Part shown: piece by piece, positions 1-64,000 of the stretch
Position numbering within the stretch: position 1 is the first letter of the stretch
Layout of the letters: each line of letters opens with the position of its first letter
NCBI GenBank assembly: GCA_947364365.1
Contig: CANASP010000010.1
Coordinates: forward strand, 1-64,000
DNA: 64,000 nt
Source: an uncultured Alistipes sp.
GTDB taxonomy: Bacteria > Bacteroidota > Bacteroidia > Bacteroidales > Rikenellaceae
Direction of reading: 5' to 3'
Notes under the pieces: model-generated
Seen by the model: only the letters and a program-made list of their open reading frames with translations
Databases searched by the model: none
Told to the model about the DNA's origin: nothing
Position numbers and translations under genes: made by a program

Positions 1-314
1 TCATGATCAACGGCGTGACGCAGCTCATCATGATGAAGTCCGACGTGATGAACGACTTCGACACGATCCGCGTCGCCACGGCCTACGAGATCGACGGCGA
101 GCGTACCGAGCAGTTCCCCTTCGCCACCGACGCCGAGATCGAGCCCCTCTACACCGACTTCGAGGGGTGGCGCTGCGACCTGCGCTCGTGCCGCCGCTAC
201 GAGGAGTTCCCCGAGGCGTTCCGCCGCTATGTCGAGTTCATCGAGCGCGAGACGGGCGTGCCCGTCAGGATCATCTCGGTGGGCCCCGACCGCGACGAAA
301 CGATCGTAAGATAA
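1..314 (+). CDS. purA: Adenylosuccinate synthetase, C-terminal fragment (gene runs in from the left edge)
   Basis: Only the last 100 or so codons are inside the window; the frame is already open at base 3 and stops at 312-314. The piece reads NGVTQLIMMKSDVMNDFD near its start and ends VRIISVGPDRDETIVR, which matches the C-terminal domain of PurA: the family carries an NG-type stretch before a K-x-DVL segment and an S-x-GPDR tail. PurA joins IMP and aspartate using GTP in the cytoplasm, the first committed step to AMP. The methionine at base 3 is internal, not a start. It lies 25 bp upstream of etfB with no terminator between, so read-through into the etf genes is plausible. Confidence 0.9.
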   Translation, partial: MINGVTQLIMMKSDVMNDFDTIRVATAYEIDGERTEQFPFATDAEIEPLYTDFEGWRCDLRSCRRYEEFPEAFRRYVEFIERETGVPVRIISVGPDRDETIVR

Positions 315-339
315 ACCGAAATAACCTTAAAATACCGTT

Positions 340-1215
340 ATGAAAAACGCAAAGATTGTCGTTCTGGCCAAGCAGGTACCCGATACCCGCAACGTAGGCA
401 AGGACGCGATGACGCCCGAAGGAACGGTCAACCGTGCCGCCCTTCCGGCCATTTTCAACCCCGAAGACCTCAATGCGCTCGAAATGGCCCTCTCGCTCAA
501 GGACCGCATCGAGGGTGCTACGGTCCACGTGCTGACGATGGGTCCGCTGCGCGCCGCCGACATCATCCGCGACGCGATGTTCCGCGGCGCCGACGGCGGC
601 TACCTGCTCTCGGGCCGCGAGTTCGCCGGCTCCGACACGCTGGCCACCTCCTACGCCCTCTCGTGCGCGCTGCGCAAGATCGGTCCCGACATCATCGTCG
701 CCGGCCGCCAGGCCATCGACGGCGATACGGCCCAGGTGGGTCCGCAGGTGGCCGAGAAGCTGGGCCTTCCGCAGGTGACCTACGCCGAGCGGATCGTCGA
801 GATCAAGGAGGCGTCGCTGGTCATCAAGCGCCGCCTGGAGCACGGCACCGAGGTGGTCGAGTGCCCCGTTCCGGCTGTGGTGACGGTCAACGCCTCGGCC
901 GAGGCGTGCCGCCCGCGCAATGCCAAGCGCGTGATGGCCTTCAAGTGCGCCATGGCCAAGTCGGAGATCGCCGCCGCTCCCGAGTCGGAGGCCGCCCTGC
1001 GCGCCGCCTCGAAGCCGGCGCTCCAGATCGTCGAGTGGGCTGCCGCCGACGTCGATCCCGATCCGCAGCAGCTGGGTCTCACCGGCTCGCCCACGAAGGT
1101 GAAGAAGATCGAAAACGTCGTTTTCCAGGCCAAGGAGGCCAAGCGCCTCACCGCGTCGGACTGCGACATTAAGGAACTTATGGTCGAACTTATCGCGAGC
1201 CATACGCTCGGTTAA
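340..1215 (+). CDS. etfB: Electron transfer flavoprotein beta subunit (bifurcating-type motif)
   Basis: This 291-residue protein has the EtfB/FixA fold signature: VVLAKQVPDT at the N-terminus, a nucleotide-binding segment AGRQAIDGDTAQVGP around residues 121-135, and a C-terminal region that packs on EtfA. The form DGDTAQVGP is the one described for ETFs that bind a second FAD in EtfB and carry out flavin-based electron bifurcation; canonical AMP-binding EtfBs have a different sequence here. It is followed after 13 bp by etfA and then by an acyl-CoA dehydrogenase gene, so the three probably form one complex or redox module. The ATG at 340 opens directly on the conserved N-terminus. Assignment as ETF beta is firm; bifurcation is inferred from the motif. 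Confidence 0.95.
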   Translation: MKNAKIVVLAKQVPDTRNVGKDAMTPEGTVNRAALPAIFNPEDLNALEMALSLKDRIEGATVHVLTMGPLRAADIIRDAMFRGADGGYLLSGREFAGSDTLATSYALSCALRKIGPDIIVAGRQAIDGDTAQVGPQVAEKLGLPQVTYAERIVEIKEASLVIKRRLEHGTEVVECPVPAVVTVNASAEACRPRNAKRVMAFKCAMAKSEIAAAPESEAALRAASKPALQIVEWAAADVDPDPQQLGLTGSPTKVKKIENVVFQAKEAKRLTASDCDIKELMVELIASHTLG

Positions 1216-1228
1216 TGCACACAGGGAT

Positions 1229-2248
1229 ATGAATAACCTATTCGTATATATCGAACTCGAGGGCGGCAAGATCGCCGACGTCAGCCTTGAGTTGCTGACC
1301 AAAGGCCGCGAACTGGCCGATACGCTGAAGGTGAAACTCGAAGCCGTGGTGATGGGCGACGGTCTGGCCGGCCTGGAGAAGGAGTTGGCCCGTTACGGCG
1401 CCGACACGGTGTGGATCGCCGACGACGCGATCTTCAGCCCCTTCCGAACGCTGCCCCACACGGCGGCCCTGTGCGGGCTGATCGAGCAGGAGAAGCCCCA
1501 GATCGTCCTCTTCGGCGCCACGCCCGTGGGCCGCGACTTCGCGCCGCGCGTCTCGTCGGCGCTGCACAGCGGTCTGACGGCCGACTGTACGCAGCTGGTC
1601 ATCGGCGACCACAACGACGTGAAGAGCGGCAAGGGCTACACCGACCTGCTCTACCAGATCCGTCCGGCCTTCGGCGGCAACATCATCGCCACGATCGTCA
1701 ACCCCGACCACCGTCCCCAGATGGCCACCGTCCGCGAGGGCGTCATGCGCAAGCAGGAGGCCGCCGTGCCCGCCGCCGGCGAGGTGAAGGTGATCGACTG
1801 GCGCAGCTATGTCAAGGATTCGGACCTGGTGGTGAAGATCGTCGACCGCCAGATCGAGGAGCGCAAGATCGACATCAAGGGCGCTTCGATCATCGTCGCA
1901 GGAGGTTACGGCATGGGTTCGAAGGAGAATTTCAAGCTGGTCTACGAGCTGGCCGAGGTCCTCGGCGGCGAGGTGGGCGCCAGCCGCGCTGCGGTCGACG
2001 CAGGCTTCACTGAGCATGCGCGCCAGGTGGGGCAGACCGGTGTCACCGTGCGTCCCAAGCTCTACATCGCCTGCGGTATTTCGGGCCAGATCCAGCACAC
2101 GGCCGGCATGGACCAGTCGTCGATGGTCATCTCGATCAACTCCGATCCCGATGCCCCGATCAACAAGATCGCCGACTACGCCATCACGGGCGACGTGAAC
2201 GACATTATCCCCAAGATGATTAAGTACTACAAACAAAACTCGAAGTAA
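1229..2248 (+). CDS. etfA: Electron transfer flavoprotein alpha subunit
   Basis: A 339-residue EtfA/FixB. The N-terminal half is the ETF alpha domain (ALCGLIEQEKPQIVLFG about residues 80-96). The C-terminal half is the FAD-binding domain, with AGGYGMGSKENF, GASRAAVDAGF, the QVGQTG segment, then IACGISGQIQHTAGM and SSMVISINSDPDAPI. These are the hallmark FAD contacts of the family. It partners EtfB and passes electrons to or from acyl-CoA dehydrogenase. Its stop codon overlaps the next start by one base (TAATG), so translation of the dehydrogenase is probably coupled. The domain carries an extra stretch between the two halves but has the usual length. Confidence 0.95.
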   Translation: MNNLFVYIELEGGKIADVSLELLTKGRELADTLKVKLEAVVMGDGLAGLEKELARYGADTVWIADDAIFSPFRTLPHTAALCGLIEQEKPQIVLFGATPVGRDFAPRVSSALHSGLTADCTQLVIGDHNDVKSGKGYTDLLYQIRPAFGGNIIATIVNPDHRPQMATVREGVMRKQEAAVPAAGEVKVIDWRSYVKDSDLVVKIVDRQIEERKIDIKGASIIVAGGYGMGSKENFKLVYELAEVLGGEVGASRAAVDAGFTEHARQVGQTGVTVRPKLYIACGISGQIQHTAGMDQSSMVISINSDPDAPINKIADYAITGDVNDIIPKMIKYYKQNSK

Positions 2249-3969
2249 TGGCCAATTTCTTTTCAGATAATAAGGATTTGCAGTTCCACCTGCAGCATCC
2301 TATGATGCGCAAGATCGTGGAGCTCAAGGAGCGCGGCTTCGCCGAGAAGGATCTCTACGACCACGCACCGCAGAATTTCGAGGACGCGATGGACTCCTAC
2401 CGCCGCGTGCTGGAGATCGCCGGCGAGGTGTGCGGCGATGTCATCGCACCCAACGCCGAGGGGGTCGACCACGAAGGTCCCCGCGTCGTCGACGACCACG
2501 TGGAGTACGCTTCGGGTACGGTCCGTAACCTGAAGGCGATCGTCGACGCCGGCCTGAGCGGCCTGACGCTCCCGCGCAAGTACGACGGCCTGAACTTCCC
2601 GCTCGTGTGCTTCGTCATGGCCAACGAGATGGTGGCCCGTGCCGACGCCGGCTTCGAGAACATCTGGGGCTTGCAGGACTGCGCCGAGACGCTCAACGAG
2701 TTCGCCTCGGAGGAGATCAAGCAGAAGTTCCTGCCGTGGGTTTCGGCCGGTGCGACGTGCGCCATGGACCTCACGGAGCCCGATGCCGGTTCGGACCTGG
2801 GTGCCGTGATGCTGAAGGCTACCTGGTCGGAGGAGCGCCAGACGTGGCTGCTCAACGGTGTCAAGCGCTTCATCACCAACGGCGACGGCGAGGTGTCGCT
2901 CGTGCTGGCCCGCACCGAGGAGGGGACGACCGACGCGCGCGGTCTGTCGATGCTCGTCTACGACAAGCGCGACGGCGGCGTGAAGGTGCGCCGCATCGAG
3001 AACAAGCTCGGCATCAAGGGCTCGCCCACGTGCGAGCTGGTCTTCACCAACGCTCCGGCGCAGCTCGTGGGTGACCGCAAGATGGGCCTTATCAAGTATG
3101 TGATGTCGCTCATGAACGCCGCCCGTCTGGGCATCGGCGCCCAGTCGGTGGGTCTTTGCGAGGCGGCCTACCGCGAGGCGCTGAAGTATGCGCAGGAGCG
3201 CGAGCAGTTCGGCAAGCCCATCGTCCGCTTCGCCGCCATCTCCGAGATGCTCACCAACATGAAGGCCAAGCTGGAGGGTGCCCGTGCGCTGTTGTACGAG
3301 ACCACGCGCTTTGTCGAGATCTACAAACAGTACACCCACATCTCGCACGAGCGTTCGCTCGAGGGCGAGGAGCGTCAGGAGATGAAGTTCTACAACCGTC
3401 TGGCCGACGGCTTCACGCCGCTGGTCAAGCTCTTCTCGTCGGAGTATGCCAACCAGCTGGCCTACGACGCCATCCAGATCCACGGCGGCTCGGGCTTCAT
3501 GAAGGACTACCCCTGCGAGCGCCTCTACCGCGACGCCCGTATCATGAATATCTACGAGGGTACCTCCCAGTTGCAGGTCGTCGCGGCGATCAACGCCGTG
3601 ACGAAGGGCACCTTCATGGAGCAGATCGGCCGCTACGCCGCCGCCGACTACTGCGCCGAGATGCAGCCCGTCGTCGAGCGGCTGAAGGCGCTGACGGCCC
3701 AGTTCGCCGAGATGGTCGAGCGCGTCGAGACCGTCGACAAGCAGACCTCGGGCTTCAAGGACCTCCACGCCCGCCGTCTGGTCGAGACCGCCGGCCACAT
3801 CATCATCACCTACCTGTTGGCCCGTCAGGCGGGCGAGTGCGCCGACTACGGTCGCTCGGCCCGTGTGTTCTGCAACCTGGCCGAGGGCAAGATCGCCGAG
3901 GCTTACGCCGGCGTGATGCACTCCGAGGCGGCCGACGTGGCGCTCTACCGCGTCGAAGCGGCCGAGTAA
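2248..3969 (+). CDS. Acyl-CoA dehydrogenase, long form
   Basis: A 573-residue FAD-dependent acyl-CoA dehydrogenase that oxidises or reduces the alpha-beta bond of acyl-CoA with EtfAB as partner. Recognisable segments are MDLTEPDAGSDLG (FAD and substrate loop, about residue 173), FITNGD, REQFGKPI, IHGGSGFMKDYP and the catalytic glutamate in IYEGTSQLQ near residue 438. It is some 190 residues longer than short-chain enzymes such as butyryl-CoA dehydrogenase; the extra C-terminal part (from about residue 455) is helical and resembles the extension seen in large bacterial acyl-CoA dehydrogenases. The start overlaps the etfA stop. Substrate chain length cannot be read from sequence; the nearby ptb/buk genes make short or branched C4-C5 acyl groups possible. 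Confidence 0.92.
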   Translation: MANFFSDNKDLQFHLQHPMMRKIVELKERGFAEKDLYDHAPQNFEDAMDSYRRVLEIAGEVCGDVIAPNAEGVDHEGPRVVDDHVEYASGTVRNLKAIVDAGLSGLTLPRKYDGLNFPLVCFVMANEMVARADAGFENIWGLQDCAETLNEFASEEIKQKFLPWVSAGATCAMDLTEPDAGSDLGAVMLKATWSEERQTWLLNGVKRFITNGDGEVSLVLARTEEGTTDARGLSMLVYDKRDGGVKVRRIENKLGIKGSPTCELVFTNAPAQLVGDRKMGLIKYVMSLMNAARLGIGAQSVGLCEAAYREALKYAQEREQFGKPIVRFAAISEMLTNMKAKLEGARALLYETTRFVEIYKQYTHISHERSLEGEERQEMKFYNRLADGFTPLVKLFSSEYANQLAYDAIQIHGGSGFMKDYPCERLYRDARIMNIYEGTSQLQVVAAINAVTKGTFMEQIGRYAAADYCAEMQPVVERLKALTAQFAEMVERVETVDKQTSGFKDLHARRLVETAGHIIITYLLARQAGECADYGRSARVFCNLAEGKIAEAYAGVMHSEAADVALYRVEAAE

Positions 3970-3991
3970 CCCGCGCTGCCGATCCATACCG

Positions 3992-4025
3992 AAGGGGCGT
4001 TCCGACATGCGGAACGCCCCTTTTT
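3992..4025 (+). terminator. Rho-independent terminator after the etf/acyl-CoA dehydrogenase operon
   Basis: A perfect 12-bp GC-rich inverted repeat (3992-4003 with 4011-4022) with a 7-nt loop runs into a T tract at 4021-4025. It lies 23 bp after the dehydrogenase stop. Confidence 0.9.
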
Positions 4026-4037
4026 CGTCGGCGCATC

Positions 4038-4105
4038 GTACCTGCCGGTGTGCCGTACCAGCCGGTGTGCCGCACTCGTCTGTTTGCCGTACTTGCCGGC
4101 GGGCG
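4038..4105. repeat. Tandem repeat, 17-bp unit, four degenerate copies
   Basis: Four head-to-tail 17-base units start at 4038, 4055, 4072 and 4089. The first two differ at one base (GTACCTGCCGGTGTGCC against an A at the sixth position); the third and fourth are more diverged but keep the phase, and a fifth partial unit may follow at 4106. No gene covers it: it sits between a terminator and the promoter of the next gene. The stretch from 4106 to 4190 shows nothing else recognisable. Confidence 0.75.
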
Positions 4106-4190
4106 ATACCGGTGCGGCGCGCGGTTCCGTTCCGGCGCCGTGCCCGACCTCCTCATTTTCGCCGGCGCGCTGCACCGTTCGGTCCGGTCG

Positions 4191-4222
4191 TTTGGCACCC
4201 CGCGCGGAATTTATTACTTTTG
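4191..4222 (+). promoter_or_regulatory. Bacteroidota-type promoter for the outer-membrane barrel gene
   Basis: TTTG at 4191-4194, a 20-bp spacer, then TACTTTTG at 4215-4222, matching the TTTG/TAnnTTTG consensus of the primary sigma factor in this phylum. The start codon is about 30 bp downstream. Confidence 0.75.
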
Positions 4223-4251
4223 TTCCCCGAATGTTAAAACGAACGAATGTT

Positions 4252-4827
4252 ATGATGCGAAAACTCGTGCTGCTCGTCGTCGCAGCGTTTATCCTGCTTC
4301 CCGCCTCGGCGCAGCTGCGCCGCAGCGAACTCTCCGTCTCCTACGGCTTCGCGCCCGTCACCGGCTGGACGGATACCTACACCCAGCTGGTCAAAGAGCT
4401 CGTCTCGGGCCATGATACCGGACTGAAAGGGTGGGGCGCCGTGACCGTGGGGTATAATTTTCGTCTGCTCAATAAATTGAGCCTGGGCGTGCAAGTGGTC
4501 TACGCCTCCAACGACCGTCGTTTCGTGCCTTCGGCCTCCGAGGGCTCGGCCGCCGCTCCGGGTACCGTCGCCAGCCACTACTGGTCGGTGATGCCCAACC
4601 TCAAGTGGACGTGGCTCAACCTGCGCATCGCGTCGCTCTATTCGCGCGTGGCCGTCGGTTCGACCTTCTCGCGTGCCGAGGCGGAAGAGCGCAGGGCTTC
4701 GGCCACCGACTTCGCGTTTCAGGTATCGCCCGTAGGGCTGGAGGTCGGCGGACGCCTGGCCGCCTATGCCGAGGCCGGTATCGGCGCTTCGGGCTGCCTG
4801 GTCTTCGGTGCCCGCTACCGCTTCTGA
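4252..4827 (+). CDS. Outer-membrane beta-barrel protein, small
   Basis: About 191 residues. It begins MMRKLVLLVVAAFILLPASA, a clear signal peptide with probable cleavage after ASA, and ends in RYRF: the terminal aromatic residue typical of outer-membrane barrels inserted by BamA. Between these are alternating-hydrophobicity strands (SVSYGFAPVTG, GAVTVGYNF, LSLGVQVVYAS) separated by short polar turns, as in the eight-stranded OmpA/OmpX-like barrels. The start could be either of two adjacent ATG codons at 4252 and 4255; longer frames reaching back to 4048 run through the tandem repeat and the promoter and are unlikely. No substrate can be inferred. The next gene begins 13 bp after the stop, so the two are probably co-transcribed. 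Confidence 0.75.
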   Translation: MMRKLVLLVVAAFILLPASAQLRRSELSVSYGFAPVTGWTDTYTQLVKELVSGHDTGLKGWGAVTVGYNFRLLNKLSLGVQVVYASNDRRFVPSASEGSAAAPGTVASHYWSVMPNLKWTWLNLRIASLYSRVAVGSTFSRAEAEERRASATDFAFQVSPVGLEVGGRLAAYAEAGIGASGCLVFGARYRF

Positions 4828-4840
4828 CCGCGCTCCGGCC

Positions 4841-5776
4841 ATGAAACGCACCTTCCTCTGTGCCCTCTGCCTGCTGTCGCTCGCTGCGTGCGGCCGTCGT
4901 CCGCGTCCGGCCGATGCGGCGTCGATGGCCGTGCGACGCGGTTTCGTCGCCGTCGACGTGCCGGCCTCAGTCGCGCCCCAAGCCCGGCGCGATTTTCTGC
5001 GCGAACACTACTGGGACCGCTTCGACTTCGCCGATACGCTCCTGGTTCGCGAGGCCGATACGTTGCAGATGGTCGAGGCTTTCGCCCGTTTTGCCGTGCT
5101 GCTCTCGGCGACGGCCGAGCACGCGGCCGAGCCGGCTCCCGTGCGGACGCTCATGCGACGGGCCGCCTCGTCGCGCCCCATGCTCGACTACTTCGCGATG
5201 CTGGCCCGCACGGTGCTCCACGATCCCAACTCGCCGCTTCGCGACGACGAGCTCTACATCCCCGTGCTCGAAGAGCTGCTCGCTGCGCCCTGGTACGACG
5301 ATTACGAGCGCATCGCACCCGAATACGACTTGTCGATGGCCCGCCGCAACCGGCCCGGCGAGCCGGCCGCCGACTTCCGCTACGAAACGGCGTCGGGCGC
5401 CTCGGGAAGCCTCTACGGACTGGATGCCGAATACGTGTTGCTCTACTTCGGCAATCCCGGCTGCGCGGCCTGCGGCGAGGTGAGCGAGGCGATCGCCGCC
5501 TCGCCGATGCTCGGCGAGATGGTCGAGCGTGGGCGGCTCAAGGTGCTGTGGATCTCGCCCGACGAGCCGGCCGACGAGTCTTCCGATGTTCGGCCGGGCG
5601 ATCTTCCCGCGTCGTGGATCATCGCCCGCGACCCTGCGGGTGCGGTCCGCCGCGACGGGCTCTACGATCTGCGCGCCATCCCGTCGCTCTATCTGTTGGA
5701 TGCCGGCAAAAGGGTGGTGTGGAAGGATACGATCGATGTCGAACTGATCGAGGAGCTCATCGACCGGCGCAGCTGA
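4841..5776 (+). CDS. Thioredoxin-fold lipoprotein (DUF5106-like plus redoxin domain)
   Basis: A 311-residue predicted lipoprotein: MKRTFLCALCLLSLAACG gives a signal peptide with lipobox LAAC. The middle region (about residues 40-190) is helical and resembles the DUF5106 region found ahead of redoxin domains in Bacteroidota. The C-terminal half is thioredoxin-like: YVLLYFGNPGCAACGEV holds a CxxC pair (C-A-A-C) and IPSLYLLD is the cis-proline strand. A role in thiol-disulfide exchange in the periplasm is likely, but the partner is unknown. It is probably co-transcribed with the upstream barrel protein. The chosen ATG at 4841 opens on the signal peptide; the frame extends upstream only through the previous gene. 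Confidence 0.75.
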   Translation: MKRTFLCALCLLSLAACGRRPRPADAASMAVRRGFVAVDVPASVAPQARRDFLREHYWDRFDFADTLLVREADTLQMVEAFARFAVLLSATAEHAAEPAPVRTLMRRAASSRPMLDYFAMLARTVLHDPNSPLRDDELYIPVLEELLAAPWYDDYERIAPEYDLSMARRNRPGEPAADFRYETASGASGSLYGLDAEYVLLYFGNPGCAACGEVSEAIAASPMLGEMVERGRLKVLWISPDEPADESSDVRPGDLPASWIIARDPAGAVRRDGLYDLRAIPSLYLLDAGKRVVWKDTIDVELIEELIDRRS

Positions 5777-5856
5777 CGCCGAAAGGGTATAAGCCGAGCC
5801 TATCGCGGCATAAAAAAAGACGATCGGTTTGCTGCACGGGTTTCGCCGGATTTTTC

Positions 5857-5864
5857 TATCTTTG
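5857..5864 (+). promoter_or_regulatory. Promoter -7 element for the reverse rubrerythrin gene
   Basis: TATCTTTG, an exact match to TAnnTTTG, 44 bp before the start codon. A TTTG at 5828-5831 is 25 bp upstream, longer than the usual spacing, so the -33 element is uncertain. Confidence 0.65.
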
Positions 5865-5908
5865 CTGGCGTAAATAAGAAACATAACACACTCAAACATT
5901 TGAAAATT

Positions 5909-6463
5909 ATGGCAAAGAAATGGCGTTGTACCGTCTGTGGTTATATCCACGAGGGTCCCGAGGCACCCGAGCAGTGCCCGATGTGCAAGGTAGGCAAGGA
6001 TAAGTTCGTCGAGGTCGTCGAGCAGGAGGGCGATCTGGATTTCGTCACGGTTCACAAGATCGGCGACGGCAAGGGTGCCGATGCCGAGCTGTGGGAGGGT
6101 CTTCAGAACCACTTCATCGGTGAGTGCACCGAGGTGGGCATGTACCTGGCCATGAGCCGTCAGGCCGATCGCGAGGGCTATCCCGAGATCGCCGAGGCCT
6201 ACAAGCGTTACGCCTGGGAGGAGGCCGAGCACGCCTCGAAGTTCGCCGAGCTGATCGGCGAGGTGGTATGGGATACCAAGACCAACCTCTACAAGCGCAT
6301 GAACGCCGAGTGCGGCGCCTGCGAGGACAAGATGCGTCTGGCCCGTCTGGCCAAGGAGCAGAACCTCGACGCCGTGCACGACACCGTGCATGAGATGGCC
6401 AAGGACGAGGCTCGCCACGGCAAGGGCTTCGAAGGTCTCTACAAGCGTTACTTCGGCAAGTAA
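5909..6463 (+). CDS. Reverse rubrerythrin (rubredoxin-like domain followed by di-iron ferritin-like domain)
   Basis: A 184-residue peroxide-reducing non-haem iron protein. The N-terminal rubredoxin-like domain carries two Cys pairs (WRCTVCGY and EQCPMC, residues about 6-30). The ferritin-like four-helix domain follows, with the E-x-x-H iron ligand motifs EEAEHA and DEARHG. Classical rubrerythrins have these domains in the opposite order, so this is the reversed form known from clostridia and other anaerobes, where it acts as NADH-linked peroxidase through a rubredoxin reductase. The ATG at 5909 is preferred; a TTG three codons earlier is also in frame. It has its own promoter and terminator, so it is monocistronic, as expected for an oxidative stress gene. 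Confidence 0.9.
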
Positions 6464-6483
6464 TCTTCGGGATTCTACCGATG

Positions 6484-6520
6484 AAAAAGCGGCCGGGAGC
6501 AATCCCGGCCGCTTCTTTTT
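6484..6520. terminator. Bidirectional terminator between the rubrerythrin and holin-like genes
   Basis: A 12-bp inverted repeat (6487-6498 with 6503-6514) flanked by an A run on the left (6484-6488) and a T-rich run on the right (6516-6520). It can end transcription from the plus-strand rubrerythrin gene and the minus-strand gene that stops at 6535. Confidence 0.85.
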
Positions 6521-6534
6521 CGGCGACGTGCCGT

Positions 6535-6870
6535 TTATCGGCTTTCGCGCGGTGCGAGCATGTAGAGGATCCTTTCGGATACCCATTCGTAGCCCGATTT
6601 GGCGGCACGCGCCACGTCGTAGACCGTCTCCACCTGCGTGCGCAGCTGTTCCACGGCGTCGCGGATCGACAGGTGGTAGATGACCGCGGCGATCACGGCG
6701 AAGAAGCCGCCGATGACGAGCGACGCCGCGACGAGCGAGCCGGTCAGTTGCGTGAGCCATGCGACCGCTGCCGTGAGACCGAGCATCACGGCCAGCAGAG
6801 CCGTGATGGCGAATCCTGCGATCGATGCGGCGAGATACCCGCGTTTCGGATTTTCGGCATTCTTCTCCAT
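6535..6870 (-). CDS. Holin-superfamily-like small membrane protein
   Basis: 111 residues with two hydrophobic segments (about residues 13-35 and 43-66) joined by a short loop, and a polar C-terminal tail with VEQLRTQVETVYDVARAAKS that could form an amphipathic helix. This layout matches the phage_holin_3_6-type family, which despite its name is common on bacterial chromosomes next to YtxH genes and is thought to act in envelope stress rather than lysis. It lies 20 bp downstream of a YtxH gene on the same strand and shares its transcript. No phage gene is nearby, so a lysis role is unlikely. Confidence 0.7.
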   Translation of the reverse strand: MEKNAENPKRGYLAASIAGFAITALLAVMLGLTAAVAWLTQLTGSLVAASLVIGGFFAVIAAVIYHLSIRDAVEQLRTQVETVYDVARAAKSGYEWVSERILYMLAPRESR

Positions 6871-6890
6871 GATTTCGCTCGGGTTATCGG

Positions 6891-7112
6891 TTACTGCTTA
6901 TCGCACTTGCATGCGACCTTCTCGATCTCGGACTGTACCTTCTCGTGTACCTTGTCCAGCTTGTCGTGCACCTTGTCGCTCTGCTTGTCGATGAAGTCCT
7001 TGATCTGCTGGCGCAGCTCGGGACCCGACTGGGGCGTGAGAAGCATGGTGAGTGCCGATCCTACGATCATGCCGCCTACGAGCGAGGCGACGACGATTCC
7101 TGTGTTTTTCAT
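6891..7112 (-). CDS. YtxH domain protein
   Basis: 73 residues. The N-terminal single membrane helix has the YtxH pattern (VASLVGGMIVGSALTMLLTP) followed by a G-x-E-L-R-x-x-I turn. The rest, about residues 38-70, is a highly charged coiled coil with heptad-like K-V-H-D-K-L repeats. Proteins of this family are membrane-anchored and often induced by general stress in Gram-positive bacteria; in Bacteroidota they usually come as here, followed by the holin-like gene. The C-terminus ends CKCDKQ, and its two Cys residues are unusual for the family. The function is unknown. Confidence 0.75.
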   Translation of the reverse strand: MKNTGIVVASLVGGMIVGSALTMLLTPQSGPELRQQIKDFIDKQSDKVHDKLDKVHEKVQSEIEKVACKCDKQ

Positions 7113-7229
7113 AAGGCTTGAAGTTTTAAAAATTCATAGCCTCTCCGTGCAAACTCTGCGCCAAAGTCGGATCTTTGTGCTCGCGGGTCCCTGCTTCGGG
7201 CCGCAGTCGGCGGGCAGTGAGGGCCCGCA

Positions 7230-7403
7230 ATTTTCGCCTGCGGCTCGTTGCGCGCTTTGCAGGTTGCGTCCGATTATGAATCTTTATTGAATAGAGGCGC
7301 TCTTCGGATTCCTCCGAAGAGCGGCAGCCCGCAGCCACTCCCGGCGGAGGGCTGCTCTTTTCGCGTTCGCTCGAAAAGCGCCCTTCCGCTGGCTGCTGGC
7401 CGC
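7230..7403 (-). repeat. Dispersed intergenic repeat, copy 1
   Basis: Member of a four-copy family described in the findings (others near 23.7, 24.8 and 32.2 kb). Read on the minus strand it carries a TTTTCG-rich hairpin (7357-7363 with 7372-7378), a GC-rich core at about 7324-7352 and a perfect 11-bp hairpin (7298-7308 with 7313-7323). Upstream similarity with copy 2 extends to about 7230. The 346-bp gap between the YtxH gene and the next gene holds this repeat, a promoter and no convincing gene; the short open frames across it are GC-bias shadows. Confidence 0.7.
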
Positions 7404-7444
7404 GAAACGACGTTGGATATGAAAAGAGTTTATTCCGTTTTACC

Positions 7445-7452
7445 TATATTTG
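7445..7452 (+). promoter_or_regulatory. Promoter -7 element directly before the SLOG protein gene
   Basis: TATATTTG matches TAnnTTTG exactly and ends six bases before the ATG at 7459, so the predicted transcript begins at or next to the start codon. Confidence 0.65.
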
Positions 7453-7458
7453 TATCCG

Positions 7459-7962
7459 ATGAACGCTTCACTACTGACCACCGTCGCCTTTACGGGCCAC
7501 CGCACCTACCGCGGCGAGGCCGCCGGCGAACTGTCCGGGCTCATAAGGCGGCTTCATGTCCGCGGCTTCCGCACGTTCCTCTGCGGCATGGCCGTCGGGT
7601 TCGATCTGGCGGCCGCCGAGGCGGTCGTCGCCTGCCGTGCGTCGCTGCCTGGCCTGCGCCTCGTCGCCGTCATCCCCTTCGAGGGGCAGGAACGGAGTTT
7701 TTCCGCCGCCGACCGGGCGCGCTATGCCCGCATGCGGGCCGCGGCCGACGGGGAGGTCGTCCTCGCCGCGGGCTACCATCCCGGCTGCTATGCCGTGCGC
7801 AACGACTACCTGGTCGACCATGCCGCTCTGGTCGTCGCCTGGTACGACGGCTCGGCGGGAGGCACGCACTACACCGTGCGTCGCGCCCTGCGCCGCGGCC
7901 GCGAGGTCGTGAGCCTCTGCCCGGCCTTTCCGCTCGCCTCCGCCGAGCCCTCGCTGTTCTGA
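7459..7962 (+). CDS. SLOG-superfamily protein (DUF1273/YpsA-like)
   Basis: 167 residues. It opens with TVAFTGHRTYRG, the G-x-R nucleotide-binding loop of the DUF1273/YpsA branch of the SLOG fold. It continues with RTFLCGMAVGFDLAAAEAV (G-x-A-x-G-x-D), LVAVIPFEGQE and, near the C-terminus, VVAWYDGSAGGTHYTVRRA. All are expected positions for this family, which is thought to bind nucleotides or nucleotide-derived ligands; YpsA of Bacillus affects cell division and DprA is a distant relative. The start at 7459 is chosen because the -7 promoter element ends at 7452, which excludes the TTG start at 7450. It is a single gene with no operon partner. Confidence 0.8.
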   Translation: MNASLLTTVAFTGHRTYRGEAAGELSGLIRRLHVRGFRTFLCGMAVGFDLAAAEAVVACRASLPGLRLVAVIPFEGQERSFSAADRARYARMRAAADGEVVLAAGYHPGCYAVRNDYLVDHAALVVAWYDGSAGGTHYTVRRALRRGREVVSLCPAFPLASAEPSLF

Positions 7963-8040
7963 CGGGGCCGCGGCGGAGTGTTTCGCAGGGAGTGTTCCCG
8001 TAAGGCTTGTCTCCCGTGCAAGAAGCCCTACCCGAATGCC

Positions 8041-9513
8041 TTATTGTTGCAGCAGCCGGTCGATCGCCTCGCGCGCAGCCGGGTCGCCCGGCCGCGGCGC
8101 ATCGTCGTCGACCAGCCGTCCCCGGCGGTCGAAGAGCAGCAGATGGGGGATGCGGCGGTGGCAGATCTCCTTGAGAAACCGACTGTTGTCGGCGTTGAGC
8201 ACGCGATAGTTGATCCCGTCGTGACTTTGGGTGGCGTAGGTATCCATGGCCCGCAGCCACGCTTCCCGCTCGTCTCCGACGGCCAGGTAGACGAATGCCG
8301 CGTCGCGTCCGGCGTAGGCCTCGCGCAGGGCCCGGGCCGCCGGCATCTCGCCGCAGCAGGGCCCGCACCACGAAGCCCACAGATCCACATAGACCACTTT
8401 GCCGCGGAGCGCCTGCATGACATCGGCCAGGTCGTGGCGCCTCCCGTCGCTCTCTTCGAGTACGAGGTCCAACGTGTATCCGTTTTCGAGGTGCGGTTTC
8501 CCTACGATCATCTCCGGCGTGTGGCTTTCGTCGCCCGTCAGCGCCATGTAGATGCGGTTGCAACTGTCGGCCAGTGCCGGAGGGTAGCTGTGCCAGCCGC
8601 CGTCGTTCGATGCGATGCGTTCCAGAAGATGGCGCAGGGCTGCGGCGCGGGCCGCGCGGCACATCGACGTGTCGGCCGCCAGCCGGCGGCACAGCGCCGG
8701 GGAGATCTCTTGCGGTCGGGGTGCGTAGGCCATCCGTCGCGTGAGATGGTGTACCGAGGGGTAGTGCAGCAGCGAGTCTACGCCGAGGTCCGCCTCCCGA
8801 CGGCCGTTTTGCGGGCGTAGGCTGCGGCGCAGGTGGTCGGCATGCGGCGCGGGAAGCGCTCCAGACCGCTCCAGCGAGTCGATCCGCGCGGCGAAGTCGG
8901 TCAGGTAGGCATCGAGGATCGCTCCCAGCGAATCGAGGTCGGGACAGAGCCGCGCGTACCGCTCCAGCTGCTCGCGGGGCTTCGTGCTGCGTGCGGGGTC
9001 GTGGAGCATCTTCCACATGAACCGGTAGCGCGGGTAGGTGCAGACGGTCTTCAGGGAGTACCCCGTCGGTGCGTGGACCGCCCGCGCGTCCTCCTCGGCG
9101 AGGTTGTAGCGTCGCGTGCGGAGCTCCGAGAGCAGGCTGCGCAGGCGGGGACGTCCCGTCGCGGCATAGGTGAAGAGCACCGTATCGCCGCCCTCCAGCA
9201 GGTAATAGATGTCTTCGGCAGCCTGGTTGCGGTGCATGATCTCGGCGTAGCCGCCCCATGCGGGTACCGTGAGCGTGTCGCGGCCCGTGAGCGGGGGCGT
9301 GTAGTGGCGCAGCGCACCGGTCGAATCCACGAAGTCGACGGTCGTGGCGGGCCCCACCGTCATGTTGCTGCCGAAACGGGAGGTCGATAGCTGGTTGGGG
9401 CAATCCTCGAAGACGATCACGACGCGGGAGCGGTCGGCCGGCTCGGCTTGCCCTGCCGTGCCGCACGACGTGCTTACAGCCAGCACGCACAATCCGAGCA
9501 ACAGTTTTTTCAT
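8041..9513 (-). CDS. TlpA-like thiol-disulfide lipoprotein, large
   Basis: 490 residues. The signal peptide ends in a lipobox (LAVSTSCG), so it is likely lipid-anchored. The first 350 residues are an extracytoplasmic helical region without a recognised domain; the last 130 are a thioredoxin domain with VVYVDLWASWCGPCCGEM. The active site is C-G-P-C followed directly by a third Cys, and RIPHLLLFD is the cis-proline strand. Proteins built this way are abundant in Bacteroidota and act as periplasmic or surface disulfide reductases for unknown clients. The gene stands alone, with a -7 element at 9530-9537 and a G9 tract beyond it. Confidence 0.8.
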   Translation of the reverse strand: MKKLLLGLCVLAVSTSCGTAGQAEPADRSRVVIVFEDCPNQLSTSRFGSNMTVGPATTVDFVDSTGALRHYTPPLTGRDTLTVPAWGGYAEIMHRNQAAEDIYYLLEGGDTVLFTYAATGRPRLRSLLSELRTRRYNLAEEDARAVHAPTGYSLKTVCTYPRYRFMWKMLHDPARSTKPREQLERYARLCPDLDSLGAILDAYLTDFAARIDSLERSGALPAPHADHLRRSLRPQNGRREADLGVDSLLHYPSVHHLTRRMAYAPRPQEISPALCRRLAADTSMCRAARAAALRHLLERIASNDGGWHSYPPALADSCNRIYMALTGDESHTPEMIVGKPHLENGYTLDLVLEESDGRRHDLADVMQALRGKVVYVDLWASWCGPCCGEMPAARALREAYAGRDAAFVYLAVGDEREAWLRAMDTYATQSHDGINYRVLNADNSRFLKEICHRRIPHLLLFDRRGRLVDDDAPRPGDPAAREAIDRLLQQ

Positions 9514-9529
9514 GGTATCGGGTTTGGCG

Positions 9530-9562
9530 CAAAGTTAACCATAAATTCCGGTCGGGGGGGGG
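9530..9562 (-). promoter_or_regulatory. Promoter -7 element with a G9 homopolymer in the -33 region
   Basis: On the minus strand TAACTTTG (9530-9537) lies 16 bp before the start of the thioredoxin lipoprotein gene. A run of nine G (nine C on the transcribed-sense strand) at 9554-9562 occupies the position expected for the -33 element. Confidence 0.55.
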
Positions 9563-9585
9563 TAGCGCGATTTTCTGCGAAAAAT

Positions 9586-9616
9586 TTTGCGGTTTCATAT
9601 TTTAGAGTTATCTTTG
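9586..9616 (+). promoter_or_regulatory. Consensus promoter of the tRNA-Pro gene
   Basis: TTTG (9586-9589), exactly 19 bp, then TATCTTTG (9609-9616): the best consensus promoter in the window. Transcription should begin around 9620, some 25 nt ahead of the mature tRNA. Confidence 0.8.
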
Positions 9617-9645
9617 TGCGCTCTTAAGGTCATAAGGGCTTTGTT

Positions 9646-9720
9646 CGGGGTGTAGCGCAGTCCGGTTAGCGCGCCAGCTTCGGGAGTTGGAGGTCGCTGG
9701 TTCGAATCCAGTCTCCCCGA
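9646..9720 (+). tRNA. tRNA-Pro (anticodon CGG)
   Basis: A complete 75-nt cloverleaf. Acceptor strand 9646-9652 pairs with 66-72 (positions 9713-9719), with one U-U mismatch at pair 6-67. The D arm has AGTCCGGTTAG; the anticodon stem CCAGC/GTTGG encloses loop TTCGGGA, giving anticodon CGG with G37; the T arm has TTCGAAT between GCTGG and CCAGT. The discriminator base is A at 9720 and the CCA end is not encoded. It is monocistronic, with its own promoter and terminator. It reads CCG proline codons, which are favoured in this GC-rich genome. Confidence 0.95.
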
Positions 9721-9733
9721 CAAATTCAAGGAG

Positions 9734-9761
9734 AGTCTCTGCATCGGCAGAGACTTTTTTT
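9734..9761 (+). terminator. Terminator of the tRNA-Pro gene
   Basis: A perfect 9-bp stem (9734-9742 with 9747-9755) with a 4-nt loop and a run of seven T ending at 9761. Confidence 0.9.
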
Positions 9762-9764
9762 GTA

Positions 9765-9772
9765 TACCTTTG
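9765..9772 (+). promoter_or_regulatory. Promoter -7 element for the TPR/HTH regulator gene
   Basis: TACCTTTG matches TAnnTTTG and follows the tRNA terminator directly; the ATG is 14 bp further on. No -33 TTTG is visible because that position falls inside the terminator stem. Confidence 0.55.
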
Positions 9773-9786
9773 TCCCGGGGTTTTAT

Positions 9787-11505
9787 ATGAAGGGTTTCCG
9801 ATATAGCGTCGTTTTGCTCGTCGCCGTCCATCTGGCGGCGCTGGCGCTGCCGTCGTGCCGTCGCGGCGCCCTTCCCCTGGGATGCGGCGGGGTGGCGGAC
9901 ACTGCGTTGCTGTCGGCGCTTCCGGGTGCCGACATGACCATCTGGAGTCTCTATCGCGACCGTAGGGACGACGACCGGAGTGCGGCGATGGAGTATGCGC
10001 GCATCTTCCTGCGCGGAGTCGACTCCTCGGCCGTCCATCCCGCCGTCGCGGCCGTGGCCGACAGCCTGGCCGAGTGGTGCGAGGAGAAAATCTTCCGCTA
10101 CTCCGAGGCGATTCGCCTGCGCGAGCGGTCGCTGCGCATCTACGAAGCGCTCGGCTGTCCCGACCGGGTCGCCGCCACGCGTTACCGCCTGGCCAGCCTC
10201 AATTGCCGCAAGGGATTCTACGACCGGACGCTGCGCTATGCGACCGAGGCCCTCGAATATTTCGAGGCCGAGGCCGACACGGCGCAGATGCTCGAATGCT
10301 ACAACCTGCTGGGCATCGTCCACGAATATTGCCGCGATCACGACCGCGCGAGTCTCTATTTCCGCAAATACGCTGCGGGAGCCCGCGAGACAGGCGACAG
10401 CCTGGGGTTGCTCATGGCGCTCAACAACGCCGCAGTCTGGGAAAACAACGATGCGCGCGATACGCTCAAGGCCCGGCGGCTCATCGGCGAATCGATCCGT
10501 CTGTGTCGCGAGTTGACCGATACGACCTACCTCTTCTCCATGTACATGAATCTGGTCAACTCCTATCTGAGCACCTACCAGCCCAACGAGGCGGCCTCGC
10601 TACTGGCGCAGATCGAGCCGCTCGCGCGCGACGTGCGGCAGAAGGGGCTTTACTGGTACCAGAGGGGCGGCTACCATTTCTACCGGGGCGAATACGCGCA
10701 GAGCGTCGAGGCGCTCGACAAGGCGATCGGCTACTTCCGTCAGGGTGAGTTCGAGCGCAACGTCATGGGGTGTCTGTCGGTGCTCCATGCTGCCTACAGC
10801 CGGCTGGGCCGCTACGACAAGGCCTATGCCGCCATGGTCGACTACTACGCCCTCGACGACGCTCGTTCGCGCGAGGATGTCTATCTCAAGCTCTTCAAGA
10901 CGCAGAACGAGATGATTCTCCACCGTCAGCAGGCCGAGTGGACGCGCCGGCGCAACCGCGTTCTCTTCGCCGGCACGGCTGCGGCGTTCGTCGTGGTCGT
11001 CGCCCTGCTGCTGTTCTACCTGCGCTACCGCCGGCATCGTTACGAGGTCGACCGGCGCGAGCACGAGTTGCGCACCCAGCGCGAACTGATGGAGGTCAAG
11101 CGCATGCAGCATTACCAGACCGAACGCCTGGTCGCCACCGTGATCGAGCGGCTCGGCAAGCTCAACCTGCGCGTGCGCGAGCAGGGGCTGCGCCGGGAGA
11201 TCGCCGCCATCTGCAACGATCTGCGCAGCGCCAACGACGAACCCTTGTGGCGTGATGTCGAGACGTTCGCCCCCGAGTTCGGCAGCGACAACTTCGCACG
11301 TCTGCTGCGCGACTATCCCAACCTGACTGTCAACGAGCGGCGTCTGTGTGCGCTGCTCAACAAAAATCTCACGACCAAGGAGATCTCGATGATTACCAAA
11401 CAGTCGGTGCACAGCATCACCATCGCCCGCAGTCGCCTGCGTGGCAAGTTCGGCCTGACGAACAGCCCGATCAGTCTCTACGAATTTCTTTCGCGCTACA
11501 ATTGA
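9787..11505 (+). CDS. Membrane-spanning TPR regulator with C-terminal helix-turn-helix
   Basis: 572 residues. An N-terminal signal segment with a possible lipobox (LALPSC) is followed by about 340 residues of TPR-like helical repeats, including ATRYRLASLNCRKGFYDRTL and ECYNLLGIVHEYC. A membrane helix lies at about residues 394-413 (VLFAGTAAAFVVVVALLLFY), then an Arg-rich stop-transfer and a coiled coil. The last 65 residues look like a LuxR/GerE-type HTH: LTVNERRLCALLNKNLTTKE, then IARSRLRGKFGL. The layout puts the TPR sensor in the periplasm and the DNA-binding part in the cytoplasm, a one-component architecture common in Bacteroidota. Four phased TGTATA repeats lie just after it, before a lipoprotein gene, which may be its target. 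Confidence 0.75.
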   Translation: MKGFRYSVVLLVAVHLAALALPSCRRGALPLGCGGVADTALLSALPGADMTIWSLYRDRRDDDRSAAMEYARIFLRGVDSSAVHPAVAAVADSLAEWCEEKIFRYSEAIRLRERSLRIYEALGCPDRVAATRYRLASLNCRKGFYDRTLRYATEALEYFEAEADTAQMLECYNLLGIVHEYCRDHDRASLYFRKYAAGARETGDSLGLLMALNNAAVWENNDARDTLKARRLIGESIRLCRELTDTTYLFSMYMNLVNSYLSTYQPNEAASLLAQIEPLARDVRQKGLYWYQRGGYHFYRGEYAQSVEALDKAIGYFRQGEFERNVMGCLSVLHAAYSRLGRYDKAYAAMVDYYALDDARSREDVYLKLFKTQNEMILHRQQAEWTRRRNRVLFAGTAAAFVVVVALLLFYLRYRRHRYEVDRREHELRTQRELMEVKRMQHYQTERLVATVIERLGKLNLRVREQGLRREIAAICNDLRSANDEPLWRDVETFAPEFGSDNFARLLRDYPNLTVNERRLCALLNKNLTTKEISMITKQSVHSITIARSRLRGKFGLTNSPISLYEFLSRYN

Positions 11506-11543
11506 TCCTATTTCTGTCTGTCGGTCAGCGTGTTATATTCGGT

Positions 11544-11583
11544 TGTATAGCTATTGTATATCTTGCTGTATAGGTCGTGTATA
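11544..11583. promoter_or_regulatory. Phased TGTATA direct repeats, candidate operator
   Basis: TGTATA occurs four times at 11544, 11555, 11567 and 11578, at spacings of 11, 12 and 11 bp, about one helical turn. The array lies 39 bp after the regulator stop and 80 bp before the Ig-like lipoprotein start. The sequence from 11584 to 11662 has no consensus promoter. Confidence 0.55.
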
Positions 11584-11662
11584 GGCGCCGCATGCTCCGG
11601 TTTCGAAAATTTGGAGGTATTTTGCCCCTGGCGAAATCGCCGTAACCAATACTTCTTTTATT

Positions 11663-12928
11663 ATGAAACCGAAATTGTTAGTTTGCATGGCGCTCGCGGT
11701 CGCATTCGGCCTGACGGGTTGCGAAAAGGATCCGGTGGCCGTCGAGCGCGTCTCGCTCGACAAGACCGCGTTGACGCTGACGCGCGGCGAAAGCGGTCGG
11801 CTGGAGGCGACGGTCTTTCCCGACGATGCCGAGGATAAAACCGTCGTTTGGAGTTCGTCCGACGAAGCGGTCGTCACGGTCGACGATGGACTCGTCAAGG
11901 CCGTCGCTGTCGGTAAGGCCACCGTCACGGTCCGTGCGGGCCGGCTTTCGGCTTCGTGCGAGGTTACGGTCGAGGGTATTCCCGTGACTTCGGTTTCGCT
12001 CGATCGGACCGAGTGCCGTCTCAAGCCGGGCGAGCGGGTCACGCTCGTGGCGACGGTCGCGCCCGACGATGCCGACGACAAGACCGTGGTGTGGAGCTCG
12101 TCTGACGAGGCGGTCGCTTCGGTCGATGACGCGGGTGTCGTGACGGCGCTGGCCGAGGGCGATGCCGTCATCACGGCTCTCGCCGGCGGGGCGCAGGCTT
12201 CGTGCACGGTGCATGTGGCGCAGGAACAGCCTGTTGTAGGCGACTTCTTCTATTCCGACGGTACGTGGTCTGCCCAACTCGATGAGACCAAGGAACCCAT
12301 CGGTATCGTTTTCTATACGGGCGATCCTTCGGTTCACGACGTCACGCTGCGTCGCGACTATCCCGCGTGTACGCACGGTCTGGTCGTCTCGCTCGGCGAG
12401 GACTACGGCAGGTGGATGCTCCGGGCCTACAAGCATCTCGACTGGTATGTGAACCAGCAGATCGATCTGCTTACCTGCACGACGGGTACGGACGGCCTGG
12501 AACCCGACTATCTCAACAAGATCATGGGTTACAACAATACCCGGGTGATCGAGGCCTACAACGCCGACGAGGCAAATGCCGAGAAGCCGATCAGCGTGCT
12601 GGACGGCCTGTACGCCTACCGCGACGCCGTGCCCGCACCCGAGCAGACGAGCGATTGGTACGTGCCTTCGGCCAAGGAGCTGTCGCTGCTCTGCATCGGC
12701 GACTTCGACGAGAACATCTATTACACCTCGGAAAAGGATCTCACGCGTCGCGATCTCATTCAGGGACGTCTGGCCGAAGTGCAAGGCGCCGAGATTCAGG
12801 CCTTCTTCTACTGGTCGAGTTCCGAGCGCACGATGCAGACCGCCTTCTCGCTTTTCGCCGGTACGGGCAACACGAGCTACAGCTACAAGGACGGCAAGTT
12901 CTTCATCCGTTACGTGCTGGCGTTCTGA
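11663..12928 (+). CDS. Lipoprotein with two Ig-like (Big_2) domains and a DUF1566-like C-terminal domain
   Basis: 421 residues. The signal peptide ends FGLTGC, a lipobox. Two adjacent bacterial Ig-like group 2 domains follow (about residues 28-105 and 106-188). Both hold the same core, PDDAxDKTVVWSSSDEAV, so they come from an internal duplication of about 240 bp. The C-terminal part, about residues 195-421, includes WYVPSAKELSLLC and FYWSSSE, the pattern of DUF1566/Lcl-type domains found on surface proteins. It is probably exposed on the cell surface and binds glycans or proteins; there is no catalytic motif. It follows the TPR/HTH regulator and the TGTATA array, and ends at a strong terminator. 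Confidence 0.75.
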   Translation: MKPKLLVCMALAVAFGLTGCEKDPVAVERVSLDKTALTLTRGESGRLEATVFPDDAEDKTVVWSSSDEAVVTVDDGLVKAVAVGKATVTVRAGRLSASCEVTVEGIPVTSVSLDRTECRLKPGERVTLVATVAPDDADDKTVVWSSSDEAVASVDDAGVVTALAEGDAVITALAGGAQASCTVHVAQEQPVVGDFFYSDGTWSAQLDETKEPIGIVFYTGDPSVHDVTLRRDYPACTHGLVVSLGEDYGRWMLRAYKHLDWYVNQQIDLLTCTTGTDGLEPDYLNKIMGYNNTRVIEAYNADEANAEKPISVLDGLYAYRDAVPAPEQTSDWYVPSAKELSLLCIGDFDENIYYTSEKDLTRRDLIQGRLAEVQGAEIQAFFYWSSSERTMQTAFSLFAGTGNTSYSYKDGKFFIRYVLAF

Positions 12929-12949
12929 TCGCAGCGCTGCCGAAGTCAA

Positions 12950-12989
12950 ACGAGAAGCCGCAGGCATTTGCCTGCGGCTTCTCGTTTGG
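12950..12989. terminator. Long perfect hairpin terminator after the Ig-like lipoprotein gene
   Basis: A 19-bp perfect inverted repeat (12950-12968 with 12971-12989) with a 2-nt gap, ending in a short T run on the right and starting with AAA on the left. It sits between convergent genes and could serve both strands, although buk ends some 80 bp to its right. Confidence 0.8.
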
Positions 12990-13067
12990 TGCCCGGGTAG
13001 TTCGGATCGGCCGATCTGTTCTGCGTCCGTTTCCGTCGCCGTTGCGGGGCCGGTCCGACCCTGTGTG

Positions 13068-14135
13068 CTACTTGTATTGCTGCGGCTCCATGTTGCCGCG
13101 CAGCACCTCCAGCGCGTTGAGCGCGAGTGCTTCCAGCTCGTCCTCGCCCGGATATACCTCGATCGGCGCGATGAACGTACAGTGGCTGCGGATGTAGTCG
13201 GTCACGTAGGCGCTGTGCGCGATGCCGCCCGTGAGCAGGATGGCGTCCACCTTGCCCGAGAGCCCTGCGGCCAGCGACCCGATCTGCTTGGCGATGTTGT
13301 AGCACATCGCCTCCAGCATCTTCGTCGCCCGCTGGTCGCCCGCCTCGATACGCTGCACCACCTCCATGACGGAGTTGGTTCCCAGGTAGGCCACCAGACC
13401 GCCCTTGCTCGAAACGTACTTGAGCAGCTCCTCGCGCGTGTACTGGCCCGAGAAGCACACCTTGATCAGTTCGCTCGACGGGAGACTTCCCACCCGGTCG
13501 GGGGCGAAAGGTCCGTCGCCGTCCAGCGCGTTGTTCACGTCGACGATCCGCCCCTGCCTGTGCGCAGCGACCGATATGCCGCCGCCCATGTGCACGATGA
13601 TGAAGTTCGAACGGTCGTAGCTCACCCCCTTCAGCCGGCAGTGGCGCCGGGCGATGGCCCGGTGGTTGAGCGCGTGGAAGATCGGGCGGCGCGTGCACAT
13701 CGGCATGCCCGTCATGCGGGCCGCGTCCTCCAGCTCGTCCACGACGGGCGGATCGGCGATGTAGGCCTTGATGCCCGCCGAGTGGGCGAGCTGTTCGGCC
13801 AGCAGGCCGCCGAGGTTGCAGGCGTGCCGCATCTGCGCGTGGCGCAGGTCGTACTTCATCTGCGAATTGACTTCGTAGACGCCGCCCGGCACGGGACGGA
13901 TCAGGCCGCCGCGGCCGATCACGGCGTCGAGCTGCTTCAGCTCGAAACCGTTGTCGCGCAGCGCGTCGAGGATCAGCCCGCGTCGCCAGTCGAGCTGGTC
14001 GATGGGATCCTTGAAGGGTGCGACCTCTTCGAGCGTGTGGTGCAGGTTGAGTTCCAGCAGCGGACGTTCGTCTTCGTAAAGAGCGAGTTTCGTCGATGTC
14101 GAGCCGGGATTGATTGCCAGGATCTTGTAACTCAT
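13068..14135 (-). CDS. buk: Butyrate kinase
   Basis: 355 residues of the acetokinase family, butyrate branch. KILAINPGSTSTKLALYEDE at the N-terminus is the phosphate-binding strand with the Buk form NPGSTSTK. Further blocks are VIGRGGLIRPVPGGVYEVN, FIIVHMGGGISVAAHRQGR and LSGKVDAILLTGGIAHSAYV. It transfers the phosphoryl group from butyryl (or isobutyryl/branched) phosphate to ADP, making ATP. The partner enzyme, phosphotransbutyrylase, is encoded just upstream on the same strand. The 90-bp gap between them holds a terminator, so buk should be expressed less than ptb. The start at 14135 opens on the conserved motif. Confidence 0.95.
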   Translation of the reverse strand: MSYKILAINPGSTSTKLALYEDERPLLELNLHHTLEEVAPFKDPIDQLDWRRGLILDALRDNGFELKQLDAVIGRGGLIRPVPGGVYEVNSQMKYDLRHAQMRHACNLGGLLAEQLAHSAGIKAYIADPPVVDELEDAARMTGMPMCTRRPIFHALNHRAIARRHCRLKGVSYDRSNFIIVHMGGGISVAAHRQGRIVDVNNALDGDGPFAPDRVGSLPSSELIKVCFSGQYTREELLKYVSSKGGLVAYLGTNSVMEVVQRIEAGDQRATKMLEAMCYNIAKQIGSLAAGLSGKVDAILLTGGIAHSAYVTDYIRSHCTFIAPIEVYPGEDELEALALNALEVLRGNMEPQQYK

Positions 14136-14176
14136 GATGGGTTGTTCTCGGTTCGGTGGAGTGGGGTTCTTCCCCT

Positions 14177-14212
14177 AAAAAAAAGTCCGCCCCGCGCAAT
14201 GGCGGGACGGAC
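14177..14212 (-). terminator. Intrinsic terminator between ptb and buk
   Basis: On the minus strand an 11-bp stem with one mismatch (14185-14195 with 14202-14212) is followed by eight T. It lies 14 bp past the ptb stop and about 40 bp before the buk start, so it should attenuate or separate buk expression. Confidence 0.8.
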
Positions 14213-14225
14213 GGGTCACAGCGGA

Positions 14226-15131
14226 TTATTTGGCTGCAAGGCAGGCCAGTGCGATCGAGAAGAGCTTCGTCTTGCTCGAATCGCCGCGCGAGGTGAGCAC
14301 GCAGGGGACCTTCGTACCCATGACCATCGCTGCCAGCTCGCCGCCGCAGAGGTGCGTCGTCGACTTGAAGAAGACGTTGGCCGACTCCAGGTTGGGGAAG
14401 AGCAGGCAGTCGGGATCGCCGGCTACCGACGAGCCCTTGACCTTCTTGTGCTCGGCGACCTCCTTGTAGAGCGCCACGTCGAGCGACAGCGGACCGTCGA
14501 CGACGACGTTGCCCAGCTGCCCGCGGTCGGCCATCTTGGCCAGCAGCGCCCCTTCGGTCGACGAGACGACGTTGGGCAGCAGCTGCTCCGACGGTGCGAT
14601 GCAGGCGATCTTGGGCGTGGCGATGCCCAGCAGCTTAGCCGTCTGCGCGAGGTAGCCGATCTGCTTCATCTTCTGCTTGAAGTCGGGCAGCGGAATCACC
14701 GCCACGTCCGAGATCACCAGCAGCTTGTGGTAGCACGGCATCTCGACGATCGACACGTGGCTCAGCACGCCCTTCGGGGGGAACAGGCCCGCCTCCTTGT
14801 TGAGGATGCCGCGCATGTACTTGTCGGTCGATACGAGGCCCTTCATCAGCACGTCGGCGTTGCCCGCCACGACCGATGCCACGGCCAGCTGCACGCACTT
14901 GGTGTCGTTCTTCTCGTCGACGATGTTGAATGCCTTGATGTCCAGATCGTTCTCGGCGCATACCTGCTCGATCACGGCCTTGTCGCCGTAGAGCGTGGGC
15001 TCTACCAGCCCCTCTTTGTAGGCGTCGTAAACGGCGGCCAGCGTGTGCGAATCCTGACCGTAGGCCACGGCCAGACGCTTTTTACCCTTCTTTCTCGCCT
15101 CCTCGACGATTTCCGTAAGATGTTGGATCAT
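14226..15131 (-). CDS. ptb: Phosphate butyryltransferase (bifunctional-type phosphotransacylase)
   Basis: 301 residues of the phosphate acetyl/butyryl transferase family. Recognisable blocks are RLAVAYGQDSHTL, ADVLMKGLVSTDKYMRGIL (the ADVLMKG signature), SHVSIVEMPCYHKLLVISDV, VDGPLSLDVAL and AGDPDCLLFPNLESANVF. It converts acyl-CoA and phosphate to acyl phosphate and CoA, giving butyrate kinase its substrate. It starts 22 bp after the acetate kinase stop, and no phosphotransacetylase of the Pta type is seen in this window, so it may also supply acetyl phosphate. That last point is inference. Confidence 0.93.
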   Translation of the reverse strand: MIQHLTEIVEEARKKGKKRLAVAYGQDSHTLAAVYDAYKEGLVEPTLYGDKAVIEQVCAENDLDIKAFNIVDEKNDTKCVQLAVASVVAGNADVLMKGLVSTDKYMRGILNKEAGLFPPKGVLSHVSIVEMPCYHKLLVISDVAVIPLPDFKQKMKQIGYLAQTAKLLGIATPKIACIAPSEQLLPNVVSSTEGALLAKMADRGQLGNVVVDGPLSLDVALYKEVAEHKKVKGSSVAGDPDCLLFPNLESANVFFKSTTHLCGGELAAMVMGTKVPCVLTSRGDSSKTKLFSIALACLAAK

Positions 15132-15153
15132 GATTTTCAGTATGTTTTTTGGA

Positions 15154-16356
15154 CTATTTTACCAGATTGTAGGTGTCGGTGGCGATCATCAGCTCCTCGT
15201 TGGTGGCGACCACGGCGACCTTGACCTTCGATGCGGGCGTCGAGAGGATCTTGTCCTCGCCGCGCACGCCCTTGTTGGCCGCCTTGTCGAACTCCACGCC
15301 CATGAACTCCAGCCCCGAGCAGACGTATTCGCGCATGTCGTCCGAGTTCTCGCCGACGCCGCCCGTGAAGACGATCAGGTCCAGACCGCCCATCTCGGCG
15401 GCGTACTGGCCCACGAACTTCTTGATGCGGCCGTAGTACATGTCGCGGGCGAGGATCGCGCGCTCGTTGCCCGCCTCGTAGGCGGCGTCGATGTCGCGCA
15501 TGTCGCTCGACAGGTCGGTCAGACCCTGCACGCCCGACTTCTTGTTCATCATCTCGTCCAGCTGGGCGAAGGTCATGCCCTCTTTCGCGCCGATGAAGGT
15601 GATGGCGCTGGCGTCGACCTGGCCGCAGCGCGTGCCCATCACCAGACCGTCGAGCGGCGAGAAGCCCATCGACGTGTCGTAGGACTTGCCGTTAAGCACG
15701 GCCGTCACCGAACCGCCGTTGCCGATGTGGCACGTTATGATCTTCGAGTTGTCGGGATCCACTCCGGCCAGCTCGGCGCCGGCGCGGGCCACGTACTTGT
15801 GGCTGGTTCCGTGGAAACCGTACTTGCGCACGCGGTATTTTTCGTAGTAGGCGTAGGGCAGGGCGAACATGTAGTTCTCGGCCGGGATGGTCTGGTGGAA
15901 CGAGGTGTCGAAGACGGTCACCTGCTTGACGCCGGGCAGTACCGTCTCGATCGCCTCGATACCCTGGAGGCTCGCGGGGTTGTGCAGCGGGGCGATCTGG
16001 CAGAGCGACGCGATCTTCTGCTTCACGTCGTCGTCCACGAGACAGCTCTGGGGGAAGAACTCGCCGCCGTGCGCCACGCGGTGACCCACGGCCTTCACCT
16101 CGTCGAGCGAGGCGATGACGCCGTGCGCGGGATCGGTCAGCGCCTCCATGACCAGGCTGATGCCGGTCGTGTGGTCGGGGATGGGCTGGCGGAGCTCGAA
16201 CTTCTCCTTGCCTACGGGCTTGTGCACCAGATCGCCTTCCGCGAGGCCGATACGCTCCACGATACCTTTTGCGAGCAGTTTGCTCGATGCGGTCTCCATG
16301 TCGATCACCTGGTATTTGATCGACGACGAGCCGCAATTGAGAACCAGAATTACCAT
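15154..16356 (-). CDS. ackA: Acetate kinase
   Basis: 400 residues, the normal length. MVILVLNCGSSSIKYQVID is the family's N-terminal signature (N-C/A-GSSS-K), followed by VGHRVAHGG, FDTSFHQTIP, RKYGFHGTSHKYV, ITCHIGNGGSVTAV and DTSMGFSPLDGLVMGTR (the second acetokinase signature), with VFTGGVGENS near the end. It interconverts acetyl phosphate and ADP with acetate and ATP. The frame is open for another 120 codons upstream, but that part overlaps crcB, so the ATG at 16356 is used. It lies 11 bp after crcB and 22 bp before ptb, in one operon. Confidence 0.96.
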   Translation of the reverse strand: MVILVLNCGSSSIKYQVIDMETASSKLLAKGIVERIGLAEGDLVHKPVGKEKFELRQPIPDHTTGISLVMEALTDPAHGVIASLDEVKAVGHRVAHGGEFFPQSCLVDDDVKQKIASLCQIAPLHNPASLQGIEAIETVLPGVKQVTVFDTSFHQTIPAENYMFALPYAYYEKYRVRKYGFHGTSHKYVARAGAELAGVDPDNSKIITCHIGNGGSVTAVLNGKSYDTSMGFSPLDGLVMGTRCGQVDASAITFIGAKEGMTFAQLDEMMNKKSGVQGLTDLSSDMRDIDAAYEAGNERAILARDMYYGRIKKFVGQYAAEMGGLDLIVFTGGVGENSDDMREYVCSGLEFMGVEFDKAANKGVRGEDKILSTPASKVKVAVVATNEELMIATDTYNLVK

Positions 16357-16367
16357 TTCTATATAGT

Positions 16368-16742
16368 TTAAATAGTTTTGAACAGTTGCCCGATCCGCAT
16401 GCCCAGCGCCGTGCACAGCAGACACACTCCGACACTCGCCGCGACATAGGCCGCCGCCGTGCCGTAGCTTCCCGCCCGGAGCAGTCTCACGGTGTCGGCC
16501 GAGAAGGTCGAGAAGGTGGTGAATCCGCCGCAGAAACCTACGACGAGCAGCCACAGCGCCGTCTGCGAGCGCAGCGTCGCGGCCAGCAGCCCGATGAGCA
16601 GCGATCCCGCGGCGTTCACGGCGAAGGTCCCGGCGGGAAATCCCCACAACGTCGCCCCGGCCAGTGCGATCCGGGCCAGCGCATGACGGGCCATGCTGCC
16701 CAATGCACCGCCGCATCCCACGGCCAGAAATTCACGAATCAT
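16368..16742 (-). CDS. crcB: Fluoride channel CrcB/FluC
   Basis: 124 residues with four membrane helices. The family's blocks are all here: GCGGALGSMARH near the N-terminus, WGFPAGTFAVNAAGSLLIG with the conserved Asn, and GFCGGFTTFSTFSAD with the TTFSTF phenylalanine box. These dual-topology dimers export fluoride. It is the first gene of an operon with ackA, ptb and buk. Fluoride inhibits acetate kinase and enolase, which may explain the link, though this is inference. No fluoride riboswitch precedes it: the -7 promoter element ends only four bases before the start. Confidence 0.93.
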   Translation of the reverse strand: MIREFLAVGCGGALGSMARHALARIALAGATLWGFPAGTFAVNAAGSLLIGLLAATLRSQTALWLLVVGFCGGFTTFSTFSADTVRLLRAGSYGTAAAYVAASVGVCLLCTALGMRIGQLFKTI

Positions 16743-16746
16743 AAGC

Positions 16747-16778
16747 TAAAGGTAGCAATTATTTCCGATCCGTGCAAA
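16747..16778 (-). promoter_or_regulatory. Promoter of the crcB-ackA-ptb-buk operon
   Basis: On the minus strand TTTG (16775-16778), 20 bp, then TACCTTTA (16747-16754), one base off TAnnTTTG. The crcB start is four bases further, so the mRNA is probably leaderless. Confidence 0.7.
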
Positions 16779-16850
16779 TTTCCTCGAAAATTGCGGCCGT
16801 TCCGTAACTTCGCCGCGGCCGGCCGATCGTCCCGTGCGGGTGTCGTGTCC

Positions 16851-17549
16851 CTACGCTTCGAGCTTGTAACCCACGCCCTTGACCGTCACGATGCGGCCGT
16901 CGCCGATCTTCTGCCGCAGCTTGCGGATGTGCACGTCGATCGTGCGGTCGCCGACCACCACCTCCGCACCCCAGACCCGGGCGTAGATCTCCTCGCGCGG
17001 GATGAGCTGCCCGGGCGATGCGGCGAGCAGTTCGAGCAGGGCGAACTCCTTGCGCGGAAGACGGATCTCGCGCCCGTCGCACCGTACCGTGTGGCGGGCG
17101 CTGTCGATCTCCAGCCCGCTCTTCGGGACGGTCTGCTGCGGGGTCTCCGCCGGGGCCTGCGGCGATTCGGGCTCGATCTCTATGCGCTTGAGCATGGCGC
17201 GTATGCGGCTCATCAGCAGCTTCATCTTGATCGGCTTAGTGATGTAGTCGTCGGCCCCCACGCCGAACCCCGTGAGCTGCTGCTCCTCCTCGCCCAGCGC
17301 CGAGAGGAAGACCACCATCGTGTCGCGCAGCCGCTCGTCGCGCCGGATCGCGCGGCAGGTCTCCGCTCCGTCCATCACGGGCATCATGCGGTCGAGCAGG
17401 ATCAGGTGGGGGCGGCACTCGGCGGCCCGGCGCAGCGCTTCGGCGCCGTTCTGGGCGGTGAATACTTCGTAACCCTCTTTGGTGAGGTTGTAGCCGACGA
17501 ATTCGAGGATGTCGACCTCGTCGTCGACCAGCAGAATGCGGTGTTTCAT
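16851..17549 (-). CDS. OmpR/PhoB-family response regulator (orphan)
   Basis: 232 residues. The receiver domain (1-120) has the acidic pair in ILLVDDEVD, the phosphoacceptor Asp in LILLDRMMPVMDG near residue 53, and the conserved Lys in DDYITKPIKMK. The winged-helix DNA-binding domain (about 140-232) has FALLELLAASPGQLIPREEI and VVGDRTIDVHIRKLRQKIGD, then IVTVKGVGYKLE. Residues 125-145 are a variable linker. No histidine kinase gene is within the window, so its signal is unknown; the sequence is PhoB-like. The ATG at 17549 is used because the 25 codons upstream do not look like this family. The gene stops 97 bp before the crcB operon promoter region. Confidence 0.9.
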   Translation of the reverse strand: MKHRILLVDDEVDILEFVGYNLTKEGYEVFTAQNGAEALRRAAECRPHLILLDRMMPVMDGAETCRAIRRDERLRDTMVVFLSALGEEEQQLTGFGVGADDYITKPIKMKLLMSRIRAMLKRIEIEPESPQAPAETPQQTVPKSGLEIDSARHTVRCDGREIRLPRKEFALLELLAASPGQLIPREEIYARVWGAEVVVGDRTIDVHIRKLRQKIGDGRIVTVKGVGYKLEA

Positions 17550-17677
17550 GGCAGCGGTTCGGGGTTGGCTGTGCTTCGGTTGGGGTCCGCGGCGACGGCT
17601 TGCGGGCGGCGGGCCGCGAATCACCGCGAAGATAGCAAATTTCCGCTGAAAACGTTCGGCGGGCCGGGAAAAATGGT

Positions 17678-17685
17678 TATATTTG
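17678..17685 (+). promoter_or_regulatory. Promoter -7 element for the DUF349 gene
   Basis: TATATTTG matches TAnnTTTG; the ATG is 50 bp further on. No clear -33 element. Confidence 0.6.
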
Positions 17686-17734
17686 CGGGATTTATAACCT
17701 TTCGCGCGAGCGGAAGGGCAAATTATCGACTGCG

Positions 17735-19843
17735 ATGGCTACTGAAAAACCGACACTTTCCGCTCCCGAGGAGCTTGTCAGCACCCCTGCTGAAGATGCG
17801 AACCCGATGACCGATGCGACCCTTGTCGCCGTCGATCCCTCCGCTGCCGCTGCGCCCGCTGCACCCGCGGCCTGTGCGGCCGATCCGGCCGAAACGCCGG
17901 CGGCACCCCGTGCCCGGCGTGTCCGAATCCGTCCCGACGCCGAGATGGTAGCCGGTTCGGAGGAGTTCTCCGACGTCGAGGAGGACGAGACGGCCGGCCC
18001 CGGGGTCGACTTCTCCGACGAGGAGGCGGCGCTGGCTGCCCGGGATGCGGATCTCGAGATCGAGGGCGAGACGGCCGAGGAGGCGGCAGCCGAGGAGCTG
18101 GCCGGTGCCGTCGCGGGGGGCGAGGAGCTCTTCGCCGGCAAGAGCAAGGAGGAGCTTCTCGCGCTGTTCGAGCGGCTGCTCTCGGAGCGCCCCGTGCAGT
18201 CGATCCGCCGCGATGTCGAGCAGCTCAAGATCGCCTTCTACCGCCTCCGCCGCGCCGAGGTCGAGGCGGCGCGACGGGCCTTCGTCGAGCAGGGCGGCGA
18301 CGAGGCGGCCTTCGCCCCCGCGGTCGATGGCGCCGAGGTACGTCTCAAGGAACTTTTCAAGGAATACCGCCTTCGCCGCGACGCGTTCATCGCCAACCTC
18401 GAGGCCGAGAAGGAGGCCAACCTGCGGACCAAGCTCGCCATCATCGAGGAGCTCAAGGAGTTGATCGGCTCCGACGAGACGCTCAACCATACCTTCACCA
18501 AATTCCGCGAGTTGCAGCAGCGCTGGAAGGAGACGGGCGTCGTGCCCCAGCAACATGTCAAGGATGTGTGGGAGACCTATAACCTCCATGTCGAGAACTT
18601 TTACGGCTTCATCAAGATCAACAAGGAGCTGCGCGACCTCGACCTGAAGAAGAACTACGAGCTCAAGGTGGGCTTCTGCGAGGCTGCCGAGGCGCTGGCC
18701 GCCGAGCCTTCGGTGGTCGAGGCGTTCCACAAGTTGCAGAAGCTCCACGACGAGTGGCGCGAGACGGGTCCCGTGGCCAACGAATACAAGGAGGCGCTCT
18801 GGGAGCGTTTCAAGGCGGCGTCGGCCCGCATCAACCGTCAGCATCAGGAACATTTCGAGGCGCTGAAGGCCGAGCAGACGAAGAACCTCGCGCTGAAGAG
18901 CGAACTGTGCGCCGCGGCCGAGGAGCTCACGGCTCAGCCGCTCACCACGCGCCGCGAGTGGAACCGCTCCAGCGACCGCCTGCTCGAGATCCAGAAGACG
19001 TGGAAGACCATCGGCTTCGCTCCGAAGAAGGACAACAACCGCATCTACGAGCGTTTCCGCACGGCATGCGACCGTTTCTTCGAGGCCAAGCGCCGCTTCT
19101 ATGCGTCGCTCAAGAGCGAGATGGAGCACAACCTGGCGCTGAAAACCGAGCTTTGCGAGGCGGCCGAGGCGCTCGCCGGCAGCGAGGAGTGGAAGAAAAC
19201 CACCGACGAGCTGATCGCCCTGCAGGCCCGCTGGAAGCAGATCGGCCTGGTGTCGCGCCGTCATTCCGATGCCGTGTGGAAGCGTTTCCGCGCCGCCTGC
19301 GACCGCTTCTTCGAGCGCAAGAGCGCCCATTTCTCGTCGGTCGACGACGAGTACGGCCGCAACCTCGAATTGAAGCGCGCCCTGCTCGACGAGATGGCCG
19401 GCGCCGTGGAGCGCGTGCGCGAGGAGGGTTACGACGTCATCAAGGATTTCCAGCGCCGCTGGGGCGAGGTGGGTTTCGTGCCCATCAAGCAGAAGGAGGC
19501 GATCCAGAAAAAATACAAGGCGGCGGTCGACGCCCTGTTCGACGCCCTGCGCTCTTCGGAGCGCGACCGCTCGATGAACCGCTTCCGCGAGAAGGTCTCG
19601 GCGCTGAAGGGTGCCGGCGAGCGTCGCGTGCGCTCGGAGCGCGAACGGCTCTACAACAAGGTGCGGCAGCTCGAACAGGAGATCGCCCTGCTGGAGAACA
19701 ACATCGGCTTCTTCGCCCGTTCGAAGAACGCCGAGGCGCTGGTGGCCGACGTCCGCGCCAAGATCGACCGGGCTCGCGAGGAGATGCGCCAGCTCGTCGA
19801 GAAGGTGAAGATCCTCGACCGCGAGGCCAAGGAGGAGAAATAA
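17735..19843 (+). CDS. DUF349 repeat protein
   Basis: 702 residues. After an acidic, Ala/Pro-rich and probably disordered N-terminus (1-125), the protein is almost all helix. It carries five DUF349 units with a conserved R/D-x-W-x-x-x-G core: QQRWKETGVV, HDEWRETGPV, QKTWKTIGFA, QARWKQIGLV and QRRWGEVGFV, each followed by a WERFRxAxxRFF-like stretch, at about 65-75 residue spacing. The C-terminus (about 620-702) is a coiled coil. The family is widespread in Bacteroidota with unknown role; in actinobacteria and proteobacteria relatives bind nucleic acid. It lies 78 bp upstream of pyrG on the same strand. Confidence 0.85.
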   Translation: MATEKPTLSAPEELVSTPAEDANPMTDATLVAVDPSAAAAPAAPAACAADPAETPAAPRARRVRIRPDAEMVAGSEEFSDVEEDETAGPGVDFSDEEAALAARDADLEIEGETAEEAAAEELAGAVAGGEELFAGKSKEELLALFERLLSERPVQSIRRDVEQLKIAFYRLRRAEVEAARRAFVEQGGDEAAFAPAVDGAEVRLKELFKEYRLRRDAFIANLEAEKEANLRTKLAIIEELKELIGSDETLNHTFTKFRELQQRWKETGVVPQQHVKDVWETYNLHVENFYGFIKINKELRDLDLKKNYELKVGFCEAAEALAAEPSVVEAFHKLQKLHDEWRETGPVANEYKEALWERFKAASARINRQHQEHFEALKAEQTKNLALKSELCAAAEELTAQPLTTRREWNRSSDRLLEIQKTWKTIGFAPKKDNNRIYERFRTACDRFFEAKRRFYASLKSEMEHNLALKTELCEAAEALAGSEEWKKTTDELIALQARWKQIGLVSRRHSDAVWKRFRAACDRFFERKSAHFSSVDDEYGRNLELKRALLDEMAGAVERVREEGYDVIKDFQRRWGEVGFVPIKQKEAIQKKYKAAVDALFDALRSSERDRSMNRFREKVSALKGAGERRVRSERERLYNKVRQLEQEIALLENNIGFFARSKNAEALVADVRAKIDRAREEMRQLVEKVKILDREAKEEK

Positions 19844-19921
19844 CATCGCTGCGCTGCGACCGCCGGCCCCGTGTCGGCGGCCGCGGTGCGTTTGTATACG
19901 AATAGATAATCCGATACGATA

Positions 19922-21544
<1,623 letters not shown>

Positions 21545-21571
21545 TCATATCAAGGAACCGAAATTTAATAG

Positions 21572-23506
21572 ATGGATAAGAAATCGATTGCAGGCATCGC
21601 CCTCGTGGCGGTGCTTTTCCTGGGCTTCGCCTACTTCAACAGCCGCGAGCAGCAGCGTTACGAACGGGAGGTCGCCGAGTGGCGTGCCTACCAGGACTCG
21701 CTGGCCGCCGCCGCAGCGCCCGCGCTTCCGCAGGCCGGGGACATTGCCGCCGGAGAGCTTCCCGATTCGGTGGCGCAGGCCGCCGAGCGCACGTCGCGCG
21801 TGGCGACGCTGGGCGAGTGGCTCGCCGCCGCCAGCGAGGGCGACCCTGAAACCATTGCGGTGGAGAACGATGTGATGCGGGTGCGCTTCTCGACGCAGGG
21901 CGGCCGCATCGTCGGCGTGACGCTCAAGGATTATACGCGCTACGCACCCCGCGGCCGGCGCGGCGAGGCCGTCGAGCTGATGGATCCCGCTTCGGCGCAG
22001 TTCGCCCTCGACTTCTACCTCAAACACGGGACGCGCAGCGTTCCGGTCCATACCGCCGACTACCTTTTCACGGCCGATCCCGTGCGCACGACGGCCGACG
22101 GGGCGCAGCTCGTGTCGTTCCGTCTGCCGGTGGCCGACGGGGCGCAGCTCGTCTACGAATACCGTCTTTACAAGGGTGCGGCGCCCGAGCGCGACTACCT
22201 GGTCGACTTCCGCGTGCGCATGGAGGGTATGGAGGCCGTGATGGCCGGCCAGTCGTCGCTCCGGATCGACTGGGCCAATACGACCTACCAGAACGAAAAG
22301 GGTTTCAAGAACGAGAACATGTATACCACGCTCGCTTACCGCCTTCCGGGCGAGAGCTCGATCGAGGAGTTGGGCATGAGCGAGGATACGCGTTCCAAGG
22401 CGCTGGGCAAGGCCGCCGACTGGGTCGCCTTCAAGCAGCAGTTCTTCTCGGCGGCCCTCATCGCGCCCGGGAGCTTCTCCGACGCCGATCTTTCGTTCGA
22501 GACCTTCCAGCCCGGTTCGGGGTATGTGAAGCGTTTCCATGCCCAGCTGACCGTGCCCTATGCGCCGCAGACCGAGGCCTATGATTTCGCCTTCTATTTC
22601 GGCCCCAACAAATACTCGATCCTCAAAAAGGTATCGGTGGGCGAGGTCGGAGAGGAGCTGGCGCTCGAGCGGTTGATTCCGCTGGGGTGGGGGATCTTCG
22701 GCTGGATCAACCGCTGGTGCGTGATCCCGGTCTTCGATCTGCTGCGCAACTCCGTCGGCAGCTTCGGCATCATCATCCTGATTCTCGCCGTGCTGATCCG
22801 TCTGGTCATCTCGCCGCTCACCTACAAGAGCTACGTCTCGATGGCCAAGATGCGTCTGGTGAAACCCGAGATCGACGAACTGACCAAGAAGTATCCCCGA
22901 CAGGAGGATGCCATGAAGCGCCAGCAGGCCACCATGGAGCTCTACCGCAAGGCGGGAATCAACCCCATGGGCGGCTGTATCCCGATGCTCATCCAGTTCC
23001 CGATCCTGATCGCCATGTTCCGCTTCTTCCCCGCAGCGATCGAGTTGCGCGACCAGGCCTTCCTCTGGGCCGACGATCTGTCGTCCTACGACAGCATCCT
23101 TGACCTGCCCTTCTCGATCCCCTTCTACGGCGATCATGTCTCGTTGTTCGCTTTGCTCATGGCGCTTTCGACCTTCGCCTTCTCCTACATCAACTACCAG
23201 CAGACGGCGTCGTCGCAGCCCCAGATGGCCGGCATGAAGTTCATGATGGTCTACCTGATGCCGGCCATGCTGCTCCTATGGTTCAACAGCTATTCGAGCG
23301 GCCTTTGCTGGTACTACCTGCTCTCCAACTTGCTGACGATCGGCCAGACCTTCGTCATCCGCCGTATGGTCGACGATACGAAGATCCGTGCGATCATGGA
23401 GGCCAACGCCGCCCGCAAGTCCAAGGGCAAGAAGTCGAAGTTCCAGCAGCGCTACGAGGAGCTCATGCGCCAGCAGGAGGCGGCCCAGCGCGCGAAGCGC
23501 AAGTAG
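21572..23506 (+). CDS. yidC: Membrane protein insertase YidC
   Basis: 644 residues, the long Gram-negative form. A membrane anchor (residues about 5-21, IAGIALVAVLFLGFAYF) is followed by the large periplasmic domain (about 80-380) and the five-helix insertase core. The core shows PLTYKSYVSMAKMRLVKPEI, the cytoplasmic hairpin with PMGGCIPMLIQFPILIAMF, and the late helices GMKFMMVYLMPAMLLLWFN and WYYLLSNLLTIGQTFVI. The C-terminus is Lys/Arg-rich, as in ribosome-binding YidC tails. It inserts inner-membrane proteins alone or with SecYEG. It is transcribed with pyrG and ends at a strong terminator. Confidence 0.96.
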   Translation: MDKKSIAGIALVAVLFLGFAYFNSREQQRYEREVAEWRAYQDSLAAAAAPALPQAGDIAAGELPDSVAQAAERTSRVATLGEWLAAASEGDPETIAVENDVMRVRFSTQGGRIVGVTLKDYTRYAPRGRRGEAVELMDPASAQFALDFYLKHGTRSVPVHTADYLFTADPVRTTADGAQLVSFRLPVADGAQLVYEYRLYKGAAPERDYLVDFRVRMEGMEAVMAGQSSLRIDWANTTYQNEKGFKNENMYTTLAYRLPGESSIEELGMSEDTRSKALGKAADWVAFKQQFFSAALIAPGSFSDADLSFETFQPGSGYVKRFHAQLTVPYAPQTEAYDFAFYFGPNKYSILKKVSVGEVGEELALERLIPLGWGIFGWINRWCVIPVFDLLRNSVGSFGIIILILAVLIRLVISPLTYKSYVSMAKMRLVKPEIDELTKKYPRQEDAMKRQQATMELYRKAGINPMGGCIPMLIQFPILIAMFRFFPAAIELRDQAFLWADDLSSYDSILDLPFSIPFYGDHVSLFALLMALSTFAFSYINYQQTASSQPQMAGMKFMMVYLMPAMLLLWFNSYSSGLCWYYLLSNLLTIGQTFVIRRMVDDTKIRAIMEANAARKSKGKKSKFQQRYEELMRQQEAAQRAKRK

Positions 23507-23531
23507 CCGACGCGCAGCGGCAATACTTCCG

Positions 23532-23566
23532 AAAATCCCCCGCACGTTTCGTGCGGGGGATTTTTT
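23532..23566 (+). terminator. Terminator after yidC
   Basis: A 13-bp perfect stem (about 23533-23545 with 23551-23563) rich in G/C, followed by six T. Confidence 0.9.
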
Positions 23567-23639
23567 GTCGGGGTGGGGCGGGCCGTAGTGCGGCTCTTTC
23601 GGGAGCCGGCGGGCCGCACCTCCGGCTGCGAAGGTCAAC

Positions 23640-23800
23640 AACTCGCTATCGTTCGTGCCGTCCTTCGCAGGTTGCGGCCCGAAGTTGGCGAACAATCTCT
23701 CTTTTCGATAGAAACTTGCGGCCCATCGGGCCGCGCAGCCAACTTCGGCGGGGCTGCTCTTCTCGCGTAGGCTCGAAAAGCCCCTCCGCTGGCCGTGGAC
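23640..23800 (-). repeat. Dispersed intergenic repeat, copy 2
   Basis: Similar to copy 1 over about 170 bp in the same orientation. It includes the CTCGAAAAG...CCGCTGG end (about 23772-23792), the core at 23735-23758 and a terminal hairpin, here a different 7-bp stem (23718-23724 with 23728-23734). The 375-bp gap after yidC holds its terminator and this repeat, with no convincing gene. Confidence 0.7.
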
Positions 23801-23881
23801 TGCTGGACGCCCCTTACAGGCGGCAACGAAAAACGCGGGCCGTTGCCGGTCCGCGTATCTTTGCCGTATGTCGCCTCGCCG

Positions 23882-24727
23882 TTACCGTCGATCGAACCCT
23901 GCCGAGACGAACGTCAGCACGTCGGGCAGCGCCGTCTGCCAGTAACGCCAGTTGTGGCTGCCGTCGCGCATGCGGAATTCGAGCGGAATGGCATGCTTGC
24001 GCATCAGCGCGTAGAAACGGATGTTGCCCTCCCACAGGTAGTCGTCGTCGCCGCAGTCGACCCGCCAACGGACGCTGCGCAGCGCTTGGGCCTGCTCCTC
24101 GGTGAGATTTTCCAGGAGCCGGATCGGGCTCGTCGCATCGACCGAGGCGGCGAACTCCTGCTGTCGCAGCCGTCCGTCGTCGATCGTCATCAGCGCGCTG
24201 AGCGGACACGACGCCGCGAAGAGTTCGGGGTGTCGCTGGGCGTATGCCGTCGCACCTCCGCCGCCCATCGAGAGCCCCGCAATGGCCCGGTTGGGCTTGT
24301 CGCCCGCGATGCGGTAGTGGCGCTCCACGGCGGGCAGGAACTCCTCGAAGAAGAAGCGCTCGTAGGGCCATCCCGTCTGGTCGAAATAACCCATGTGGGG
24401 CCCCATGTTGTTGGCGTCGTCGCCCGAGGCGTCGGGCATCACGACGATCATCTCCACGGCGCGTCCTTCGGCAATGGCCTCGTCGACGATCTGCCGCATG
24501 TTGCCCTTGCGGCTCCACGCCGTGTGGTCGTCGCTGGCGCCGTGGAGCAGGTAGAGCACCGGATAGCGGCGCTCGCTGCGGTCGTATCCGTCGGGCAGGT
24601 AGACCGAGCACTGTTTTTCGCGCCCGAGCAGCGCGCTCTCCACGGTGAAGGTCTCCACGCGGCTCTGCGCCGCCGCGCTTGCGGCGCAGCATGCGGCGGC
24701 CGCCAGGATGAGCAGAAGTCGTTTCAT
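23882..24727 (-). CDS. Secreted alpha/beta-hydrolase esterase
   Basis: 281 residues with a signal peptide (cleavage after AAAQ or nearby). The alpha/beta hydrolase body shows YPVLYLLHGASDDHTAW (oxyanion strand), VVMPDA, and the nucleophile elbow IAGLSMGGGGA with the catalytic Ser. The probable His is in GSHNWRYW near the end, with the Asp in between. It belongs to the esterase D/feruloyl-esterase-like group common in carbohydrate-degrading Bacteroidota; the natural ester is unknown. It is monocistronic and no glycan-utilisation genes flank it. Confidence 0.85.
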   Translation of the reverse strand: MKRLLLILAAAACCAASAAAQSRVETFTVESALLGREKQCSVYLPDGYDRSERRYPVLYLLHGASDDHTAWSRKGNMRQIVDEAIAEGRAVEMIVVMPDASGDDANNMGPHMGYFDQTGWPYERFFFEEFLPAVERHYRIAGDKPNRAIAGLSMGGGGATAYAQRHPELFAASCPLSALMTIDDGRLRQQEFAASVDATSPIRLLENLTEEQAQALRSVRWRVDCGDDDYLWEGNIRFYALMRKHAIPLEFRMRDGSHNWRYWQTALPDVLTFVSAGFDRR

Positions 24728-24779
24728 ATTTATAATAGTTTAATGCTCCTTTTTCGGCCCGCGGGGGACGCATGCGGGC

Positions 24780-24852
24780 GGATGCGAGGGGCGCGGCCCT
24801 CCGCCGGGGATGGCTGCGGGCCGCCGCTCTTCAAGTCCCGAAGAGCGGCCGT
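24780..24852 (+). repeat. Dispersed intergenic repeat, copy 3
   Basis: Core at 24794-24823 and a perfect 10-bp hairpin (24824-24833 with 24841-24850, loop of 7). This is the copy closest to copy 1 in its core. It fills most of the gap between the esterase and RlmI-type genes. Confidence 0.75.
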
Positions 24853-24863
24853 TTTCGCAACCC

Positions 24864-26063
24864 TTATTCTACGTAAAGCACCAGCCCCTTGAGGTATTCG
24901 CCTTCGGGGTGGTAGATGTTGATCGGATGGTCGGCCGGCTGCGTGAGCTGGTGGAGGATGCGCACCTTGCGTCCGGCGATCGCCGCGGCGGAGAAGACCG
25001 TCGTGCGGAACAGCTCCTTCGACACGGCCTGCGAGCACGAGAAGGTGAAGAGGATGCCGCCCGGCCGGATCTGCGCCAGCGCGCGGGCGTTGAGCCGCTT
25101 GTAGCCCTGCATGGCGTTGCCCAGCACCTTGTGGTGTTTGGCGAAGGCCGGCGGGTCGAGGATGATCAGGTCGTAGCGGTCGCCGATGTCGCGCAGGTAC
25201 TCCACCGCGTCGGCAGCCACCTCGGTGTGGGCCGCTCCCTCGCCGAAGTTCAGCCGCATGTTCTCGGCCGCCAGCGCCACGGCCCGCTCCGACGAGTCGA
25301 CCGAGCAGACCTCCTTCGCGCCGCCCGAGAGGGCGTAGACCGAGAAGCCGCCCGTGTAGCAGAAGGTGTTGAGCACCGTCCGTCCCTTGGCGTAGCGCTT
25401 CACCAGCTCGCGGTTCTCGCGCTGGTCGAGGAAGAAGCCGGTCTTCTGCCCCTTCTCCCAGTTGACCAGAAAGCGCTCGCCGTTCTCCACGACGACCTGC
25501 GACGCATCGTCGGCCCGCCCCCACAGATAGCCGTCGACGGCGTTGAGCCCCGCCTTGAAGGGGACCGTCTGCGACGACTTGTCGTAGATGGCCGTGATGC
25601 GCCCGCCGTAGACCGCGCGGATCGCCGCGGCGATCTCCATGCGCGCGCGGTACATACCCACCGAGTGGCATTGCACGACGGCCGTCGTGCCGTAGATGTC
25701 GACCACCAGCCCCGGCAGCGAGTCGCCCTCGCCGTGGACGAGCCGGTAGCAGGTCGTCGCGGCGTTGTCGGTGAGCCCCAGCGTGCGCCGCACGTCGTGG
25801 GCGATCTCCAGACGCCGGTTCCACCACGCCTGGTCGATCTCCTCCTCGTCGAAGGTGAGTACCCGCACGGCGATCGAGCCGATCTGGTAGTGGCCGCGGG
25901 CGATGAATTCGCCCGTGTGGGTGTAGGCGTCGACTACGGCCCCTTCGGCGATGTCGGCCTCCTCCTCGGCGCGTATGTGATCGATGGCGCCCGAGAAGAT
26001 CCAGGGGTGACGGCGGCGGAGCGACTCCTCCTTGCCGCGTCGGAGGTAAATTTGCGGTGTCAT
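24864..26063 (-). CDS. Class I 23S rRNA methyltransferase, RlmI-like
   Basis: 399 residues. An N-terminal PUA-like domain (1-75, LRRGKEESLRRRHPWIF) precedes an RlmI central region and a Rossmann-fold methyltransferase. The SAM motif is NTFCYTGGFSVYALSGGAKE, the catalytic block is DLIILDPPAFAKHHK (DPPxF), and TFSCSQ carries the Cys. RlmI methylates C5 of a cytosine in 23S rRNA (position 1962 in E. coli); this exact site is assumed by family. The start at 26063 overlaps the upstream exonuclease stop by four bases (ATGA), indicating translational coupling; the longer open frame upstream is the exonuclease gene's shadow. Confidence 0.85.
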   Translation of the reverse strand: MTPQIYLRRGKEESLRRRHPWIFSGAIDHIRAEEEADIAEGAVVDAYTHTGEFIARGHYQIGSIAVRVLTFDEEEIDQAWWNRRLEIAHDVRRTLGLTDNAATTCYRLVHGEGDSLPGLVVDIYGTTAVVQCHSVGMYRARMEIAAAIRAVYGGRITAIYDKSSQTVPFKAGLNAVDGYLWGRADDASQVVVENGERFLVNWEKGQKTGFFLDQRENRELVKRYAKGRTVLNTFCYTGGFSVYALSGGAKEVCSVDSSERAVALAAENMRLNFGEGAAHTEVAADAVEYLRDIGDRYDLIILDPPAFAKHHKVLGNAMQGYKRLNARALAQIRPGGILFTFSCSQAVSKELFRTTVFSAAAIAGRKVRILHQLTQPADHPINIYHPEGEYLKGLVLYVE

Positions 26064-26791
26064 GCGTCTGTCGTTTTTTTCGGTCTGCGTCGGCGCGAGG
26101 GTCTGCGCCGGCGTTTGGGTTTGGTCGCGGCCTGCTGCGCCGTGTCGTCGGATTGTCGTTGCGCCGTTTCTGTCGGCGGCGCGGGCGCGGGACGCTCGAT
26201 TCGAGGGGTGCGGAGCAGCTGTTCGTAGATGCGGATGCAGACCCAGGCGTCGGTCGCGGCGTAGAGCTGCTGCTTGTCGGTCAGCGTCGCCGCCTCCCAG
26301 TTGCTCAGCCGTTGCGCCTTCGAAACGCGCTTGCCCAGTACGATCGCCGAGAGCTTGCGCAGGCTTTTCTCCTCGATGCCCCATTCGGGCGCTATCTGTT
26401 GCAGGTCCACGAATCCGCCGTCCTGAAAATGGCGGATCTGCCGGAGCGAACGCAGGTCGCCCGCCACGTCGGCGCCGATCTTCAGCACCCGTTCGTCAGC
26501 GAGCAGTTGCAGGATCGGCTTGGCCAGCGGGATGCGGTTGAGGCGGAAGAGGTAGCACCGCCCGGGCGACGAGAGCTGGAGCAGCGAGACGCGGAAGGTC
26601 ACGCCGGCGCGGAACGACGGGCGGGTCTCGGTGTCGAACCCGATCACGGGCTGCGCCGCCAGGTGGCGGCACGCCTCGTCGATGGCCCGCTCGTCGTCGA
26701 CGATGCGGATCTCGCCCCCGAATTCGATCGCGGGCAACTGGGCCGTTTCGTCGTTGCTTATCTTGTCTGTAAAACGATTTTGTGTGTTCAT
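26060..26791 (-). CDS. RNase D-like 3'-5' exonuclease domain protein
   Basis: 243 residues. The DnaQ/RNase D-fold exonuclease domain (about 25-185) has the Exo I motif GFDTETRPSF, the Exo II-like KIGADVAGD, and Exo III in YAATDAWVCI. These provide the acidic metal-binding residues. There is no HRDC domain, so it is like the short WRN-exonuclease-type proteins of Bacteroidota. The tail is low-complexity and strongly basic (RRRRPSRRRRPKK), which may bind nucleic acid. It is coupled to the rRNA methyltransferase gene, suggesting an rRNA processing role. It follows recQ by 20 bp on the same strand, but has a -7 element of its own. Confidence 0.85.
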   Translation of the reverse strand: MNTQNRFTDKISNDETAQLPAIEFGGEIRIVDDERAIDEACRHLAAQPVIGFDTETRPSFRAGVTFRVSLLQLSSPGRCYLFRLNRIPLAKPILQLLADERVLKIGADVAGDLRSLRQIRHFQDGGFVDLQQIAPEWGIEEKSLRKLSAIVLGKRVSKAQRLSNWEAATLTDKQQLYAATDAWVCIRIYEQLLRTPRIERPAPAPPTETAQRQSDDTAQQAATKPKRRRRPSRRRRPKKTTDA

Positions 26792-26806
26792 CGATAAAAA
26801 TTCCTA

Positions 26807-26814
26807 CAAAACTA
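26807..26814 (-). promoter_or_regulatory. Promoter -7 element for the exonuclease/methyltransferase pair
   Basis: On the minus strand TAGTTTTG, an exact TAnnTTTG match, overlapping the recQ stop codon and 15 bp before the exonuclease ATG. Confidence 0.5.
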
Positions 26815-28746
26815 CGGAATTATTTCCAATTTCCCGTCGTCGCGGCTGCGGATTTTCCCCTCTTCGAGCAATTGGCGCAGCAGGGCCGCGGTGCGTGCGG
26901 GATCGCCCCCGACCGCGTCGCATAGCGCATGGGGATCGGCCGCTCCGGCGGCGAGCCGTTCCAGTAGCGGGTCGCGCAGCGATCGGTCGCTCCCGTCGTC
27001 GTGTTGCCGTTTCGCGGCCCGGCGGCGCGCCAGGCAGACGTCGCACACGCCGCACGGCGTCGCCTGGTCGCCCGCGCCGAAGTAGCGTTCGATGACCGTG
27101 CTGCGGCACTCCTCGTCGTTGGCGGCGTAGGCTATCATCTGGGCGAAGCGCTCGCGCATGAGCTCCTGGCGCCGCCGGTAGGTCTCGGGGGCGATGTAGA
27201 GGTCGGCGCGCGGCAGCCGCTCCTCGTCCATGTAGAGTATCGGCGAGCGGTTGGAGGGGATGTAGCGGATCAGACGCAGCTGCCAGAGCCGCTTGAGCAG
27301 CTCGCGCACCCGTTCGGGCGTGTAGCCGCTCCAGGTCGCCAGCTCGCCCTCGTCGATGGGGCGGAAGTCGGTGAATATGCCGTTGTAGAGGCGCAGCAGC
27401 GTGCGGATGAAGTGGTCGAGCTCGTCACGGCGCAGGCGCACCTTGTACAGGTCGTCGCGGCTCACGCAGAACATCACCCGCGCGGGGTTCTCCTGCGCGT
27501 CGGTCAGGGTCATGTAGCCGTTCTGCTGGAGGAGCTTCAGCGCGCTCTGCACCGTTCCTCCGTAGAGGTGCTCGCGGGCGCAGAAGTCGTGGATGTTGAA
27601 TAGCATGGCCGACTGCGCCCCTTCGCCGATGCCGATTTGCAGATACGAGCAGATCCGTTCGTAGATATCCTTGATCTTGTCGAGCGGCGGAAACTCCTGC
27701 TCGAACCGCCGCGCGATACGCTGCTCGTCGTCGGAGGCCACGAGCAGCAGGGCGTAGGCGCGCTGTCCGTCGCGTCCCGCGCGCCCGGCCTCCTGGTAGT
27801 AGCTCTCCAGCGAGTCGCACATGGCGTAGTGGACCACGAAACGCACGTCGGGTTTGTCGATGCCCATGCCGAAGGCGTTGGTCGCCACCACGACGCGCAC
27901 CCGCCCCGCGATCCACTCCTCCTGGCGGAGCGACCGCTCGGCATGGCCCATGCCGCCGTGGTAGGCCGCGGCCGTGATCCCCTCGCCGCGCAGCAGGTCG
28001 GCCACCTGCTCGGTCGCCTCGCGCGTGCGGACGTAGACGATGCCCGACCCCGCGACGTTGCGCACCAGCCGCAGCAGCTGGCCGTTCTTGTCGTCGGTGC
28101 GGCGCACGCTGTAGGAGAGGTTGGGTCGCGCGAAGCTGCTGCGCAGCAGGTGTTTCTCGGCGAAGCGCAGGTGGTGCATGATGTCCTCGGCCACCTTGGG
28201 CGTGGCCGAGGCGGTGAGCGCCAGCACGGGCACCCCCGGCAGCTTCTCGCGCAGCTCGGCGATGCGCAGGTACGAGGGGCGGAAGTCGTAGCCCCACTGC
28301 GAGATGCAGTGGGCCTCGTCAACGGCCAGCAGCGAGACGTTCATCCGCACCACGCGCAGCCGGAATGCCTCCGACGCGAGCCGCTCGGGGGCTACGTAGA
28401 GAAACTTCACGTCGCCGTAGACGCAGTTGTCGAGCGCGATGTCGATCTGGCGCGGCGAGAGTCCCGAGTGGATCGCCACGGCCGGGATGCGTCGTGCCCG
28501 CAGCCGGTCGACCTGGTCCTTCATCAGGGCGATCAGGGGCGTGACGACGATGCAGAGCCCCTCGCGGGCCATCGTCGGCACCTGGTAGGTCAGCGACTTG
28601 CCGCCTCCGGTGGGCATCAGCGCCAGCGTGTCGCGCCCCTCCATCGCCGCGCGGACGATCTGCTCCTGCACGGGACGGAAGGTGTCGAACCCCCACCAGC
28701 GCTTCAGCGCGCCGTATATGCGTTCGGTCTCCTGCTGCGGTTCCAT
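26812..28746 (-). CDS. recQ: ATP-dependent DNA helicase RecQ
   Basis: 644 residues. Helicase motifs are in order: motif 0 FRPVQEQIV, Walker A MPTGGGKSLTYQVP, Ia TPLIALMKDQV, DEAH box AVDEAHCISQWGYDFRP, III LTASATP, then IV-VI with ATNAFGMGIDKPDVR and YQEAGRAGRDG. The zinc-binding site of the RQC region is ECRSTVIERYFG plus CGVCDVC. The end is a winged-helix-like segment; an HRDC domain is not evident. The ATG at 28746 is used because a -7 element ends four bases upstream; the frame continues for 36 codons beyond it. RecQ unwinds recombination intermediates and stalled forks. Confidence 0.93.
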   Translation of the reverse strand: MEPQQETERIYGALKRWWGFDTFRPVQEQIVRAAMEGRDTLALMPTGGGKSLTYQVPTMAREGLCIVVTPLIALMKDQVDRLRARRIPAVAIHSGLSPRQIDIALDNCVYGDVKFLYVAPERLASEAFRLRVVRMNVSLLAVDEAHCISQWGYDFRPSYLRIAELREKLPGVPVLALTASATPKVAEDIMHHLRFAEKHLLRSSFARPNLSYSVRRTDDKNGQLLRLVRNVAGSGIVYVRTREATEQVADLLRGEGITAAAYHGGMGHAERSLRQEEWIAGRVRVVVATNAFGMGIDKPDVRFVVHYAMCDSLESYYQEAGRAGRDGQRAYALLLVASDDEQRIARRFEQEFPPLDKIKDIYERICSYLQIGIGEGAQSAMLFNIHDFCAREHLYGGTVQSALKLLQQNGYMTLTDAQENPARVMFCVSRDDLYKVRLRRDELDHFIRTLLRLYNGIFTDFRPIDEGELATWSGYTPERVRELLKRLWQLRLIRYIPSNRSPILYMDEERLPRADLYIAPETYRRRQELMRERFAQMIAYAANDEECRSTVIERYFGAGDQATPCGVCDVCLARRRAAKRQHDDGSDRSLRDPLLERLAAGAADPHALCDAVGGDPARTAALLRQLLEEGKIRSRDDGKLEIIP

Positions 28747-28750
28747 GCCG

Positions 28751-28758
28751 CAAAGGTA
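28751..28758 (-). promoter_or_regulatory. Promoter -7 element of recQ
   Basis: On the minus strand TACCTTTG, four bases before the recQ ATG. Implies a leaderless or nearly leaderless mRNA. Confidence 0.65.
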
Positions 28759-28821
28759 CGCAATTCGCCATGCGCTCCGAAGGTTCGTTCCGAAAAAATT
28801 GCCCGTTCCGGAAAAAATCCG

Positions 28822-28829
28822 TAAATTTG
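28822..28829 (+). promoter_or_regulatory. Promoter -7 element of the Cys/His-rich protein operon
   Basis: TAAATTTG, exact TAnnTTTG match, five bases before the ATG at 28835. The divergent recQ promoter is 64 bp away. Confidence 0.65.
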
Positions 28830-28834
28830 TCCCG

Positions 28835-29275
28835 ATGAAATTCCGGCGGATCATATCGTTGCTCCTGCTGGCCGTCTATCTGGTCATGGCGGTCGGGCCC
28901 GCCGTGCGCTCGCTTTCGTGCAAGTGCGTGGCGATGTCGGTCCATGCCTGCCATACCCATCATCACTGCGATTCGGGCTGCCGTGCGCATGCGTGCGAGT
29001 TGTCCGATGCCGGTTGCGGGGCGTCGACGGCCTCCGTCGCGGCTCCCTGCTGCGATGACCGCCATTCCACCGAGATCGAACTCTACACCGGCAGTTCCGA
29101 GTCCGAACGCCACCTCCGTTGCGTCGTGACGCTCCTTCCGGCCTCGCTGGCCGCCGAGTGCCCGTGTCCGGCCCTTTTCGCGCTGCACCGCCGGCCCGTG
29201 CTGCCGCCCGTCCCATGCGCCGCCGATGCCGCCGTGGGCGCTTTCGGGCTGCGTGCCCCTCCCGTATTGGTCTGA
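28835..29275 (+). CDS. Cys/His-rich exported protein, first gene of a putative metal operon
   Basis: 146 residues. The signal segment (ISLLLLAVYLVMAVGPA) is followed by a dense metal-ligand cluster: CKC, CHTHHHCDSGC, HACELSDAGC and PCCDDRH, about a dozen Cys and several His in residues 29-80. The remainder is a tail with VTLLPASLAAECPCP. No family was recognised. The composition suggests a periplasmic or surface protein binding copper, zinc or a similar soft metal, or a redox-regulated disulfide protein. It starts five bases after a -7 element and lies 63 bp upstream of a TonB receptor and then an HMA protein gene, which supports a metal role. Confidence 0.65.
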   Translation: MKFRRIISLLLLAVYLVMAVGPAVRSLSCKCVAMSVHACHTHHHCDSGCRAHACELSDAGCGASTASVAAPCCDDRHSTEIELYTGSSESERHLRCVVTLLPASLAAECPCPALFALHRRPVLPPVPCAADAAVGAFGLRAPPVLV

Positions 29276-29338
29276 TCCCCGAGCGCGGGTGCCCGTGAGG
29301 CACCTGCCCTGCGAAGTTTCAACCAAATACGAGAATCG

Positions 29339-31696
29339 ATGAAAATCAAACTGTTTTTATTGCTTTTCGGATCGCTGCTGTGCGGGTCGCTCCGTGCGCA
29401 GGATCTCCGCGGCGTCGTGCGCGACGCCGACAACCAGCCGCTTCCCGGCGCCTCGGTCTACTGGGCCGGAACGACCATCGGCGCGGCCTGCGACGCCTCG
29501 GGTGCCTACCTGGTCCACCGCGTCAAGAACCACGACCTGCTGGTCGCCTCGTTCCTGGGTTATGTCAACGACACGGTGCGCGTCGCCGCAGGTGCCGACC
29601 GCGTCGAGTTCGCACTCCGCACCGACGGTGTGGAGCTCGAATCGGTCGTCGTCGAAGGCAACCAGAGCGGCAACTACATCAAGCGCGACGGCATTCTCAA
29701 GGGCGAGATGATCTCGTTCGCCGGCCTGTGCAAGATGGCCTGCTGCAACCTGGCCGAATCGTTCGAAAACTCGGCTTCGGTCACGGTGGGCTACAGCGAC
29801 GCCATCTCGGGCGCGCGTCAGATCAAGATGCTGGGTCTCGCCGGCACCTACACCCAGATCCTCGACGAGAACCGTCCCATCATGCGCGGCCTGAGCGCCC
29901 CCTACGGCCTGAGCTACACGCCGGGCATGTGGCTCAACTCGATCCAGGTGTCGAAGGGCGTCTCGTCGGTCACGGCGGGTCACGAGGCCATCACGGGCCA
30001 GATCAACCTCGAACACCGCAAGCCTACCGACGAGGAGCGTCTGTTCGTCAACCTCTACCTCGACGACGAGCTGCGCCCCGAGGCCAACATCTCCACGGCC
30101 TTCCCCGTCACCAAGGACAAGAAGCTCACCAGTGTTCTGCTGCTCCACGGCTCGATGGATACCGACGTGCGCAAGATGGACCACAACCACGACCATTTTC
30201 GCGACCTGCCCAAGGCCGACCAGATCAACGTGGCCAACCGCTGGCTCTATGCGGCCGACAACGGCACGCAGATCCGCTGGGGCTGGAAGTTCGTGCAGGA
30301 GAATCGCCTGGGCGGCATGATGGACTACAAGCGCTCGATGCGCGAGCGGATGACCACCGACTGGGACAAGCCCGGAACGCTCTACGGCTCGCACATCCGC
30401 AACCGCGGCGTCAACGGCTACTTCAAGCTGGGCACCCCCGTGGGTCCCTCGGTGTGGGACGCCGACGAGCAGGACGAGCAGCGTTCCAACATCGCCCTGG
30501 TGGTCGACTTCGACCACTTCAACGAGGCGGCCTACTTCGGTCTGAACGATTACAGCGGCAACGAGAACTCGCTTTCGGCCAACCTGATGTACGCCCACTA
30601 CTTCACCTACCGATCGTCGCTCAACGTCGGTGTGCAGGGCCACTTGCAGTACTACCGCGAGCGTTTGGCCAACCCCACGCCGTGGATCGCCGATGCCGCG
30701 CTGCGCACCTACGACCTCGGTCGCGAGGAGCAGGAGGCGGGCGCCTATGCCGAGTACACCTATAACATCAAGGACAAGTTCTCGCTCGTGGCGGGCCTGC
30801 GCGGCGACTACAACTTCTACTACGACCGCTTCTTCGTCACTCCGCGCGGCCACATCAAGTGGAATATCGCGCCGCTGACCATCCTGCGCGCCTCGGCCGG
30901 TCTGGGCTATCGCTCGACCAACGTCATTACGGACAATATCGGCATGCTGGCCACGGGCCGTCGTATCATCCTCCCGGGCCGCGACGGTCACGGGCTCGAC
31001 GGGCGCATTCCGGCCGACTTCGCCGACTTCGACCGCATGGAGAAGGCCCTGACGGTGGGCGGAAGCCTCTCGCAGACCTTCACGCTCGTGCAGTCGGAGG
31101 ACGCCACGCTGAGCTTCGACTACTTCCGCACGCAGTTCTACAACGGCGTGGTCGCCGACCAGGAGTACGACCCCACGGCCGTCTGCCTCTACTCGACCGA
31201 CGGGCGCTCCTACACCGACACCTACCAGATCGACTTCTCGTGGACGCCCGTCGAGCGGCTCGATATCTTCGCCACGTTCCGCTACACCGATTCGTCGATG
31301 ACCGTTCTGCGTCCCGACGGTACCGAGGCGCATGTCGAACGTCCGCTGGTGAGCGAGTACAAGACGCTGCTCAACATCCAGTACGCCACCAAGTTCCGTC
31401 GCTGGGTCTTCGACGCTACGGCCCAGCTCAACGGCCCTTCGCGCATCCCGACGCAGACGGGCGACCTGGCCGACAGCTACCACTCGCCCCGCTACCCGAT
31501 GTTCTACGCCCAGGTGAGCCGCAAGGTGGGCAAGTTCGACATCTATGTCGGCTGCGAGAACATCGCCGACTACCGTCAGAAGGATCCCATCCTTCATGCC
31601 GACGCCCCCTTCTCCACGGGTTTCAACTCCATGAATGTCTGGGGACCGCTCATGGGCCGCAAGTTCTACGCCGGCCTGCGCTTCAACCTCTATTGA
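29339..31696 (+). CDS. TonB-dependent receptor with carboxypeptidase-like N-terminal domain
   Basis: 785 residues. The signal peptide (FGSLLCGSLRAQ) is followed by a CarboxypepD_reg-like domain (about 22-100: DLRGVVRDADNQPLPGASVY). The plug holds CKMACCNLAESFENSASVTV, ISGARQIKMLGLAGTYTQIL and GHEAITGQINLEHRKP. A beta barrel fills the rest, ending with the aromatic GLRFNLY. The plug's extra Cys residues (KMACCNL) are typical of this receptor type found beside HMA-domain genes in Bacteroidota, which is thought to transport metal or a metal complex. The next gene starts 28 bp later. Substrate is not determinable from sequence. Confidence 0.88.
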   Translation: MKIKLFLLLFGSLLCGSLRAQDLRGVVRDADNQPLPGASVYWAGTTIGAACDASGAYLVHRVKNHDLLVASFLGYVNDTVRVAAGADRVEFALRTDGVELESVVVEGNQSGNYIKRDGILKGEMISFAGLCKMACCNLAESFENSASVTVGYSDAISGARQIKMLGLAGTYTQILDENRPIMRGLSAPYGLSYTPGMWLNSIQVSKGVSSVTAGHEAITGQINLEHRKPTDEERLFVNLYLDDELRPEANISTAFPVTKDKKLTSVLLLHGSMDTDVRKMDHNHDHFRDLPKADQINVANRWLYAADNGTQIRWGWKFVQENRLGGMMDYKRSMRERMTTDWDKPGTLYGSHIRNRGVNGYFKLGTPVGPSVWDADEQDEQRSNIALVVDFDHFNEAAYFGLNDYSGNENSLSANLMYAHYFTYRSSLNVGVQGHLQYYRERLANPTPWIADAALRTYDLGREEQEAGAYAEYTYNIKDKFSLVAGLRGDYNFYYDRFFVTPRGHIKWNIAPLTILRASAGLGYRSTNVITDNIGMLATGRRIILPGRDGHGLDGRIPADFADFDRMEKALTVGGSLSQTFTLVQSEDATLSFDYFRTQFYNGVVADQEYDPTAVCLYSTDGRSYTDTYQIDFSWTPVERLDIFATFRYTDSSMTVLRPDGTEAHVERPLVSEYKTLLNIQYATKFRRWVFDATAQLNGPSRIPTQTGDLADSYHSPRYPMFYAQVSRKVGKFDIYVGCENIADYRQKDPILHADAPFSTGFNSMNVWGPLMGRKFYAGLRFNLY

Positions 31697-31724
31697 TTCC
31701 GAAAACCTTCAAACTTATCGTATT

Positions 31725-32051
31725 ATGAAAAAACTGGTATTGTTCTGCCTCGCGACCCTGCTGGGTGCCGGCATCTGTATGGCCGCCAAGCCCGAAGCGG
31801 GCAAGAAAACGGCGAAGACCGTGTTCGTCACCGACATCGACTGCGAGCACTGCGTCAAGAAGATCATGGACAACGTCCCCTCGCTCGGCAAGGGCGTGAA
31901 GGACGTCGAGGTCGACCTCAAGAAGAAGGAGGTCACCGTGACCTACGACCCCACGAAGACCAACGATGCCCAGCTCGTCCGCGGTTTCGCCTCGCTCCGC
32001 GTGCAGGCCGAGCCCAAGGCCGAGCAGCCGAAGGCCGCTGCCAAGAAGTAG
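31725..32051 (+). CDS. Exported heavy-metal-associated (HMA) domain protein
   Basis: 108 residues. The signal peptide ends around GICMAAK. One HMA domain follows (about 32-95) with the metal-binding loop TDIDCEHCVKKI (CxxC as C-E-H-C) and the VDLKKKEVTVTYDP strand pair. The Lys/Ala-rich tail has PKAEQPKAAAKK. This is the fold of copper chaperones and ATPase N-domains, but here exported, so it probably handles Cu(I) or another soft metal in the periplasm. It is the last gene of the operon, before a strong terminator, and completes a pathway of Cys-rich protein, outer-membrane receptor and periplasmic binder. Confidence 0.88.
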   Translation: MKKLVLFCLATLLGAGICMAAKPEAGKKTAKTVFVTDIDCEHCVKKIMDNVPSLGKGVKDVEVDLKKKEVTVTYDPTKTNDAQLVRGFASLRVQAEPKAEQPKAAAKK

Positions 32052-32070
32052 GCGGTCGTCGCCTCTGCCG

Positions 32071-32106
32071 AAAAAGGCTGCACCCTGTGAGGGGTGCAGC
32101 CTTTTT
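32071..32106 (+). terminator. Terminator of the Cys/His-rich - TonB - HMA operon
   Basis: 15-bp inverted repeat (32071-32085 with 32092-32106) with flanking A and T runs; functional in both directions in principle. Confidence 0.9.
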
Positions 32107-32144
32107 CAGTAGGGGGCTCGTCGGAGCCGTGCGGGCCGCAGCCG

Positions 32145-32233
32145 GCGGAGACGCTTTTCGAGCCGGGCGAGATGAGCGGCCCTCCGCGCCGGGAGGTTGC
32201 GGGCCGCCACGCTGCGGATAACCCGTAGCGTGA
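32145..32233 (+). repeat. Dispersed intergenic repeat, copy 4
   Basis: Has the CTTTTCGAGC end (32153-32163), the core at 32176-32207 and a hairpin at the same place as the others but with a different stem: 32208-32217 with 32223-32232, ten pairs including one G-U. A partly inverted second core lies just upstream at about 32129-32150. Confidence 0.7.
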
Positions 32234-32279
32234 CGGATAGGAAAGAGGCGATTCCGCAATCGGATGTCGTTTTCGGCGC

Positions 32280-33002
32280 CTACTCCATCGGCCGGATCCG
32301 CACCTCGGTGACGCCCTCCAGTTCGCGCACGAGGCGGTCGAGGTCGGTCTTCTCCTCCACCTCGCCGTAGTGGTAGGGGTAGAAGATGGCGGGACGCAGC
32401 GTCCTGACCGCCTCCACGGCCTGATCCACCGTCATCGTATAGGGCTGGTTCACCGGCAGGAAGGCGATGTCGATGTCGCGCAGCGCCGCCATCTCTTGCG
32501 TCGGCTCGGTATCGCCCGCGATGTAGATGCGCGTGCCGCCCAGCGTGAGGACGTAACCGCAGTCCCCGCGTTCGGCGGGGTGGAAGTCGGTGTGCCCCTC
32601 GGTGGTGTTGTAGGCCGCCACGGCCTCGATCTTCACCCCGTTGCGCGGCGTGGCGACGGCGCCCGGCCGCATGACCGTGCACTCCATGTCGAAGGCTTCG
32701 GCCGTGGTGCGGTCGCACAGCAGTTCGGTCTTGCCGTCTTCCAGAGCCTCCACGGCGGCACGGTCGAAATGGTCGTAGTGCGAATGGGTCACCAGCACCA
32801 GGTCGGCCTTGGGCAGTGAGGCGTAGTCGGCGTAGTCGCTCACCGGATCGACATAGATCCGGCGACCGTCGTACTCGATGGCCAGCGACGCGTGGCGGAA
32901 GAAATGGATCGTCGCCGTCGAACCGTCGCGGAGCGTCAGCCGGTCGGCGGGGTAGGTCGGTGCGTCGCGGTGTCCGCACCCGAAGAGCGATAGTAATGCC
33001 AT
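32280..33002 (-). CDS. MBL-fold metal-dependent hydrolase, possible lipoprotein
   Basis: 240 residues of the metallo-beta-lactamase fold, UPF0173/L-ascorbate lactonase-like branch. The metal-binding signature is VLVTHSHYDHFDRA (H-x-H-x-D-H), followed by the AAYNTTEGHTDFHP and YIAGDTEPTQEM segments and, near the end, FYPYHYGEVEEK. The N-terminus MALLSLFGCGH could be a very short lipoprotein signal (LFGC), though it is shorter than usual. The open frame continues far upstream on this strand, but the ATG at 33002 starts this protein. Substrate unknown. It stands alone, divergent from the next gene. Confidence 0.8.
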   Translation of the reverse strand: MALLSLFGCGHRDAPTYPADRLTLRDGSTATIHFFRHASLAIEYDGRRIYVDPVSDYADYASLPKADLVLVTHSHYDHFDRAAVEALEDGKTELLCDRTTAEAFDMECTVMRPGAVATPRNGVKIEAVAAYNTTEGHTDFHPAERGDCGYVLTLGGTRIYIAGDTEPTQEMAALRDIDIAFLPVNQPYTMTVDQAVEAVRTLRPAIFYPYHYGEVEEKTDLDRLVRELEGVTEVRIRPME

Positions 33003-33086
33003 GTATTTCGGTCGTTTGGTTCGTGTGTCGTTGTCGCGGAATGGTTTTTCCCGATCCCAAGATACGCAAAATTCGGGAATAATCCC

Positions 33087-33094
33087 TACCTTTG
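33087..33094 (+). promoter_or_regulatory. Promoter -7 element for the lipoprotein gene at 33.2 kb
   Basis: TACCTTTG, exact match, 91 bp before the ATG. The long 5' leader (about 33100-33185) is AT-richer than its surroundings and shows no recognised structure. Confidence 0.55.
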
Positions 33095-33185
33095 TTTCCA
33101 CCTTCCGACCGATTTTTTTCGATGCCGGCATGCAGTATTTTTCTTCGGCACCGTTTATACGACAGCAAAACCAATAACAACGACG

Positions 33186-34118
33186 ATGAAAAAAATCCTT
33201 TTGATGGCCGCAGCAGCGGCTACGATGTTCTCCTCGTGCATCAGCAACAACAACGGCGACGAGGAGCTCGAACCGATCATTCCCGGTCTGCAACTCTACG
33301 ACTACGCTTCGGTGCAGAACCACATCGCCTTGCAGCCTGTCGACATGGCCATGCGTCTGGCCGTTCTTGAGGCCGAGGCCCACAAGCAGGGTGCCACGTC
33401 GCTCGAATCGATCCACGTGGGTGCCACGCATCTCTACGAAGCCTACTTCGGTCAGAACAACGGTTCGAAGATCGAGAAGCTCGACAACGGCGACTACCGG
33501 CTCACCTTCGACCCGCGCAACATCACCTCCTATTACATGTGCAAGGGCACGATGATCGTCAAGACGGGCGGCCTTCGTCTTTCCGAGAGCACCCTGACTC
33601 CCTGGACCGTCGAGCTGGCTCCCGGCTTCCAGGTGCTGCTGGCATCGAGCGGCGGCGCGGGTTATCAGGCCGTCGATCTTTCGGCAGCATCCTATTCGAT
33701 CTGCCGCGATGCGCTGTCCTACCGTATCGAGATGCAGGGCGTTGCAGCCGCGCAGAGCGGCAAGACGATCCGTTCGAACTGGAGCGGTGCCTTCACGCTC
33801 ACCGTGCCGCAGGGCGGCGAGGGGCTGGCCGGGTCCGACATCATGGGCAAGAACTTCACCTTGGCGGGTTCGGCTTCCGGCGATACGCTCTTTTCGCTCG
33901 ACAACGCCACGGCGCTCAATTTCCACTATCAGGTCGAGGACGGGCTCTATCCCTCTCCGCTCCAGATCGTGGGCGGCAAGGAGACCTGCCGGCTGTTGAA
34001 CGGCGCGCTGCTCACCGAGACGTTCCCTTCGCCGCTGGTCAAGATCACCTGGCAGCTGGTGGGCAACTACACGCTGCGTCAGACCGTCGAGTACAACGGC
34101 TACACCGTGACGCGGTAA
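33186..34118 (+). CDS. Lipoprotein of unknown function
   Basis: 310 residues. MKKILLMAAAAATMFSSC gives a lipoprotein signal (FSSC) followed by SNNNGDEE, an Asp/Asn spacer of the type linked to surface export in Bacteroidota. The remainder consists of short beta strands with many Gly/Ser/Thr and no recognised domain: LTFDPRNITSYYMCKGTMIV, YSICRDALSYRIEMQG and the ending YTLRQTVEYNGYTVTR. It resembles lipoproteins built of beta-sandwich repeats; three internal Cys besides the lipid Cys are noted. It is monocistronic, with its own promoter and terminator. Confidence 0.65.
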   Translation: MKKILLMAAAAATMFSSCISNNNGDEELEPIIPGLQLYDYASVQNHIALQPVDMAMRLAVLEAEAHKQGATSLESIHVGATHLYEAYFGQNNGSKIEKLDNGDYRLTFDPRNITSYYMCKGTMIVKTGGLRLSESTLTPWTVELAPGFQVLLASSGGAGYQAVDLSAASYSICRDALSYRIEMQGVAAAQSGKTIRSNWSGAFTLTVPQGGEGLAGSDIMGKNFTLAGSASGDTLFSLDNATALNFHYQVEDGLYPSPLQIVGGKETCRLLNGALLTETFPSPLVKITWQLVGNYTLRQTVEYNGYTVTR

Positions 34119-34140
34119 TGCTCCCGTGTCCGTGAATGAG

Positions 34141-34176
34141 ATCGGCGCCCCTCCTGCGAGGGGCGCCGATGTTTTT
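34141..34176 (+). terminator. Terminator after the unknown lipoprotein gene
   Basis: Perfect 12-bp stem (34141-34152 with 34159-34170) with a 6-nt loop, followed by GTTTTT. Confidence 0.9.
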
Positions 34177-34195
34177 CTGCGGCGGAGCGGATCCG

Positions 34196-37100
34196 TCATC
34201 CTGCCCGCTCCACGCTCCCCAGCCGGACGTACCACACGTATCCTTCGACCTCGGTGTAGCCCATCCCGCGCAGCAGATCGAGGTACTCGCCGATCTGGCG
34301 GGCGTAGCGCCCCGGCTCGGGAGTTCCGAACTTGTAGTCGACCACCACGGCTCTTTCGCCGCGGATCATCACGCGGTCGGGGCGTTTGACCGAGCCGCTG
34401 CCCGGCACCACGATTTCGTTTTCGTTGCGTACCTCGTCCCACGCCGTGTCGAACCACTCGCGCACGACGGGGTTTTCCATCGCCCGGTCGATCATCCCGT
34501 GCAGCTGTGCCGCCTCGTCGCCCGCGATGCTCCCGTCGGCCTTCATCCGGTCTACGGCCGCACGGATCTCCTCCTGCGAGGCGGCGTGCTCGAAGGCCCG
34601 GTGCATCAGGATCCCGAAGTTGCGGGGCGAGAGCTCGCGCTCGCCCTCCTCGAAATAGCGCTGCGAGGGGAGCCGCAGCCGCAGTTTCGCCGTGGCGGTG
34701 GGGTAGCCTTCCAGCACCGCGTGGAGGGTCTGCCCGTTTTTGTCGTCGGCCGATACCGGACCCGCGAAGGTGCCGAACTCGAATCGTTCGTACTTCTCCT
34801 CCCGTGTGCAGCGCCCCTCCATGTCGCCGATCCGCACCGTCTGCCCTTCGATCGCGAGGTTCTGCAACAGCAACCCTCCGACCGAGCGTGCCGACCGCTG
34901 CGGGACGAAGATGTGGAGCGATTCGGCCGCGCGCGTCAACGCCACGTAGAGCAGGTTGACGTTGTCCACGTGGGTGTATACCAGCTCGCGGTAGTAGGCC
35001 TCCGAGAACCCCGATTCGGCCATCGCCCTGCGGTAGCGTACCGGGAACCGACCCACGGCGGCCGCCTCGTCGCCGCGGGCCTCGGCCCACACGATGTTCT
35101 GCACGCCGCCGGCCCGCGGGTCGAGCGGCCACGAGCACCACGGGATCACCACCGCGCGGCGTTCCAGCCCTTTGGCCTTGTGGATCGTCGTGATCTCCAC
35201 GGTCGTCTCGCTCCGCTCGATCGTCAGCGAGCGGCGGCATCCCTGCTCGTCCCACCAACGCAGGAAGAGCGGTATGTCGGCGATCCGCGATGCGCCGAAG
35301 GCGATGATCTGCTCGTGCAGCGCCTGGAGATAGGCCGTCTCCGCCGGCCGTTCGCCGAGGCCGTAGCGCATGACGATCCGTTCGAACGCCTCCTCGGGCG
35401 AGAGCAGCCGTATCGAGCGCAGAAAGATGCGCTCCTCCTCTTCCGCGCGGTCGTCGAACGCCCGGCCGAGGTATTGGTTGTAGAGCGCGCGGTGCAGCCG
35501 GTCGTCGGGGTTGAGGGCCAGGCGGAGCGTCGCTGCCACGAAGGTGCAGATGGGGGCGTTGCCCACCACCAGCGCCTCCTGCGTCATCACGTCGAAGCGG
35601 TAGCGCTCCTCGGTGTTGCGCTGCTTGAAGTCGAGCAGTTCGGCCGCCACCTTCGCGCCGTCGTTGGCGCTGCGCACCAGCACCAGGATGTCCGCCGGGC
35701 GGAATCCCGCGTCGAGCAGCCGGCAGATGCGTTCTACGACGGGCGGGCGTTCGTCGAAGGTCTCGATCGCCACATACCCCTCGCTGCGGGCTTTGCGCCG
35801 CGGCTGCTGGGCGTGGTCGCGGTAGGCGTCGGCCAGTGTGTCGCGCAGCTCCGCGACCGCTTCGCCGCTCATCTCCCCGCGCGCCTCCGCCTCCTCGATC
35901 GTGCGGTTGAGCTGGGTGTTGTCCGCCTCGACGAGGCGCGTCATGGCGGCGTTGTTGAACGCCACGACCGTCGGCAGCGACCGCCAGTTCTCGCGCAGGT
36001 CGACCACCTCGGTCTCCTTCGTTCCCAGCGCTTCGCGGGCTCCGGCGTGCAGGATCCGCCAGTCGCCGCCCCGCCAGCGGTAGATCGACTGCTTGATGTC
36101 GCCCACGAGCAGCACCGACGTGTCGGTCGACTGCGCCATGGCGTTGCCGACGAGCGGCAGGAAGTTCTCCCATTCGCGTGCCGACGTGTCCTGGAACTCG
36201 TCGATCATGAACCGTTCGAACCGGTTGCCCACTTTTTCGTAGATGAACGGTGCGTCGTTGCGCCCGATGAATTCCGAGAGCAGGTATTTGGTCTCCGAGA
36301 GCAGCATCGTGTTCTGCTCCTCGCACATGCGCTGCACCTGGGCGTAGAGGTCGCTCAGCAGCGCGAAACTGCGGTAGTTCTCCCGCAGCAGGTCGCTCGT
36401 GTTCCAGCGCCTGACGTTGGCGTCGTAGAGGTCGCACATCTCCCGCAGCATCGGTTGCAGCGCGGCGACGAGCGGTTCGGCGGCCGATCCCTTCGCGCAC
36501 CACCCGTCGGGCGATGCGGCCCGTTTGGCCACGGTCGCCGTGTAGGGCCTGGGCCCCTCCGCCGCCACGGCGTAGAAGTAGTTGGCGAAGCTGCGGCTCT
36601 TGCCCGAGAAATCGGCCGCCGTGCAGCCCGCCGCCGAGATCGTCTCCACGGCGCGTGCCGCCACTTCGCGCATCCGTTGCCGCGTGGTTTCGGCCTCGGC
36701 CGTCGCCGCCCCGACGATGCGTTCCAGCTCCTCGCGCGACCGCGCCGAGGCGAGCGCCTCCTTGTTGCGCTCCTTGAACAGCTCGCCGCCGAGCGAGAGG
36801 ATGCCGTCCCTGACGTCCCACTTGCGCCCTTCCTCGATCCGCTCCTCCACGAAGGCGGTGAGCCAGCGCCTGAGCGCTTCGTCCTCGGTGATCCGCTCGA
36901 CGAGCGTGTCGGCGCTCTTGGTCAGCACCGTGGCGGTCTCGATCTCGACGTTGTAGTCCAGGTCGATGCCCAGCTCCTTGATGAAGGCGCGCAGGATGCG
37001 CTGGAAGAAGGTGTCGATCGTCAGCACCGTGAAACGCGAGTAGTCGTGGAGGATCTTCGCCCGCACCTCCCCCGCGCGGCGGCGCACCGTCCGCTCGTCC

Positions 37101-37333
37101 ATCCGCAGCTCCCGGCACAGGGAGTCGAGGTAGCCGCTCGCGGCGCCCGATGCCAGCGCGTGTATCTCCCTCAGAATGCGCTGCTTCATCTCCTCGGTCG
37201 CCTTGTTGGTGAAGGTCACGGCCAGGATATGGCGGTAGCGTTCGGGGCTTTCCACCGTGTCGCGCACGTATTTGTAGGCCAGCTGGTAGGTTTTTCCCGA
37301 CCCCGCGCTCGCATTCAGAATCTTCGCTCTCAC
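34196..37333 (-). CDS. UvrD/RecB-type helicase-nuclease, AddA-like
   Basis: About 1045 residues. It starts VRAKILNASAGSGKTYQLAY, with Walker A very near the start, then TFTNKATEEMKQRI, the Ia/Ib block TIDTFFQRIL, Walker B FMIDEFQDTS, motif III LLVGDIKQSIYRWRGGD, the V-region TTIHKAKGLERRAVVI and motif VI LLYVALTRAAESL. The C-terminal PD-(D/E)XK nuclease has VVDYKFGTPEP. This is the SF1A helicase-nuclease of an AddAB-type double-strand break resection complex. A GTG start at 37333 places Walker A as usual; an ATG at 37396 would add 21 residues. Its probable AddB-like partner is encoded 0.9 kb away on the other strand, with a DUF2807 gene between. Confidence 0.88.
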   Translation of the reverse strand: MRAKILNASAGSGKTYQLAYKYVRDTVESPERYRHILAVTFTNKATEEMKQRILREIHALASGAASGYLDSLCRELRMDERTVRRRAGEVRAKILHDYSRFTVLTIDTFFQRILRAFIKELGIDLDYNVEIETATVLTKSADTLVERITEDEALRRWLTAFVEERIEEGRKWDVRDGILSLGGELFKERNKEALASARSREELERIVGAATAEAETTRQRMREVAARAVETISAAGCTAADFSGKSRSFANYFYAVAAEGPRPYTATVAKRAASPDGWCAKGSAAEPLVAALQPMLREMCDLYDANVRRWNTSDLLRENYRSFALLSDLYAQVQRMCEEQNTMLLSETKYLLSEFIGRNDAPFIYEKVGNRFERFMIDEFQDTSAREWENFLPLVGNAMAQSTDTSVLLVGDIKQSIYRWRGGDWRILHAGAREALGTKETEVVDLRENWRSLPTVVAFNNAAMTRLVEADNTQLNRTIEEAEARGEMSGEAVAELRDTLADAYRDHAQQPRRKARSEGYVAIETFDERPPVVERICRLLDAGFRPADILVLVRSANDGAKVAAELLDFKQRNTEERYRFDVMTQEALVVGNAPICTFVAATLRLALNPDDRLHRALYNQYLGRAFDDRAEEEERIFLRSIRLLSPEEAFERIVMRYGLGERPAETAYLQALHEQIIAFGASRIADIPLFLRWWDEQGCRRSLTIERSETTVEITTIHKAKGLERRAVVIPWCSWPLDPRAGGVQNIVWAEARGDEAAAVGRFPVRYRRAMAESGFSEAYYRELVYTHVDNVNLLYVALTRAAESLHIFVPQRSARSVGGLLLQNLAIEGQTVRIGDMEGRCTREEKYERFEFGTFAGPVSADDKNGQTLHAVLEGYPTATAKLRLRLPSQRYFEEGERELSPRNFGILMHRAFEHAASQEEIRAAVDRMKADGSIAGDEAAQLHGMIDRAMENPVVREWFDTAWDEVRNENEIVVPGSGSVKRPDRVMIRGERAVVVDYKFGTPEPGRYARQIGEYLDLLRGMGYTEVEGYVWYVRLGSVERAG

Positions 37334-37445
37334 TCTTCCGGTTTTTCTTTGATCGTCGGGTAAATGTACGAAACAAATCGCGAACGATGATCGCATTTCG
37401 CCGGAATTTTGTAAATTAGCCGACGAATTGACAAACCCGAAGAGG

Positions 37446-38183
37446 ATGAAAAAACTGATTTTGAGCCTCGCGGCGCTCTTCGCCGCAGGTGCGCTCTGTG
37501 CGCAGACTTCCGTAGATACGGCCGCAGCAGGCGCGGCGGAGAACGTCGCTGCCGGCGAGAAAAGCGAGTGGCTGTCGGCCTTCACGTCGATCGACGTGCG
37601 CGGTCCGATTCTCGTGCGCCTGGTGCGCGTTCCCGAAACCGAGGCCCCGAAGATCGTCTACGACACCAAGGGTTGCACGACCTCGAAGTTCCGAGCCGAG
37701 GTCAAGGAGAAGGTGCTGCGCATCTCCGAGCGGGCCGACGCCCACCGCGAGGAGCGCACGACGGTGACGGTCTACTACAACACGCTGGAGTCGCTTCTCG
37801 CCTCCGACGCCACGGTGCGTTTCGACGCCACCTTCTCCGCCGTGCTGTTCGATCTGCGGCTCGAAGGTCAGGCGCTGGTCGAGGGCGACGTCGACATCCG
37901 CGATCTCGACGTCGACGCTTCGGGCAAGTGCCGGGCTACGCTGTCGGGCCGCGTCGACTACCTCACCCTGGCGCTCTCTACGGGCGACATGTCCTGCTAC
38001 GGCCTCGAAGTCAAGTCGCTTCAGGCCAACGTGTCGGGCTCGGGCAAGGCCGAGTTCCGCGTGACCGAGCGCCTCGTGTCGCGCACCACGACGGGGGGCA
38101 AGGTCGGCTACAAGGGCACCCCCTCGATCGTGCGCGACGCCTCGAAGTTCATGGGCGGAGGCACGGTCAACGTCGAACAATGA
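37446..38183 (+). CDS. Exported DUF2807 (head GIN) domain protein
   Basis: 245 residues. The signal peptide (LILSLAALFAAGALCAQ) is followed by a DUF2807/GIN-type right-handed beta-helical domain. FTSIDVRGPILVRLVR is the family's opening (F-x-x-I-x-V-x-G-x-x-x-V), and VDIRDLDVDASGKCRATLSG, YLTLALSTGDMSCYGLEVKS and LQANVSGSGKAEFRV are the repeating strands. In Bacteroidota these are common exported proteins of unknown role, sometimes called auto-transporter adhesin heads. It is divergent from the addA-like gene and 13 bp upstream of the addB-like gene. The ATG at 37446 opens on the signal peptide. Confidence 0.8.
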   Translation: MKKLILSLAALFAAGALCAQTSVDTAAAGAAENVAAGEKSEWLSAFTSIDVRGPILVRLVRVPETEAPKIVYDTKGCTTSKFRAEVKEKVLRISERADAHREERTTVTVYYNTLESLLASDATVRFDATFSAVLFDLRLEGQALVEGDVDIRDLDVDASGKCRATLSGRVDYLTLALSTGDMSCYGLEVKSLQANVSGSGKAEFRVTERLVSRTTTGGKVGYKGTPSIVRDASKFMGGGTVNVEQ

Positions 38184-38196
38184 TCCGCGCGGGCCG

Positions 38197-41040
38197 ATGA
38201 AGAGCTTTCTGGCGGAGGTGGCGGCCGATCTCTACGGCCGTTACGGCGAGGCATTGTCCCGGCGGTCGATGCTCTTTCCGTCGCGCCGTGCCCGGCTTTT
38301 CTTCACCGACGCCCTCTCGGCCATCGCCCGACGCCCGATGTGGCAGCCCCGGTGGGTGGCCATCGACGAACTGATGGAGGAGGTCTCGGGGCTGCATGTC
38401 GCCGATCGCCTGCGCCTCATCACCGAACTCTACAAGGTCTATTCGCGCTATCATACCGAGACCTTCGACAAGTTCTATTTCTGGGGCGAGATGCTGCTCG
38501 CCGATTTCGACACGATCGACAAATACCTCGTCGATGCCGGCCAGCTCTTTCGTAACCTTTCGGATATCAAGGAGATCGAGGCCGACATCTCCTATCTCAC
38601 GCCGCGTCAGCTCCAGATCCTCAAGTTTTGGTCGACCCTGGGGCCCGAAGCCGATCTTTCGGAGGAGAAACGCCGTTTTCTGGCTCTCTGGCGCACGCTG
38701 GGACCCATCTACGAGGCCTATCGCGCGCGTCTGGCCGAGCTGGGCATCGCCTACGGCGGGATGGTCCAGCGGGCCGCGGCCGAACGCATCCGCGCGGGGG
38801 GCTTCGCCTTCGCCGAACCCCGCAGCTTCGTCGTCGCGGGCTTCAATGCGCTTTCCGAGTGCGAGAAGGAGCTCTTCCGTCTGCTGGCTTCGGCGGCCGA
38901 TACCGATTTTTATTGGGACTACGACGACTATTATGCCGCCGCTGCGGAGCAGGAGGCCGGTATGTTCGTCCGTACGAATCTTGCGTCGTTTCCCGCTTCG
39001 GGAGCCGTCACCCACGACAACATGGCGCGCCCCAAGCGGCTGACGGCCGTGGCTGCCGCCTCGAATGCCGTCCAGTGCAAGTATGTCGCCGGGATTCTCC
39101 GCCGCCTGGCCGCCGAACACGGCGCGCTGGGCAAGGAGACCGCCATCGTGCTGACCGACGAGAACCTGCTGCTGCCGCTGCTCTACGCCTTGCCCGAGGA
39201 GTTGGGCGCGGTCAATGTCACGATGGGGTTCCCGCTGAAGCAGAGCCTGGCCTACACCTTCGTCGAGCGTCTGCTGGAGTTGCAGGCCCACCGCCGCAAG
39301 CGGGGCGACGGCTGCACGTTCTACCATGCCGACGCCGTGGGGCTGCTCGCGCATCCCTATGTGGCCGAATGCGACGCCTCGCTGACGCGCTCGATGCAGG
39401 AGCGCATCGTCGAGGAGCGCCGCATCGCCATCGACGCCGCGTGGCTGGGGCGCAACGAACTGCTCGCTACGCTCTTCTCGCCGGCCGGCGACTGGCGGTT
39501 GCTCTCCGACTACCTGCTGCGCGTCGTCGCAGCCGTCGCGCGACGCCCCTACGAGGGCGACGACGCCCGGCAGCGCGTCGAGTTTCTGGCGCTGCTCTCC
39601 GAGGAGCTCGTCAAGTTGCGCAATGCGCTCGACGGCTGCGACGTCGACCTCTCGAACGAGGTCTACGCCTCGCTCGTGCGTCGTCACCTCCAGACCCTGC
39701 GCATCCCCTACGAGGGCGAACCGCTCCAGGGGGTGCAGGTCATGGGTATCCTCGAAACCCGCAACCTCGATTTCCGCCACGTCATCATCCTCTCGATGAA
39801 CGACGACAACTTTCCCGGCAACCGGCTGGCGCAGGCGTCGTTCATCCCCTATAACCTCCGTGCGGCCTTCTCGCTGCCTACGCCCGAGCACCACGAGGGG
39901 GTCTACGCCTACTATTTCTACCGGTTGATCCAGCGGGCCGAGACGGTCGACATGCTCTATTGCGCCCATGCCGACGACAAGTCCACGGGCGAGGCGAGCC
40001 GCTACATCCACCAGCTCGACTACGAAAGCGGCTTCCCCGTCGGCAAGGTCGAGGTCGGCGTCGATGTCAATCCGCTGCGGATCCCGCCCGTCGAGGTGGT
40101 CAAGGACGCGCAGGTGATGGAGCGGCTGGAGCGCTTCGTCGATCCCGAGTCGAAAGCCACGCTCTCGCCGACCGCCTTTTTCCGCTACGTCGCCTGCCCC
40201 CTGCGCTTCTATTTCCATTCCATCGCTCGTCTCGAGACCGACGACGAACTGGCCGAGGAGGTCGATGCCCCGATGTTCGGAACGATTCTCCATGCCGCCG
40301 TGCAGCGGCTCTATGCCGGCATCGAAGGCGAGGCACACCCCGGCGAGACGCTGCGCGCACTGTTGCGCACCGATGCCGTGGCTCGTGCCGTCGCCGGGGC
40401 GATCAACGAACATTGGCTGCGCGATGCGTCGGCCACCGACGCCGACTATACGGGCAATCTGCTGCTCGTGCGCGAGATCGTCGTGCGCTACCTGCGGGGC
40501 GGGGTCGTCCCCTACGATGCCGCCCACGATGCCTTCGCGGTCTGCGGCATCGAGCGCAATGTCGCCTGCGAGTTTCCGTTCCGCAGCGCGGGCCGCGAGC
40601 TGCGGATGAAGTTCGCGGGAATCGCCGACCGCATCGATTCGCTCGACGACGGCACGTTGCGCGTGGTCGACTACAAGACCGGCTCGCCCCATCTGGAGTT
40701 CGCAGGTGTCGAGAGCCTCTTCACCGGCGAGGGACGCCACCGTCTCTCCAATATCCTCCAGACGCTGCTCTATTCGATGATGCTCTACCGGGTCGAGGGG
40801 CGTGATGTCGAGCCGGCGCTCTACTACGTGCGGGCGATGCACCGTCCCGACTATTCGCCCCGGCTCGACGACCGAGGCGACGGCGTGTGCGGTGCCCGCT
40901 ATTCGTTCTATGCCGACCGTTTCGAAAGGCTGCTGCGGGAGACGCTGGCCGAACTCTACGATCCGTCGGTCCCGTTCCGCCCGTGCGACGATCCCGACAC
41001 CTGCACCTTCTGCGACTTCAACGTGATCTGCAAGCGGTAG
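38197..41040 (+). CDS. PD-(D/E)XK nuclease with Fe-S cysteines, AddB-like
   Basis: 947 residues. The N-terminal two-thirds is an inactivated helicase-like region (starting SMLFPSRRARLFFTDALS, with EKELFRLL and ETAIVLTDENLLLPLLYALP). The C-terminus is the nuclease: CPLRFYFHSIARLE begins it and VVDYKTGSPHLE is the catalytic D-x-K motif. The four Cys ligands of an iron-sulfur cluster are C in CPLRF and the trio in DTCTFCDFNVICKR (C-x2-C-x5-C) at the very end, the arrangement of AddB/Cas4-type nucleases. It probably works with the AddA-like protein in recombinational repair. Co-transcription with the DUF2807 gene is likely (13-bp gap). Confidence 0.88.
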   Translation: MKSFLAEVAADLYGRYGEALSRRSMLFPSRRARLFFTDALSAIARRPMWQPRWVAIDELMEEVSGLHVADRLRLITELYKVYSRYHTETFDKFYFWGEMLLADFDTIDKYLVDAGQLFRNLSDIKEIEADISYLTPRQLQILKFWSTLGPEADLSEEKRRFLALWRTLGPIYEAYRARLAELGIAYGGMVQRAAAERIRAGGFAFAEPRSFVVAGFNALSECEKELFRLLASAADTDFYWDYDDYYAAAAEQEAGMFVRTNLASFPASGAVTHDNMARPKRLTAVAAASNAVQCKYVAGILRRLAAEHGALGKETAIVLTDENLLLPLLYALPEELGAVNVTMGFPLKQSLAYTFVERLLELQAHRRKRGDGCTFYHADAVGLLAHPYVAECDASLTRSMQERIVEERRIAIDAAWLGRNELLATLFSPAGDWRLLSDYLLRVVAAVARRPYEGDDARQRVEFLALLSEELVKLRNALDGCDVDLSNEVYASLVRRHLQTLRIPYEGEPLQGVQVMGILETRNLDFRHVIILSMNDDNFPGNRLAQASFIPYNLRAAFSLPTPEHHEGVYAYYFYRLIQRAETVDMLYCAHADDKSTGEASRYIHQLDYESGFPVGKVEVGVDVNPLRIPPVEVVKDAQVMERLERFVDPESKATLSPTAFFRYVACPLRFYFHSIARLETDDELAEEVDAPMFGTILHAAVQRLYAGIEGEAHPGETLRALLRTDAVARAVAGAINEHWLRDASATDADYTGNLLLVREIVVRYLRGGVVPYDAAHDAFAVCGIERNVACEFPFRSAGRELRMKFAGIADRIDSLDDGTLRVVDYKTGSPHLEFAGVESLFTGEGRHRLSNILQTLLYSMMLYRVEGRDVEPALYYVRAMHRPDYSPRLDDRGDGVCGARYSFYADRFERLLRETLAELYDPSVPFRPCDDPDTCTFCDFNVICKR

Positions 41041-41058
41041 GGGCGGCCTGTCGTGTGA

Positions 41059-41653
41059 TTATAAGGAGACCTTGAAATACCCCGCGCCGCTGCGCCGCGC
41101 GGCTTCGAGGCCGATAGCCGAATCCTCGAATACGAGCGTCTCGCCGGGCGTGCACCCCTCGCGGCGCATCGCCTCGAGGAAACACTCCGGGTCGGGCTTG
41201 GGCCGCACGACGTCGGCACCCGACAGAATCCCGTCGACACACCCCTCCGGAGCCTCCTCGTCGCCCGGGCCGCCGATTCCCAGGTGGCGCATCGCCGTTG
41301 TCGATGTTGGCGCGGCTTCCCGTCGAGACGATCCACACGCGGCCGCCCGCGGTGCGGAACTGCCGGCAGAACGACCACAGCGGACGGTTGAGGCGCACGG
41401 TGTCGAAATAGGTGGGGTAGAGGGCGATCTTGCGCAGCCGCAGCCGTTCGCGCTCGGCCGGGTCGGCGATCCCGTAGCGGGTGAGAAACTCGTCGCACCG
41501 CATCCCGAACCAGCGTGCGGCATACTCCTCCTCGGTGAGCGCATAGCCGCTCTCCGCGAGCGCCGCGATGTAGGCCAGCGCATTGGCGCGCCGCGTGTCG
41601 GCCAGCGTGCCGTCGAAGTCGAGCAGGAGCAGTCGGATGCGTTCGCCCGCCAT
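41059..41653 (-). pseudogene. HAD-superfamily hydrolase, broken by a one-base frameshift
   Basis: Two frames together make a complete 197-residue beta-phosphoglucomutase-like HAD phosphatase. The first frame gives motif I (LLLLDFDGTLADT) and motif II (VWIVSTGSRANIDN). The second gives AMRHLGIGG, motif III with Lys (VRPKPDPECF) and motif IV (LVFEDSAIGLEAA), ending at 41059. The switch needs removal of one base at about 41295-41296 (between DN and AM). All catalytic motifs are intact, so the break is recent or a sequencing error. It starts 1 bp after the M23 peptidase stop and would be the last gene of that operon. No other interruption is seen. Confidence 0.8.
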
Positions 41654-41654
41654 G

Positions 41655-42602
41655 TCAGTCGAAGGATTGCATGCCCGTCTGCGCGATGCGGATCATGCGC
41701 TGGTACTCCGAGGGCGAAAGTTCCATGAAGAAGTAGTGGATCGGGTCGACGCGCATGCCGTTCTGCCGCACCTCGTAGTGGAGGTGGGGGGCCAGCGAGA
41801 GACCCGTGTCGCCCGACAGGGCGATGATGTCGCCGCGCCGCACACGCTGCCCCTTGCGCACCAGGATCCGGCTCAGGTGGCCGTAGAGGGTCTCGTATCC
41901 GTATCCGTGGTCGATCGTCACGGTCTGTCCCGAGGTCGAGTTGCGCGCGGCGACGTTCGCCACCACGCCGTCGGCCGTGGCGAAGACGCGCGAACCTTCG
42001 GGGATCGTATAGTCGACGCCCTGGTGCGACTTGAGCGTCTTGAAGAAGGGGTGGAAGCGCATGCCGTAGGAGGCCGTGAGCAGCGTCAGCTGTTTGTTGA
42101 GCACGGGCTGGATGGCGGGGATGTAGTCGATGCGCCGCCCCGCGGTGTCGATGCGCCGTTGCAGGTCGAGGTACGAGGCGTTGAGCGCCGTGAGCCGCTC
42201 CTCCAGTTCGTCGGTTCGCCGCCGCAGCTCGCGCCGCAGCTGGCGCGACGAGCGTCCGATGATCTGCTCGTAGGAGGCGGCCTGCGACCGGTCGTCGGCA
42301 TCGAGGTCGTAAGGCTCCGATTCGAACAGCGTGCGGAAGACGCCCCGGTCGCGCTCCGCGAGGTTGTCCAGCACCGTCGAGAGCGTGTCGTAACGCGCCG
42401 CGAGCCGCTCGTATTCGTCGCGCAACGTGTCGGTCGCGTGTTTCATTTCGTACTCGACGGGCGTGTCGAAGAAGAACGAGAAACCGATATAATAAAGTAT
42501 CGCCATGCCCAGCCCGGCGAGCAGGTGGACCGTGGCGCGTATCGTGCGCTGCTTGATGCGCTTGCGGCGGCGCAGTCGGGCGAGGTCTTTCTTTCCGGCC
42601 AT
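41655..42602 (-). CDS. M23-family murein endopeptidase, membrane-anchored (first copy)
   Basis: 315 residues. Basic N-terminus (KKDLARLRRRKRIKQ), one membrane helix (about 26-45), a coiled coil of about 100 residues (LRDEYERLAARYDTLSTVLD and on), then an M23 (LytM) domain at about 195-300. The zinc ligands are in KSHQGVDYT (H-x3-D) and HLHYEVR (H-x-H), with GDTGLSLAPH between. All ligands are present, so it is probably active. Such enzymes cut peptide cross-links in peptidoglycan during growth or division. It is the downstream member of a pair with the next gene, 4 bp apart. Confidence 0.88.
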   Translation of the reverse strand: MAGKKDLARLRRRKRIKQRTIRATVHLLAGLGMAILYYIGFSFFFDTPVEYEMKHATDTLRDEYERLAARYDTLSTVLDNLAERDRGVFRTLFESEPYDLDADDRSQAASYEQIIGRSSRQLRRELRRRTDELEERLTALNASYLDLQRRIDTAGRRIDYIPAIQPVLNKQLTLLTASYGMRFHPFFKTLKSHQGVDYTIPEGSRVFATADGVVANVAARNSTSGQTVTIDHGYGYETLYGHLSRILVRKGQRVRRGDIIALSGDTGLSLAPHLHYEVRQNGMRVDPIHYFFMELSPSEYQRMIRIAQTGMQSFD

Positions 42603-42606
42603 ACCT

Positions 42607-43623
42607 TTAGAACGATTCGTAGTTTGTTTCGCGCATCTTGCTCATGAGCTCCTCGTACTCCTCGGCGGTCATGTTGCGGTTGAAATAGTTCACCGGATTG
42701 ACCGGCGTGCCCTTGTGGATCACCTCGTAGTGGAGGTGGGGGCCCTTCGACAATCCCGTGTTGCCCGTCAGGGCGATGAGCTGGCCGCGCGCGACGCGCT
42801 GGCCGGGCTCCACGAGCACCTTGTCCAGGTGGGCGTAGCGGGTCTTGTAGCCGAACTCGTGGTCGAGCAGCACCATTCTCCCGTAGCCGCCGTTGTAGCC
42901 GCGTCCGTCGGCGATCTCCACCGTCGCGTCGCCCGTGGCGAAGACGGGCGTGCCGCGGTCGCAGCCGAAGTCGACGCCCTTGTGGGGGCGCGTGTAGCCC
43001 AGCACGGGGTGGAAGCGCCGGTAGGTGAAGGCGCCGATGTGGTTGCCGTGCAGTGCCTTGCGGTCGATGGGCCAGATCGCCGGGATCGCCGAGGCCAGCT
43101 GCTCCTTGTTGCGCGTGAGCTGCTGCAACTCGTCCATCGAGCGCGATTCGAGGTAGAGTTCCCGCGCCAGGGCGTCGAGCTGCTGCCAGGTGGGCACCAT
43201 CAGCCGCGCGAACTCGTCGCCGGCCAGCGCGTCGTATTTCGAAGCGGGGTAGGGCTGCCATACCCCTTCGATCGCGAGCGTGTCGGTGCCGAAGAGCGAG
43301 CGGTAGACGTGGTTGTCGCGGTGGCGGATGGCGTCGAGCCGGCGGTGGGCCGTGCGGATCCGTTCCTGGAGGATGCGGTAGCGGATCACCAGTTCGCGGT
43401 TGTCGCGGTTGATCCGGTACATCTTGGGCGTGTAGAAAAAGTAGGAGAAGAGGACGTTCACCACCGACACGAACAGGAAACCCAGGATCACCTTGCGGAT
43501 CGTGCGGTAGACGCGCAGCCGCAAGGTCACGGCCGACACCTCGTCCGCCGATCCCCCTCCGGCCGCCGCCCGGGGGGCGTTGCCGTGCTTCCGCTCGTCG
43601 CTCGTCATTCGAAAAAACTCCAT
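42607..43623 (-). CDS. M23-family murein endopeptidase, membrane-anchored (second copy)
   Basis: About 338 residues. It has the same plan as the first copy: basic N-terminus, membrane helix (about 49-67, KVILGFLFVSVVNVLFSYFF), helical region, and M23 domain. The ligands are in RPHKGVDFG (H-x3-D) and HLHYEVIHKG (H-x-H). The two paralogs share the ending pattern VxPxxYF and were probably made by duplication. Two start codons are possible: the ATG at 43623 and one at 43608; the -7 promoter element (43633-43640) fits either. It shares a compact divergent promoter region with alaS. Confidence 0.85.
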   Translation of the reverse strand: MEFFRMTSDERKHGNAPRAAAGGGSADEVSAVTLRLRVYRTIRKVILGFLFVSVVNVLFSYFFYTPKMYRINRDNRELVIRYRILQERIRTAHRRLDAIRHRDNHVYRSLFGTDTLAIEGVWQPYPASKYDALAGDEFARLMVPTWQQLDALARELYLESRSMDELQQLTRNKEQLASAIPAIWPIDRKALHGNHIGAFTYRRFHPVLGYTRPHKGVDFGCDRGTPVFATGDATVEIADGRGYNGGYGRMVLLDHEFGYKTRYAHLDKVLVEPGQRVARGQLIALTGNTGLSKGPHLHYEVIHKGTPVNPVNYFNRNMTAEEYEELMSKMRETNYESF

Positions 43624-43632
43624 TGATTCGTG

Positions 43633-43664
43633 CAAATTTAGCGTAAATTGTGTAATTTTGCAAC
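43633..43664 (-). promoter_or_regulatory. Promoter of the M23 peptidase pair
   Basis: On the minus strand TAAATTTG (43633-43640), with GTTG at 43661-43664 as a possible -33, spacer 20 bp. The -33 site abuts the divergent alaS -7 element. Confidence 0.6.
43653..43660 (+). promoter_or_regulatory. Promoter -7 element of alaS
   Basis: TAATTTTG, exact TAnnTTTG match, 41 bp before the alaS start. It lies within 13 bp of the M23 -7 element on the other strand. Confidence 0.6.
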
Positions 43665-43700
43665 CCGGGTTACCAACGAAAAAACAAGACAAAACGATAT

Positions 43701-46325
43701 ATGATGGAATCGAATAAAATTCGTCAGGCCTTTCTCGACTTCTTCGCATCCAAAGAGCATGCGATCGTGCCGTCGGCCCCGATGGTCGTCAAGGGCGACC
43801 CGACGCTGATGTTCACCAATGCGGGTATGAACCAGTTCAAGGATATCTTCCTGGGCAACGCCCCCCGCAAATACCCCCGTGCGGCCGACACGCAGAAGTG
43901 TCTGCGCGTCTCGGGCAAGCACAACGACCTGGAGGAGGTGGGCCACGATACCTACCACCACACCATGTTCGAGATGCTGGGCAACTGGTCCTACGGCGAC
44001 TACTTCAAGCGCGAGGCGATCGCCTGGGCCTGGGAGCTGCTCCACGACGTCTACAAGCTCCCGGCCGAGCGCATGTACGCCACGGTCTTCGAAGGCTCGG
44101 AGGAGGACGGCGTACCCTTCGACCAGGAGGCCTACGACTACTGGTCGCAGTACCTTCCCGCCGACCACATCATCCGCGGCAACAAGCACGACAACTTCTG
44201 GGAGATGGGCGAGACGGGTCCCTGCGGTCCCTGTTCGGAGATCCATTTCGACCTGCGCGATGAGGCGGAGATCGCCGCCAAGCCGGGCCGCGAGATGGTC
44301 AATACGGGCCATCCGCAGGTGATCGAGATCTGGAACCTCGTCTTCATGCAGTTCAACCGCAAGGCCAACGGCTCGCTGGAGGAGCTTCCCGCGCGCAACG
44401 TCGACACGGGCATGGGCTTCGAGCGCCTCTGCATGATCCTTCAGGGCAAGAAGTCCAACTACGATACCGACGTCTTCCAGCCCACGATCGGCCGCATCGC
44501 CGCCCTCTCGGGCAAGCGCTACGGCGACGACGGGAAGTGCGACGTGGCCATGCGCGTCATCGCCGACCACCTGCGCGCCATCGCCTTCTCGATCGCCGAC
44601 GGCCAGTTGCCCTCCAACGTCAAGGCGGGCTACGTCATCCGCCGCATCCTGCGCCGTGCCGTGCGCTACGGCTATACCTACCTCGGCTTCAACGAACCCA
44701 CGCTCTGCAAGCTCGTTCCGGGTCTGGTGGAGCAGATGGGCGGCCAGTTCCCCGAGCTGCGGGCCCAGCAGGAGCTGATCGTCAAGGTGATCGAGGAGGA
44801 GGAGGCTTCGTTCCTCCGCACGCTGGCCACGGGCATCACGCTCCTGGACGGCGTCATTGCCCGCACCAAGAACGAGGGCGGCAAGGTCGTCTCGGGCAAG
44901 GACGCCTTCGTCCTCTACGATACCTTCGGCTTCCCGATCGACCTGACGGAGCTCATCGCCCGCGAACAGGGCGTCGACGTCGACCTGGAGGGCTTCGAGC
45001 GCGAGTTGCAGGCCCAGAAGGAGCGTTCGCGCAACGCTGCGGCCGTCGACACCGACGACTGGGTCGAGCTCATCCCGATCAAGGAGAGTGTCTTCACTGG
45101 TTACGATACGCTCACCGACACGGTGCGCATCGCCCGTTACCGCCGCGTGACGTCGAAGAACCGGACGACCTACCAGCTGGTTTTCGACCGCACCCCCTTC
45201 TACGGCAATTCGGGCGGTCAGATCGGCGACGTGGGCCATATCGAGAGCGCCAACGAACGCGTCGAGGTGGTCGCCACCGAAAAGGAGAACGGCCTGATTA
45301 TCCATATCGTCGACCGGCTTCCCGAGAACCCCGCGGCTGAGTTCCGCGCCGTGGTCGACCCCGAGAAGCGTCAGGCGGCGGCCAACAACCACTCGGCCAC
45401 CCACCTCATGCACGAGGCGCTGCGCAAGGTGCTCGGCACCCACGTCGAGCAGAAGGGTTCGATGGTGACCCCCGAGCTGCTGCGCTTCGACTTCTCCCAT
45501 TTCCAGAAGGTCACGCGCGAGGAGCTGCGCGAGGTCGAGCGGCTGGTCAACCGGGCCATCCGCGCCAACCATCCGCTGGAGGAGAACCGCGAGGCGACCA
45601 AGGAGGAGGCTGCGGCAGCCGGCGCCATGATGCTCTTCGGCGAGAAGTACGGCGACCGGGTCCGCATGGTCCGTTTCGGTTCGTCGGTCGAGCTGTGCGG
45701 CGGTACGCATACCTCCGCCACGGGTAACATCGGTCTGTTCAAGATCCTCAACGAGAGCGCCATCTCGGCCGGTGTCCGCCGTATCGAGGCCGTCACGGGC
45801 GAGCAGGCCGAGAAGGTTCTCTACGCTGCCGAGGATACGATGCGCAACCTGGGCGAGGCGCTCAACAATCCCCAGCTGGTCCAGGCCGTGCGTAAGATGC
45901 TCGAAAGCAACGAGGCCCTCTCGAAGGAGGTCGAGGCGATGCGCCGCGAGCAGGTGGCGCAGTGGGCCGAGAAGATCGCCGCCAGTACGCCCGAGCGCGA
46001 CGGAGTGATGCTTTTCGCCACGCAGGTCGACCGCCGTCCCGATCTGGTCAAGGATCTGGCCTACAATTTGCGGGCCCGTTCGCCGAGACTGGTCTTCGTC
46101 GTCGGCTCGTCGTTCGAGGGCAAGCCGTCGCTCACGGTGATGCTCGGCGAGGAGATCGCCTCGCACGGTGTCAACGCCGGTGCGGTGGTCCGCGAGGCGG
46201 CCCGTCTGATGCAGGGCGGCGGAGGCGGCCAGCCCTTCTTCGCCACGGCGGGCGGCAAGAACGTCGAGGGGCTCCAGGCAGCCATCGACAAGGCTGTCGA
46301 GCTGATCCTCTCCCAACTCAAGTAA
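43701..46325 (+). CDS. alaS: Alanyl-tRNA synthetase
   Basis: 874 residues. The class II core (1-250) has [28 protein letters not shown] and [11 protein letters not shown], with the tRNA-recognition part following. The editing domain has the metal site [11 protein letters not shown] (H-x3-H), and C and H in [14 protein letters not shown]. The C-terminal C-Ala domain ends [14 protein letters not shown]. All expected catalytic and editing residues are present. Two ATG codons open the gene (43701, 43704). It is followed 22 bp later by gpmI. Editing of mischarged tRNA-Ala by this protein complements the ProXp-like protein encoded at 49.7 kb, which acts on tRNA-Pro. Confidence 0.97.
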
Positions 46326-46347
46326 AATCCGTAATCGAAAGAAAGAT

Positions 46348-47874
46348 ATGGCAAACAAGGTTCTTCTGATGATTCTCGATGGCTGGGGCAACGGCCATCA
46401 CGACAAGGCCGACGTCATCTCGACGGTCCACCCGGCCTATATTTCGGCCATGACCGAAAAGTATCCCCACGCCGAGCTGCGCACCGACGGCGAGAACGTC
46501 GGTCTGCCCGACGGCCAGATGGGCAACTCGGAGGTGGGACACCTCAACATCGGCGCCGGCCGCGTGGTCTACCAGGATCTGGTGAAGATCAACCGCGCCT
46601 GCCGCGACAACTCCATCATGCAGAATCCCGAGGTGAAGGCCGCCTTCGAATATGCGAAGGAGAAGGGTGTGGCCGTCCACTTCATGGGACTGGTCTCCGA
46701 CGGAGGCGTCCACTCGTCGCTCGAGCACCTCTTCAAGCTCTGCGACATCGCCGCCGAGTACAAGATCGAGAACACCTTCGTCCATTGCTTCATGGACGGC
46801 CGCGACACCGACCCGCGCAGCGGCAAGGGCTTCGTCGCAGCCCTCGAAAAGCACATGGCCGCTACGACGGGCCGCATCGCCACGGTCATCGGCCGCTACT
46901 ACGCCATGGACCGCGACAAGCGCTGGGAGCGCGTGAAGATCGCCTACGACGCGCTGGTCAACGGCATCGGCGAGCACTCGTCCGACATGGTCGAGGCTGT
47001 GCAGAAGTCCTACGACGAGGGCGTCACCGACGAGTTCATCAAGCCCTACGTGCATATCGACGCCGTCGGGCAGCCCATCGGCACGATCAAGCCCCAGGAC
47101 GTAGTGATCTTCTTCAACTACCGTAACGACCGCGCCAAGGAGCTCACCGTGGTCCTCACGCAGGAGGATATGCCCGCCGAAGGGATGCACACGCTGCCGC
47201 TCTACTACTGCTGCATGACCCCCTACGACGCCAAGTTCACCGGCCTGCACATCCTCTTCGACAAGGAGAACGTGCCCGACACCATCGGCGAGTGGGTCTC
47301 GAAGCAGGGCCTGAGCCAGCTACGCATCGCCGAGACCGAGAAATACGCCCACGTGACCTTCTTCCTCAACGGCGGCCGCGAGGAGAAGTTCGGGGGCGAG
47401 GAGCGCATCCTGGTCGCTTCGCCCAAGGTGGCCACCTATGATCTCCAGCCCGAGATGTCGGCCCCCGAGGTGGCCGACAAACTGGCCGCGGCGCTCGACG
47501 AGCAGCGTTTCGACTTCATCTGCCTCAACTTCGCCAACGGCGACATGGTGGGTCACACGGGCGTCTACGAGGCGATCGTCAAGGCCGTGAAGGCCGTCGA
47601 CGGTTGCGTCGAGAAGGTCGTCGAGGCTGCCAAGCGCAACGGCTACGAGGTGGTGATGATCGCCGACCACGGCAATGCCGACAACGCCGTCAACGCCGAC
47701 GGCTCGCCCAACACGGCCCACTCGCTCAATCCGGTGCCCATCGTGGTCGTTTCGGATCGCGTCGGGAAGGTCGAGAGCGGTATCCTGGCCGATGTGGCGC
47801 CCACGGTACTCAAGCTCATGGGTCTTGAGCAGCCCGCCTCCATGACGGGGCACGCGCTGGTCGAGTTCAAGTAA
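46348..47874 (+). CDS. gpmI: 2,3-Bisphosphoglycerate-independent phosphoglycerate mutase
   Basis: 508 residues, the normal length. LLMILDGWG opens the alkaline phosphatase-like metal site; the catalytic Ser is in [15 protein letters not shown]. Further ligands are [47 protein letters not shown] and [12 protein letters not shown]. It interconverts 3- and 2-phosphoglycerate in glycolysis using Mn2+ or Zn2+. It lies in tandem with alaS and ends at a terminator. Confidence 0.96.
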
Positions 47875-47899
47875 GGGCGCGCATTTCGCCGCTCTGTTT

Positions 47900-47931
47900 G
47901 CGGGCACGGATTTTCCGTGCCCGCTTTTTTT
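47900..47931 (+). terminator. Terminator after gpmI
   Basis: 10-bp stem (about 47901-47910 with 47915-47924) with loop TTTT, followed by a run of seven T. Confidence 0.9.
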
Positions 47932-48187
47932 CTGCTTGGGGTTGCCGCGTGAGTAAGTGCGCTGCGGGCTTGTCCGCGGCGCTGCGGCCCGCATGGCTCT
48001 GACGGGCCGAAATGTACGCTTGCCACGTAGCGGCACTGCGGCCCGGCAGTTTTTCAGGTCCCGACGCCGGACCTCGCGTATGGCCTCCTTTCCCGTTTCG
48101 CGGTCGATGGGGGCGTTTCGTACAGCCCGAAAATAAAGTCTTTCGAATAATTTCTATGTTTTTAGTAGGATGTGCGGATTTTATTTC
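47932..48187. other. Intergenic stretch without a gene
   Basis: GC-rich, no convincing open frame. It contains several copies of CTGCGGCCCG-like sequence near 47980 and 48035 and one perfect inverted repeat (48056-48061 with 48069-48074, loop 7). It resembles the dispersed repeats only weakly, so it is not counted as a copy. Confidence 0.5.
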
Positions 48188-48195
48188 TAAATTTG
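48188..48195 (+). promoter_or_regulatory. Promoter -7 element of the TlpA-like gene
   Basis: TAAATTTG, exact match, 19 bp before the ATG. The surrounding 60 bp are AT-rich. Confidence 0.65.
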
Positions 48196-48214
48196 CAGTA
48201 CTAAATAATTAGAT

Positions 48215-48727
48215 ATGAAAAAGACGCTTCTTCTTTGCATTGGCCTGCTGACCCTCGTCGCGGCTGCGACCGCCGCGCAACCCGCCTTCACCGAGGGTGC
48301 CAAAGCGCCCGCCCTGACCGTCGAGCGGCTCGACGGCCAGCCGTTCAAGCTCGCGAAGGAGCGCGGGCGTGTCGTGGTGTTGAGTTTCTGGGCCACCTGG
48401 TGCGGCCCCTGCATGCGCGAGCTGGGCGAGGTGCCCGAAAAGATCCTCCGCCGTTTCGACGGCCGCCCCGTCGCCTTTCTGGCCATCGACAAGGGCGAGC
48501 CGCGCAAGACGGTCGAGAGGAAGGTCGCCGAGCTGAAAGCCGCAGGCATCGAGTTCCCTGTGGCGATAGATCCCTACGATCGGCTCGCGCCGATGCAGGG
48601 CGACGGCCGCATCCCGCGTCTGGTCGTCATCGACCGCCGGGGTGTCGTCCGCCTTCACGCGGTGGGGTATACCCCCGAGCGGCTCGACGAGGTGGCCGCA
48701 TTGATCGAAAGCCTGCTCGACGAGTGA
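48215..48727 (+). CDS. TlpA-family thiol-disulfide oxidoreductase, small
   Basis: 170 residues. A signal peptide (LLTLVAAATAAQ) leads into a complete thioredoxin/TlpA domain. The active site is VLSFWATWCGPCMREL (C-G-P-C), FLAIDKGE follows, and RIPRLVVIDRRG is the cis-proline strand. It has no added domain, unlike the lipoproteins at 4.8 and 8.0 kb. It is exported and likely keeps periplasmic thiols reduced or delivers reductant for cytochrome c or other clients. The next gene starts 67 bp later, after an inverted repeat. Confidence 0.88.
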   Translation: MKKTLLLCIGLLTLVAAATAAQPAFTEGAKAPALTVERLDGQPFKLAKERGRVVVLSFWATWCGPCMRELGEVPEKILRRFDGRPVAFLAIDKGEPRKTVERKVAELKAAGIEFPVAIDPYDRLAPMQGDGRIPRLVVIDRRGVVRLHAVGYTPERLDEVAALIESLLDE

Positions 48728-48738
48728 CCCGAGTACTT

Positions 48739-48768
48739 CGGGTGATCCGGTAAAACGGAATCACCCGG
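48739..48768. repeat. Inverted repeat between the TlpA-like and unknown exported genes
   Basis: Arms CGGGTGATCCG (48739-48749) and CGGAATCACCCG (48756-48767) pair with one bulged base and a 6-nt loop. No T run follows, so a simple terminator is unlikely; an operator or mRNA structure is possible. Confidence 0.5.
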
Positions 48769-48794
48769 AAACGAACCCGATAACCGAAAATCCT

Positions 48795-49661
48795 ATGAAA
48801 CGTATCCTGCTGTTTTGCGTCGCGCTCCTGCCGTGTCTAGCCGCCGACGCCCAGATCCCCAAGCCGGGCTTTCTCGTCTCCGAGATCATCCACCGCCAGT
48901 GCGGCATCGCCGACTACCGCAACGAGCGCTTCGACTTCGCCCGTTTTCCCCTCCGCCGCGACCTTGCCGGGCTGTTCGCGCCCGGCGATACGATCCGGCA
49001 CAATACCTATGTCCTCGACATAGCGATCCGCGACGCCTCCGACTCGATCGCAGGCTACCGTGTCCAGTCCCCCGTGCAGGTCGGCGAGCCGCGCGACTCG
49101 GTGCGCAACGTCTACGTCCACCATCCCGCGTTCGAATGCACGATCAAGGCCGCGCTCCCGGCCGATGCTTCCGATGCGGCGATCGCCCGGGCCGTCGATT
49201 CGCTCCATGCCGTGCGCACGCTGCCCGACGACAACCGCGGCATCCTGTGCGCCGCCGACCAGGACGACTTTTCCTATGCGATGCAGTACCTTCTCTCGCG
49301 CCACGGCATCTGCGCCGAGCCGATCTTCACGTGGCAGACCACCGTGCCGTCAGTCGACAGCCGCGCCGCCCTGCTCGACCGTTGCTGCGACCGTGCGGCG
49401 ACGCTCCGCGTGGGCTCCGACATCGAGCGTTTCGTGCGGCGCACGCGCTTCGACGAGGCCTGCATCTACGCCTGCCAGCCCTCGAAGGAGGGCGGCCGCG
49501 CGATCTTCTTCTTCTACGTCGACGGCCGGTTCTGGTGCAAGCGGGGCTTCACGGAGTATGTCTCCTACGACACGTTCGAATCCGTCTGGCGCCACGACAA
49601 GGGCATGCGGCGCATCGTCGCCTACCGCCTCAAGCCCGGCTTCGGGTCGGCGGATCAGTAG
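48795..49661 (+). CDS. Exported protein of unknown function
   Basis: 288 residues. The signal peptide (MKRILLFCVALLPCLAADAQ) is followed by a mature part of about 268 residues with seven Cys (for example RQCGIAD, AFECTIK, RHGICAE, DRCCDRA, ACIYACQPS, RFWCKRG), many probably in disulfides. No domain was recognised; it has mixed alpha/beta character, with FFFYVDGRFWCKRGFTEY strongly aromatic near the end. It lies downstream of the TlpA-like gene and could be a client of that oxidoreductase (inference from adjacency and Cys content). Its stop overlaps the convergent next gene by 7 bp. Confidence 0.6.
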   Translation: MKRILLFCVALLPCLAADAQIPKPGFLVSEIIHRQCGIADYRNERFDFARFPLRRDLAGLFAPGDTIRHNTYVLDIAIRDASDSIAGYRVQSPVQVGEPRDSVRNVYVHHPAFECTIKAALPADASDAAIARAVDSLHAVRTLPDDNRGILCAADQDDFSYAMQYLLSRHGICAEPIFTWQTTVPSVDSRAALLDRCCDRAATLRVGSDIERFVRRTRFDEACIYACQPSKEGGRAIFFFYVDGRFWCKRGFTEYVSYDTFESVWRHDKGMRRIVAYRLKPGFGSADQ

Positions 49662-50176
49662 AGCGCCAGAAATTCGTAGGTGTGGCCCACGGCCGCGAGG
49701 TAGCGCATGAAGGCTTCGCGCGAGACGATCACCGTCGCGCGGTTGTCGTTGGGGTGGAAGGCGAAGCGCTCCCACGTCCGCATGCGGCTGTCGAGAAACA
49801 GGTGCACGTGGCGGGCCGGGTCGTTGATCAGCCCGAAGGCCGACACCGATCCGGGCCGCAATCCCAGCCACCGCTCCATGCGCTGCTCGGAGGCGAACGA
49901 GAGCTTGCCCTGGTGCAGCCGCTGTTCGAGATCGCGGATCGCCAGCCGTTGCTCGGCGTCGAAGCATACCAGGTAGTGGCGGTCGCCTTTGTGGTTGCGC
50001 AGGAAGAGGTTCTTGCAGTGGCGCGCGCCGTCGCCGCGGCAGTAGGAGAGCGCTATTTCGCACGTCGGCGCCTCGGGGTGCTCGTACCACGTGTAGGGAA
50101 TCGCGTGGGCGTCGAGCCAGTCGAAGACCCGCTGTCGCCTCTGGTCGGCCGAGGGCATGTCTGTCTGATTTTTCAT
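49655..50176 (-). CDS. Prolyl-tRNA deacylase-like protein (YbaK/ProXp family)
   Basis: 173 residues of the YbaK/prolyl-tRNA synthetase-associated INS-like editing fold. FDWLDAHAIPYTWYEHPEAP is the family's N-terminus; HCKNLFLRNHKGDRHYLVC carries the K-N-L-F-L box; LSFASEQRMERWLGLRPGSV and GLINDPARHVHLFLD are typical of PrdX/ProXp-type free-standing enzymes. These hydrolyse Ala-tRNA-Pro or related mischarged tRNAs in trans. It overlaps tcdA by 4 bp (50173-50176) and is the last of a three-gene operon, tatD-tcdA-this gene. The exact mischarged amino acid is not determined here. Confidence 0.85.
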   Translation of the reverse strand: MKNQTDMPSADQRRQRVFDWLDAHAIPYTWYEHPEAPTCEIALSYCRGDGARHCKNLFLRNHKGDRHYLVCFDAEQRLAIRDLEQRLHQGKLSFASEQRMERWLGLRPGSVSAFGLINDPARHVHLFLDSRMRTWERFAFHPNDNRATVIVSREAFMRYLAAVGHTYEFLALY

Positions 50177-50904
50177 TGTCGATTGTCCAGCTCTCCCGCG
50201 AGGTCGCGGACGACCACCGAGGCGCAGCCGATGCCGAACAGCGCCGGGATGTAGGAGATCGTCCCCACGTTCGACTTCTTGTTGCGCTCCTCGCAGAGGA
50301 TCATCGCCCCCTCGCGCATCGGCTCGGGCGAGAAGACGGCCTGGAAGCCCTTGCGGATGCCGATCTTGTGGAGCCGCTTGCGCAGCATGTGGGCCAGCGG
50401 GCAGTGGTGGGTCTTCGCGATGTCGGCGATCTCCATCTGCGTGGGGTCGGTCTTGGCACCGGCGCCCATCGAGCTCACGAGCGGGATGCCCCGCTCCATC
50501 GCCGCGGCGATCAGCGCCAGTTTGGGCGAGAGCGTGTCGATGGCGTCGACCATATAATCATAGTGCGCCGCGTCGAGCAGGGTGTAGGTCTCCTCGTCCT
50601 TGATGTAGCGGTCGACCACCCTTAGCTCCAGTCGGGGGTTGATGTCGCGCAGCCGTTCGGCCAGCACCTCGGCCTTGGGACGTCCTACGGTCGAGTGGAG
50701 CGCCACGAGCTGGCGGTTGATGTTCGACGGCGACACCGTGTCGGCATCGGCGATCGTCATGCGTCCCACGCCCGCGCGGGCGATCATCTCCGCGGCGTAG
50801 GCCCCCACGCCGCCCAGTCCCACGACCAGCACGTGGGCGCGCCGCAGGCGGTCGAGTTTCTCTTGGCCGAGCAGCAGCTCGGTCCGTTCAAGCCAGTTGT
50901 CCAT
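50173..50904 (-). CDS. tcdA: tRNA threonylcarbamoyladenosine dehydratase
   Basis: 243 residues of the E1-like ThiF/MoeB fold. The ATP-binding motif is VVGLGGVGAYAAEMIARAG, followed by IADADTVSPSNINRQ and the VDAIDTLSPKLALI block, then HHCPLAHMLRKRL. The length and the lack of a zinc Cys pair match TcdA (YgdL/CsdL), which cyclises t6A37 to ct6A37 in tRNAs decoding ANN. It overlaps tatD by 17 bp and the ProXp-like gene by 4 bp, so all three are made together. Confidence 0.9.
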   Translation of the reverse strand: MDNWLERTELLLGQEKLDRLRRAHVLVVGLGGVGAYAAEMIARAGVGRMTIADADTVSPSNINRQLVALHSTVGRPKAEVLAERLRDINPRLELRVVDRYIKDEETYTLLDAAHYDYMVDAIDTLSPKLALIAAAMERGIPLVSSMGAGAKTDPTQMEIADIAKTHHCPLAHMLRKRLHKIGIRKGFQAVFSPEPMREGAMILCEERNKKSNVGTISYIPALFGIGCASVVVRDLAGELDNRQ

Positions 50905-51484
50905 TTCCGAATATCCGTTCGTAGTTTTCGACCGTCGCCCGCCGCAGCGTTTCGGTATCCATGCCCTTGAGCGCCGCGATGCGGGCGCAGATCGTCCCGA
51001 TCGGTGCGGCGCTCGTGTCGGTCTCGACGAAAAGCCGTTCGGGCGGCGTCGTGCGCAGCGCCTCCACGGTCCGCGGCGAGGCGAAGGTCCGCTCGCCGAA
51101 CGAGAGGTAGTGGCCGCGCGCCACGGCCTGCCGGGCCTGCTCGGCCGAGCCGATGAAGCCGTGGAAGATCGCCGCGCGGGGCGGGTATTCCGCCAGACGG
51201 CGCATCACCGCCTCGAAGGCTCTCACGCAGTGCAGCACCACCGGAAGCCCCGCCTCGCAGGCCAGCGCGAGCTGCTCGACGAAACACGCCTCCTGCACCG
51301 CGCGGGGTACCGCGCAGGCGAAGTCGAGCCCGATTTCGCCCACGGCCTGCACCCCTTCGGGCAGCGGCCGCAGCGCCGCGGCGGCACCCGGCGCCGCCTG
51401 CCAGGGATGGATACCCGCCGTGCGCGGCGAGATGAAGTCGCCGGGGGCCTTGTGGGTGTGTATGTCTACGTAAAGCGAGGTCAC
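50888..51484 (-). CDS. TatD-family metal-dependent hydrolase, short form
   Basis: 198 residues. YVDIHTHKAP (H-x-H), VGEIGLDFA (Glu), VLHCVRAFE and IFHGFIGSAEQ (His), and LFVETDTSAAP (Asp) are the metal-binding positions of TatD nucleases. The protein is about 60 residues shorter than TatD of E. coli, with shortened middle loops, as in other Bacteroidota members. A GTG start at 51484 is preferred: a -7 element (51490-51497) lies right before it, inside the longer open frame that begins at 51535. It leads an operon with tcdA and the ProXp-like gene. Confidence 0.8.
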   Translation of the reverse strand: MTSLYVDIHTHKAPGDFISPRTAGIHPWQAAPGAAAALRPLPEGVQAVGEIGLDFACAVPRAVQEACFVEQLALACEAGLPVVLHCVRAFEAVMRRLAEYPPRAAIFHGFIGSAEQARQAVARGHYLSFGERTFASPRTVEALRTTPPERLFVETDTSAAPIGTICARIAALKGMDTETLRRATVENYERIFGNGQLA

Positions 51485-51489
51485 GAAGG

Positions 51490-51497
51490 CAAAATTA
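51490..51497 (-). promoter_or_regulatory. Promoter -7 element of the tatD operon
   Basis: On the minus strand TAATTTTG, exact match, ending five bases before the GTG start. It decides between the GTG at 51484 and an upstream ATG at 51535. Confidence 0.65.
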
Positions 51498-51561
51498 CGA
51501 CTTTTTGGACTAAATCGGGAATTTCGGATGCGCATCGTGGTGATTTCTCGGAAAAAATACG

Positions 51562-51569
51562 TACTTTCG
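51562..51569 (+). promoter_or_regulatory. Putative -7 element of the nqr operon
   Basis: TACTTTCG differs at one base from TAnnTTTG. Start of transcription would be near 51574, giving a leader of about 115 nt before nqrA. Confidence 0.45.
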
Positions 51570-51589
51570 CGTGCGATTTATTGTGGATT

Positions 51590-51603
51590 GTTAGCCTGCT
51601 AAC
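51590..51603. promoter_or_regulatory. Perfect inverted repeat in the nqr leader, candidate operator
   Basis: GTTAGC at 51590-51595 pairs with GCTAAC at 51598-51603, two bases apart. It is at about +16 to +30 of the predicted transcript. Confidence 0.45.
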
Positions 51604-51688
51604 AGCTTCCGCGGCTGCTTGGCGCGCGGAGGCGGCGATCGGGAATTTCATTCAAATACAATACAAACAAACCCAAACAACTTTAACC

Positions 51689-53044
51689 ATGTCGAAAATC
51701 ATTACTCTACGCAAGGGTCTCGACATCAATCTGGAGGGCAAGGCCCAGGAGTCGTTGCGCGTCGCGCCGACGGCTTCGGAGTATGCCCTCTCGCCGCTCG
51801 ACTTCGAGGGCGTGACTCCCAAGTTGCTGGTTAAGGCGGGCGATCGGGTGAAGGCCGGTACGCCGTTGTTCTTTAACAAGTACAACGAGCGCATCCTCTT
51901 CACCTCGCCGGTCAGCGGTACGGTGGCGGCCATCAATCGCGGCGAGAAGCGCAAGGTGCTCTCCGTGACGGTGACCCCCGATGCCGAGCAGAGCTACGAG
52001 GAGTTCGCCGCGCTCGATGTGCACGCAGCGTCGCGCGACCAGATCGTCGAGCAGCTGCTGCGTTCGGGCCTCTGGCCGATGATCGTGCAGCGCCCCTACG
52101 GCATCATCGCCGACCCCAGCGACACGCCCAAGGCGATCTTCGTCTCGGCGTTCGATTCGGCGCCGCTGGCTCCCGACTACAACTTCGTGCTGCGCGAGGA
52201 GCAGGCCAATCTCCAGACCGGTATCGAGGTGATGCGCCGCCTCACCTCGGGCAAGGTGCATCTGTCGATGCGCGCCAAGGCCGAGGGCAAGATGACCGTA
52301 TTGCAGGGTGCCGAGCAGCACCTCTTCGCCGGCAAGCACCCCGTGGGCAACGTGGGCGTGCAGATCCACCACATCGACCCGATCAACCGCGGCGAGGTGG
52401 TCTGGACGGTCAACATCCAGGACCTGGCCATCATCGGCCGTCTGTTCAACACGGGCCGCGTCGACATGACGAAGATCATCGCCGTGGCGGGTTCGGAGAT
52501 CGAGAAGCCCGACTACTGCCGCGTCATCGCCGGCGCCAAGGTCGACTCGGTCCTCGCGGGCAACGTCAAGCCGCAGCGCGAGGGCGACTCGGTGCGCGTC
52601 ATCTCGGGCAACGTGCTGACCGGCACCAAGGTCGCAGCCGACGGCTTCCTGACCTTCTACGCCAACCAGCTCACCGTGATCCCCGAGGGCGACAAGTACG
52701 AGCTGCTGGGCTGGGCCATGCCCCGCTTCAACAAGTTCTCCGTATCGCGCGCCTACTTCTCGTGGCTCTGCCCCAAGAAGGCCTATAAGCTCGACACCAA
52801 CATGAACGGCGGCGAGCGTCCGTTCGTCGTGACGGGCCTCTACGAGCAGTACCTGCCGATGGACATCTACCCGATGTACCTGCTGAAGGCGTGCCTGGCG
52901 GGCGATATCGACAAGATGGAGAACCTGGGCATCTACGAGGTTACGGAAGAGGACTTCGCCCTCTGCGAGTTCGTCGATCCCTCGAAGATCGAGATCCAGC
53001 AGATCATCCGCGACGGTATTAACTTAATGATCAAGGAGGCATAG
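51689..53044 (+). CDS. nqrA: Na+-translocating NADH:quinone reductase subunit A
   Basis: 451 residues, full length. It starts SKIITLRKGLDINLEGKAQ, the NqrA opening, and has VKAGDRVKAGTPLFFNKYN, FTSPVSGTVAAINRGEKRK and LRSGLWPMIVQRPYGIIAD. It is the soluble subunit at the cytoplasmic face, contacting NqrB near the quinone site. The long frame reaching back to 50897 crosses the tatD gene; the ATG at 51689 follows an A-rich leader and starts the conserved sequence. First gene of nqrABCDEF; nqrB starts 1 bp after its stop. Confidence 0.96.
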   Translation: MSKIITLRKGLDINLEGKAQESLRVAPTASEYALSPLDFEGVTPKLLVKAGDRVKAGTPLFFNKYNERILFTSPVSGTVAAINRGEKRKVLSVTVTPDAEQSYEEFAALDVHAASRDQIVEQLLRSGLWPMIVQRPYGIIADPSDTPKAIFVSAFDSAPLAPDYNFVLREEQANLQTGIEVMRRLTSGKVHLSMRAKAEGKMTVLQGAEQHLFAGKHPVGNVGVQIHHIDPINRGEVVWTVNIQDLAIIGRLFNTGRVDMTKIIAVAGSEIEKPDYCRVIAGAKVDSVLAGNVKPQREGDSVRVISGNVLTGTKVAADGFLTFYANQLTVIPEGDKYELLGWAMPRFNKFSVSRAYFSWLCPKKAYKLDTNMNGGERPFVVTGLYEQYLPMDIYPMYLLKACLAGDIDKMENLGIYEVTEEDFALCEFVDPSKIEIQQIIRDGINLMIKEA

Positions 53045-53045
53045 T

Positions 53046-54176
53046 ATGGGACTGCGTAAAATAGTTGACAATCTGAAGCCCACCTTCTCCGAAGGGGGAA
53101 AGCTGAGCTTCCTCGCATCGACCTTCGATGCGTTTGAAACCTTCCTCTTCGTGCCCAACACCACCACGTCGAAGGGCGCCCATATCCGCGACTGCAACGA
53201 TATGAAGCGCACGATGATCGTCGTGGTCATGGCACTCATCCCCGCCTTCCTGTTCGGCTGCTACAACACCGGCGCGCAGGTGGGTCTCGAAGGCTTGCAG
53301 GCCTTCTTCTACGGTCTGGTGCGCATCCTCCCGATGGTGTGCGTCTCCTACATCGTGGGTCTGGCCATCGAGTTCGGCTTCGCCCAGGCGCGCGGTCACG
53401 AGGTCAACGAGGGCTTCCTCGTCTCGGGTCTCCTGATCCCGATGGTGATGCCCGTCTCGACGCCGCTGTGGATGGTCGGTCTGGGTACCGCCTTCGCCGT
53501 GGTGATCGGCAAGGAGGTCTTCGGCGGTACGGGTATGAACGTCTTCAACCCCGCGCTCGTCGCCCGCGCCTTCGTCTTCTTCAGCTTCACCCCCTCGATG
53601 TCGGGCGAAAGCGTGTGGTATTCCGACTGGACGATGATGGGCGCCCAGGTCGACGGCGTGTCGGGTGCCACGGCGCTCGAGCACCTCTCGACCACCGGCA
53701 CGATGCCCTGGTCGCCCCTGGACGCCTTCCTGGGCTTCATCCCCGGTTCGTTCGGCGAGACCTCGACGCTCGCGATCCTCATCGGTGCCGCCGTGCTGCT
53801 CCTGACGGGCATCGCCTCGTGGCGCACGATGGTGTCGGTCTTCGTCGGCGGTCTGGCGATGGGCTATCTGTTCCAGGCGCTGGGCGTGACGGAGTATCCC
53901 GCATGGTGGCATCTGATCGTCGGCGGCTTCGCCTTCGGTGCCGTCTTCATGGCCACCGACCCCGTGACCTCGGCGCAGACCGACACGGGCAAGTACATCG
54001 TGGGCTTCATGACCGGTGCGCTGGCCGTGCTGATCCGTGTGGTCAATCCGGCCTATCCCGAGGGCATGATGCTTTCGATCCTCTTCATGAACGCGCTCGC
54101 TCCGCTGGTCGACTACTACGTCGTCGAGGCCAACATCGCGCGCAGAAAGAAACGTGGTGTCAAACTCGCTAAATAG
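53046..54176 (+). CDS. nqrB: Na+-translocating NADH:quinone reductase subunit B
   Basis: 376 residues. Multiple membrane helices (NqrB/RnfD fold, about ten). The covalent FMN site is the Thr in VDGVSGATALEHLST. GFLVSGLLIPMVMPVSTPLW and GGTGMNVFNPALVARAFVFF are conserved helix segments. It carries FMN and riboflavin and forms the main Na+ path. Slightly shorter than the Vibrio protein. Nine bases separate it from nqrC. Confidence 0.96.
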   Translation: MGLRKIVDNLKPTFSEGGKLSFLASTFDAFETFLFVPNTTTSKGAHIRDCNDMKRTMIVVVMALIPAFLFGCYNTGAQVGLEGLQAFFYGLVRILPMVCVSYIVGLAIEFGFAQARGHEVNEGFLVSGLLIPMVMPVSTPLWMVGLGTAFAVVIGKEVFGGTGMNVFNPALVARAFVFFSFTPSMSGESVWYSDWTMMGAQVDGVSGATALEHLSTTGTMPWSPLDAFLGFIPGSFGETSTLAILIGAAVLLLTGIASWRTMVSVFVGGLAMGYLFQALGVTEYPAWWHLIVGGFAFGAVFMATDPVTSAQTDTGKYIVGFMTGALAVLIRVVNPAYPEGMMLSILFMNALAPLVDYYVVEANIARRKKRGVKLAK

Positions 54177-54185
54177 GAGGAAGCA

Positions 54186-54902
54186 ATGGCAAAGAAATTC
54201 AATACCAACAGCAACGCCTACATCATCGTCTACTCGATCGTGATGGTGGTCGTCGTAGCCACGGTGCTGGCCGTAGCGGCCCTTTCGTTGCAGTCGCGCC
54301 AGTATGCCAACGAGCTCAACGAGAAGAAGCAGTCGATCCTCTCCTCGCTCGGTGTTCAGGACAAGAACTACGACGAGTTCATCCGTGCCTACGTCGTCGA
54401 CGCGCAGGGCAATACGGTCGAAGGCGCGGATGTCTTCGATCTGCTCAAGGACCTCAAGGGTTCGTTCGAGGCGGGCAAGTTCCCCGTCTTCGAGGCGGCC
54501 GACGGCCGGGTGGTTCTCCCCGTCACGGGTACCGGTCTCTGGGGACCCGTGTGGGGCTATGTGGCACTCGAAAAGGATATGAACACCGTAGCCGGCATCA
54601 TCATGGACCACAAGGGCGAGACCCCGGGTCTGGGTGCCGAGATCGCTACGCCCAAGTACCAGTCGAAATTCGTCGGCAAGCAGATCTTCGACGGCGACCG
54701 TTTCGTTTCGGTCACGCTGCGCAAGGGCGGCGCCAAGGACGCGACCCACGAGGTCGACGCCATCTCGGGCGGTACGAAGACCTCGGACGGCGTGACGGCC
54801 ATGCTCCATACGAGCCTGGGCCACTACCTGCCGCTGCTCGGGGCCAAGCGCGCCGGCGCTACGGATATGTCTAACGCAGAAAACGTGGAAAACAATGAGT
54901 AA
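54186..54902 (+). CDS. nqrC: Na+-translocating NADH:quinone reductase subunit C
   Basis: 238 residues. One N-terminal membrane helix (about 13-35), then a periplasmic FMN-binding domain. The covalent FMN attachment is the Thr in [13 protein letters not shown] near the C-terminus. [19 protein letters not shown] is the FMN-domain entry. Eight bases overlap nqrD. Confidence 0.95.
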
Positions 54903-55551
54903 CCAGGAGAAAGAGCCTTTGTTTTCGGCTAAGAACATGAAATATCTGACGGGCCCGTTCTCGGCGAACAACCCCGTCATCGTGCAGATCCTGGGTATCT
55001 GCTCGGCGCTGGCGGTGACCGTTCAGCTCAAGCCGGCCATCGTCATGGCCCTCTCGGTGACGGTCGTCACGGCCTTCGCCAATCTGGTCATGTCGCTGCT
55101 GCGCAACGGCGTGCCGTCGCGTATCCGCATCATCGTCCAGCTGGTCGTGATCGCCGCGCTGGTGATCCTGGTCGACCAGGTGCTCAAGGCCTTCGTCTAC
55201 GATGTCTCGAAGCAGCTGTCGGTCTACGTGGGTCTGATCATCACCAACTGTATCGTCATGGGCCGCATCGAGGCCTTCGCGCTGGGCAACAAGCCCTGGC
55301 CCGCCTTCCTCGACGGTATCGGCAACGGTCTGGGTTACGGTCTGATCCTGGTCATCGTGGCCTTCTTCCGCGAGCTGTTCGGCTCGGGCAGCCTTCTGGG
55401 CCTGCGCATCATCCCCGAGAGCTGGTACGCTGCCGAGGGCGGCTGGTACAGCAACTGCGGTCTGATGCTCTTCCCGCCCATGGCGCTCATCATCGTGGGC
55501 TGCATCATCTGGGTGCACCGCTCGCGCAACAAGGACTTACAGGAAAAATAG
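54895..55551 (+). CDS. nqrD: Na+-translocating NADH:quinone reductase subunit D
   Basis: 218 residues with six membrane helices of the NqrD/RnfE fold: [59 protein letters not shown] and [19 protein letters not shown]. The Cys in [10 protein letters not shown] matches the conserved Cys that binds the intramembrane [2Fe-2S] centre between NqrD and NqrE. It starts within nqrC. Confidence 0.95.
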
Positions 55552-55562
55552 GAGGATAGCGT

Positions 55563-56171
55563 ATGGAATCATTGAATATCTTCATCCGGTCGATCTTCAT
55601 CGACAACATGGTCTTCGCCTTCTTCTTCGGCATGTGCTCCTACATCGCCGTGTCGAAGAGCGTGAAGACGGCCCTCGGTCTCGGTGCCGCCGTTACGTTC
55701 GTGATGGTGATGACCGTGCCGCTGAACTACCTCTTGTACGAATACGTGCTGAAGGCCGACGCACTGGTCGCAGGCGTGGATCTGAGCTTCCTTACGTTCA
55801 TCGTCTTCATCGCCACCATCGCCGCCTTCGTGCAGCTGGTGGAGATGATCGTCGAGAAGTTCTCGCCGACGCTCTACAGCCAGCTGGGTATCTTCCTGCC
55901 GCTGATCGCCGTCAACTGCGCCATCATGGGCGGCTCGCTCTTCATGCAGCAGAAGGTCGACGCCATGGAGCTCACCTCGCTCTGGCAGACCGTCGTCTAC
56001 GGTCTGGGTTCGGGTCTGGGCTGGTGGCTCGCCATCGTCATGATGGCCGCCATCCGCGAGAAGACGACCTACTCGCATATCCCCGCGGCGCTGAAGGGTC
56101 CCGGTATCGCCTTCATCATCACGGGTCTGATGGGTATCGCCTTCATGATCTTCTCGGGTATTCAGTTCTAA
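55563..56171 (+). CDS. nqrE: Na+-translocating NADH:quinone reductase subunit E
   Basis: 202 residues with six membrane helices, inverted relative to NqrD. FIDNMVFAFFFGMCSYIAVS carries the first conserved Cys, and IFLPLIAVNCAIMGGSLFM the second; these two pair with those of NqrD to hold the iron-sulfur cluster. It ends FMIFSGIQF. Eleven bases follow nqrD; nqrF starts 22 bp later. Confidence 0.95.
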   Translation: MESLNIFIRSIFIDNMVFAFFFGMCSYIAVSKSVKTALGLGAAVTFVMVMTVPLNYLLYEYVLKADALVAGVDLSFLTFIVFIATIAAFVQLVEMIVEKFSPTLYSQLGIFLPLIAVNCAIMGGSLFMQQKVDAMELTSLWQTVVYGLGSGLGWWLAIVMMAAIREKTTYSHIPAALKGPGIAFIITGLMGIAFMIFSGIQF

Positions 56172-56193
56172 CCTTTAAAAGAGTATTCGGAAA

Positions 56194-57456
56194 ATGACAA
56201 CGACAATCATTATTGCGATCGCGGCCTTTCTGGTCATCACGCTCGTGCTGGTCGCTCTGCTTCTCTTTGCGAAGGCCAAACTGACCTCGTCGGGCGAAGT
56301 GACGATCGACATCAACAACGGCGAGAAGGTGATCACCACCGAGAGCGGCTCGACGCTCCTCTCGACGCTCGCCAACAACAAGGTATTCCTCCCGTCGGCC
56401 TGCGGCGGCGGCGGCTCGTGCGGCATGTGCAAGTGCCAGGTGCTCGAAGGTGGCGGTGACATCCTGCCCACCGAGACGGGCTTCATCTCGCGCAAGATGG
56501 CCAAGGACCACTGGCGTCTGGGTTGCCAGGTCAAGGTCAAGAACGACCTCAAGATCAAGGTTCCCGAGGCCGTGCTGGGCGTCAAGAAGTGGGAGTGCAC
56601 CGTGGTTTCCAACCGCAGCATCTCGACCTTCCTCAAGGAGTTCGTGGTGAAGCTGCCCGAGGGCGAGAACCTCAAGTTCCGCAGCGGCGGCTACATCCAG
56701 GTCGACATCCCCAAGTACGACCAGATCAAGTTCTCGGACATGGACATCGACGAGCAGTTCCGCGCCGACTGGGACAAGTTCAAGATGTGGGACCTGGTGA
56801 CGGTCAACCCCGAGCCGACGTTCCGCGCCTACTCGATGGCCAACCACCCGGCCGAGGGCAACATCATCATGTTGAACATCCGTATCGCCACGCCTCCGTT
56901 CGACCGTGTCAACGGCGGCTTCATGAAGGTCAACCCGGGCATCTGCTCGTCGTATGTCTTCTCGCGCAAGCCGGGTGACAAGGTGACGATCTCGGGCCCT
57001 TACGGCGAGTTCTTCCTGCCCGACAACCTGCCCGACACGCAGGAGCTGATCTTCATCGGCGGCGGTGCCGGTATGGCTCCCATGCGCAGCCACCTGATGC
57101 ACCTCTTCAAGACCGAGAAGACCCGTCGTCCCGTGTCGTTCTGGTACGGTGCCCGCGCGCTGAAGGAGGCTCCCTACGTCGACGAGTACCGCGCTATCGA
57201 GAAGGAGTTCCCCAACTTCAGCTTCAACCTGGCGCTCGACCGTCCCGATCCCGAGGCCGATGCCGCAGGCGAGAAGTACACCCCGGGCTTCGTCCACAAC
57301 GTCCTCTACGAGAACTACCTGAAGAACCACCAGGCTCCCGAGGACTGCATCTACCTCATGTGCGGACCCCCGATGATGATCTCGTCGGTGGTCAAGATGC
57401 TCGATTCGCTGGGCGTGCCGCCGGAGAACATCCTCTACGACAACTTCGGTTCGTGA
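56194..57456 (+). CDS. nqrF: Na+-translocating NADH:quinone reductase subunit F
   Basis: 420 residues, the electron input subunit. An N-terminal membrane helix (3-26) precedes a plant-type [2Fe-2S] ferredoxin domain: PSACGGGGSCGMCKCQVLEG gives three Cys, with a fourth in RLGCQVKVK. The FAD domain has FRAYSMANHPAE, and the NADH domain has FIGGGAGMAPMRSHLMH and MCGPPMM near the end. It oxidises NADH and passes electrons to the other subunits. The operon ends 30 bp later at a terminator. Confidence 0.97.
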   Translation: MTTTIIIAIAAFLVITLVLVALLLFAKAKLTSSGEVTIDINNGEKVITTESGSTLLSTLANNKVFLPSACGGGGSCGMCKCQVLEGGGDILPTETGFISRKMAKDHWRLGCQVKVKNDLKIKVPEAVLGVKKWECTVVSNRSISTFLKEFVVKLPEGENLKFRSGGYIQVDIPKYDQIKFSDMDIDEQFRADWDKFKMWDLVTVNPEPTFRAYSMANHPAEGNIIMLNIRIATPPFDRVNGGFMKVNPGICSSYVFSRKPGDKVTISGPYGEFFLPDNLPDTQELIFIGGGAGMAPMRSHLMHLFKTEKTRRPVSFWYGARALKEAPYVDEYRAIEKEFPNFSFNLALDRPDPEADAAGEKYTPGFVHNVLYENYLKNHQAPEDCIYLMCGPPMMISSVVKMLDSLGVPPENILYDNFGS

Positions 57457-57485
57457 CGATCCCGCCCTTCGGGGCGCCGTGCAAG

Positions 57486-57520
57486 GCCGGAAACCGCATG
57501 CGTGCGGTTTCCGGCTTTTT
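57486..57520 (+). terminator. Terminator of the nqr operon
   Basis: Perfect 13-bp stem (57486-57498 with 57503-57515), loop of 4, then five T. Confidence 0.9.
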
Positions 57521-57564
57521 CGTCGTTGGCGGCCGCTCCGATTGCATATCCCGAAATAATGTCG

Positions 57565-57572
57565 TAGCTTCG
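57565..57572 (+). promoter_or_regulatory. Putative -7 element of the SGNH hydrolase gene
   Basis: TAGCTTCG differs at one base from TAnnTTTG and lies 12 bp before the first ATG. Confidence 0.4.
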
Positions 57573-57583
57573 TTCCCGGAAAC

Positions 57584-58255
57584 ATGATGGACAAGATGAA
57601 AAAATTCCTGCTTCTGTTGCTGGCGGCGTTTCTCTCCGGAGGGGCCTTCGCGCAGCAACGGTTTGTGAAGCGTCTCAAGCGCGGGGACCGTCTGACGGTC
57701 GTGACCTATGGCACCAGCCTGACCGATTCGCCCCGCGGGTGGCCCGCGCTGCTGAAAGACAGCATCGATGCGCTTTATCCCGGGACGGTGGAGGTCGTCA
57801 ATTCGGCCCGGGCGGCTATGTGGTCCACCTGGGGCGTGCAGCATCTCGACGAGCGGGTCCTGGCCAAGCGGCCCGATCTGGTCCTTATCGAGTTCGCCAT
57901 CAACGATGCCTACCTGCCCTACAAGACCTCGACCGAGGTGTGCCGGATCAATCTGGAATATATGATCGACCGTATCCGCGAGGCCTGCCCTGCGTGCGAG
58001 GTCGTGTTGCAGGTGATGAACATGCCCTATACCGAGATGGAGCGCCCGCAGCTGGAGCGCTATTGCGACGTCTACCGTAAGGTTGCGCGGAAACGGCGGT
58101 TGAAGTTGATCGACCACTCCACCTATTGGCGCGCGATTCACGCCGCGGGCGAGGAGGAGTTCCGGAAATGGGTGCCCGACGGGCTGCATCCCGGCGAAAA
58201 GGCGTGGAGGACCTACGTGGTTCCCTATATCATCAGGGAGTTGGGCATAGAGTAG
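57584..58255 (+). CDS. Exported SGNH/GDSL-family hydrolase
   Basis: 223 residues. The signal peptide (FLLLLLAAFLSGGAFAQ) is followed by an SGNH hydrolase. Block I is VVTYGTSLTDSPRG, where GTSLT replaces GDSL and keeps the Ser; block III is IEFAINDAYLP (the N-D); block V is VPDGLHPGEKAW (D-x-x-H). The oxyanion Gly (block II) is less clear. It is a likely acetyl- or acyl-esterase on a sugar or polysaccharide. Three in-frame start codons are possible (57584, 57587, 57596). It is the neighbour of a GH92 gene but ends at its own terminator. Confidence 0.82.
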   Translation: MMDKMKKFLLLLLAAFLSGGAFAQQRFVKRLKRGDRLTVVTYGTSLTDSPRGWPALLKDSIDALYPGTVEVVNSARAAMWSTWGVQHLDERVLAKRPDLVLIEFAINDAYLPYKTSTEVCRINLEYMIDRIREACPACEVVLQVMNMPYTEMERPQLERYCDVYRKVARKRRLKLIDHSTYWRAIHAAGEEEFRKWVPDGLHPGEKAWRTYVVPYIIRELGIE

Positions 58256-58275
58256 CCGACGCAACGGATACGACA

Positions 58276-58323
58276 GGGCAGGGCCGTGAACTTACGCGTA
58301 GGTTCCCGGCCCTGCCCGCTTTT
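58276..58323 (+). terminator. Terminator after the SGNH hydrolase gene
   Basis: 16-bp stem with one mismatch (58276-58291 with 58302-58317), loop of 10, then GCTTTT. Confidence 0.85.
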
Positions 58324-58473
58324 ACGCGTTTCTCGATCCGCATTCGCATCCGCTCCGGATCGTGCATAGGATTCGGCGGGACGTTTCACCGGGTAATGGA
58401 GGCCCGAGTCGCGGGAATAGAGGCGTTGCTGCGATTTTTCCCTGCAACGTGCGTGAAATTTGTGAATTATTCA

Positions 58474-58481
58474 TACATTTG
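58474..58481 (+). promoter_or_regulatory. Promoter -7 element of the GH92 gene
   Basis: TACATTTG, exact match. The usual ATG at 58510 is 28 bp on; a second in-frame ATG at 58486 is almost at the predicted transcription start. Confidence 0.6.
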
Positions 58482-58509
58482 CAATATGTATGAACATAAT
58501 ATTGAACGC

Positions 58510-60858
58510 ATGAATAAAACTTTTCTCGCTTCCCTGTTTCTGGCGGCCTCCTGTCTCGTCTCGTGCGGCGGGGCGGAGGAGTCGCTGACCGACTATGTCG
58601 ACCCCCGCATCGGCACGGCCCATTCGCGCTGGTTCTTCTTCACGCCGGCGGCCCTTCCCTTCGGTATGGCCAAGCTCGCTCCCACGACCGACGGCCACCT
58701 GGGCAACAGCGGCGGATGGCAGGCCGTGGGCTACGACGCCCGCCACACCTCGATCGAGGGCTTCGCCAATTTCCACGAATTCCAGGTGGGCGGCATCGTC
58801 GTGGCCCCGACCGTCGGAGAGTTGCAGACCGTGCCGGGCGATCCGGATGCGCCCGAGAGCGGCTACCGCTCGCGCTTCGACAAGGCCGACGAGGTGGCGC
58901 AGCCCGGCTACTACTCCGTGCTGCTCAAGGACTACGGCGTGAAGGCCGAGCTGACGGCGACCCGCCGCGTGGGCTTCCACCGCTACACGTTCCCCGCGAC
59001 CGGGCAGGCCAACCTGATCTTCAACGTCGGCACCCGCATGGGCGAGAGCGGCCCGGTGCGCGATGCCGAGGTGCGCTACACCGACGACGGCCGGATCGAG
59101 GGGTGGGTCGAGACCGAACCCGTCTACGTGGACATCTACCAGAAGGGGGCCACGGTCAAGATGTATTTCAGCGCCGAGGCCGACGCCGACCCCGTGGCCT
59201 GGGGCACTTTCCGCGAGGCGGAGTGTTTCCCCGGCGAGCGGAGCCGCACGGGCATCGGAGCCGGATTGTACCTCCGCTTCGACACGCGGCAGCGGCAGGA
59301 GGTGGGGCTGCGCATCGGTCTGTCGTATACCTCGGTCGAGAACGCGCGGCTCAACCTGCTCGCCGAGGCCTCCGACCTCGACTTCGATGGGGCGCACGCT
59401 GCGGCGCACGCTGCTTGGGAGGAGGCGCTGGGGCGCATCCGCGTCGAGGGCGGTCTGCGCGAGGACCGCGTGAAGTTCTACACCGGACTGTTCCATGCGC
59501 TGCTGGGCCGCGGCCTGGCGAGCGACGTCAACGGCGCCTACCCGGCCAACGACGGCACGGTGGGGCAGATCGCGCTTGCGGCCGACGGCACGCCGCTCCA
59601 CAACCACTACAACACCGACGCCATCTGGGGCGCCTTCTGGAACCTCACGCAGCTGTGGAGCCTCGCATGGCCCGAGTACTATGCCGACTGGGTGTCGAGC
59701 CAGCTGCTCGTCTACAAGGACGCCGGGTGGCTGGGCGACGGCATCGCATGCAGCCGCTACGTCTCGGGCGTGGGCACCAACTTCACGGGGCTGGCCATCG
59801 CCGCCGCCTACAACTGCGGCATCCGCAACTTCGACGTGGAGCTGGCCTACGAGGCCGCCCGCAAGAACGAGCTTTGCGGTGAGAACCGCCCTGCGGGTGC
59901 GGGCAAGTTCGATGTCGGGAAGTTCGTGGAGCTCGGCTACCTGCCACTTTTGGATGGTTCGGAGGAGGGCAGCAACCGCTATACCTCGGGATTCGCCGCC
60001 TCGCACACCCTCGAATATTGCTTCAGCTGCTATGCCGTCGCCCAGATGGCCCGCCAGCTGGGCCACGAGGCCGACTACCGGCAGCTCATGCGGCTCTCGG
60101 AGGGGTGGAGCCAGCTGTTCGACGATGAAACGAAACTCATCCGCCCGCGCAACAGCCGGGGCGAGTTCATCGCCGACTTCGATCCCCACGCCCCATGGGT
60201 CGGCTTCCAGGAGGGCAACGCCGTGCAGTACACCTACTACGTGCCCCACGACATCGACCGCCTGGTCGGGCGCGTCGGCCGCGAGGAGTTCGCCGCCCGT
60301 CTCGACAGTACGTTCGTCCTCTCGCGCGAGAACATTTTCGGCGGCGGCAAGACCATCGACGCCTTCGCCGGACTGCACACCTACTACAACCACGGCAACC
60401 AGCCCAACCTCCACATCTCGGCGCTCTTCAACTTCGCCGGCAAGCCGTGGCTTTCGCAGAAGTGGATGCGCACGATCTGTAACGAGTTCTACGGCACCGA
60501 AGGCATCCACGGCTACGGCTACGGGCAGGACGAGGACCAGGGGCAGCTGGGCGCCTGGTACGTGATGGCCTCCATGGGACTCTTCGACGCCCGGGGGCTG
60601 ACATCCCCCGACCCGTCGTTCCAGGTCGGCAGCCCGCTTTTCGACCGCATCACGATCCGTCTGAACCCCGATTACTACCCGGGCCGCAAGTTCGTGATCG
60701 ACGTCGAGAACAACGCGCCCGACAACCTATACGTCTCGTCGCTGGAGCTCGACGGCAAGCCGCTTGGCAGCGTGCAGCTGCCCTTCTCGGAGGTTGTCGC
60801 TGGCGGCCGGCTGAAGGTGCGGCTGGCAGCCGAGCCCGAGACGGGGCTCACGGAGTGA
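58510..60858 (+). CDS. GH92-family glycosidase lipoprotein (alpha-mannosidase type)
   Basis: 782 residues. The lipoprotein signal ends CLVSCGG. Then DYVDPRIGTAHSRWFFFTPA starts the N-terminal beta-sandwich, and the (alpha/alpha)6 catalytic domain follows with WGAFWNLTQLWSLAWPEYYA, TFVLSRENIF and YYNHGNQPNLHISALFNFA. YGYGQDEDQGQLGAWYVM contains the acidic pair in the place where most GH92 enzymes have GNDD-x-G-x-x-SAWYV. GH92 enzymes are Ca2+-dependent inverting alpha-mannosidases acting outside the cell on N-glycans. The QDED form marks a divergent subgroup, so the linkage is uncertain. It is not in an operon with SusC/D genes. Confidence 0.85.
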   Translation: MNKTFLASLFLAASCLVSCGGAEESLTDYVDPRIGTAHSRWFFFTPAALPFGMAKLAPTTDGHLGNSGGWQAVGYDARHTSIEGFANFHEFQVGGIVVAPTVGELQTVPGDPDAPESGYRSRFDKADEVAQPGYYSVLLKDYGVKAELTATRRVGFHRYTFPATGQANLIFNVGTRMGESGPVRDAEVRYTDDGRIEGWVETEPVYVDIYQKGATVKMYFSAEADADPVAWGTFREAECFPGERSRTGIGAGLYLRFDTRQRQEVGLRIGLSYTSVENARLNLLAEASDLDFDGAHAAAHAAWEEALGRIRVEGGLREDRVKFYTGLFHALLGRGLASDVNGAYPANDGTVGQIALAADGTPLHNHYNTDAIWGAFWNLTQLWSLAWPEYYADWVSSQLLVYKDAGWLGDGIACSRYVSGVGTNFTGLAIAAAYNCGIRNFDVELAYEAARKNELCGENRPAGAGKFDVGKFVELGYLPLLDGSEEGSNRYTSGFAASHTLEYCFSCYAVAQMARQLGHEADYRQLMRLSEGWSQLFDDETKLIRPRNSRGEFIADFDPHAPWVGFQEGNAVQYTYYVPHDIDRLVGRVGREEFAARLDSTFVLSRENIFGGGKTIDAFAGLHTYYNHGNQPNLHISALFNFAGKPWLSQKWMRTICNEFYGTEGIHGYGYGQDEDQGQLGAWYVMASMGLFDARGLTSPDPSFQVGSPLFDRITIRLNPDYYPGRKFVIDVENNAPDNLYVSSLELDGKPLGSVQLPFSEVVAGGRLKVRLAAEPETGLTE

Positions 60859-60964
60859 TTCTTTCCGCGGGGCCGCATCCTGGGGTGCATGGCGAGGCCG
60901 GGGATGGTGCGGTGACTGTCGGTCGCCCGCTCTCCCCGGCTCGTGCTCTCCCCGCCTTCCGTCG

Positions 60965-62023
60965 TCATCCCCGGCTTCCGCGCGCCTCGGCGGCGGGCAG
61001 CGTTTCGTTCGAAGCTCCGTCGACGTAGCAGCGTTTGAACAGGTCGATGCAGAAGAGCAGTATCGCGAGCATCAGCGGCCCGAAGATCACGCCCATGAAT
61101 CCGAAGAGCGGCAATCCGGCCGCTACGCCGAAGACCGTCACGAGCGGATGGGTGTCGGCCATGCGGCGCTGGAGCAGCATGCGCACGACGTTGTCGGCCT
61201 GGGCGATCACCAGAATGCCGTAGAGTCCCAGCCCGATCGCTGCGCCCCAGTGGCCCGTGAGGGCGAGGTATCCGGCCAGCGGCAGCCACACAAGCATCGT
61301 CCCCACCACGGGGATGATCGTCGCCACGCAGCTCACCACACCCCAGAGCAAGGCTTCGGGCGCCCCGAAGAGGAGGTAGCCTACATAGGCCACGATACCC
61401 TGGGCAAGAGCCAGTACGGGCACTCCGATGGCGTTGGACCGCACGATGGTGTGGACCTCGCGGAGAACCTGGGCCGAGACCGGTTCGCTGAAGGGCAGCA
61501 GACGTCGCAGGTACTCCTCCATGCGCGGTCCGCCGATGAGCATGAAGTAGAGCACGAAGAGCAGCACGACGAGGTTGATGCCGAAATTCATGATGCCGCC
61601 GACCACCGATTGGGCGAGGCGGGTCGAGAAGGCGACGAGCGACGAGAAGTTGTCGCCGTGGAGCAGGTCGTACCCCGTGCGTTCGCGCACGAGCTCGGCC
61701 AGCTGCTTGAGCGGCCCTACGATCGCCTGCGGATCGGCTGCGAAGTCCTGGATGCGGTCGACGATGATCCACACCATGAGCGATACGGGAATCAGAAAGA
61801 CCACCACCGCCTCGACGAGCAGCAGCGAGGCCGCGGCGCTGCGGCGCCAGCCCCGGGCCGCAAGCCTCCGCATCTGGCCGCGCAGGAGGATATAGATGGT
61901 CAGCGCTCCCAGCAGGCCGCCCAGAAAGAGCGCGAGCTCCGCCGTGAGCAGGGCGCCCAGTCCCAGGATGAGCACGATGAGCGAATAACGCCAGTATTTT
62001 TCTCGGAAATCGCGGATGTTCAT
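60965..62023 (-). CDS. AI-2E family transporter
   Basis: 352 residues. Seven to eight membrane helices in the AI-2E arrangement: early pairs (LIVLILGLGALLTAELALFL, LLLVEAVVVFLIPVSLMVW), a long amphipathic insert (about 95-150), then VLALAQGIVAYVGYLLFG, VVSCVATIIPVVGTMLVWLP and FGFMGVIFGPLMLAILLF. The PVVGT and GFMGVIFGP motifs are typical. Members export autoinducer-2 or sodium, or act as Na+/H+ antiporters; the substrate here is unknown. The ATG at 62023 starts the family-like region; the 70 codons upstream are not. Confidence 0.85.
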   Translation of the reverse strand: MNIRDFREKYWRYSLIVLILGLGALLTAELALFLGGLLGALTIYILLRGQMRRLAARGWRRSAAASLLLVEAVVVFLIPVSLMVWIIVDRIQDFAADPQAIVGPLKQLAELVRERTGYDLLHGDNFSSLVAFSTRLAQSVVGGIMNFGINLVVLLFVLYFMLIGGPRMEEYLRRLLPFSEPVSAQVLREVHTIVRSNAIGVPVLALAQGIVAYVGYLLFGAPEALLWGVVSCVATIIPVVGTMLVWLPLAGYLALTGHWGAAIGLGLYGILVIAQADNVVRMLLQRRMADTHPLVTVFGVAAGLPLFGFMGVIFGPLMLAILLFCIDLFKRCYVDGASNETLPAAEARGSRG

Positions 62024-62152
62024 GCCTTCGTGCGGCACAAGATGCGTGCCGGATTGCCGGCCGGGGGGGATGCGACGACATAAAAGAGCGTGTTTGTTAA
62101 AAAAATGTCGAAACAATCGGTGTTTTATGCTGCGGATTCGGAATAAATGAGC

Positions 62153-62160
62153 TATCTTTG
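62153..62160 (+). promoter_or_regulatory. Promoter -7 element before the structured leader of the Oar-like gene
   Basis: TATCTTTG, exact match. A transcription start near 62165 would give a 240-nt leader before the receptor gene. Confidence 0.6.
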
Positions 62161-62165
62161 CCACC

Positions 62166-62342
62166 GAAATCATTTGCCCTGTACTTATGAATAGGTTCCG
62201 TTCTGCTAATTTTTTCAATAAGCGACGATTCATCGGTGGCGGGAATGTTGTGGCCGCTCGAAAGCGAACCGATCCGCCTATTGGCGTAAGACTGCATAAA
62301 ATCCAAGGAAAGGTACCCTCGTTGAGAGAGTACCTTTTCGTT
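62166..62342 (+). ncRNA. Structured leader or small RNA ending in a terminator-like hairpin
   Basis: A likely transcript from about 62165 contains small hairpins CGCC-TATT-GGCG (near 62275-62286) and one around 62258-62269 (CGCT/AGCG), then a longer stem (62309-62316 with about 62329-62337) with an internal 1x1 mismatch and CTC/GAG pairs, followed by TTTTCG. It ends about 60 bp before the receptor start. A 64-codon open frame (62187-62381) crosses it but shows no protein-like features. No known RNA family was recognised. Confidence 0.4.
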
Positions 62343-62403
62343 TGTATCGCTCCCGGCGAGACGAAACTGGAACAGAGATAAAAACCTTTTTTTAACTAAT
62401 TCA

Positions 62404-64000
62404 ATGCGTATGAAGAAATTATTCCTTCTGATGCTTTCTCTGGTCGCCTTCTGTGCCGCTTCGGCCCAGGTGACGACTTCGGGAATGAACGGTACGGTTA
62501 CCGACGAGAGCGGCGCTCCGCTTCTCGGCGCGACCGTCATCGCCGTGCACACCCCTTCGGGTACGACCTACGGCGTGGTGACCAACGCCAACGGTTACTA
62601 CAACCTCCAGGGTCTGCGTGCGGGCGGTCCCTACAAGCTGACCGTGTCGTTCGTCGGCTACCAGACCGTCGAGTTCACCGATCTCCAGCTTCCGCTGGGC
62701 GAGACGCTCACGCGTAACGCCTACCTGCGCGACAACCAGGAGATCGAGGTCGTGGTCGTGACGGCCGACGGCAAGAACAGTGCGATGAACATCAACCGTG
62801 CCGGTGCCGGTACGAGCGTGTCGGAGAAGCAGATCGCCATGCTGCCCAGCGTGAGCCGCAGCCTCAACGACGTGATGAAGCTCACCCCGCAGGCATCGAC
62901 CACCACGTCGGGTCTGGCCATCGGCGGCGGTAACTACCGCCAGTCGTACGTGACGGTCGACGGTGCGTCGTTCAACAACATGTTCGGTATCGGCAGCAAC
63001 CTGCCCGCCGGCGGTTCGCCCATCTCGCTCGACGCGCTGGAGCAGGTATCGGTTTCGGTGACCCCCTACGACGTGCGTCAGAGCGGTTTCACGGGCGGTG
63101 CCATCAACGCCGTGACGAAGTCGGGTACCAACGACGTGAAGGTTTCGGTATACGACTACTACAAGAGCGACGCCTGGACCGGTTCGCGCTACAAGGACGA
63201 CGGCAAGCTCCAGCTCTCGGAGAGCGTGACGAACACGCTGGGTGTCTCGGTGGGCGCCCCGATCGTGAAGAACAAGCTCTTCATCTTCGCCAACTTCGAG
63301 CGCGAGTGGAACAAGACCCCGGGTATCACCCGTCTGGCCCGCGAGAACGAGAACCAGACTTGGGGCGGTTCGTCGCAGTACAACCGTCCGACCATCGACC
63401 AGATGGAGACGATCAAGGGTTACCTGAAGGACAAGTTCGGTTACGATCCCGGCCGCTACGCCGACTACTCGCTCAAGGTTCCCAACTGGAAGTTCATGAC
63501 GCGCGTCGACTGGAACATCAACCAGAACCACTCGCTCAACATCCGTTACAGCGAGACGCGCAACAAGTACTCGGCGTCGCCGTCGAGCTCGACCAGCCCG
63601 CTTACCTCGCCCTACGACCGCAACAACGCCGGCCGCGGCAGCTACTGCGCCATGACCTTCGAGAGCGCCCGCTACTACCAGGAGCAGAACTTCACGTCGG
63701 TAGCCGCCGAGCTCAACTCGCGCTTCCTCGACGGTCGTCTGACCAACACGGTGCGCTACACCTACTCGCACCAGTACGAGCCCCGCAGCTACGTGGGTAA
63801 CCTCTTCCCGACGGTCGACATCATGGAGGGCACCGATCTGCTCACCACGTTCGGTCTCGACCCCTTCACCTACGGCAACCTGCGCGAGGTGAACACCCAC
63901 ATCGTAACCGACGAGATCGGCTGGAACTCGGGTATCAACCACTTCACGTTCGGTTACCAGTTCGAGCACGACACGGCCGTCAACGGCTACATGCAGGGCG
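62404..64000 (+). CDS. TonB-dependent receptor, Oar-like (3' end beyond the window)
   Basis: 532 residues are visible and the frame is open at the right edge. The signal peptide (LFLLMLSLVAFCAASAQ) leads to a carboxypeptidase-regulatory-like beta-sandwich (about 28-115: MNGTVTDESGAPLLGATVIA), then a plug with VMKLTPQASTT, SYVTVDGASFNNMFGIGSNL and QSGFTGGAINAVTKSGTND, the Oar/OmpA-related receptor signature. The barrel begins with VYDYYKSDAWTGSRYKD. The start may be 62404 or the second ATG two codons on (62410). No SusD partner is visible in this window. Substrate unknown. Confidence 0.88.
   Translation, partial: MRMKKLFLLMLSLVAFCAASAQVTTSGMNGTVTDESGAPLLGATVIAVHTPSGTTYGVVTNANGYYNLQGLRAGGPYKLTVSFVGYQTVEFTDLQLPLGETLTRNAYLRDNQEIEVVVVTADGKNSAMNINRAGAGTSVSEKQIAMLPSVSRSLNDVMKLTPQASTTTSGLAIGGGNYRQSYVTVDGASFNNMFGIGSNLPAGGSPISLDALEQVSVSVTPYDVRQSGFTGGAINAVTKSGTNDVKVSVYDYYKSDAWTGSRYKDDGKLQLSESVTNTLGVSVGAPIVKNKLFIFANFEREWNKTPGITRLARENENQTWGGSSQYNRPTIDQMETIKGYLKDKFGYDPGRYADYSLKVPNWKFMTRVDWNINQNHSLNIRYSETRNKYSASPSSSTSPLTSPYDRNNAGRGSYCAMTFESARYYQEQNFTSVAAELNSRFLDGRLTNTVRYTYSHQYEPRSYVGNLFPTVDIMEGTDLLTTFGLDPFTYGNLREVNTHIVTDEIGWNSGINHFTFGYQFEHDTAVNGYMQG

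What the first reader, a model, noticed from the sequence alone, without database searches (positions are those of the whole stretch)
7230..32233. Four-copy dispersed intergenic repeat with a hairpin whose stem sequence changes but is preserved
Copies at about 7230-7403 (minus), 23640-23800 (minus), 24780-24852 (plus) and 32145-32233 (plus) share a GC(A/G)GCCC...CCGCCGG...GCTGCGG core and, at the same place after it, a hairpin. The hairpin sequences differ: 11 bp (7298-7323), 7 bp (23718-23734), 10 bp (24824-24850) and 10 bp with one G-U (32208-32232). Different sequences keeping a stem suggests selection on the structure. Copies 1, 2 and 4 also share a TTTTCGAGC end. All copies lie in gaps between genes. 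It could be a miniature mobile element, a REP-like structure for mRNA ends or a regulatory RNA. I know no named family that fits.
Basis: seen in the sequence. Interest (0 to 1): 0.7.

Follow-up and report, generated by a model that had tools for sequence, protein, structure and literature searches.

The report
Mosaic palindromic repeat family in Alistipes
The four look-alike stretches belong to a family of short, foldable DNA repeats, over a hundred copies in gaps between genes of this gut bacterium, that seem to move about and swap their hairpin parts, with no mover identified.

Summary
The repeat is real and far larger than four copies. A covariance model finds 143 matches (131 at E≤0.01) in the window's 2.15 Mb genome. 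A broader model finds it in 24 of 180 genus genomes, own included, and in none of 394 other genomes sampled from the phylum (shallow). The unit is a ~75-nt core: helices P1 and P2 with a one-sided 6-7-nt bulge and a variable apical region P3. A hairpin P5 abuts it. It pairs 7/7 in 34 of 38 copies from 24 genomes, with compensatory changes. Copies are unoriented to genes, convergent-rich, often tandem, and absent from some orthologous gaps. Best reading: a non-autonomous REP/BIME-like mosaic mobile repeat. No RAYT gene (0 of 41 genomes), no GTAG/CGTC tag; mover unknown. Main rival: recombination plus template switching without selection on the fold.

The parts
7295..7403 (-). Copy 1, core plus P5 (type GCAGCCC/GGGCTGC)
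   Evidence: R1 109.5 bits, R2 82.7 bits; s2-s3 7/7
7349..7355 (-). s2 of copy 1 (GCAGCCC)
   Evidence: sequence
7324..7330 (-). s3 of copy 1 (GGGCTGC), complementary to s2
   Evidence: sequence
7298..7323 (-). P5 hairpin of copy 1, 11 pairs
7179..7275 (.). possible relic of a further copy downstream of copy 1; strand unclear
   Evidence: weak R2 matches on both strands
23712..23803 (-). Copy 2; s2 present, s3 replaced by the hairpin 23718-23734
   Evidence: R1 46.3 bits; s2-s3 3/7
23588..23682 (-). Fifth, diverged copy, 29 nt downstream of copy 2 in the same orientation
24747..24850 (+). Copy 3; 3' half intact (s2 24793-24799, s3 24818-24824, P5 24824-24850), 5' half not recognisable
   Evidence: R1 53 bits
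32131..32235 (+). Copy 4, core plus P5 (s2 32176-32182, s3 32201-32207, P5 32208-32232)
   Evidence: R1 82.2 bits

Best explanation
A genus-restricted family of non-autonomous, mosaic, palindromic interspersed repeats that behaves like REP/BIME or MITE elements but has its own anatomy. SHOWN here: copy number, anatomy, s2-s3 complementarity kept through paired changes across species, exchange of hairpin modules at core edges, presence/absence at some orthologous gaps, and near-identical cores at non-orthologous places of sister species. INFERRED: the core spreads in trans by an enzyme not identified here that reads the folded single strand (ssDNA or RNA); copies able to fold are the ones that spread, which keeps P1, P2 and s2-s3 complementary; recombination between cores swaps flanking hairpins; copies persist mostly where they do least harm, in gaps and above all between gene ends. 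s2-s3 cannot easily coexist with a straight P1-P2 stack, so it is either an alternative state (a switch) or needs the bulge to fold P1 back beside P2; this geometric point is reasoning, not modelled.
For: 143 matches in one genome on at least 27 of 38 contigs (147 fetched matches). Cores 95-97% identical between G012 and several non-orthologous G171 places while neighbouring orthologous stretches are 85-92% identical. Blocks with a core missing at orthologous gaps of G073, G170 and G171 and, for the window's yidC gap, of L078, L082, L085, L087. Same downstream module with and without the core. No orientation bias and 50 of 125 classed copies convergent, against 9 of 41 neighbouring gene pairs in the window (my count on the gene list). 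27 of 34 close neighbours in the same orientation. s2-s3 7/7 in 34 of 38 copies of 24 genomes though no model contained these pairs. G-T mismatches exceed A-C in P0+P1+P2 of the own genome (156 to 53) and in P4 across the genus (9 to 1), as expected if that strand folds.
Against: No mover found; only Y1_Tnp and recurrence of neighbouring genes were tested. No sharp insertion edges and no target-site duplication seen. No recent burst in the own genome: best-partner identity has median 87%. 47 of 147 own matches are not 7/7 in s2-s3, and 11 of a TCTC variant lack s3. G-T against A-C is 30 to 25 for P4 and 27 to 43 for P5 in the own genome, so a folded strand is not shown for these. No replication-strand bias (67 to 80; weak test).
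Confidence: 0.5

Rival explanations
1. No transposition machinery: an old repeat reshuffled by homologous recombination between cores and by replication template switching (quasipalindrome correction), which makes hairpin arms match without selection on any fold.
For: Module exchange at core edges; synteny break at the G012 C36:16409 copy, whose two flanks match different, internal stretches of G171; the nearer pair s2-s3 matches better than the farther s1-s3; no G-T excess in own-genome P4 and P5.
Against: The one-sided 6-7-nt bulge persists in 138 of 147 own and 38 of 38 genus copies, which correction should tend to erase; G-T excess in P0-P2 and in genus-wide P4; copy numbers differ greatly between species of the genus; cores are inserted singly among other modules.
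Confidence: 0.22
2. A cis-acting RNA at transcript ends: P5, sometimes followed by T-rich sequence, ends transcription or protects 3' ends, and the core is a regulatory fold.
For: T is enriched 3-6 nt after P5 (up to 51% own, 58% genus); G012 P5 types CCGTTNNNAACGGGGTTTT look like terminators; convergent gaps enriched; the one terminator-like site of 23400-24900 is the copy 2 hairpin.
Against: No co-orientation with genes (23 with, 33 against). The terminator-like count in 23400-24900 equals chance (1 found, 1.3 expected), and in 31900-32400 no site falls in copy 4. By eye other stem-loops with T runs already follow the upstream genes (about 23540-23566 and 32069-32106; the scan did not list these). 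No Rfam family at gathering score; the only weak overlap is 6C RNA on the opposite strand of one copy, 32.7 bits against a cut-off of 47.
Confidence: 0.12
3. A chromosomal DNA site bound by a nucleoid protein or gyrase, as described for some REP/BIME elements (recalled; also in the start of the abstract of PMC2817692, search listing).
For: Dispersed, unoriented, mostly extragenic, clustered.
Against: Copy number ranges from none detected to over 100 between species of one genus (searches capped), hard to square with a needed site. Protein binding was not testable here.
Confidence: 0.08

Closest known systems
REP / BIME elements, GTAG and CGTC families (PMC3733652: outline with abstract, one passage)
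   Same: High copy, palindromic, mostly extragenic, found between unidirectional and convergent genes, clustered into mosaics; CGTC families also lack a dedicated transposase and one passage lists Bacteroidetes among their hosts.
   Different: Core of about 75 nt plus abutting hairpin instead of 20-40 bp; no GTAG or CGTC tag at the edges; no Y1 (RAYT) gene in 41 genus genomes; neighbours mostly in the same orientation (27 of 34) while the abstract says opposite for many REP families; extra s2-s3 complementarity.
MITEs of bacteria, e.g. BrickBuilt of Porphyromonas gingivalis (PMC5771137, passages only)
   Same: Short, non-coding, non-autonomous, dispersed in a Bacteroidales genome.
   Different: No target-site duplication seen, no parent transposon found; the inverted ends differ by the one-sided bulge. 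BrickBuilt sequence was not compared here.
Integron attC sites (recalled)
   Same: Imperfect stem of two boxes, unpaired stretch, variable tip, neighbours exchanged at one edge.
   Different: Copies not in gene-cassette arrays; bulge on one side only; s2-s3 pairing. Integrase was not searched for.

Membership tests
REP (GTAG/CGTC) elements | GTAG or CGTC tag at one edge | tested here: not met
   Of 147: GTAG 2 and 2 at the two edges, control 4; CGTC 14 and 9, control 7
REP (GTAG/CGTC) elements | high copy, extragenic, palindromic | tested here: met
REP (GTAG/CGTC) elements | unit of 20-40 bp | tested here: not met
   core about 75 nt, model match about 80-110 nt
RAYT-mobilised REPIN | Y1 transposase (PF01797) in the genome or genus | tested here: not met
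   0 of 41 genus genomes, own included; control found it in 5 of 14 named genomes. Own assembly 87% complete
MITE | target-site duplication | tested here: inconclusive
   no clean empty site; insert blocks larger than the core
MITE | parent element with transposase | tested here: inconclusive
   no gene family beside more than three loci among 328 predicted proteins; only own genome and only near copies
Rfam RNA families | match at gathering score | tested here: not met
   window: only a tRNA; L005, L061, L064, L091: three sub-threshold hits
Intrinsic terminator | GC-rich hairpin plus T run, oriented with the upstream gene | tested here: not met
   no orientation bias; T enrichment only partial
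Integron attC | tyrosine integrase and cassette array | not tested
   integrase not searched; copies not in arrays of cassettes in the loci read
TnpB/IscB guide RNA | TnpB or IscB partner | not tested

The most novel reading that the evidence does not exclude
The core is a mobile structured switch: s3 toggles between closing the long hairpin (with s1) and a pseudoknot (with s2), and an unknown enzyme uses that fold, as RNA or single-stranded DNA, to copy the core next to hairpins and to exchange hairpin modules. It would be a bacterial mobile-repeat system without RAYT whose recognition element is a pseudoknot.
Probability: 0.15. Interest if true: 0.85.

Novelty: new variant of a known kind. 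Interest (0 to 1): 0.52.

Why it matters
High-copy palindromic repeats shape bacterial genomes, and the best-understood ones depend on RAYT transposases (PMC3733652, abstract). This family is abundant in part of one common gut genus, has a different and covarying fold, no RAYT gene detected, and visibly trades hairpin modules. If the fold is what the mover reads, it offers a route to a mobility enzyme not yet described. If not, it is a natural test case for how far template switching and recombination can mimic compensatory evolution.

Tried and rejected
Known RNA family: Rfam at gathering score (window) and by E-value on four loci gave nothing on the repeat's own strand; 6C RNA matched the opposite strand of the L005 copy below its cut-off. 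RAYT/REP: rejected on gene and tag. Autonomous copy with its own gene: no gene family recurs beside more than three loci. Replication-strand bias: 67 to 80, p 0.32, a weak test because strand was inferred from GC skew of partial contigs. Intrastrand triplex repeats (PMC4666352, passages): s1, s2 and s3 are not homopurine (read from sequence). HDV-like ribozyme: considered from memory; helix order differs and unpaired core bases are not strictly conserved. Phage origin: one viral contig holds the GCGGGCC-type pattern, none the own-genome type; by eye the hit lies near a tRNA-like stretch and is probably host flank. A GGGGTTTT direct repeat around G012 cores was considered as target duplication and dropped because it also precedes cores with other P5 hairpins. 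Papers: the searches listed no description of this repeat; the library lacks most subscription journals. Seen of papers: PMC8040213, PMC5771137 and PMC4666352 passages; PMC3733652 outline with abstract and one passage; the rest listings only.

Rows dropped or limits: of A4's 42 rows, four antisense readings of palindromic copies were left out (38 kept), but not. One search also left out rows with fewer than 5 P4 pairs, a filter that counts G-T as paired. One search's second table kept 124 of 147. One search used copies with a P5 hairpin for composition (119 of 147; 38 of 42) and looked only for starts 0-4 nt after s3. The 147 matches of A2 contain four overlapping opposite-strand pairs (overlaps 3-72 nt); at least the L021 pair (72 nt) is probably one copy read twice. 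Three own-genome matches at E 3e-4 to 6e-4 (C8:71103, C1:121724, C38:1625) and weaker ones were not fetched. Of one search's 147, 22 were not classed (13 in ORFs, 9 at edges). In one search three of 23 stretches showed no core by the strict pattern. The 5'-side junction count printed is an empty slice and is not used. A3, from which R2 was built, holds two antisense readings among 51 rows.
Full report
WHAT IS THERE. The four stretches are members of one repeat family. With copy 1 as query, blastn gave 47 matches, partial ones included, in the window's genome (40 of 119 candidates scored). Thirty copies were aligned (A1) and made into a covariance model (R1). R1 found 143 matches at E≤1 in the 2.15 Mb assembly, 131 at E≤0.01 (150 of 3300 first-look candidates scored, so possibly a lower bound). 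In 97 own-genome sources 147 matches at E≤0.01 were aligned (A2); four pairs of these overlap on opposite strands, and at least one pair is probably one palindromic copy read twice. The window holds five: 7295-7403(-), 23712-23803(-), 23588-23682(-), 24747-24850(+), 32131-32235(+), and perhaps a relic near 7179-7275.

ANATOMY. 5' to 3': s1 (about CGGnCC), P1a (GCAGCC plus one), P2a (GCGGAGG in most own copies), a variable apical region P3 (in own copies often with GAGC-nnnn-GCGA), s2 (GCRGCCC in most own copies), P2b (TCCGC), a G-rich bulge of 6-7 nt (138 of 147 own copies, 38 of 38 genus copies), P1b (TGGCTGC), s3 (GGGCYGC), then hairpin P5. P5 was found in 119 of 147 own copies and 38 of 42 genus rows, against 10 of 147 shuffled own tails; in 117 of the 119 it starts 0-2 nt after s3.

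THE s2-s3 PAIRING. s3 can pair with s1, extending P1, or with s2, crossing P1 and P2. In the 30 training copies s2-s3 pairs in 100% of cells with letters, with both-sided changes at three of seven positions and none at four; s1-s3 pairs in 88.9%, both-sided changes at one of six. In A2 s2-s3 pairs in 91.4% of cells and s1-s3 in 82.3%. 100 of 147 are 7/7 and 89 are fully Watson-Crick in six types; the mean of 6.16 pairs exceeds all 1000 shuffles (maximum 5.82). Against it: 47 of 147 are not 7/7; 11 copies of a TCTC variant lack s3; one of five measures does not exceed its shuffles (pairs with both-sided change, 143 of 500 as high). Across 24 genomes 34 of 38 copies are 7/7 (27 fully Watson-Crick), in types GCGGGCC, GCGAGCC, GCGGCCC, GCAGCCC, GCAGTCC and, with one G-T, GCGCGCC; 20 of 24 genomes have at least one such copy. 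The models held no s2-s3 pairs, so the alignments were not fitted to them. Shuffle counts are not probabilities, because copies are related.

WHICH STRAND. If one strand folds, G-T mismatches should be tolerated over A-C. Own genome: P0+P1+P2 156 to 53, P4 30 to 25, P5 27 to 43. Genus: P4 9 to 1, P1+P2 10 to 3, P5 3 to 1 (small numbers). So the modelled strand is favoured for the long hairpin; the evidence is mixed for P4 and goes the other way for P5 in the own genome.

MODULES. In G012 and G171, cores that are nearly the same carry entirely different P5 hairpins and different left neighbours, and these recur in other combinations (20 of 23 stretches shown). The hairpin CCGTTNNNAACGGGGTTTT occurs 43 times in G012. 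Of the 30 loci read (my classification) 10 have it as P5 of a core, 7 inside a core at P3, 4 directly after a sequence ending in ATGACG with no core (two of them CTCAGAATGACG), and 9 touch partial, antisense or no cores. One set shows the same downstream stretch with the core (L308, L061) and without it (L327). In the own genome the P5 type CGCTTCGG/CCGAAGCG is more faithful: 25 of 27 places lie at a model match, 23 at E≤0.01. So stems that change sequence and stay stems come at least in part from exchange of whole hairpins.

MOBILITY. In G012 a block with a core is missing at the orthologous gap of G073 and replaced by other sequence in G170; another is missing in G171. The gap after yidC is short and without a match in L078, L082, L085 and L087, whereas the window has two copies there; L091 has one right after its yidC stop, before another neighbour gene (gene identity by eye). 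Core 5257-5355 of L256 is 95-97% identical to four non-orthologous G171 places while neighbouring orthologous stretches are 85-92% identical. The two flanks of the G012 copy at C36:16409 match different contigs in G171, G073 and G007; in G171 both places are well inside contigs and the right one starts beside another copy. Edges are not sharp and no target duplication was seen. Own copies have a median best-partner identity of 87% over at least 80 nt (138 of 147 have such a partner), so there is no recent burst in the own genome.

CONTEXT. With a crude codon-usage gene caller 125 of 147 matches could be classed: 50 convergent, 33 against and 23 with two same-direction genes, 19 divergent; 13 overlapped an ORF and 9 were at locus edges. 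In the window 9 of 41 neighbouring called genes are convergent (my count on that list). Copy 2 and the fifth copy lie between yidC (PF02096) and an esterase gene (PF00756), copy 3 between that gene and a methyltransferase gene (PF10672), copy 4 between an HMA-domain gene and an ORF with a metallo-beta-lactamase-fold domain. Of 34 neighbours closer than 400 nt, 27 share orientation; 15 of these 27 tandem pairs end in a GCGGGCC-type unit.

DISTRIBUTION. R1: 3 of 61 genomes, own included, all of the genus. R2: 24 of 180 genus genomes, own included. In a sample of 395 genomes of the phylum only the own matched (ten candidates scored per genome, so weak or rare copies could be missed). Record titles: L091 is an uncultured Alistipes MAG (isolate Lapin-003-2); its coordinates agree with G196. 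G076 and G075 have contigs of the same length as two MAGs labelled Alistipes senegalensis.

MECHANISM. I commit to a non-autonomous mobile mosaic repeat whose mover is unidentified and probably reads the folded strand; rivals and tests are in the fields. The search for a mover was narrow: Y1_Tnp only and recurrence of neighbouring genes.

NOVELTY. It works like REP/BIME or MITE repeats but fails the tested marks of GTAG/CGTC REPs and RAYT systems, so I rate it a new variant of a known kind. That no description was found holds only for the searches.

Noticed in passing
L191 583-873: Three short tandem units sharing GGCTCCGGGCTGTGCGGCTC...GAGCCGC, apparently truncated 3' halves of the core with P5.
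   Followed up: no
own genome, e.g. L170:1646-1748, L191:163-262, L207:1501-1598: Variant of the core (11 of 147) in which s3 is replaced by TCTCYGC, which resembles the P2b strand; six of these stand directly upstream of a GCGGGCC-type unit.
   Followed up: partly
L075 893-1142 (G012): A stretch of about 250 nt recurs at about 70% identity at many places of several genus genomes, beside the repeat modules.
   Followed up: no
G012 loci, e.g. L299, L301, L327: A second palindromic repeat, ATTCTTCG...CTCAGAATGAC, in either orientation beside the cores; I recall similar motifs from other bacteria, no call tested this.
   Followed up: no
L285 240-271: A viral contig (IMGVR_UViG_3300010163_000185) carries one GCGGGCC-type core near a tRNA-like stretch, perhaps host flank of a provirus.
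   Followed up: no
window 9646-9720: A tRNA gene, the only Rfam match of the window at gathering score.
   Followed up: no
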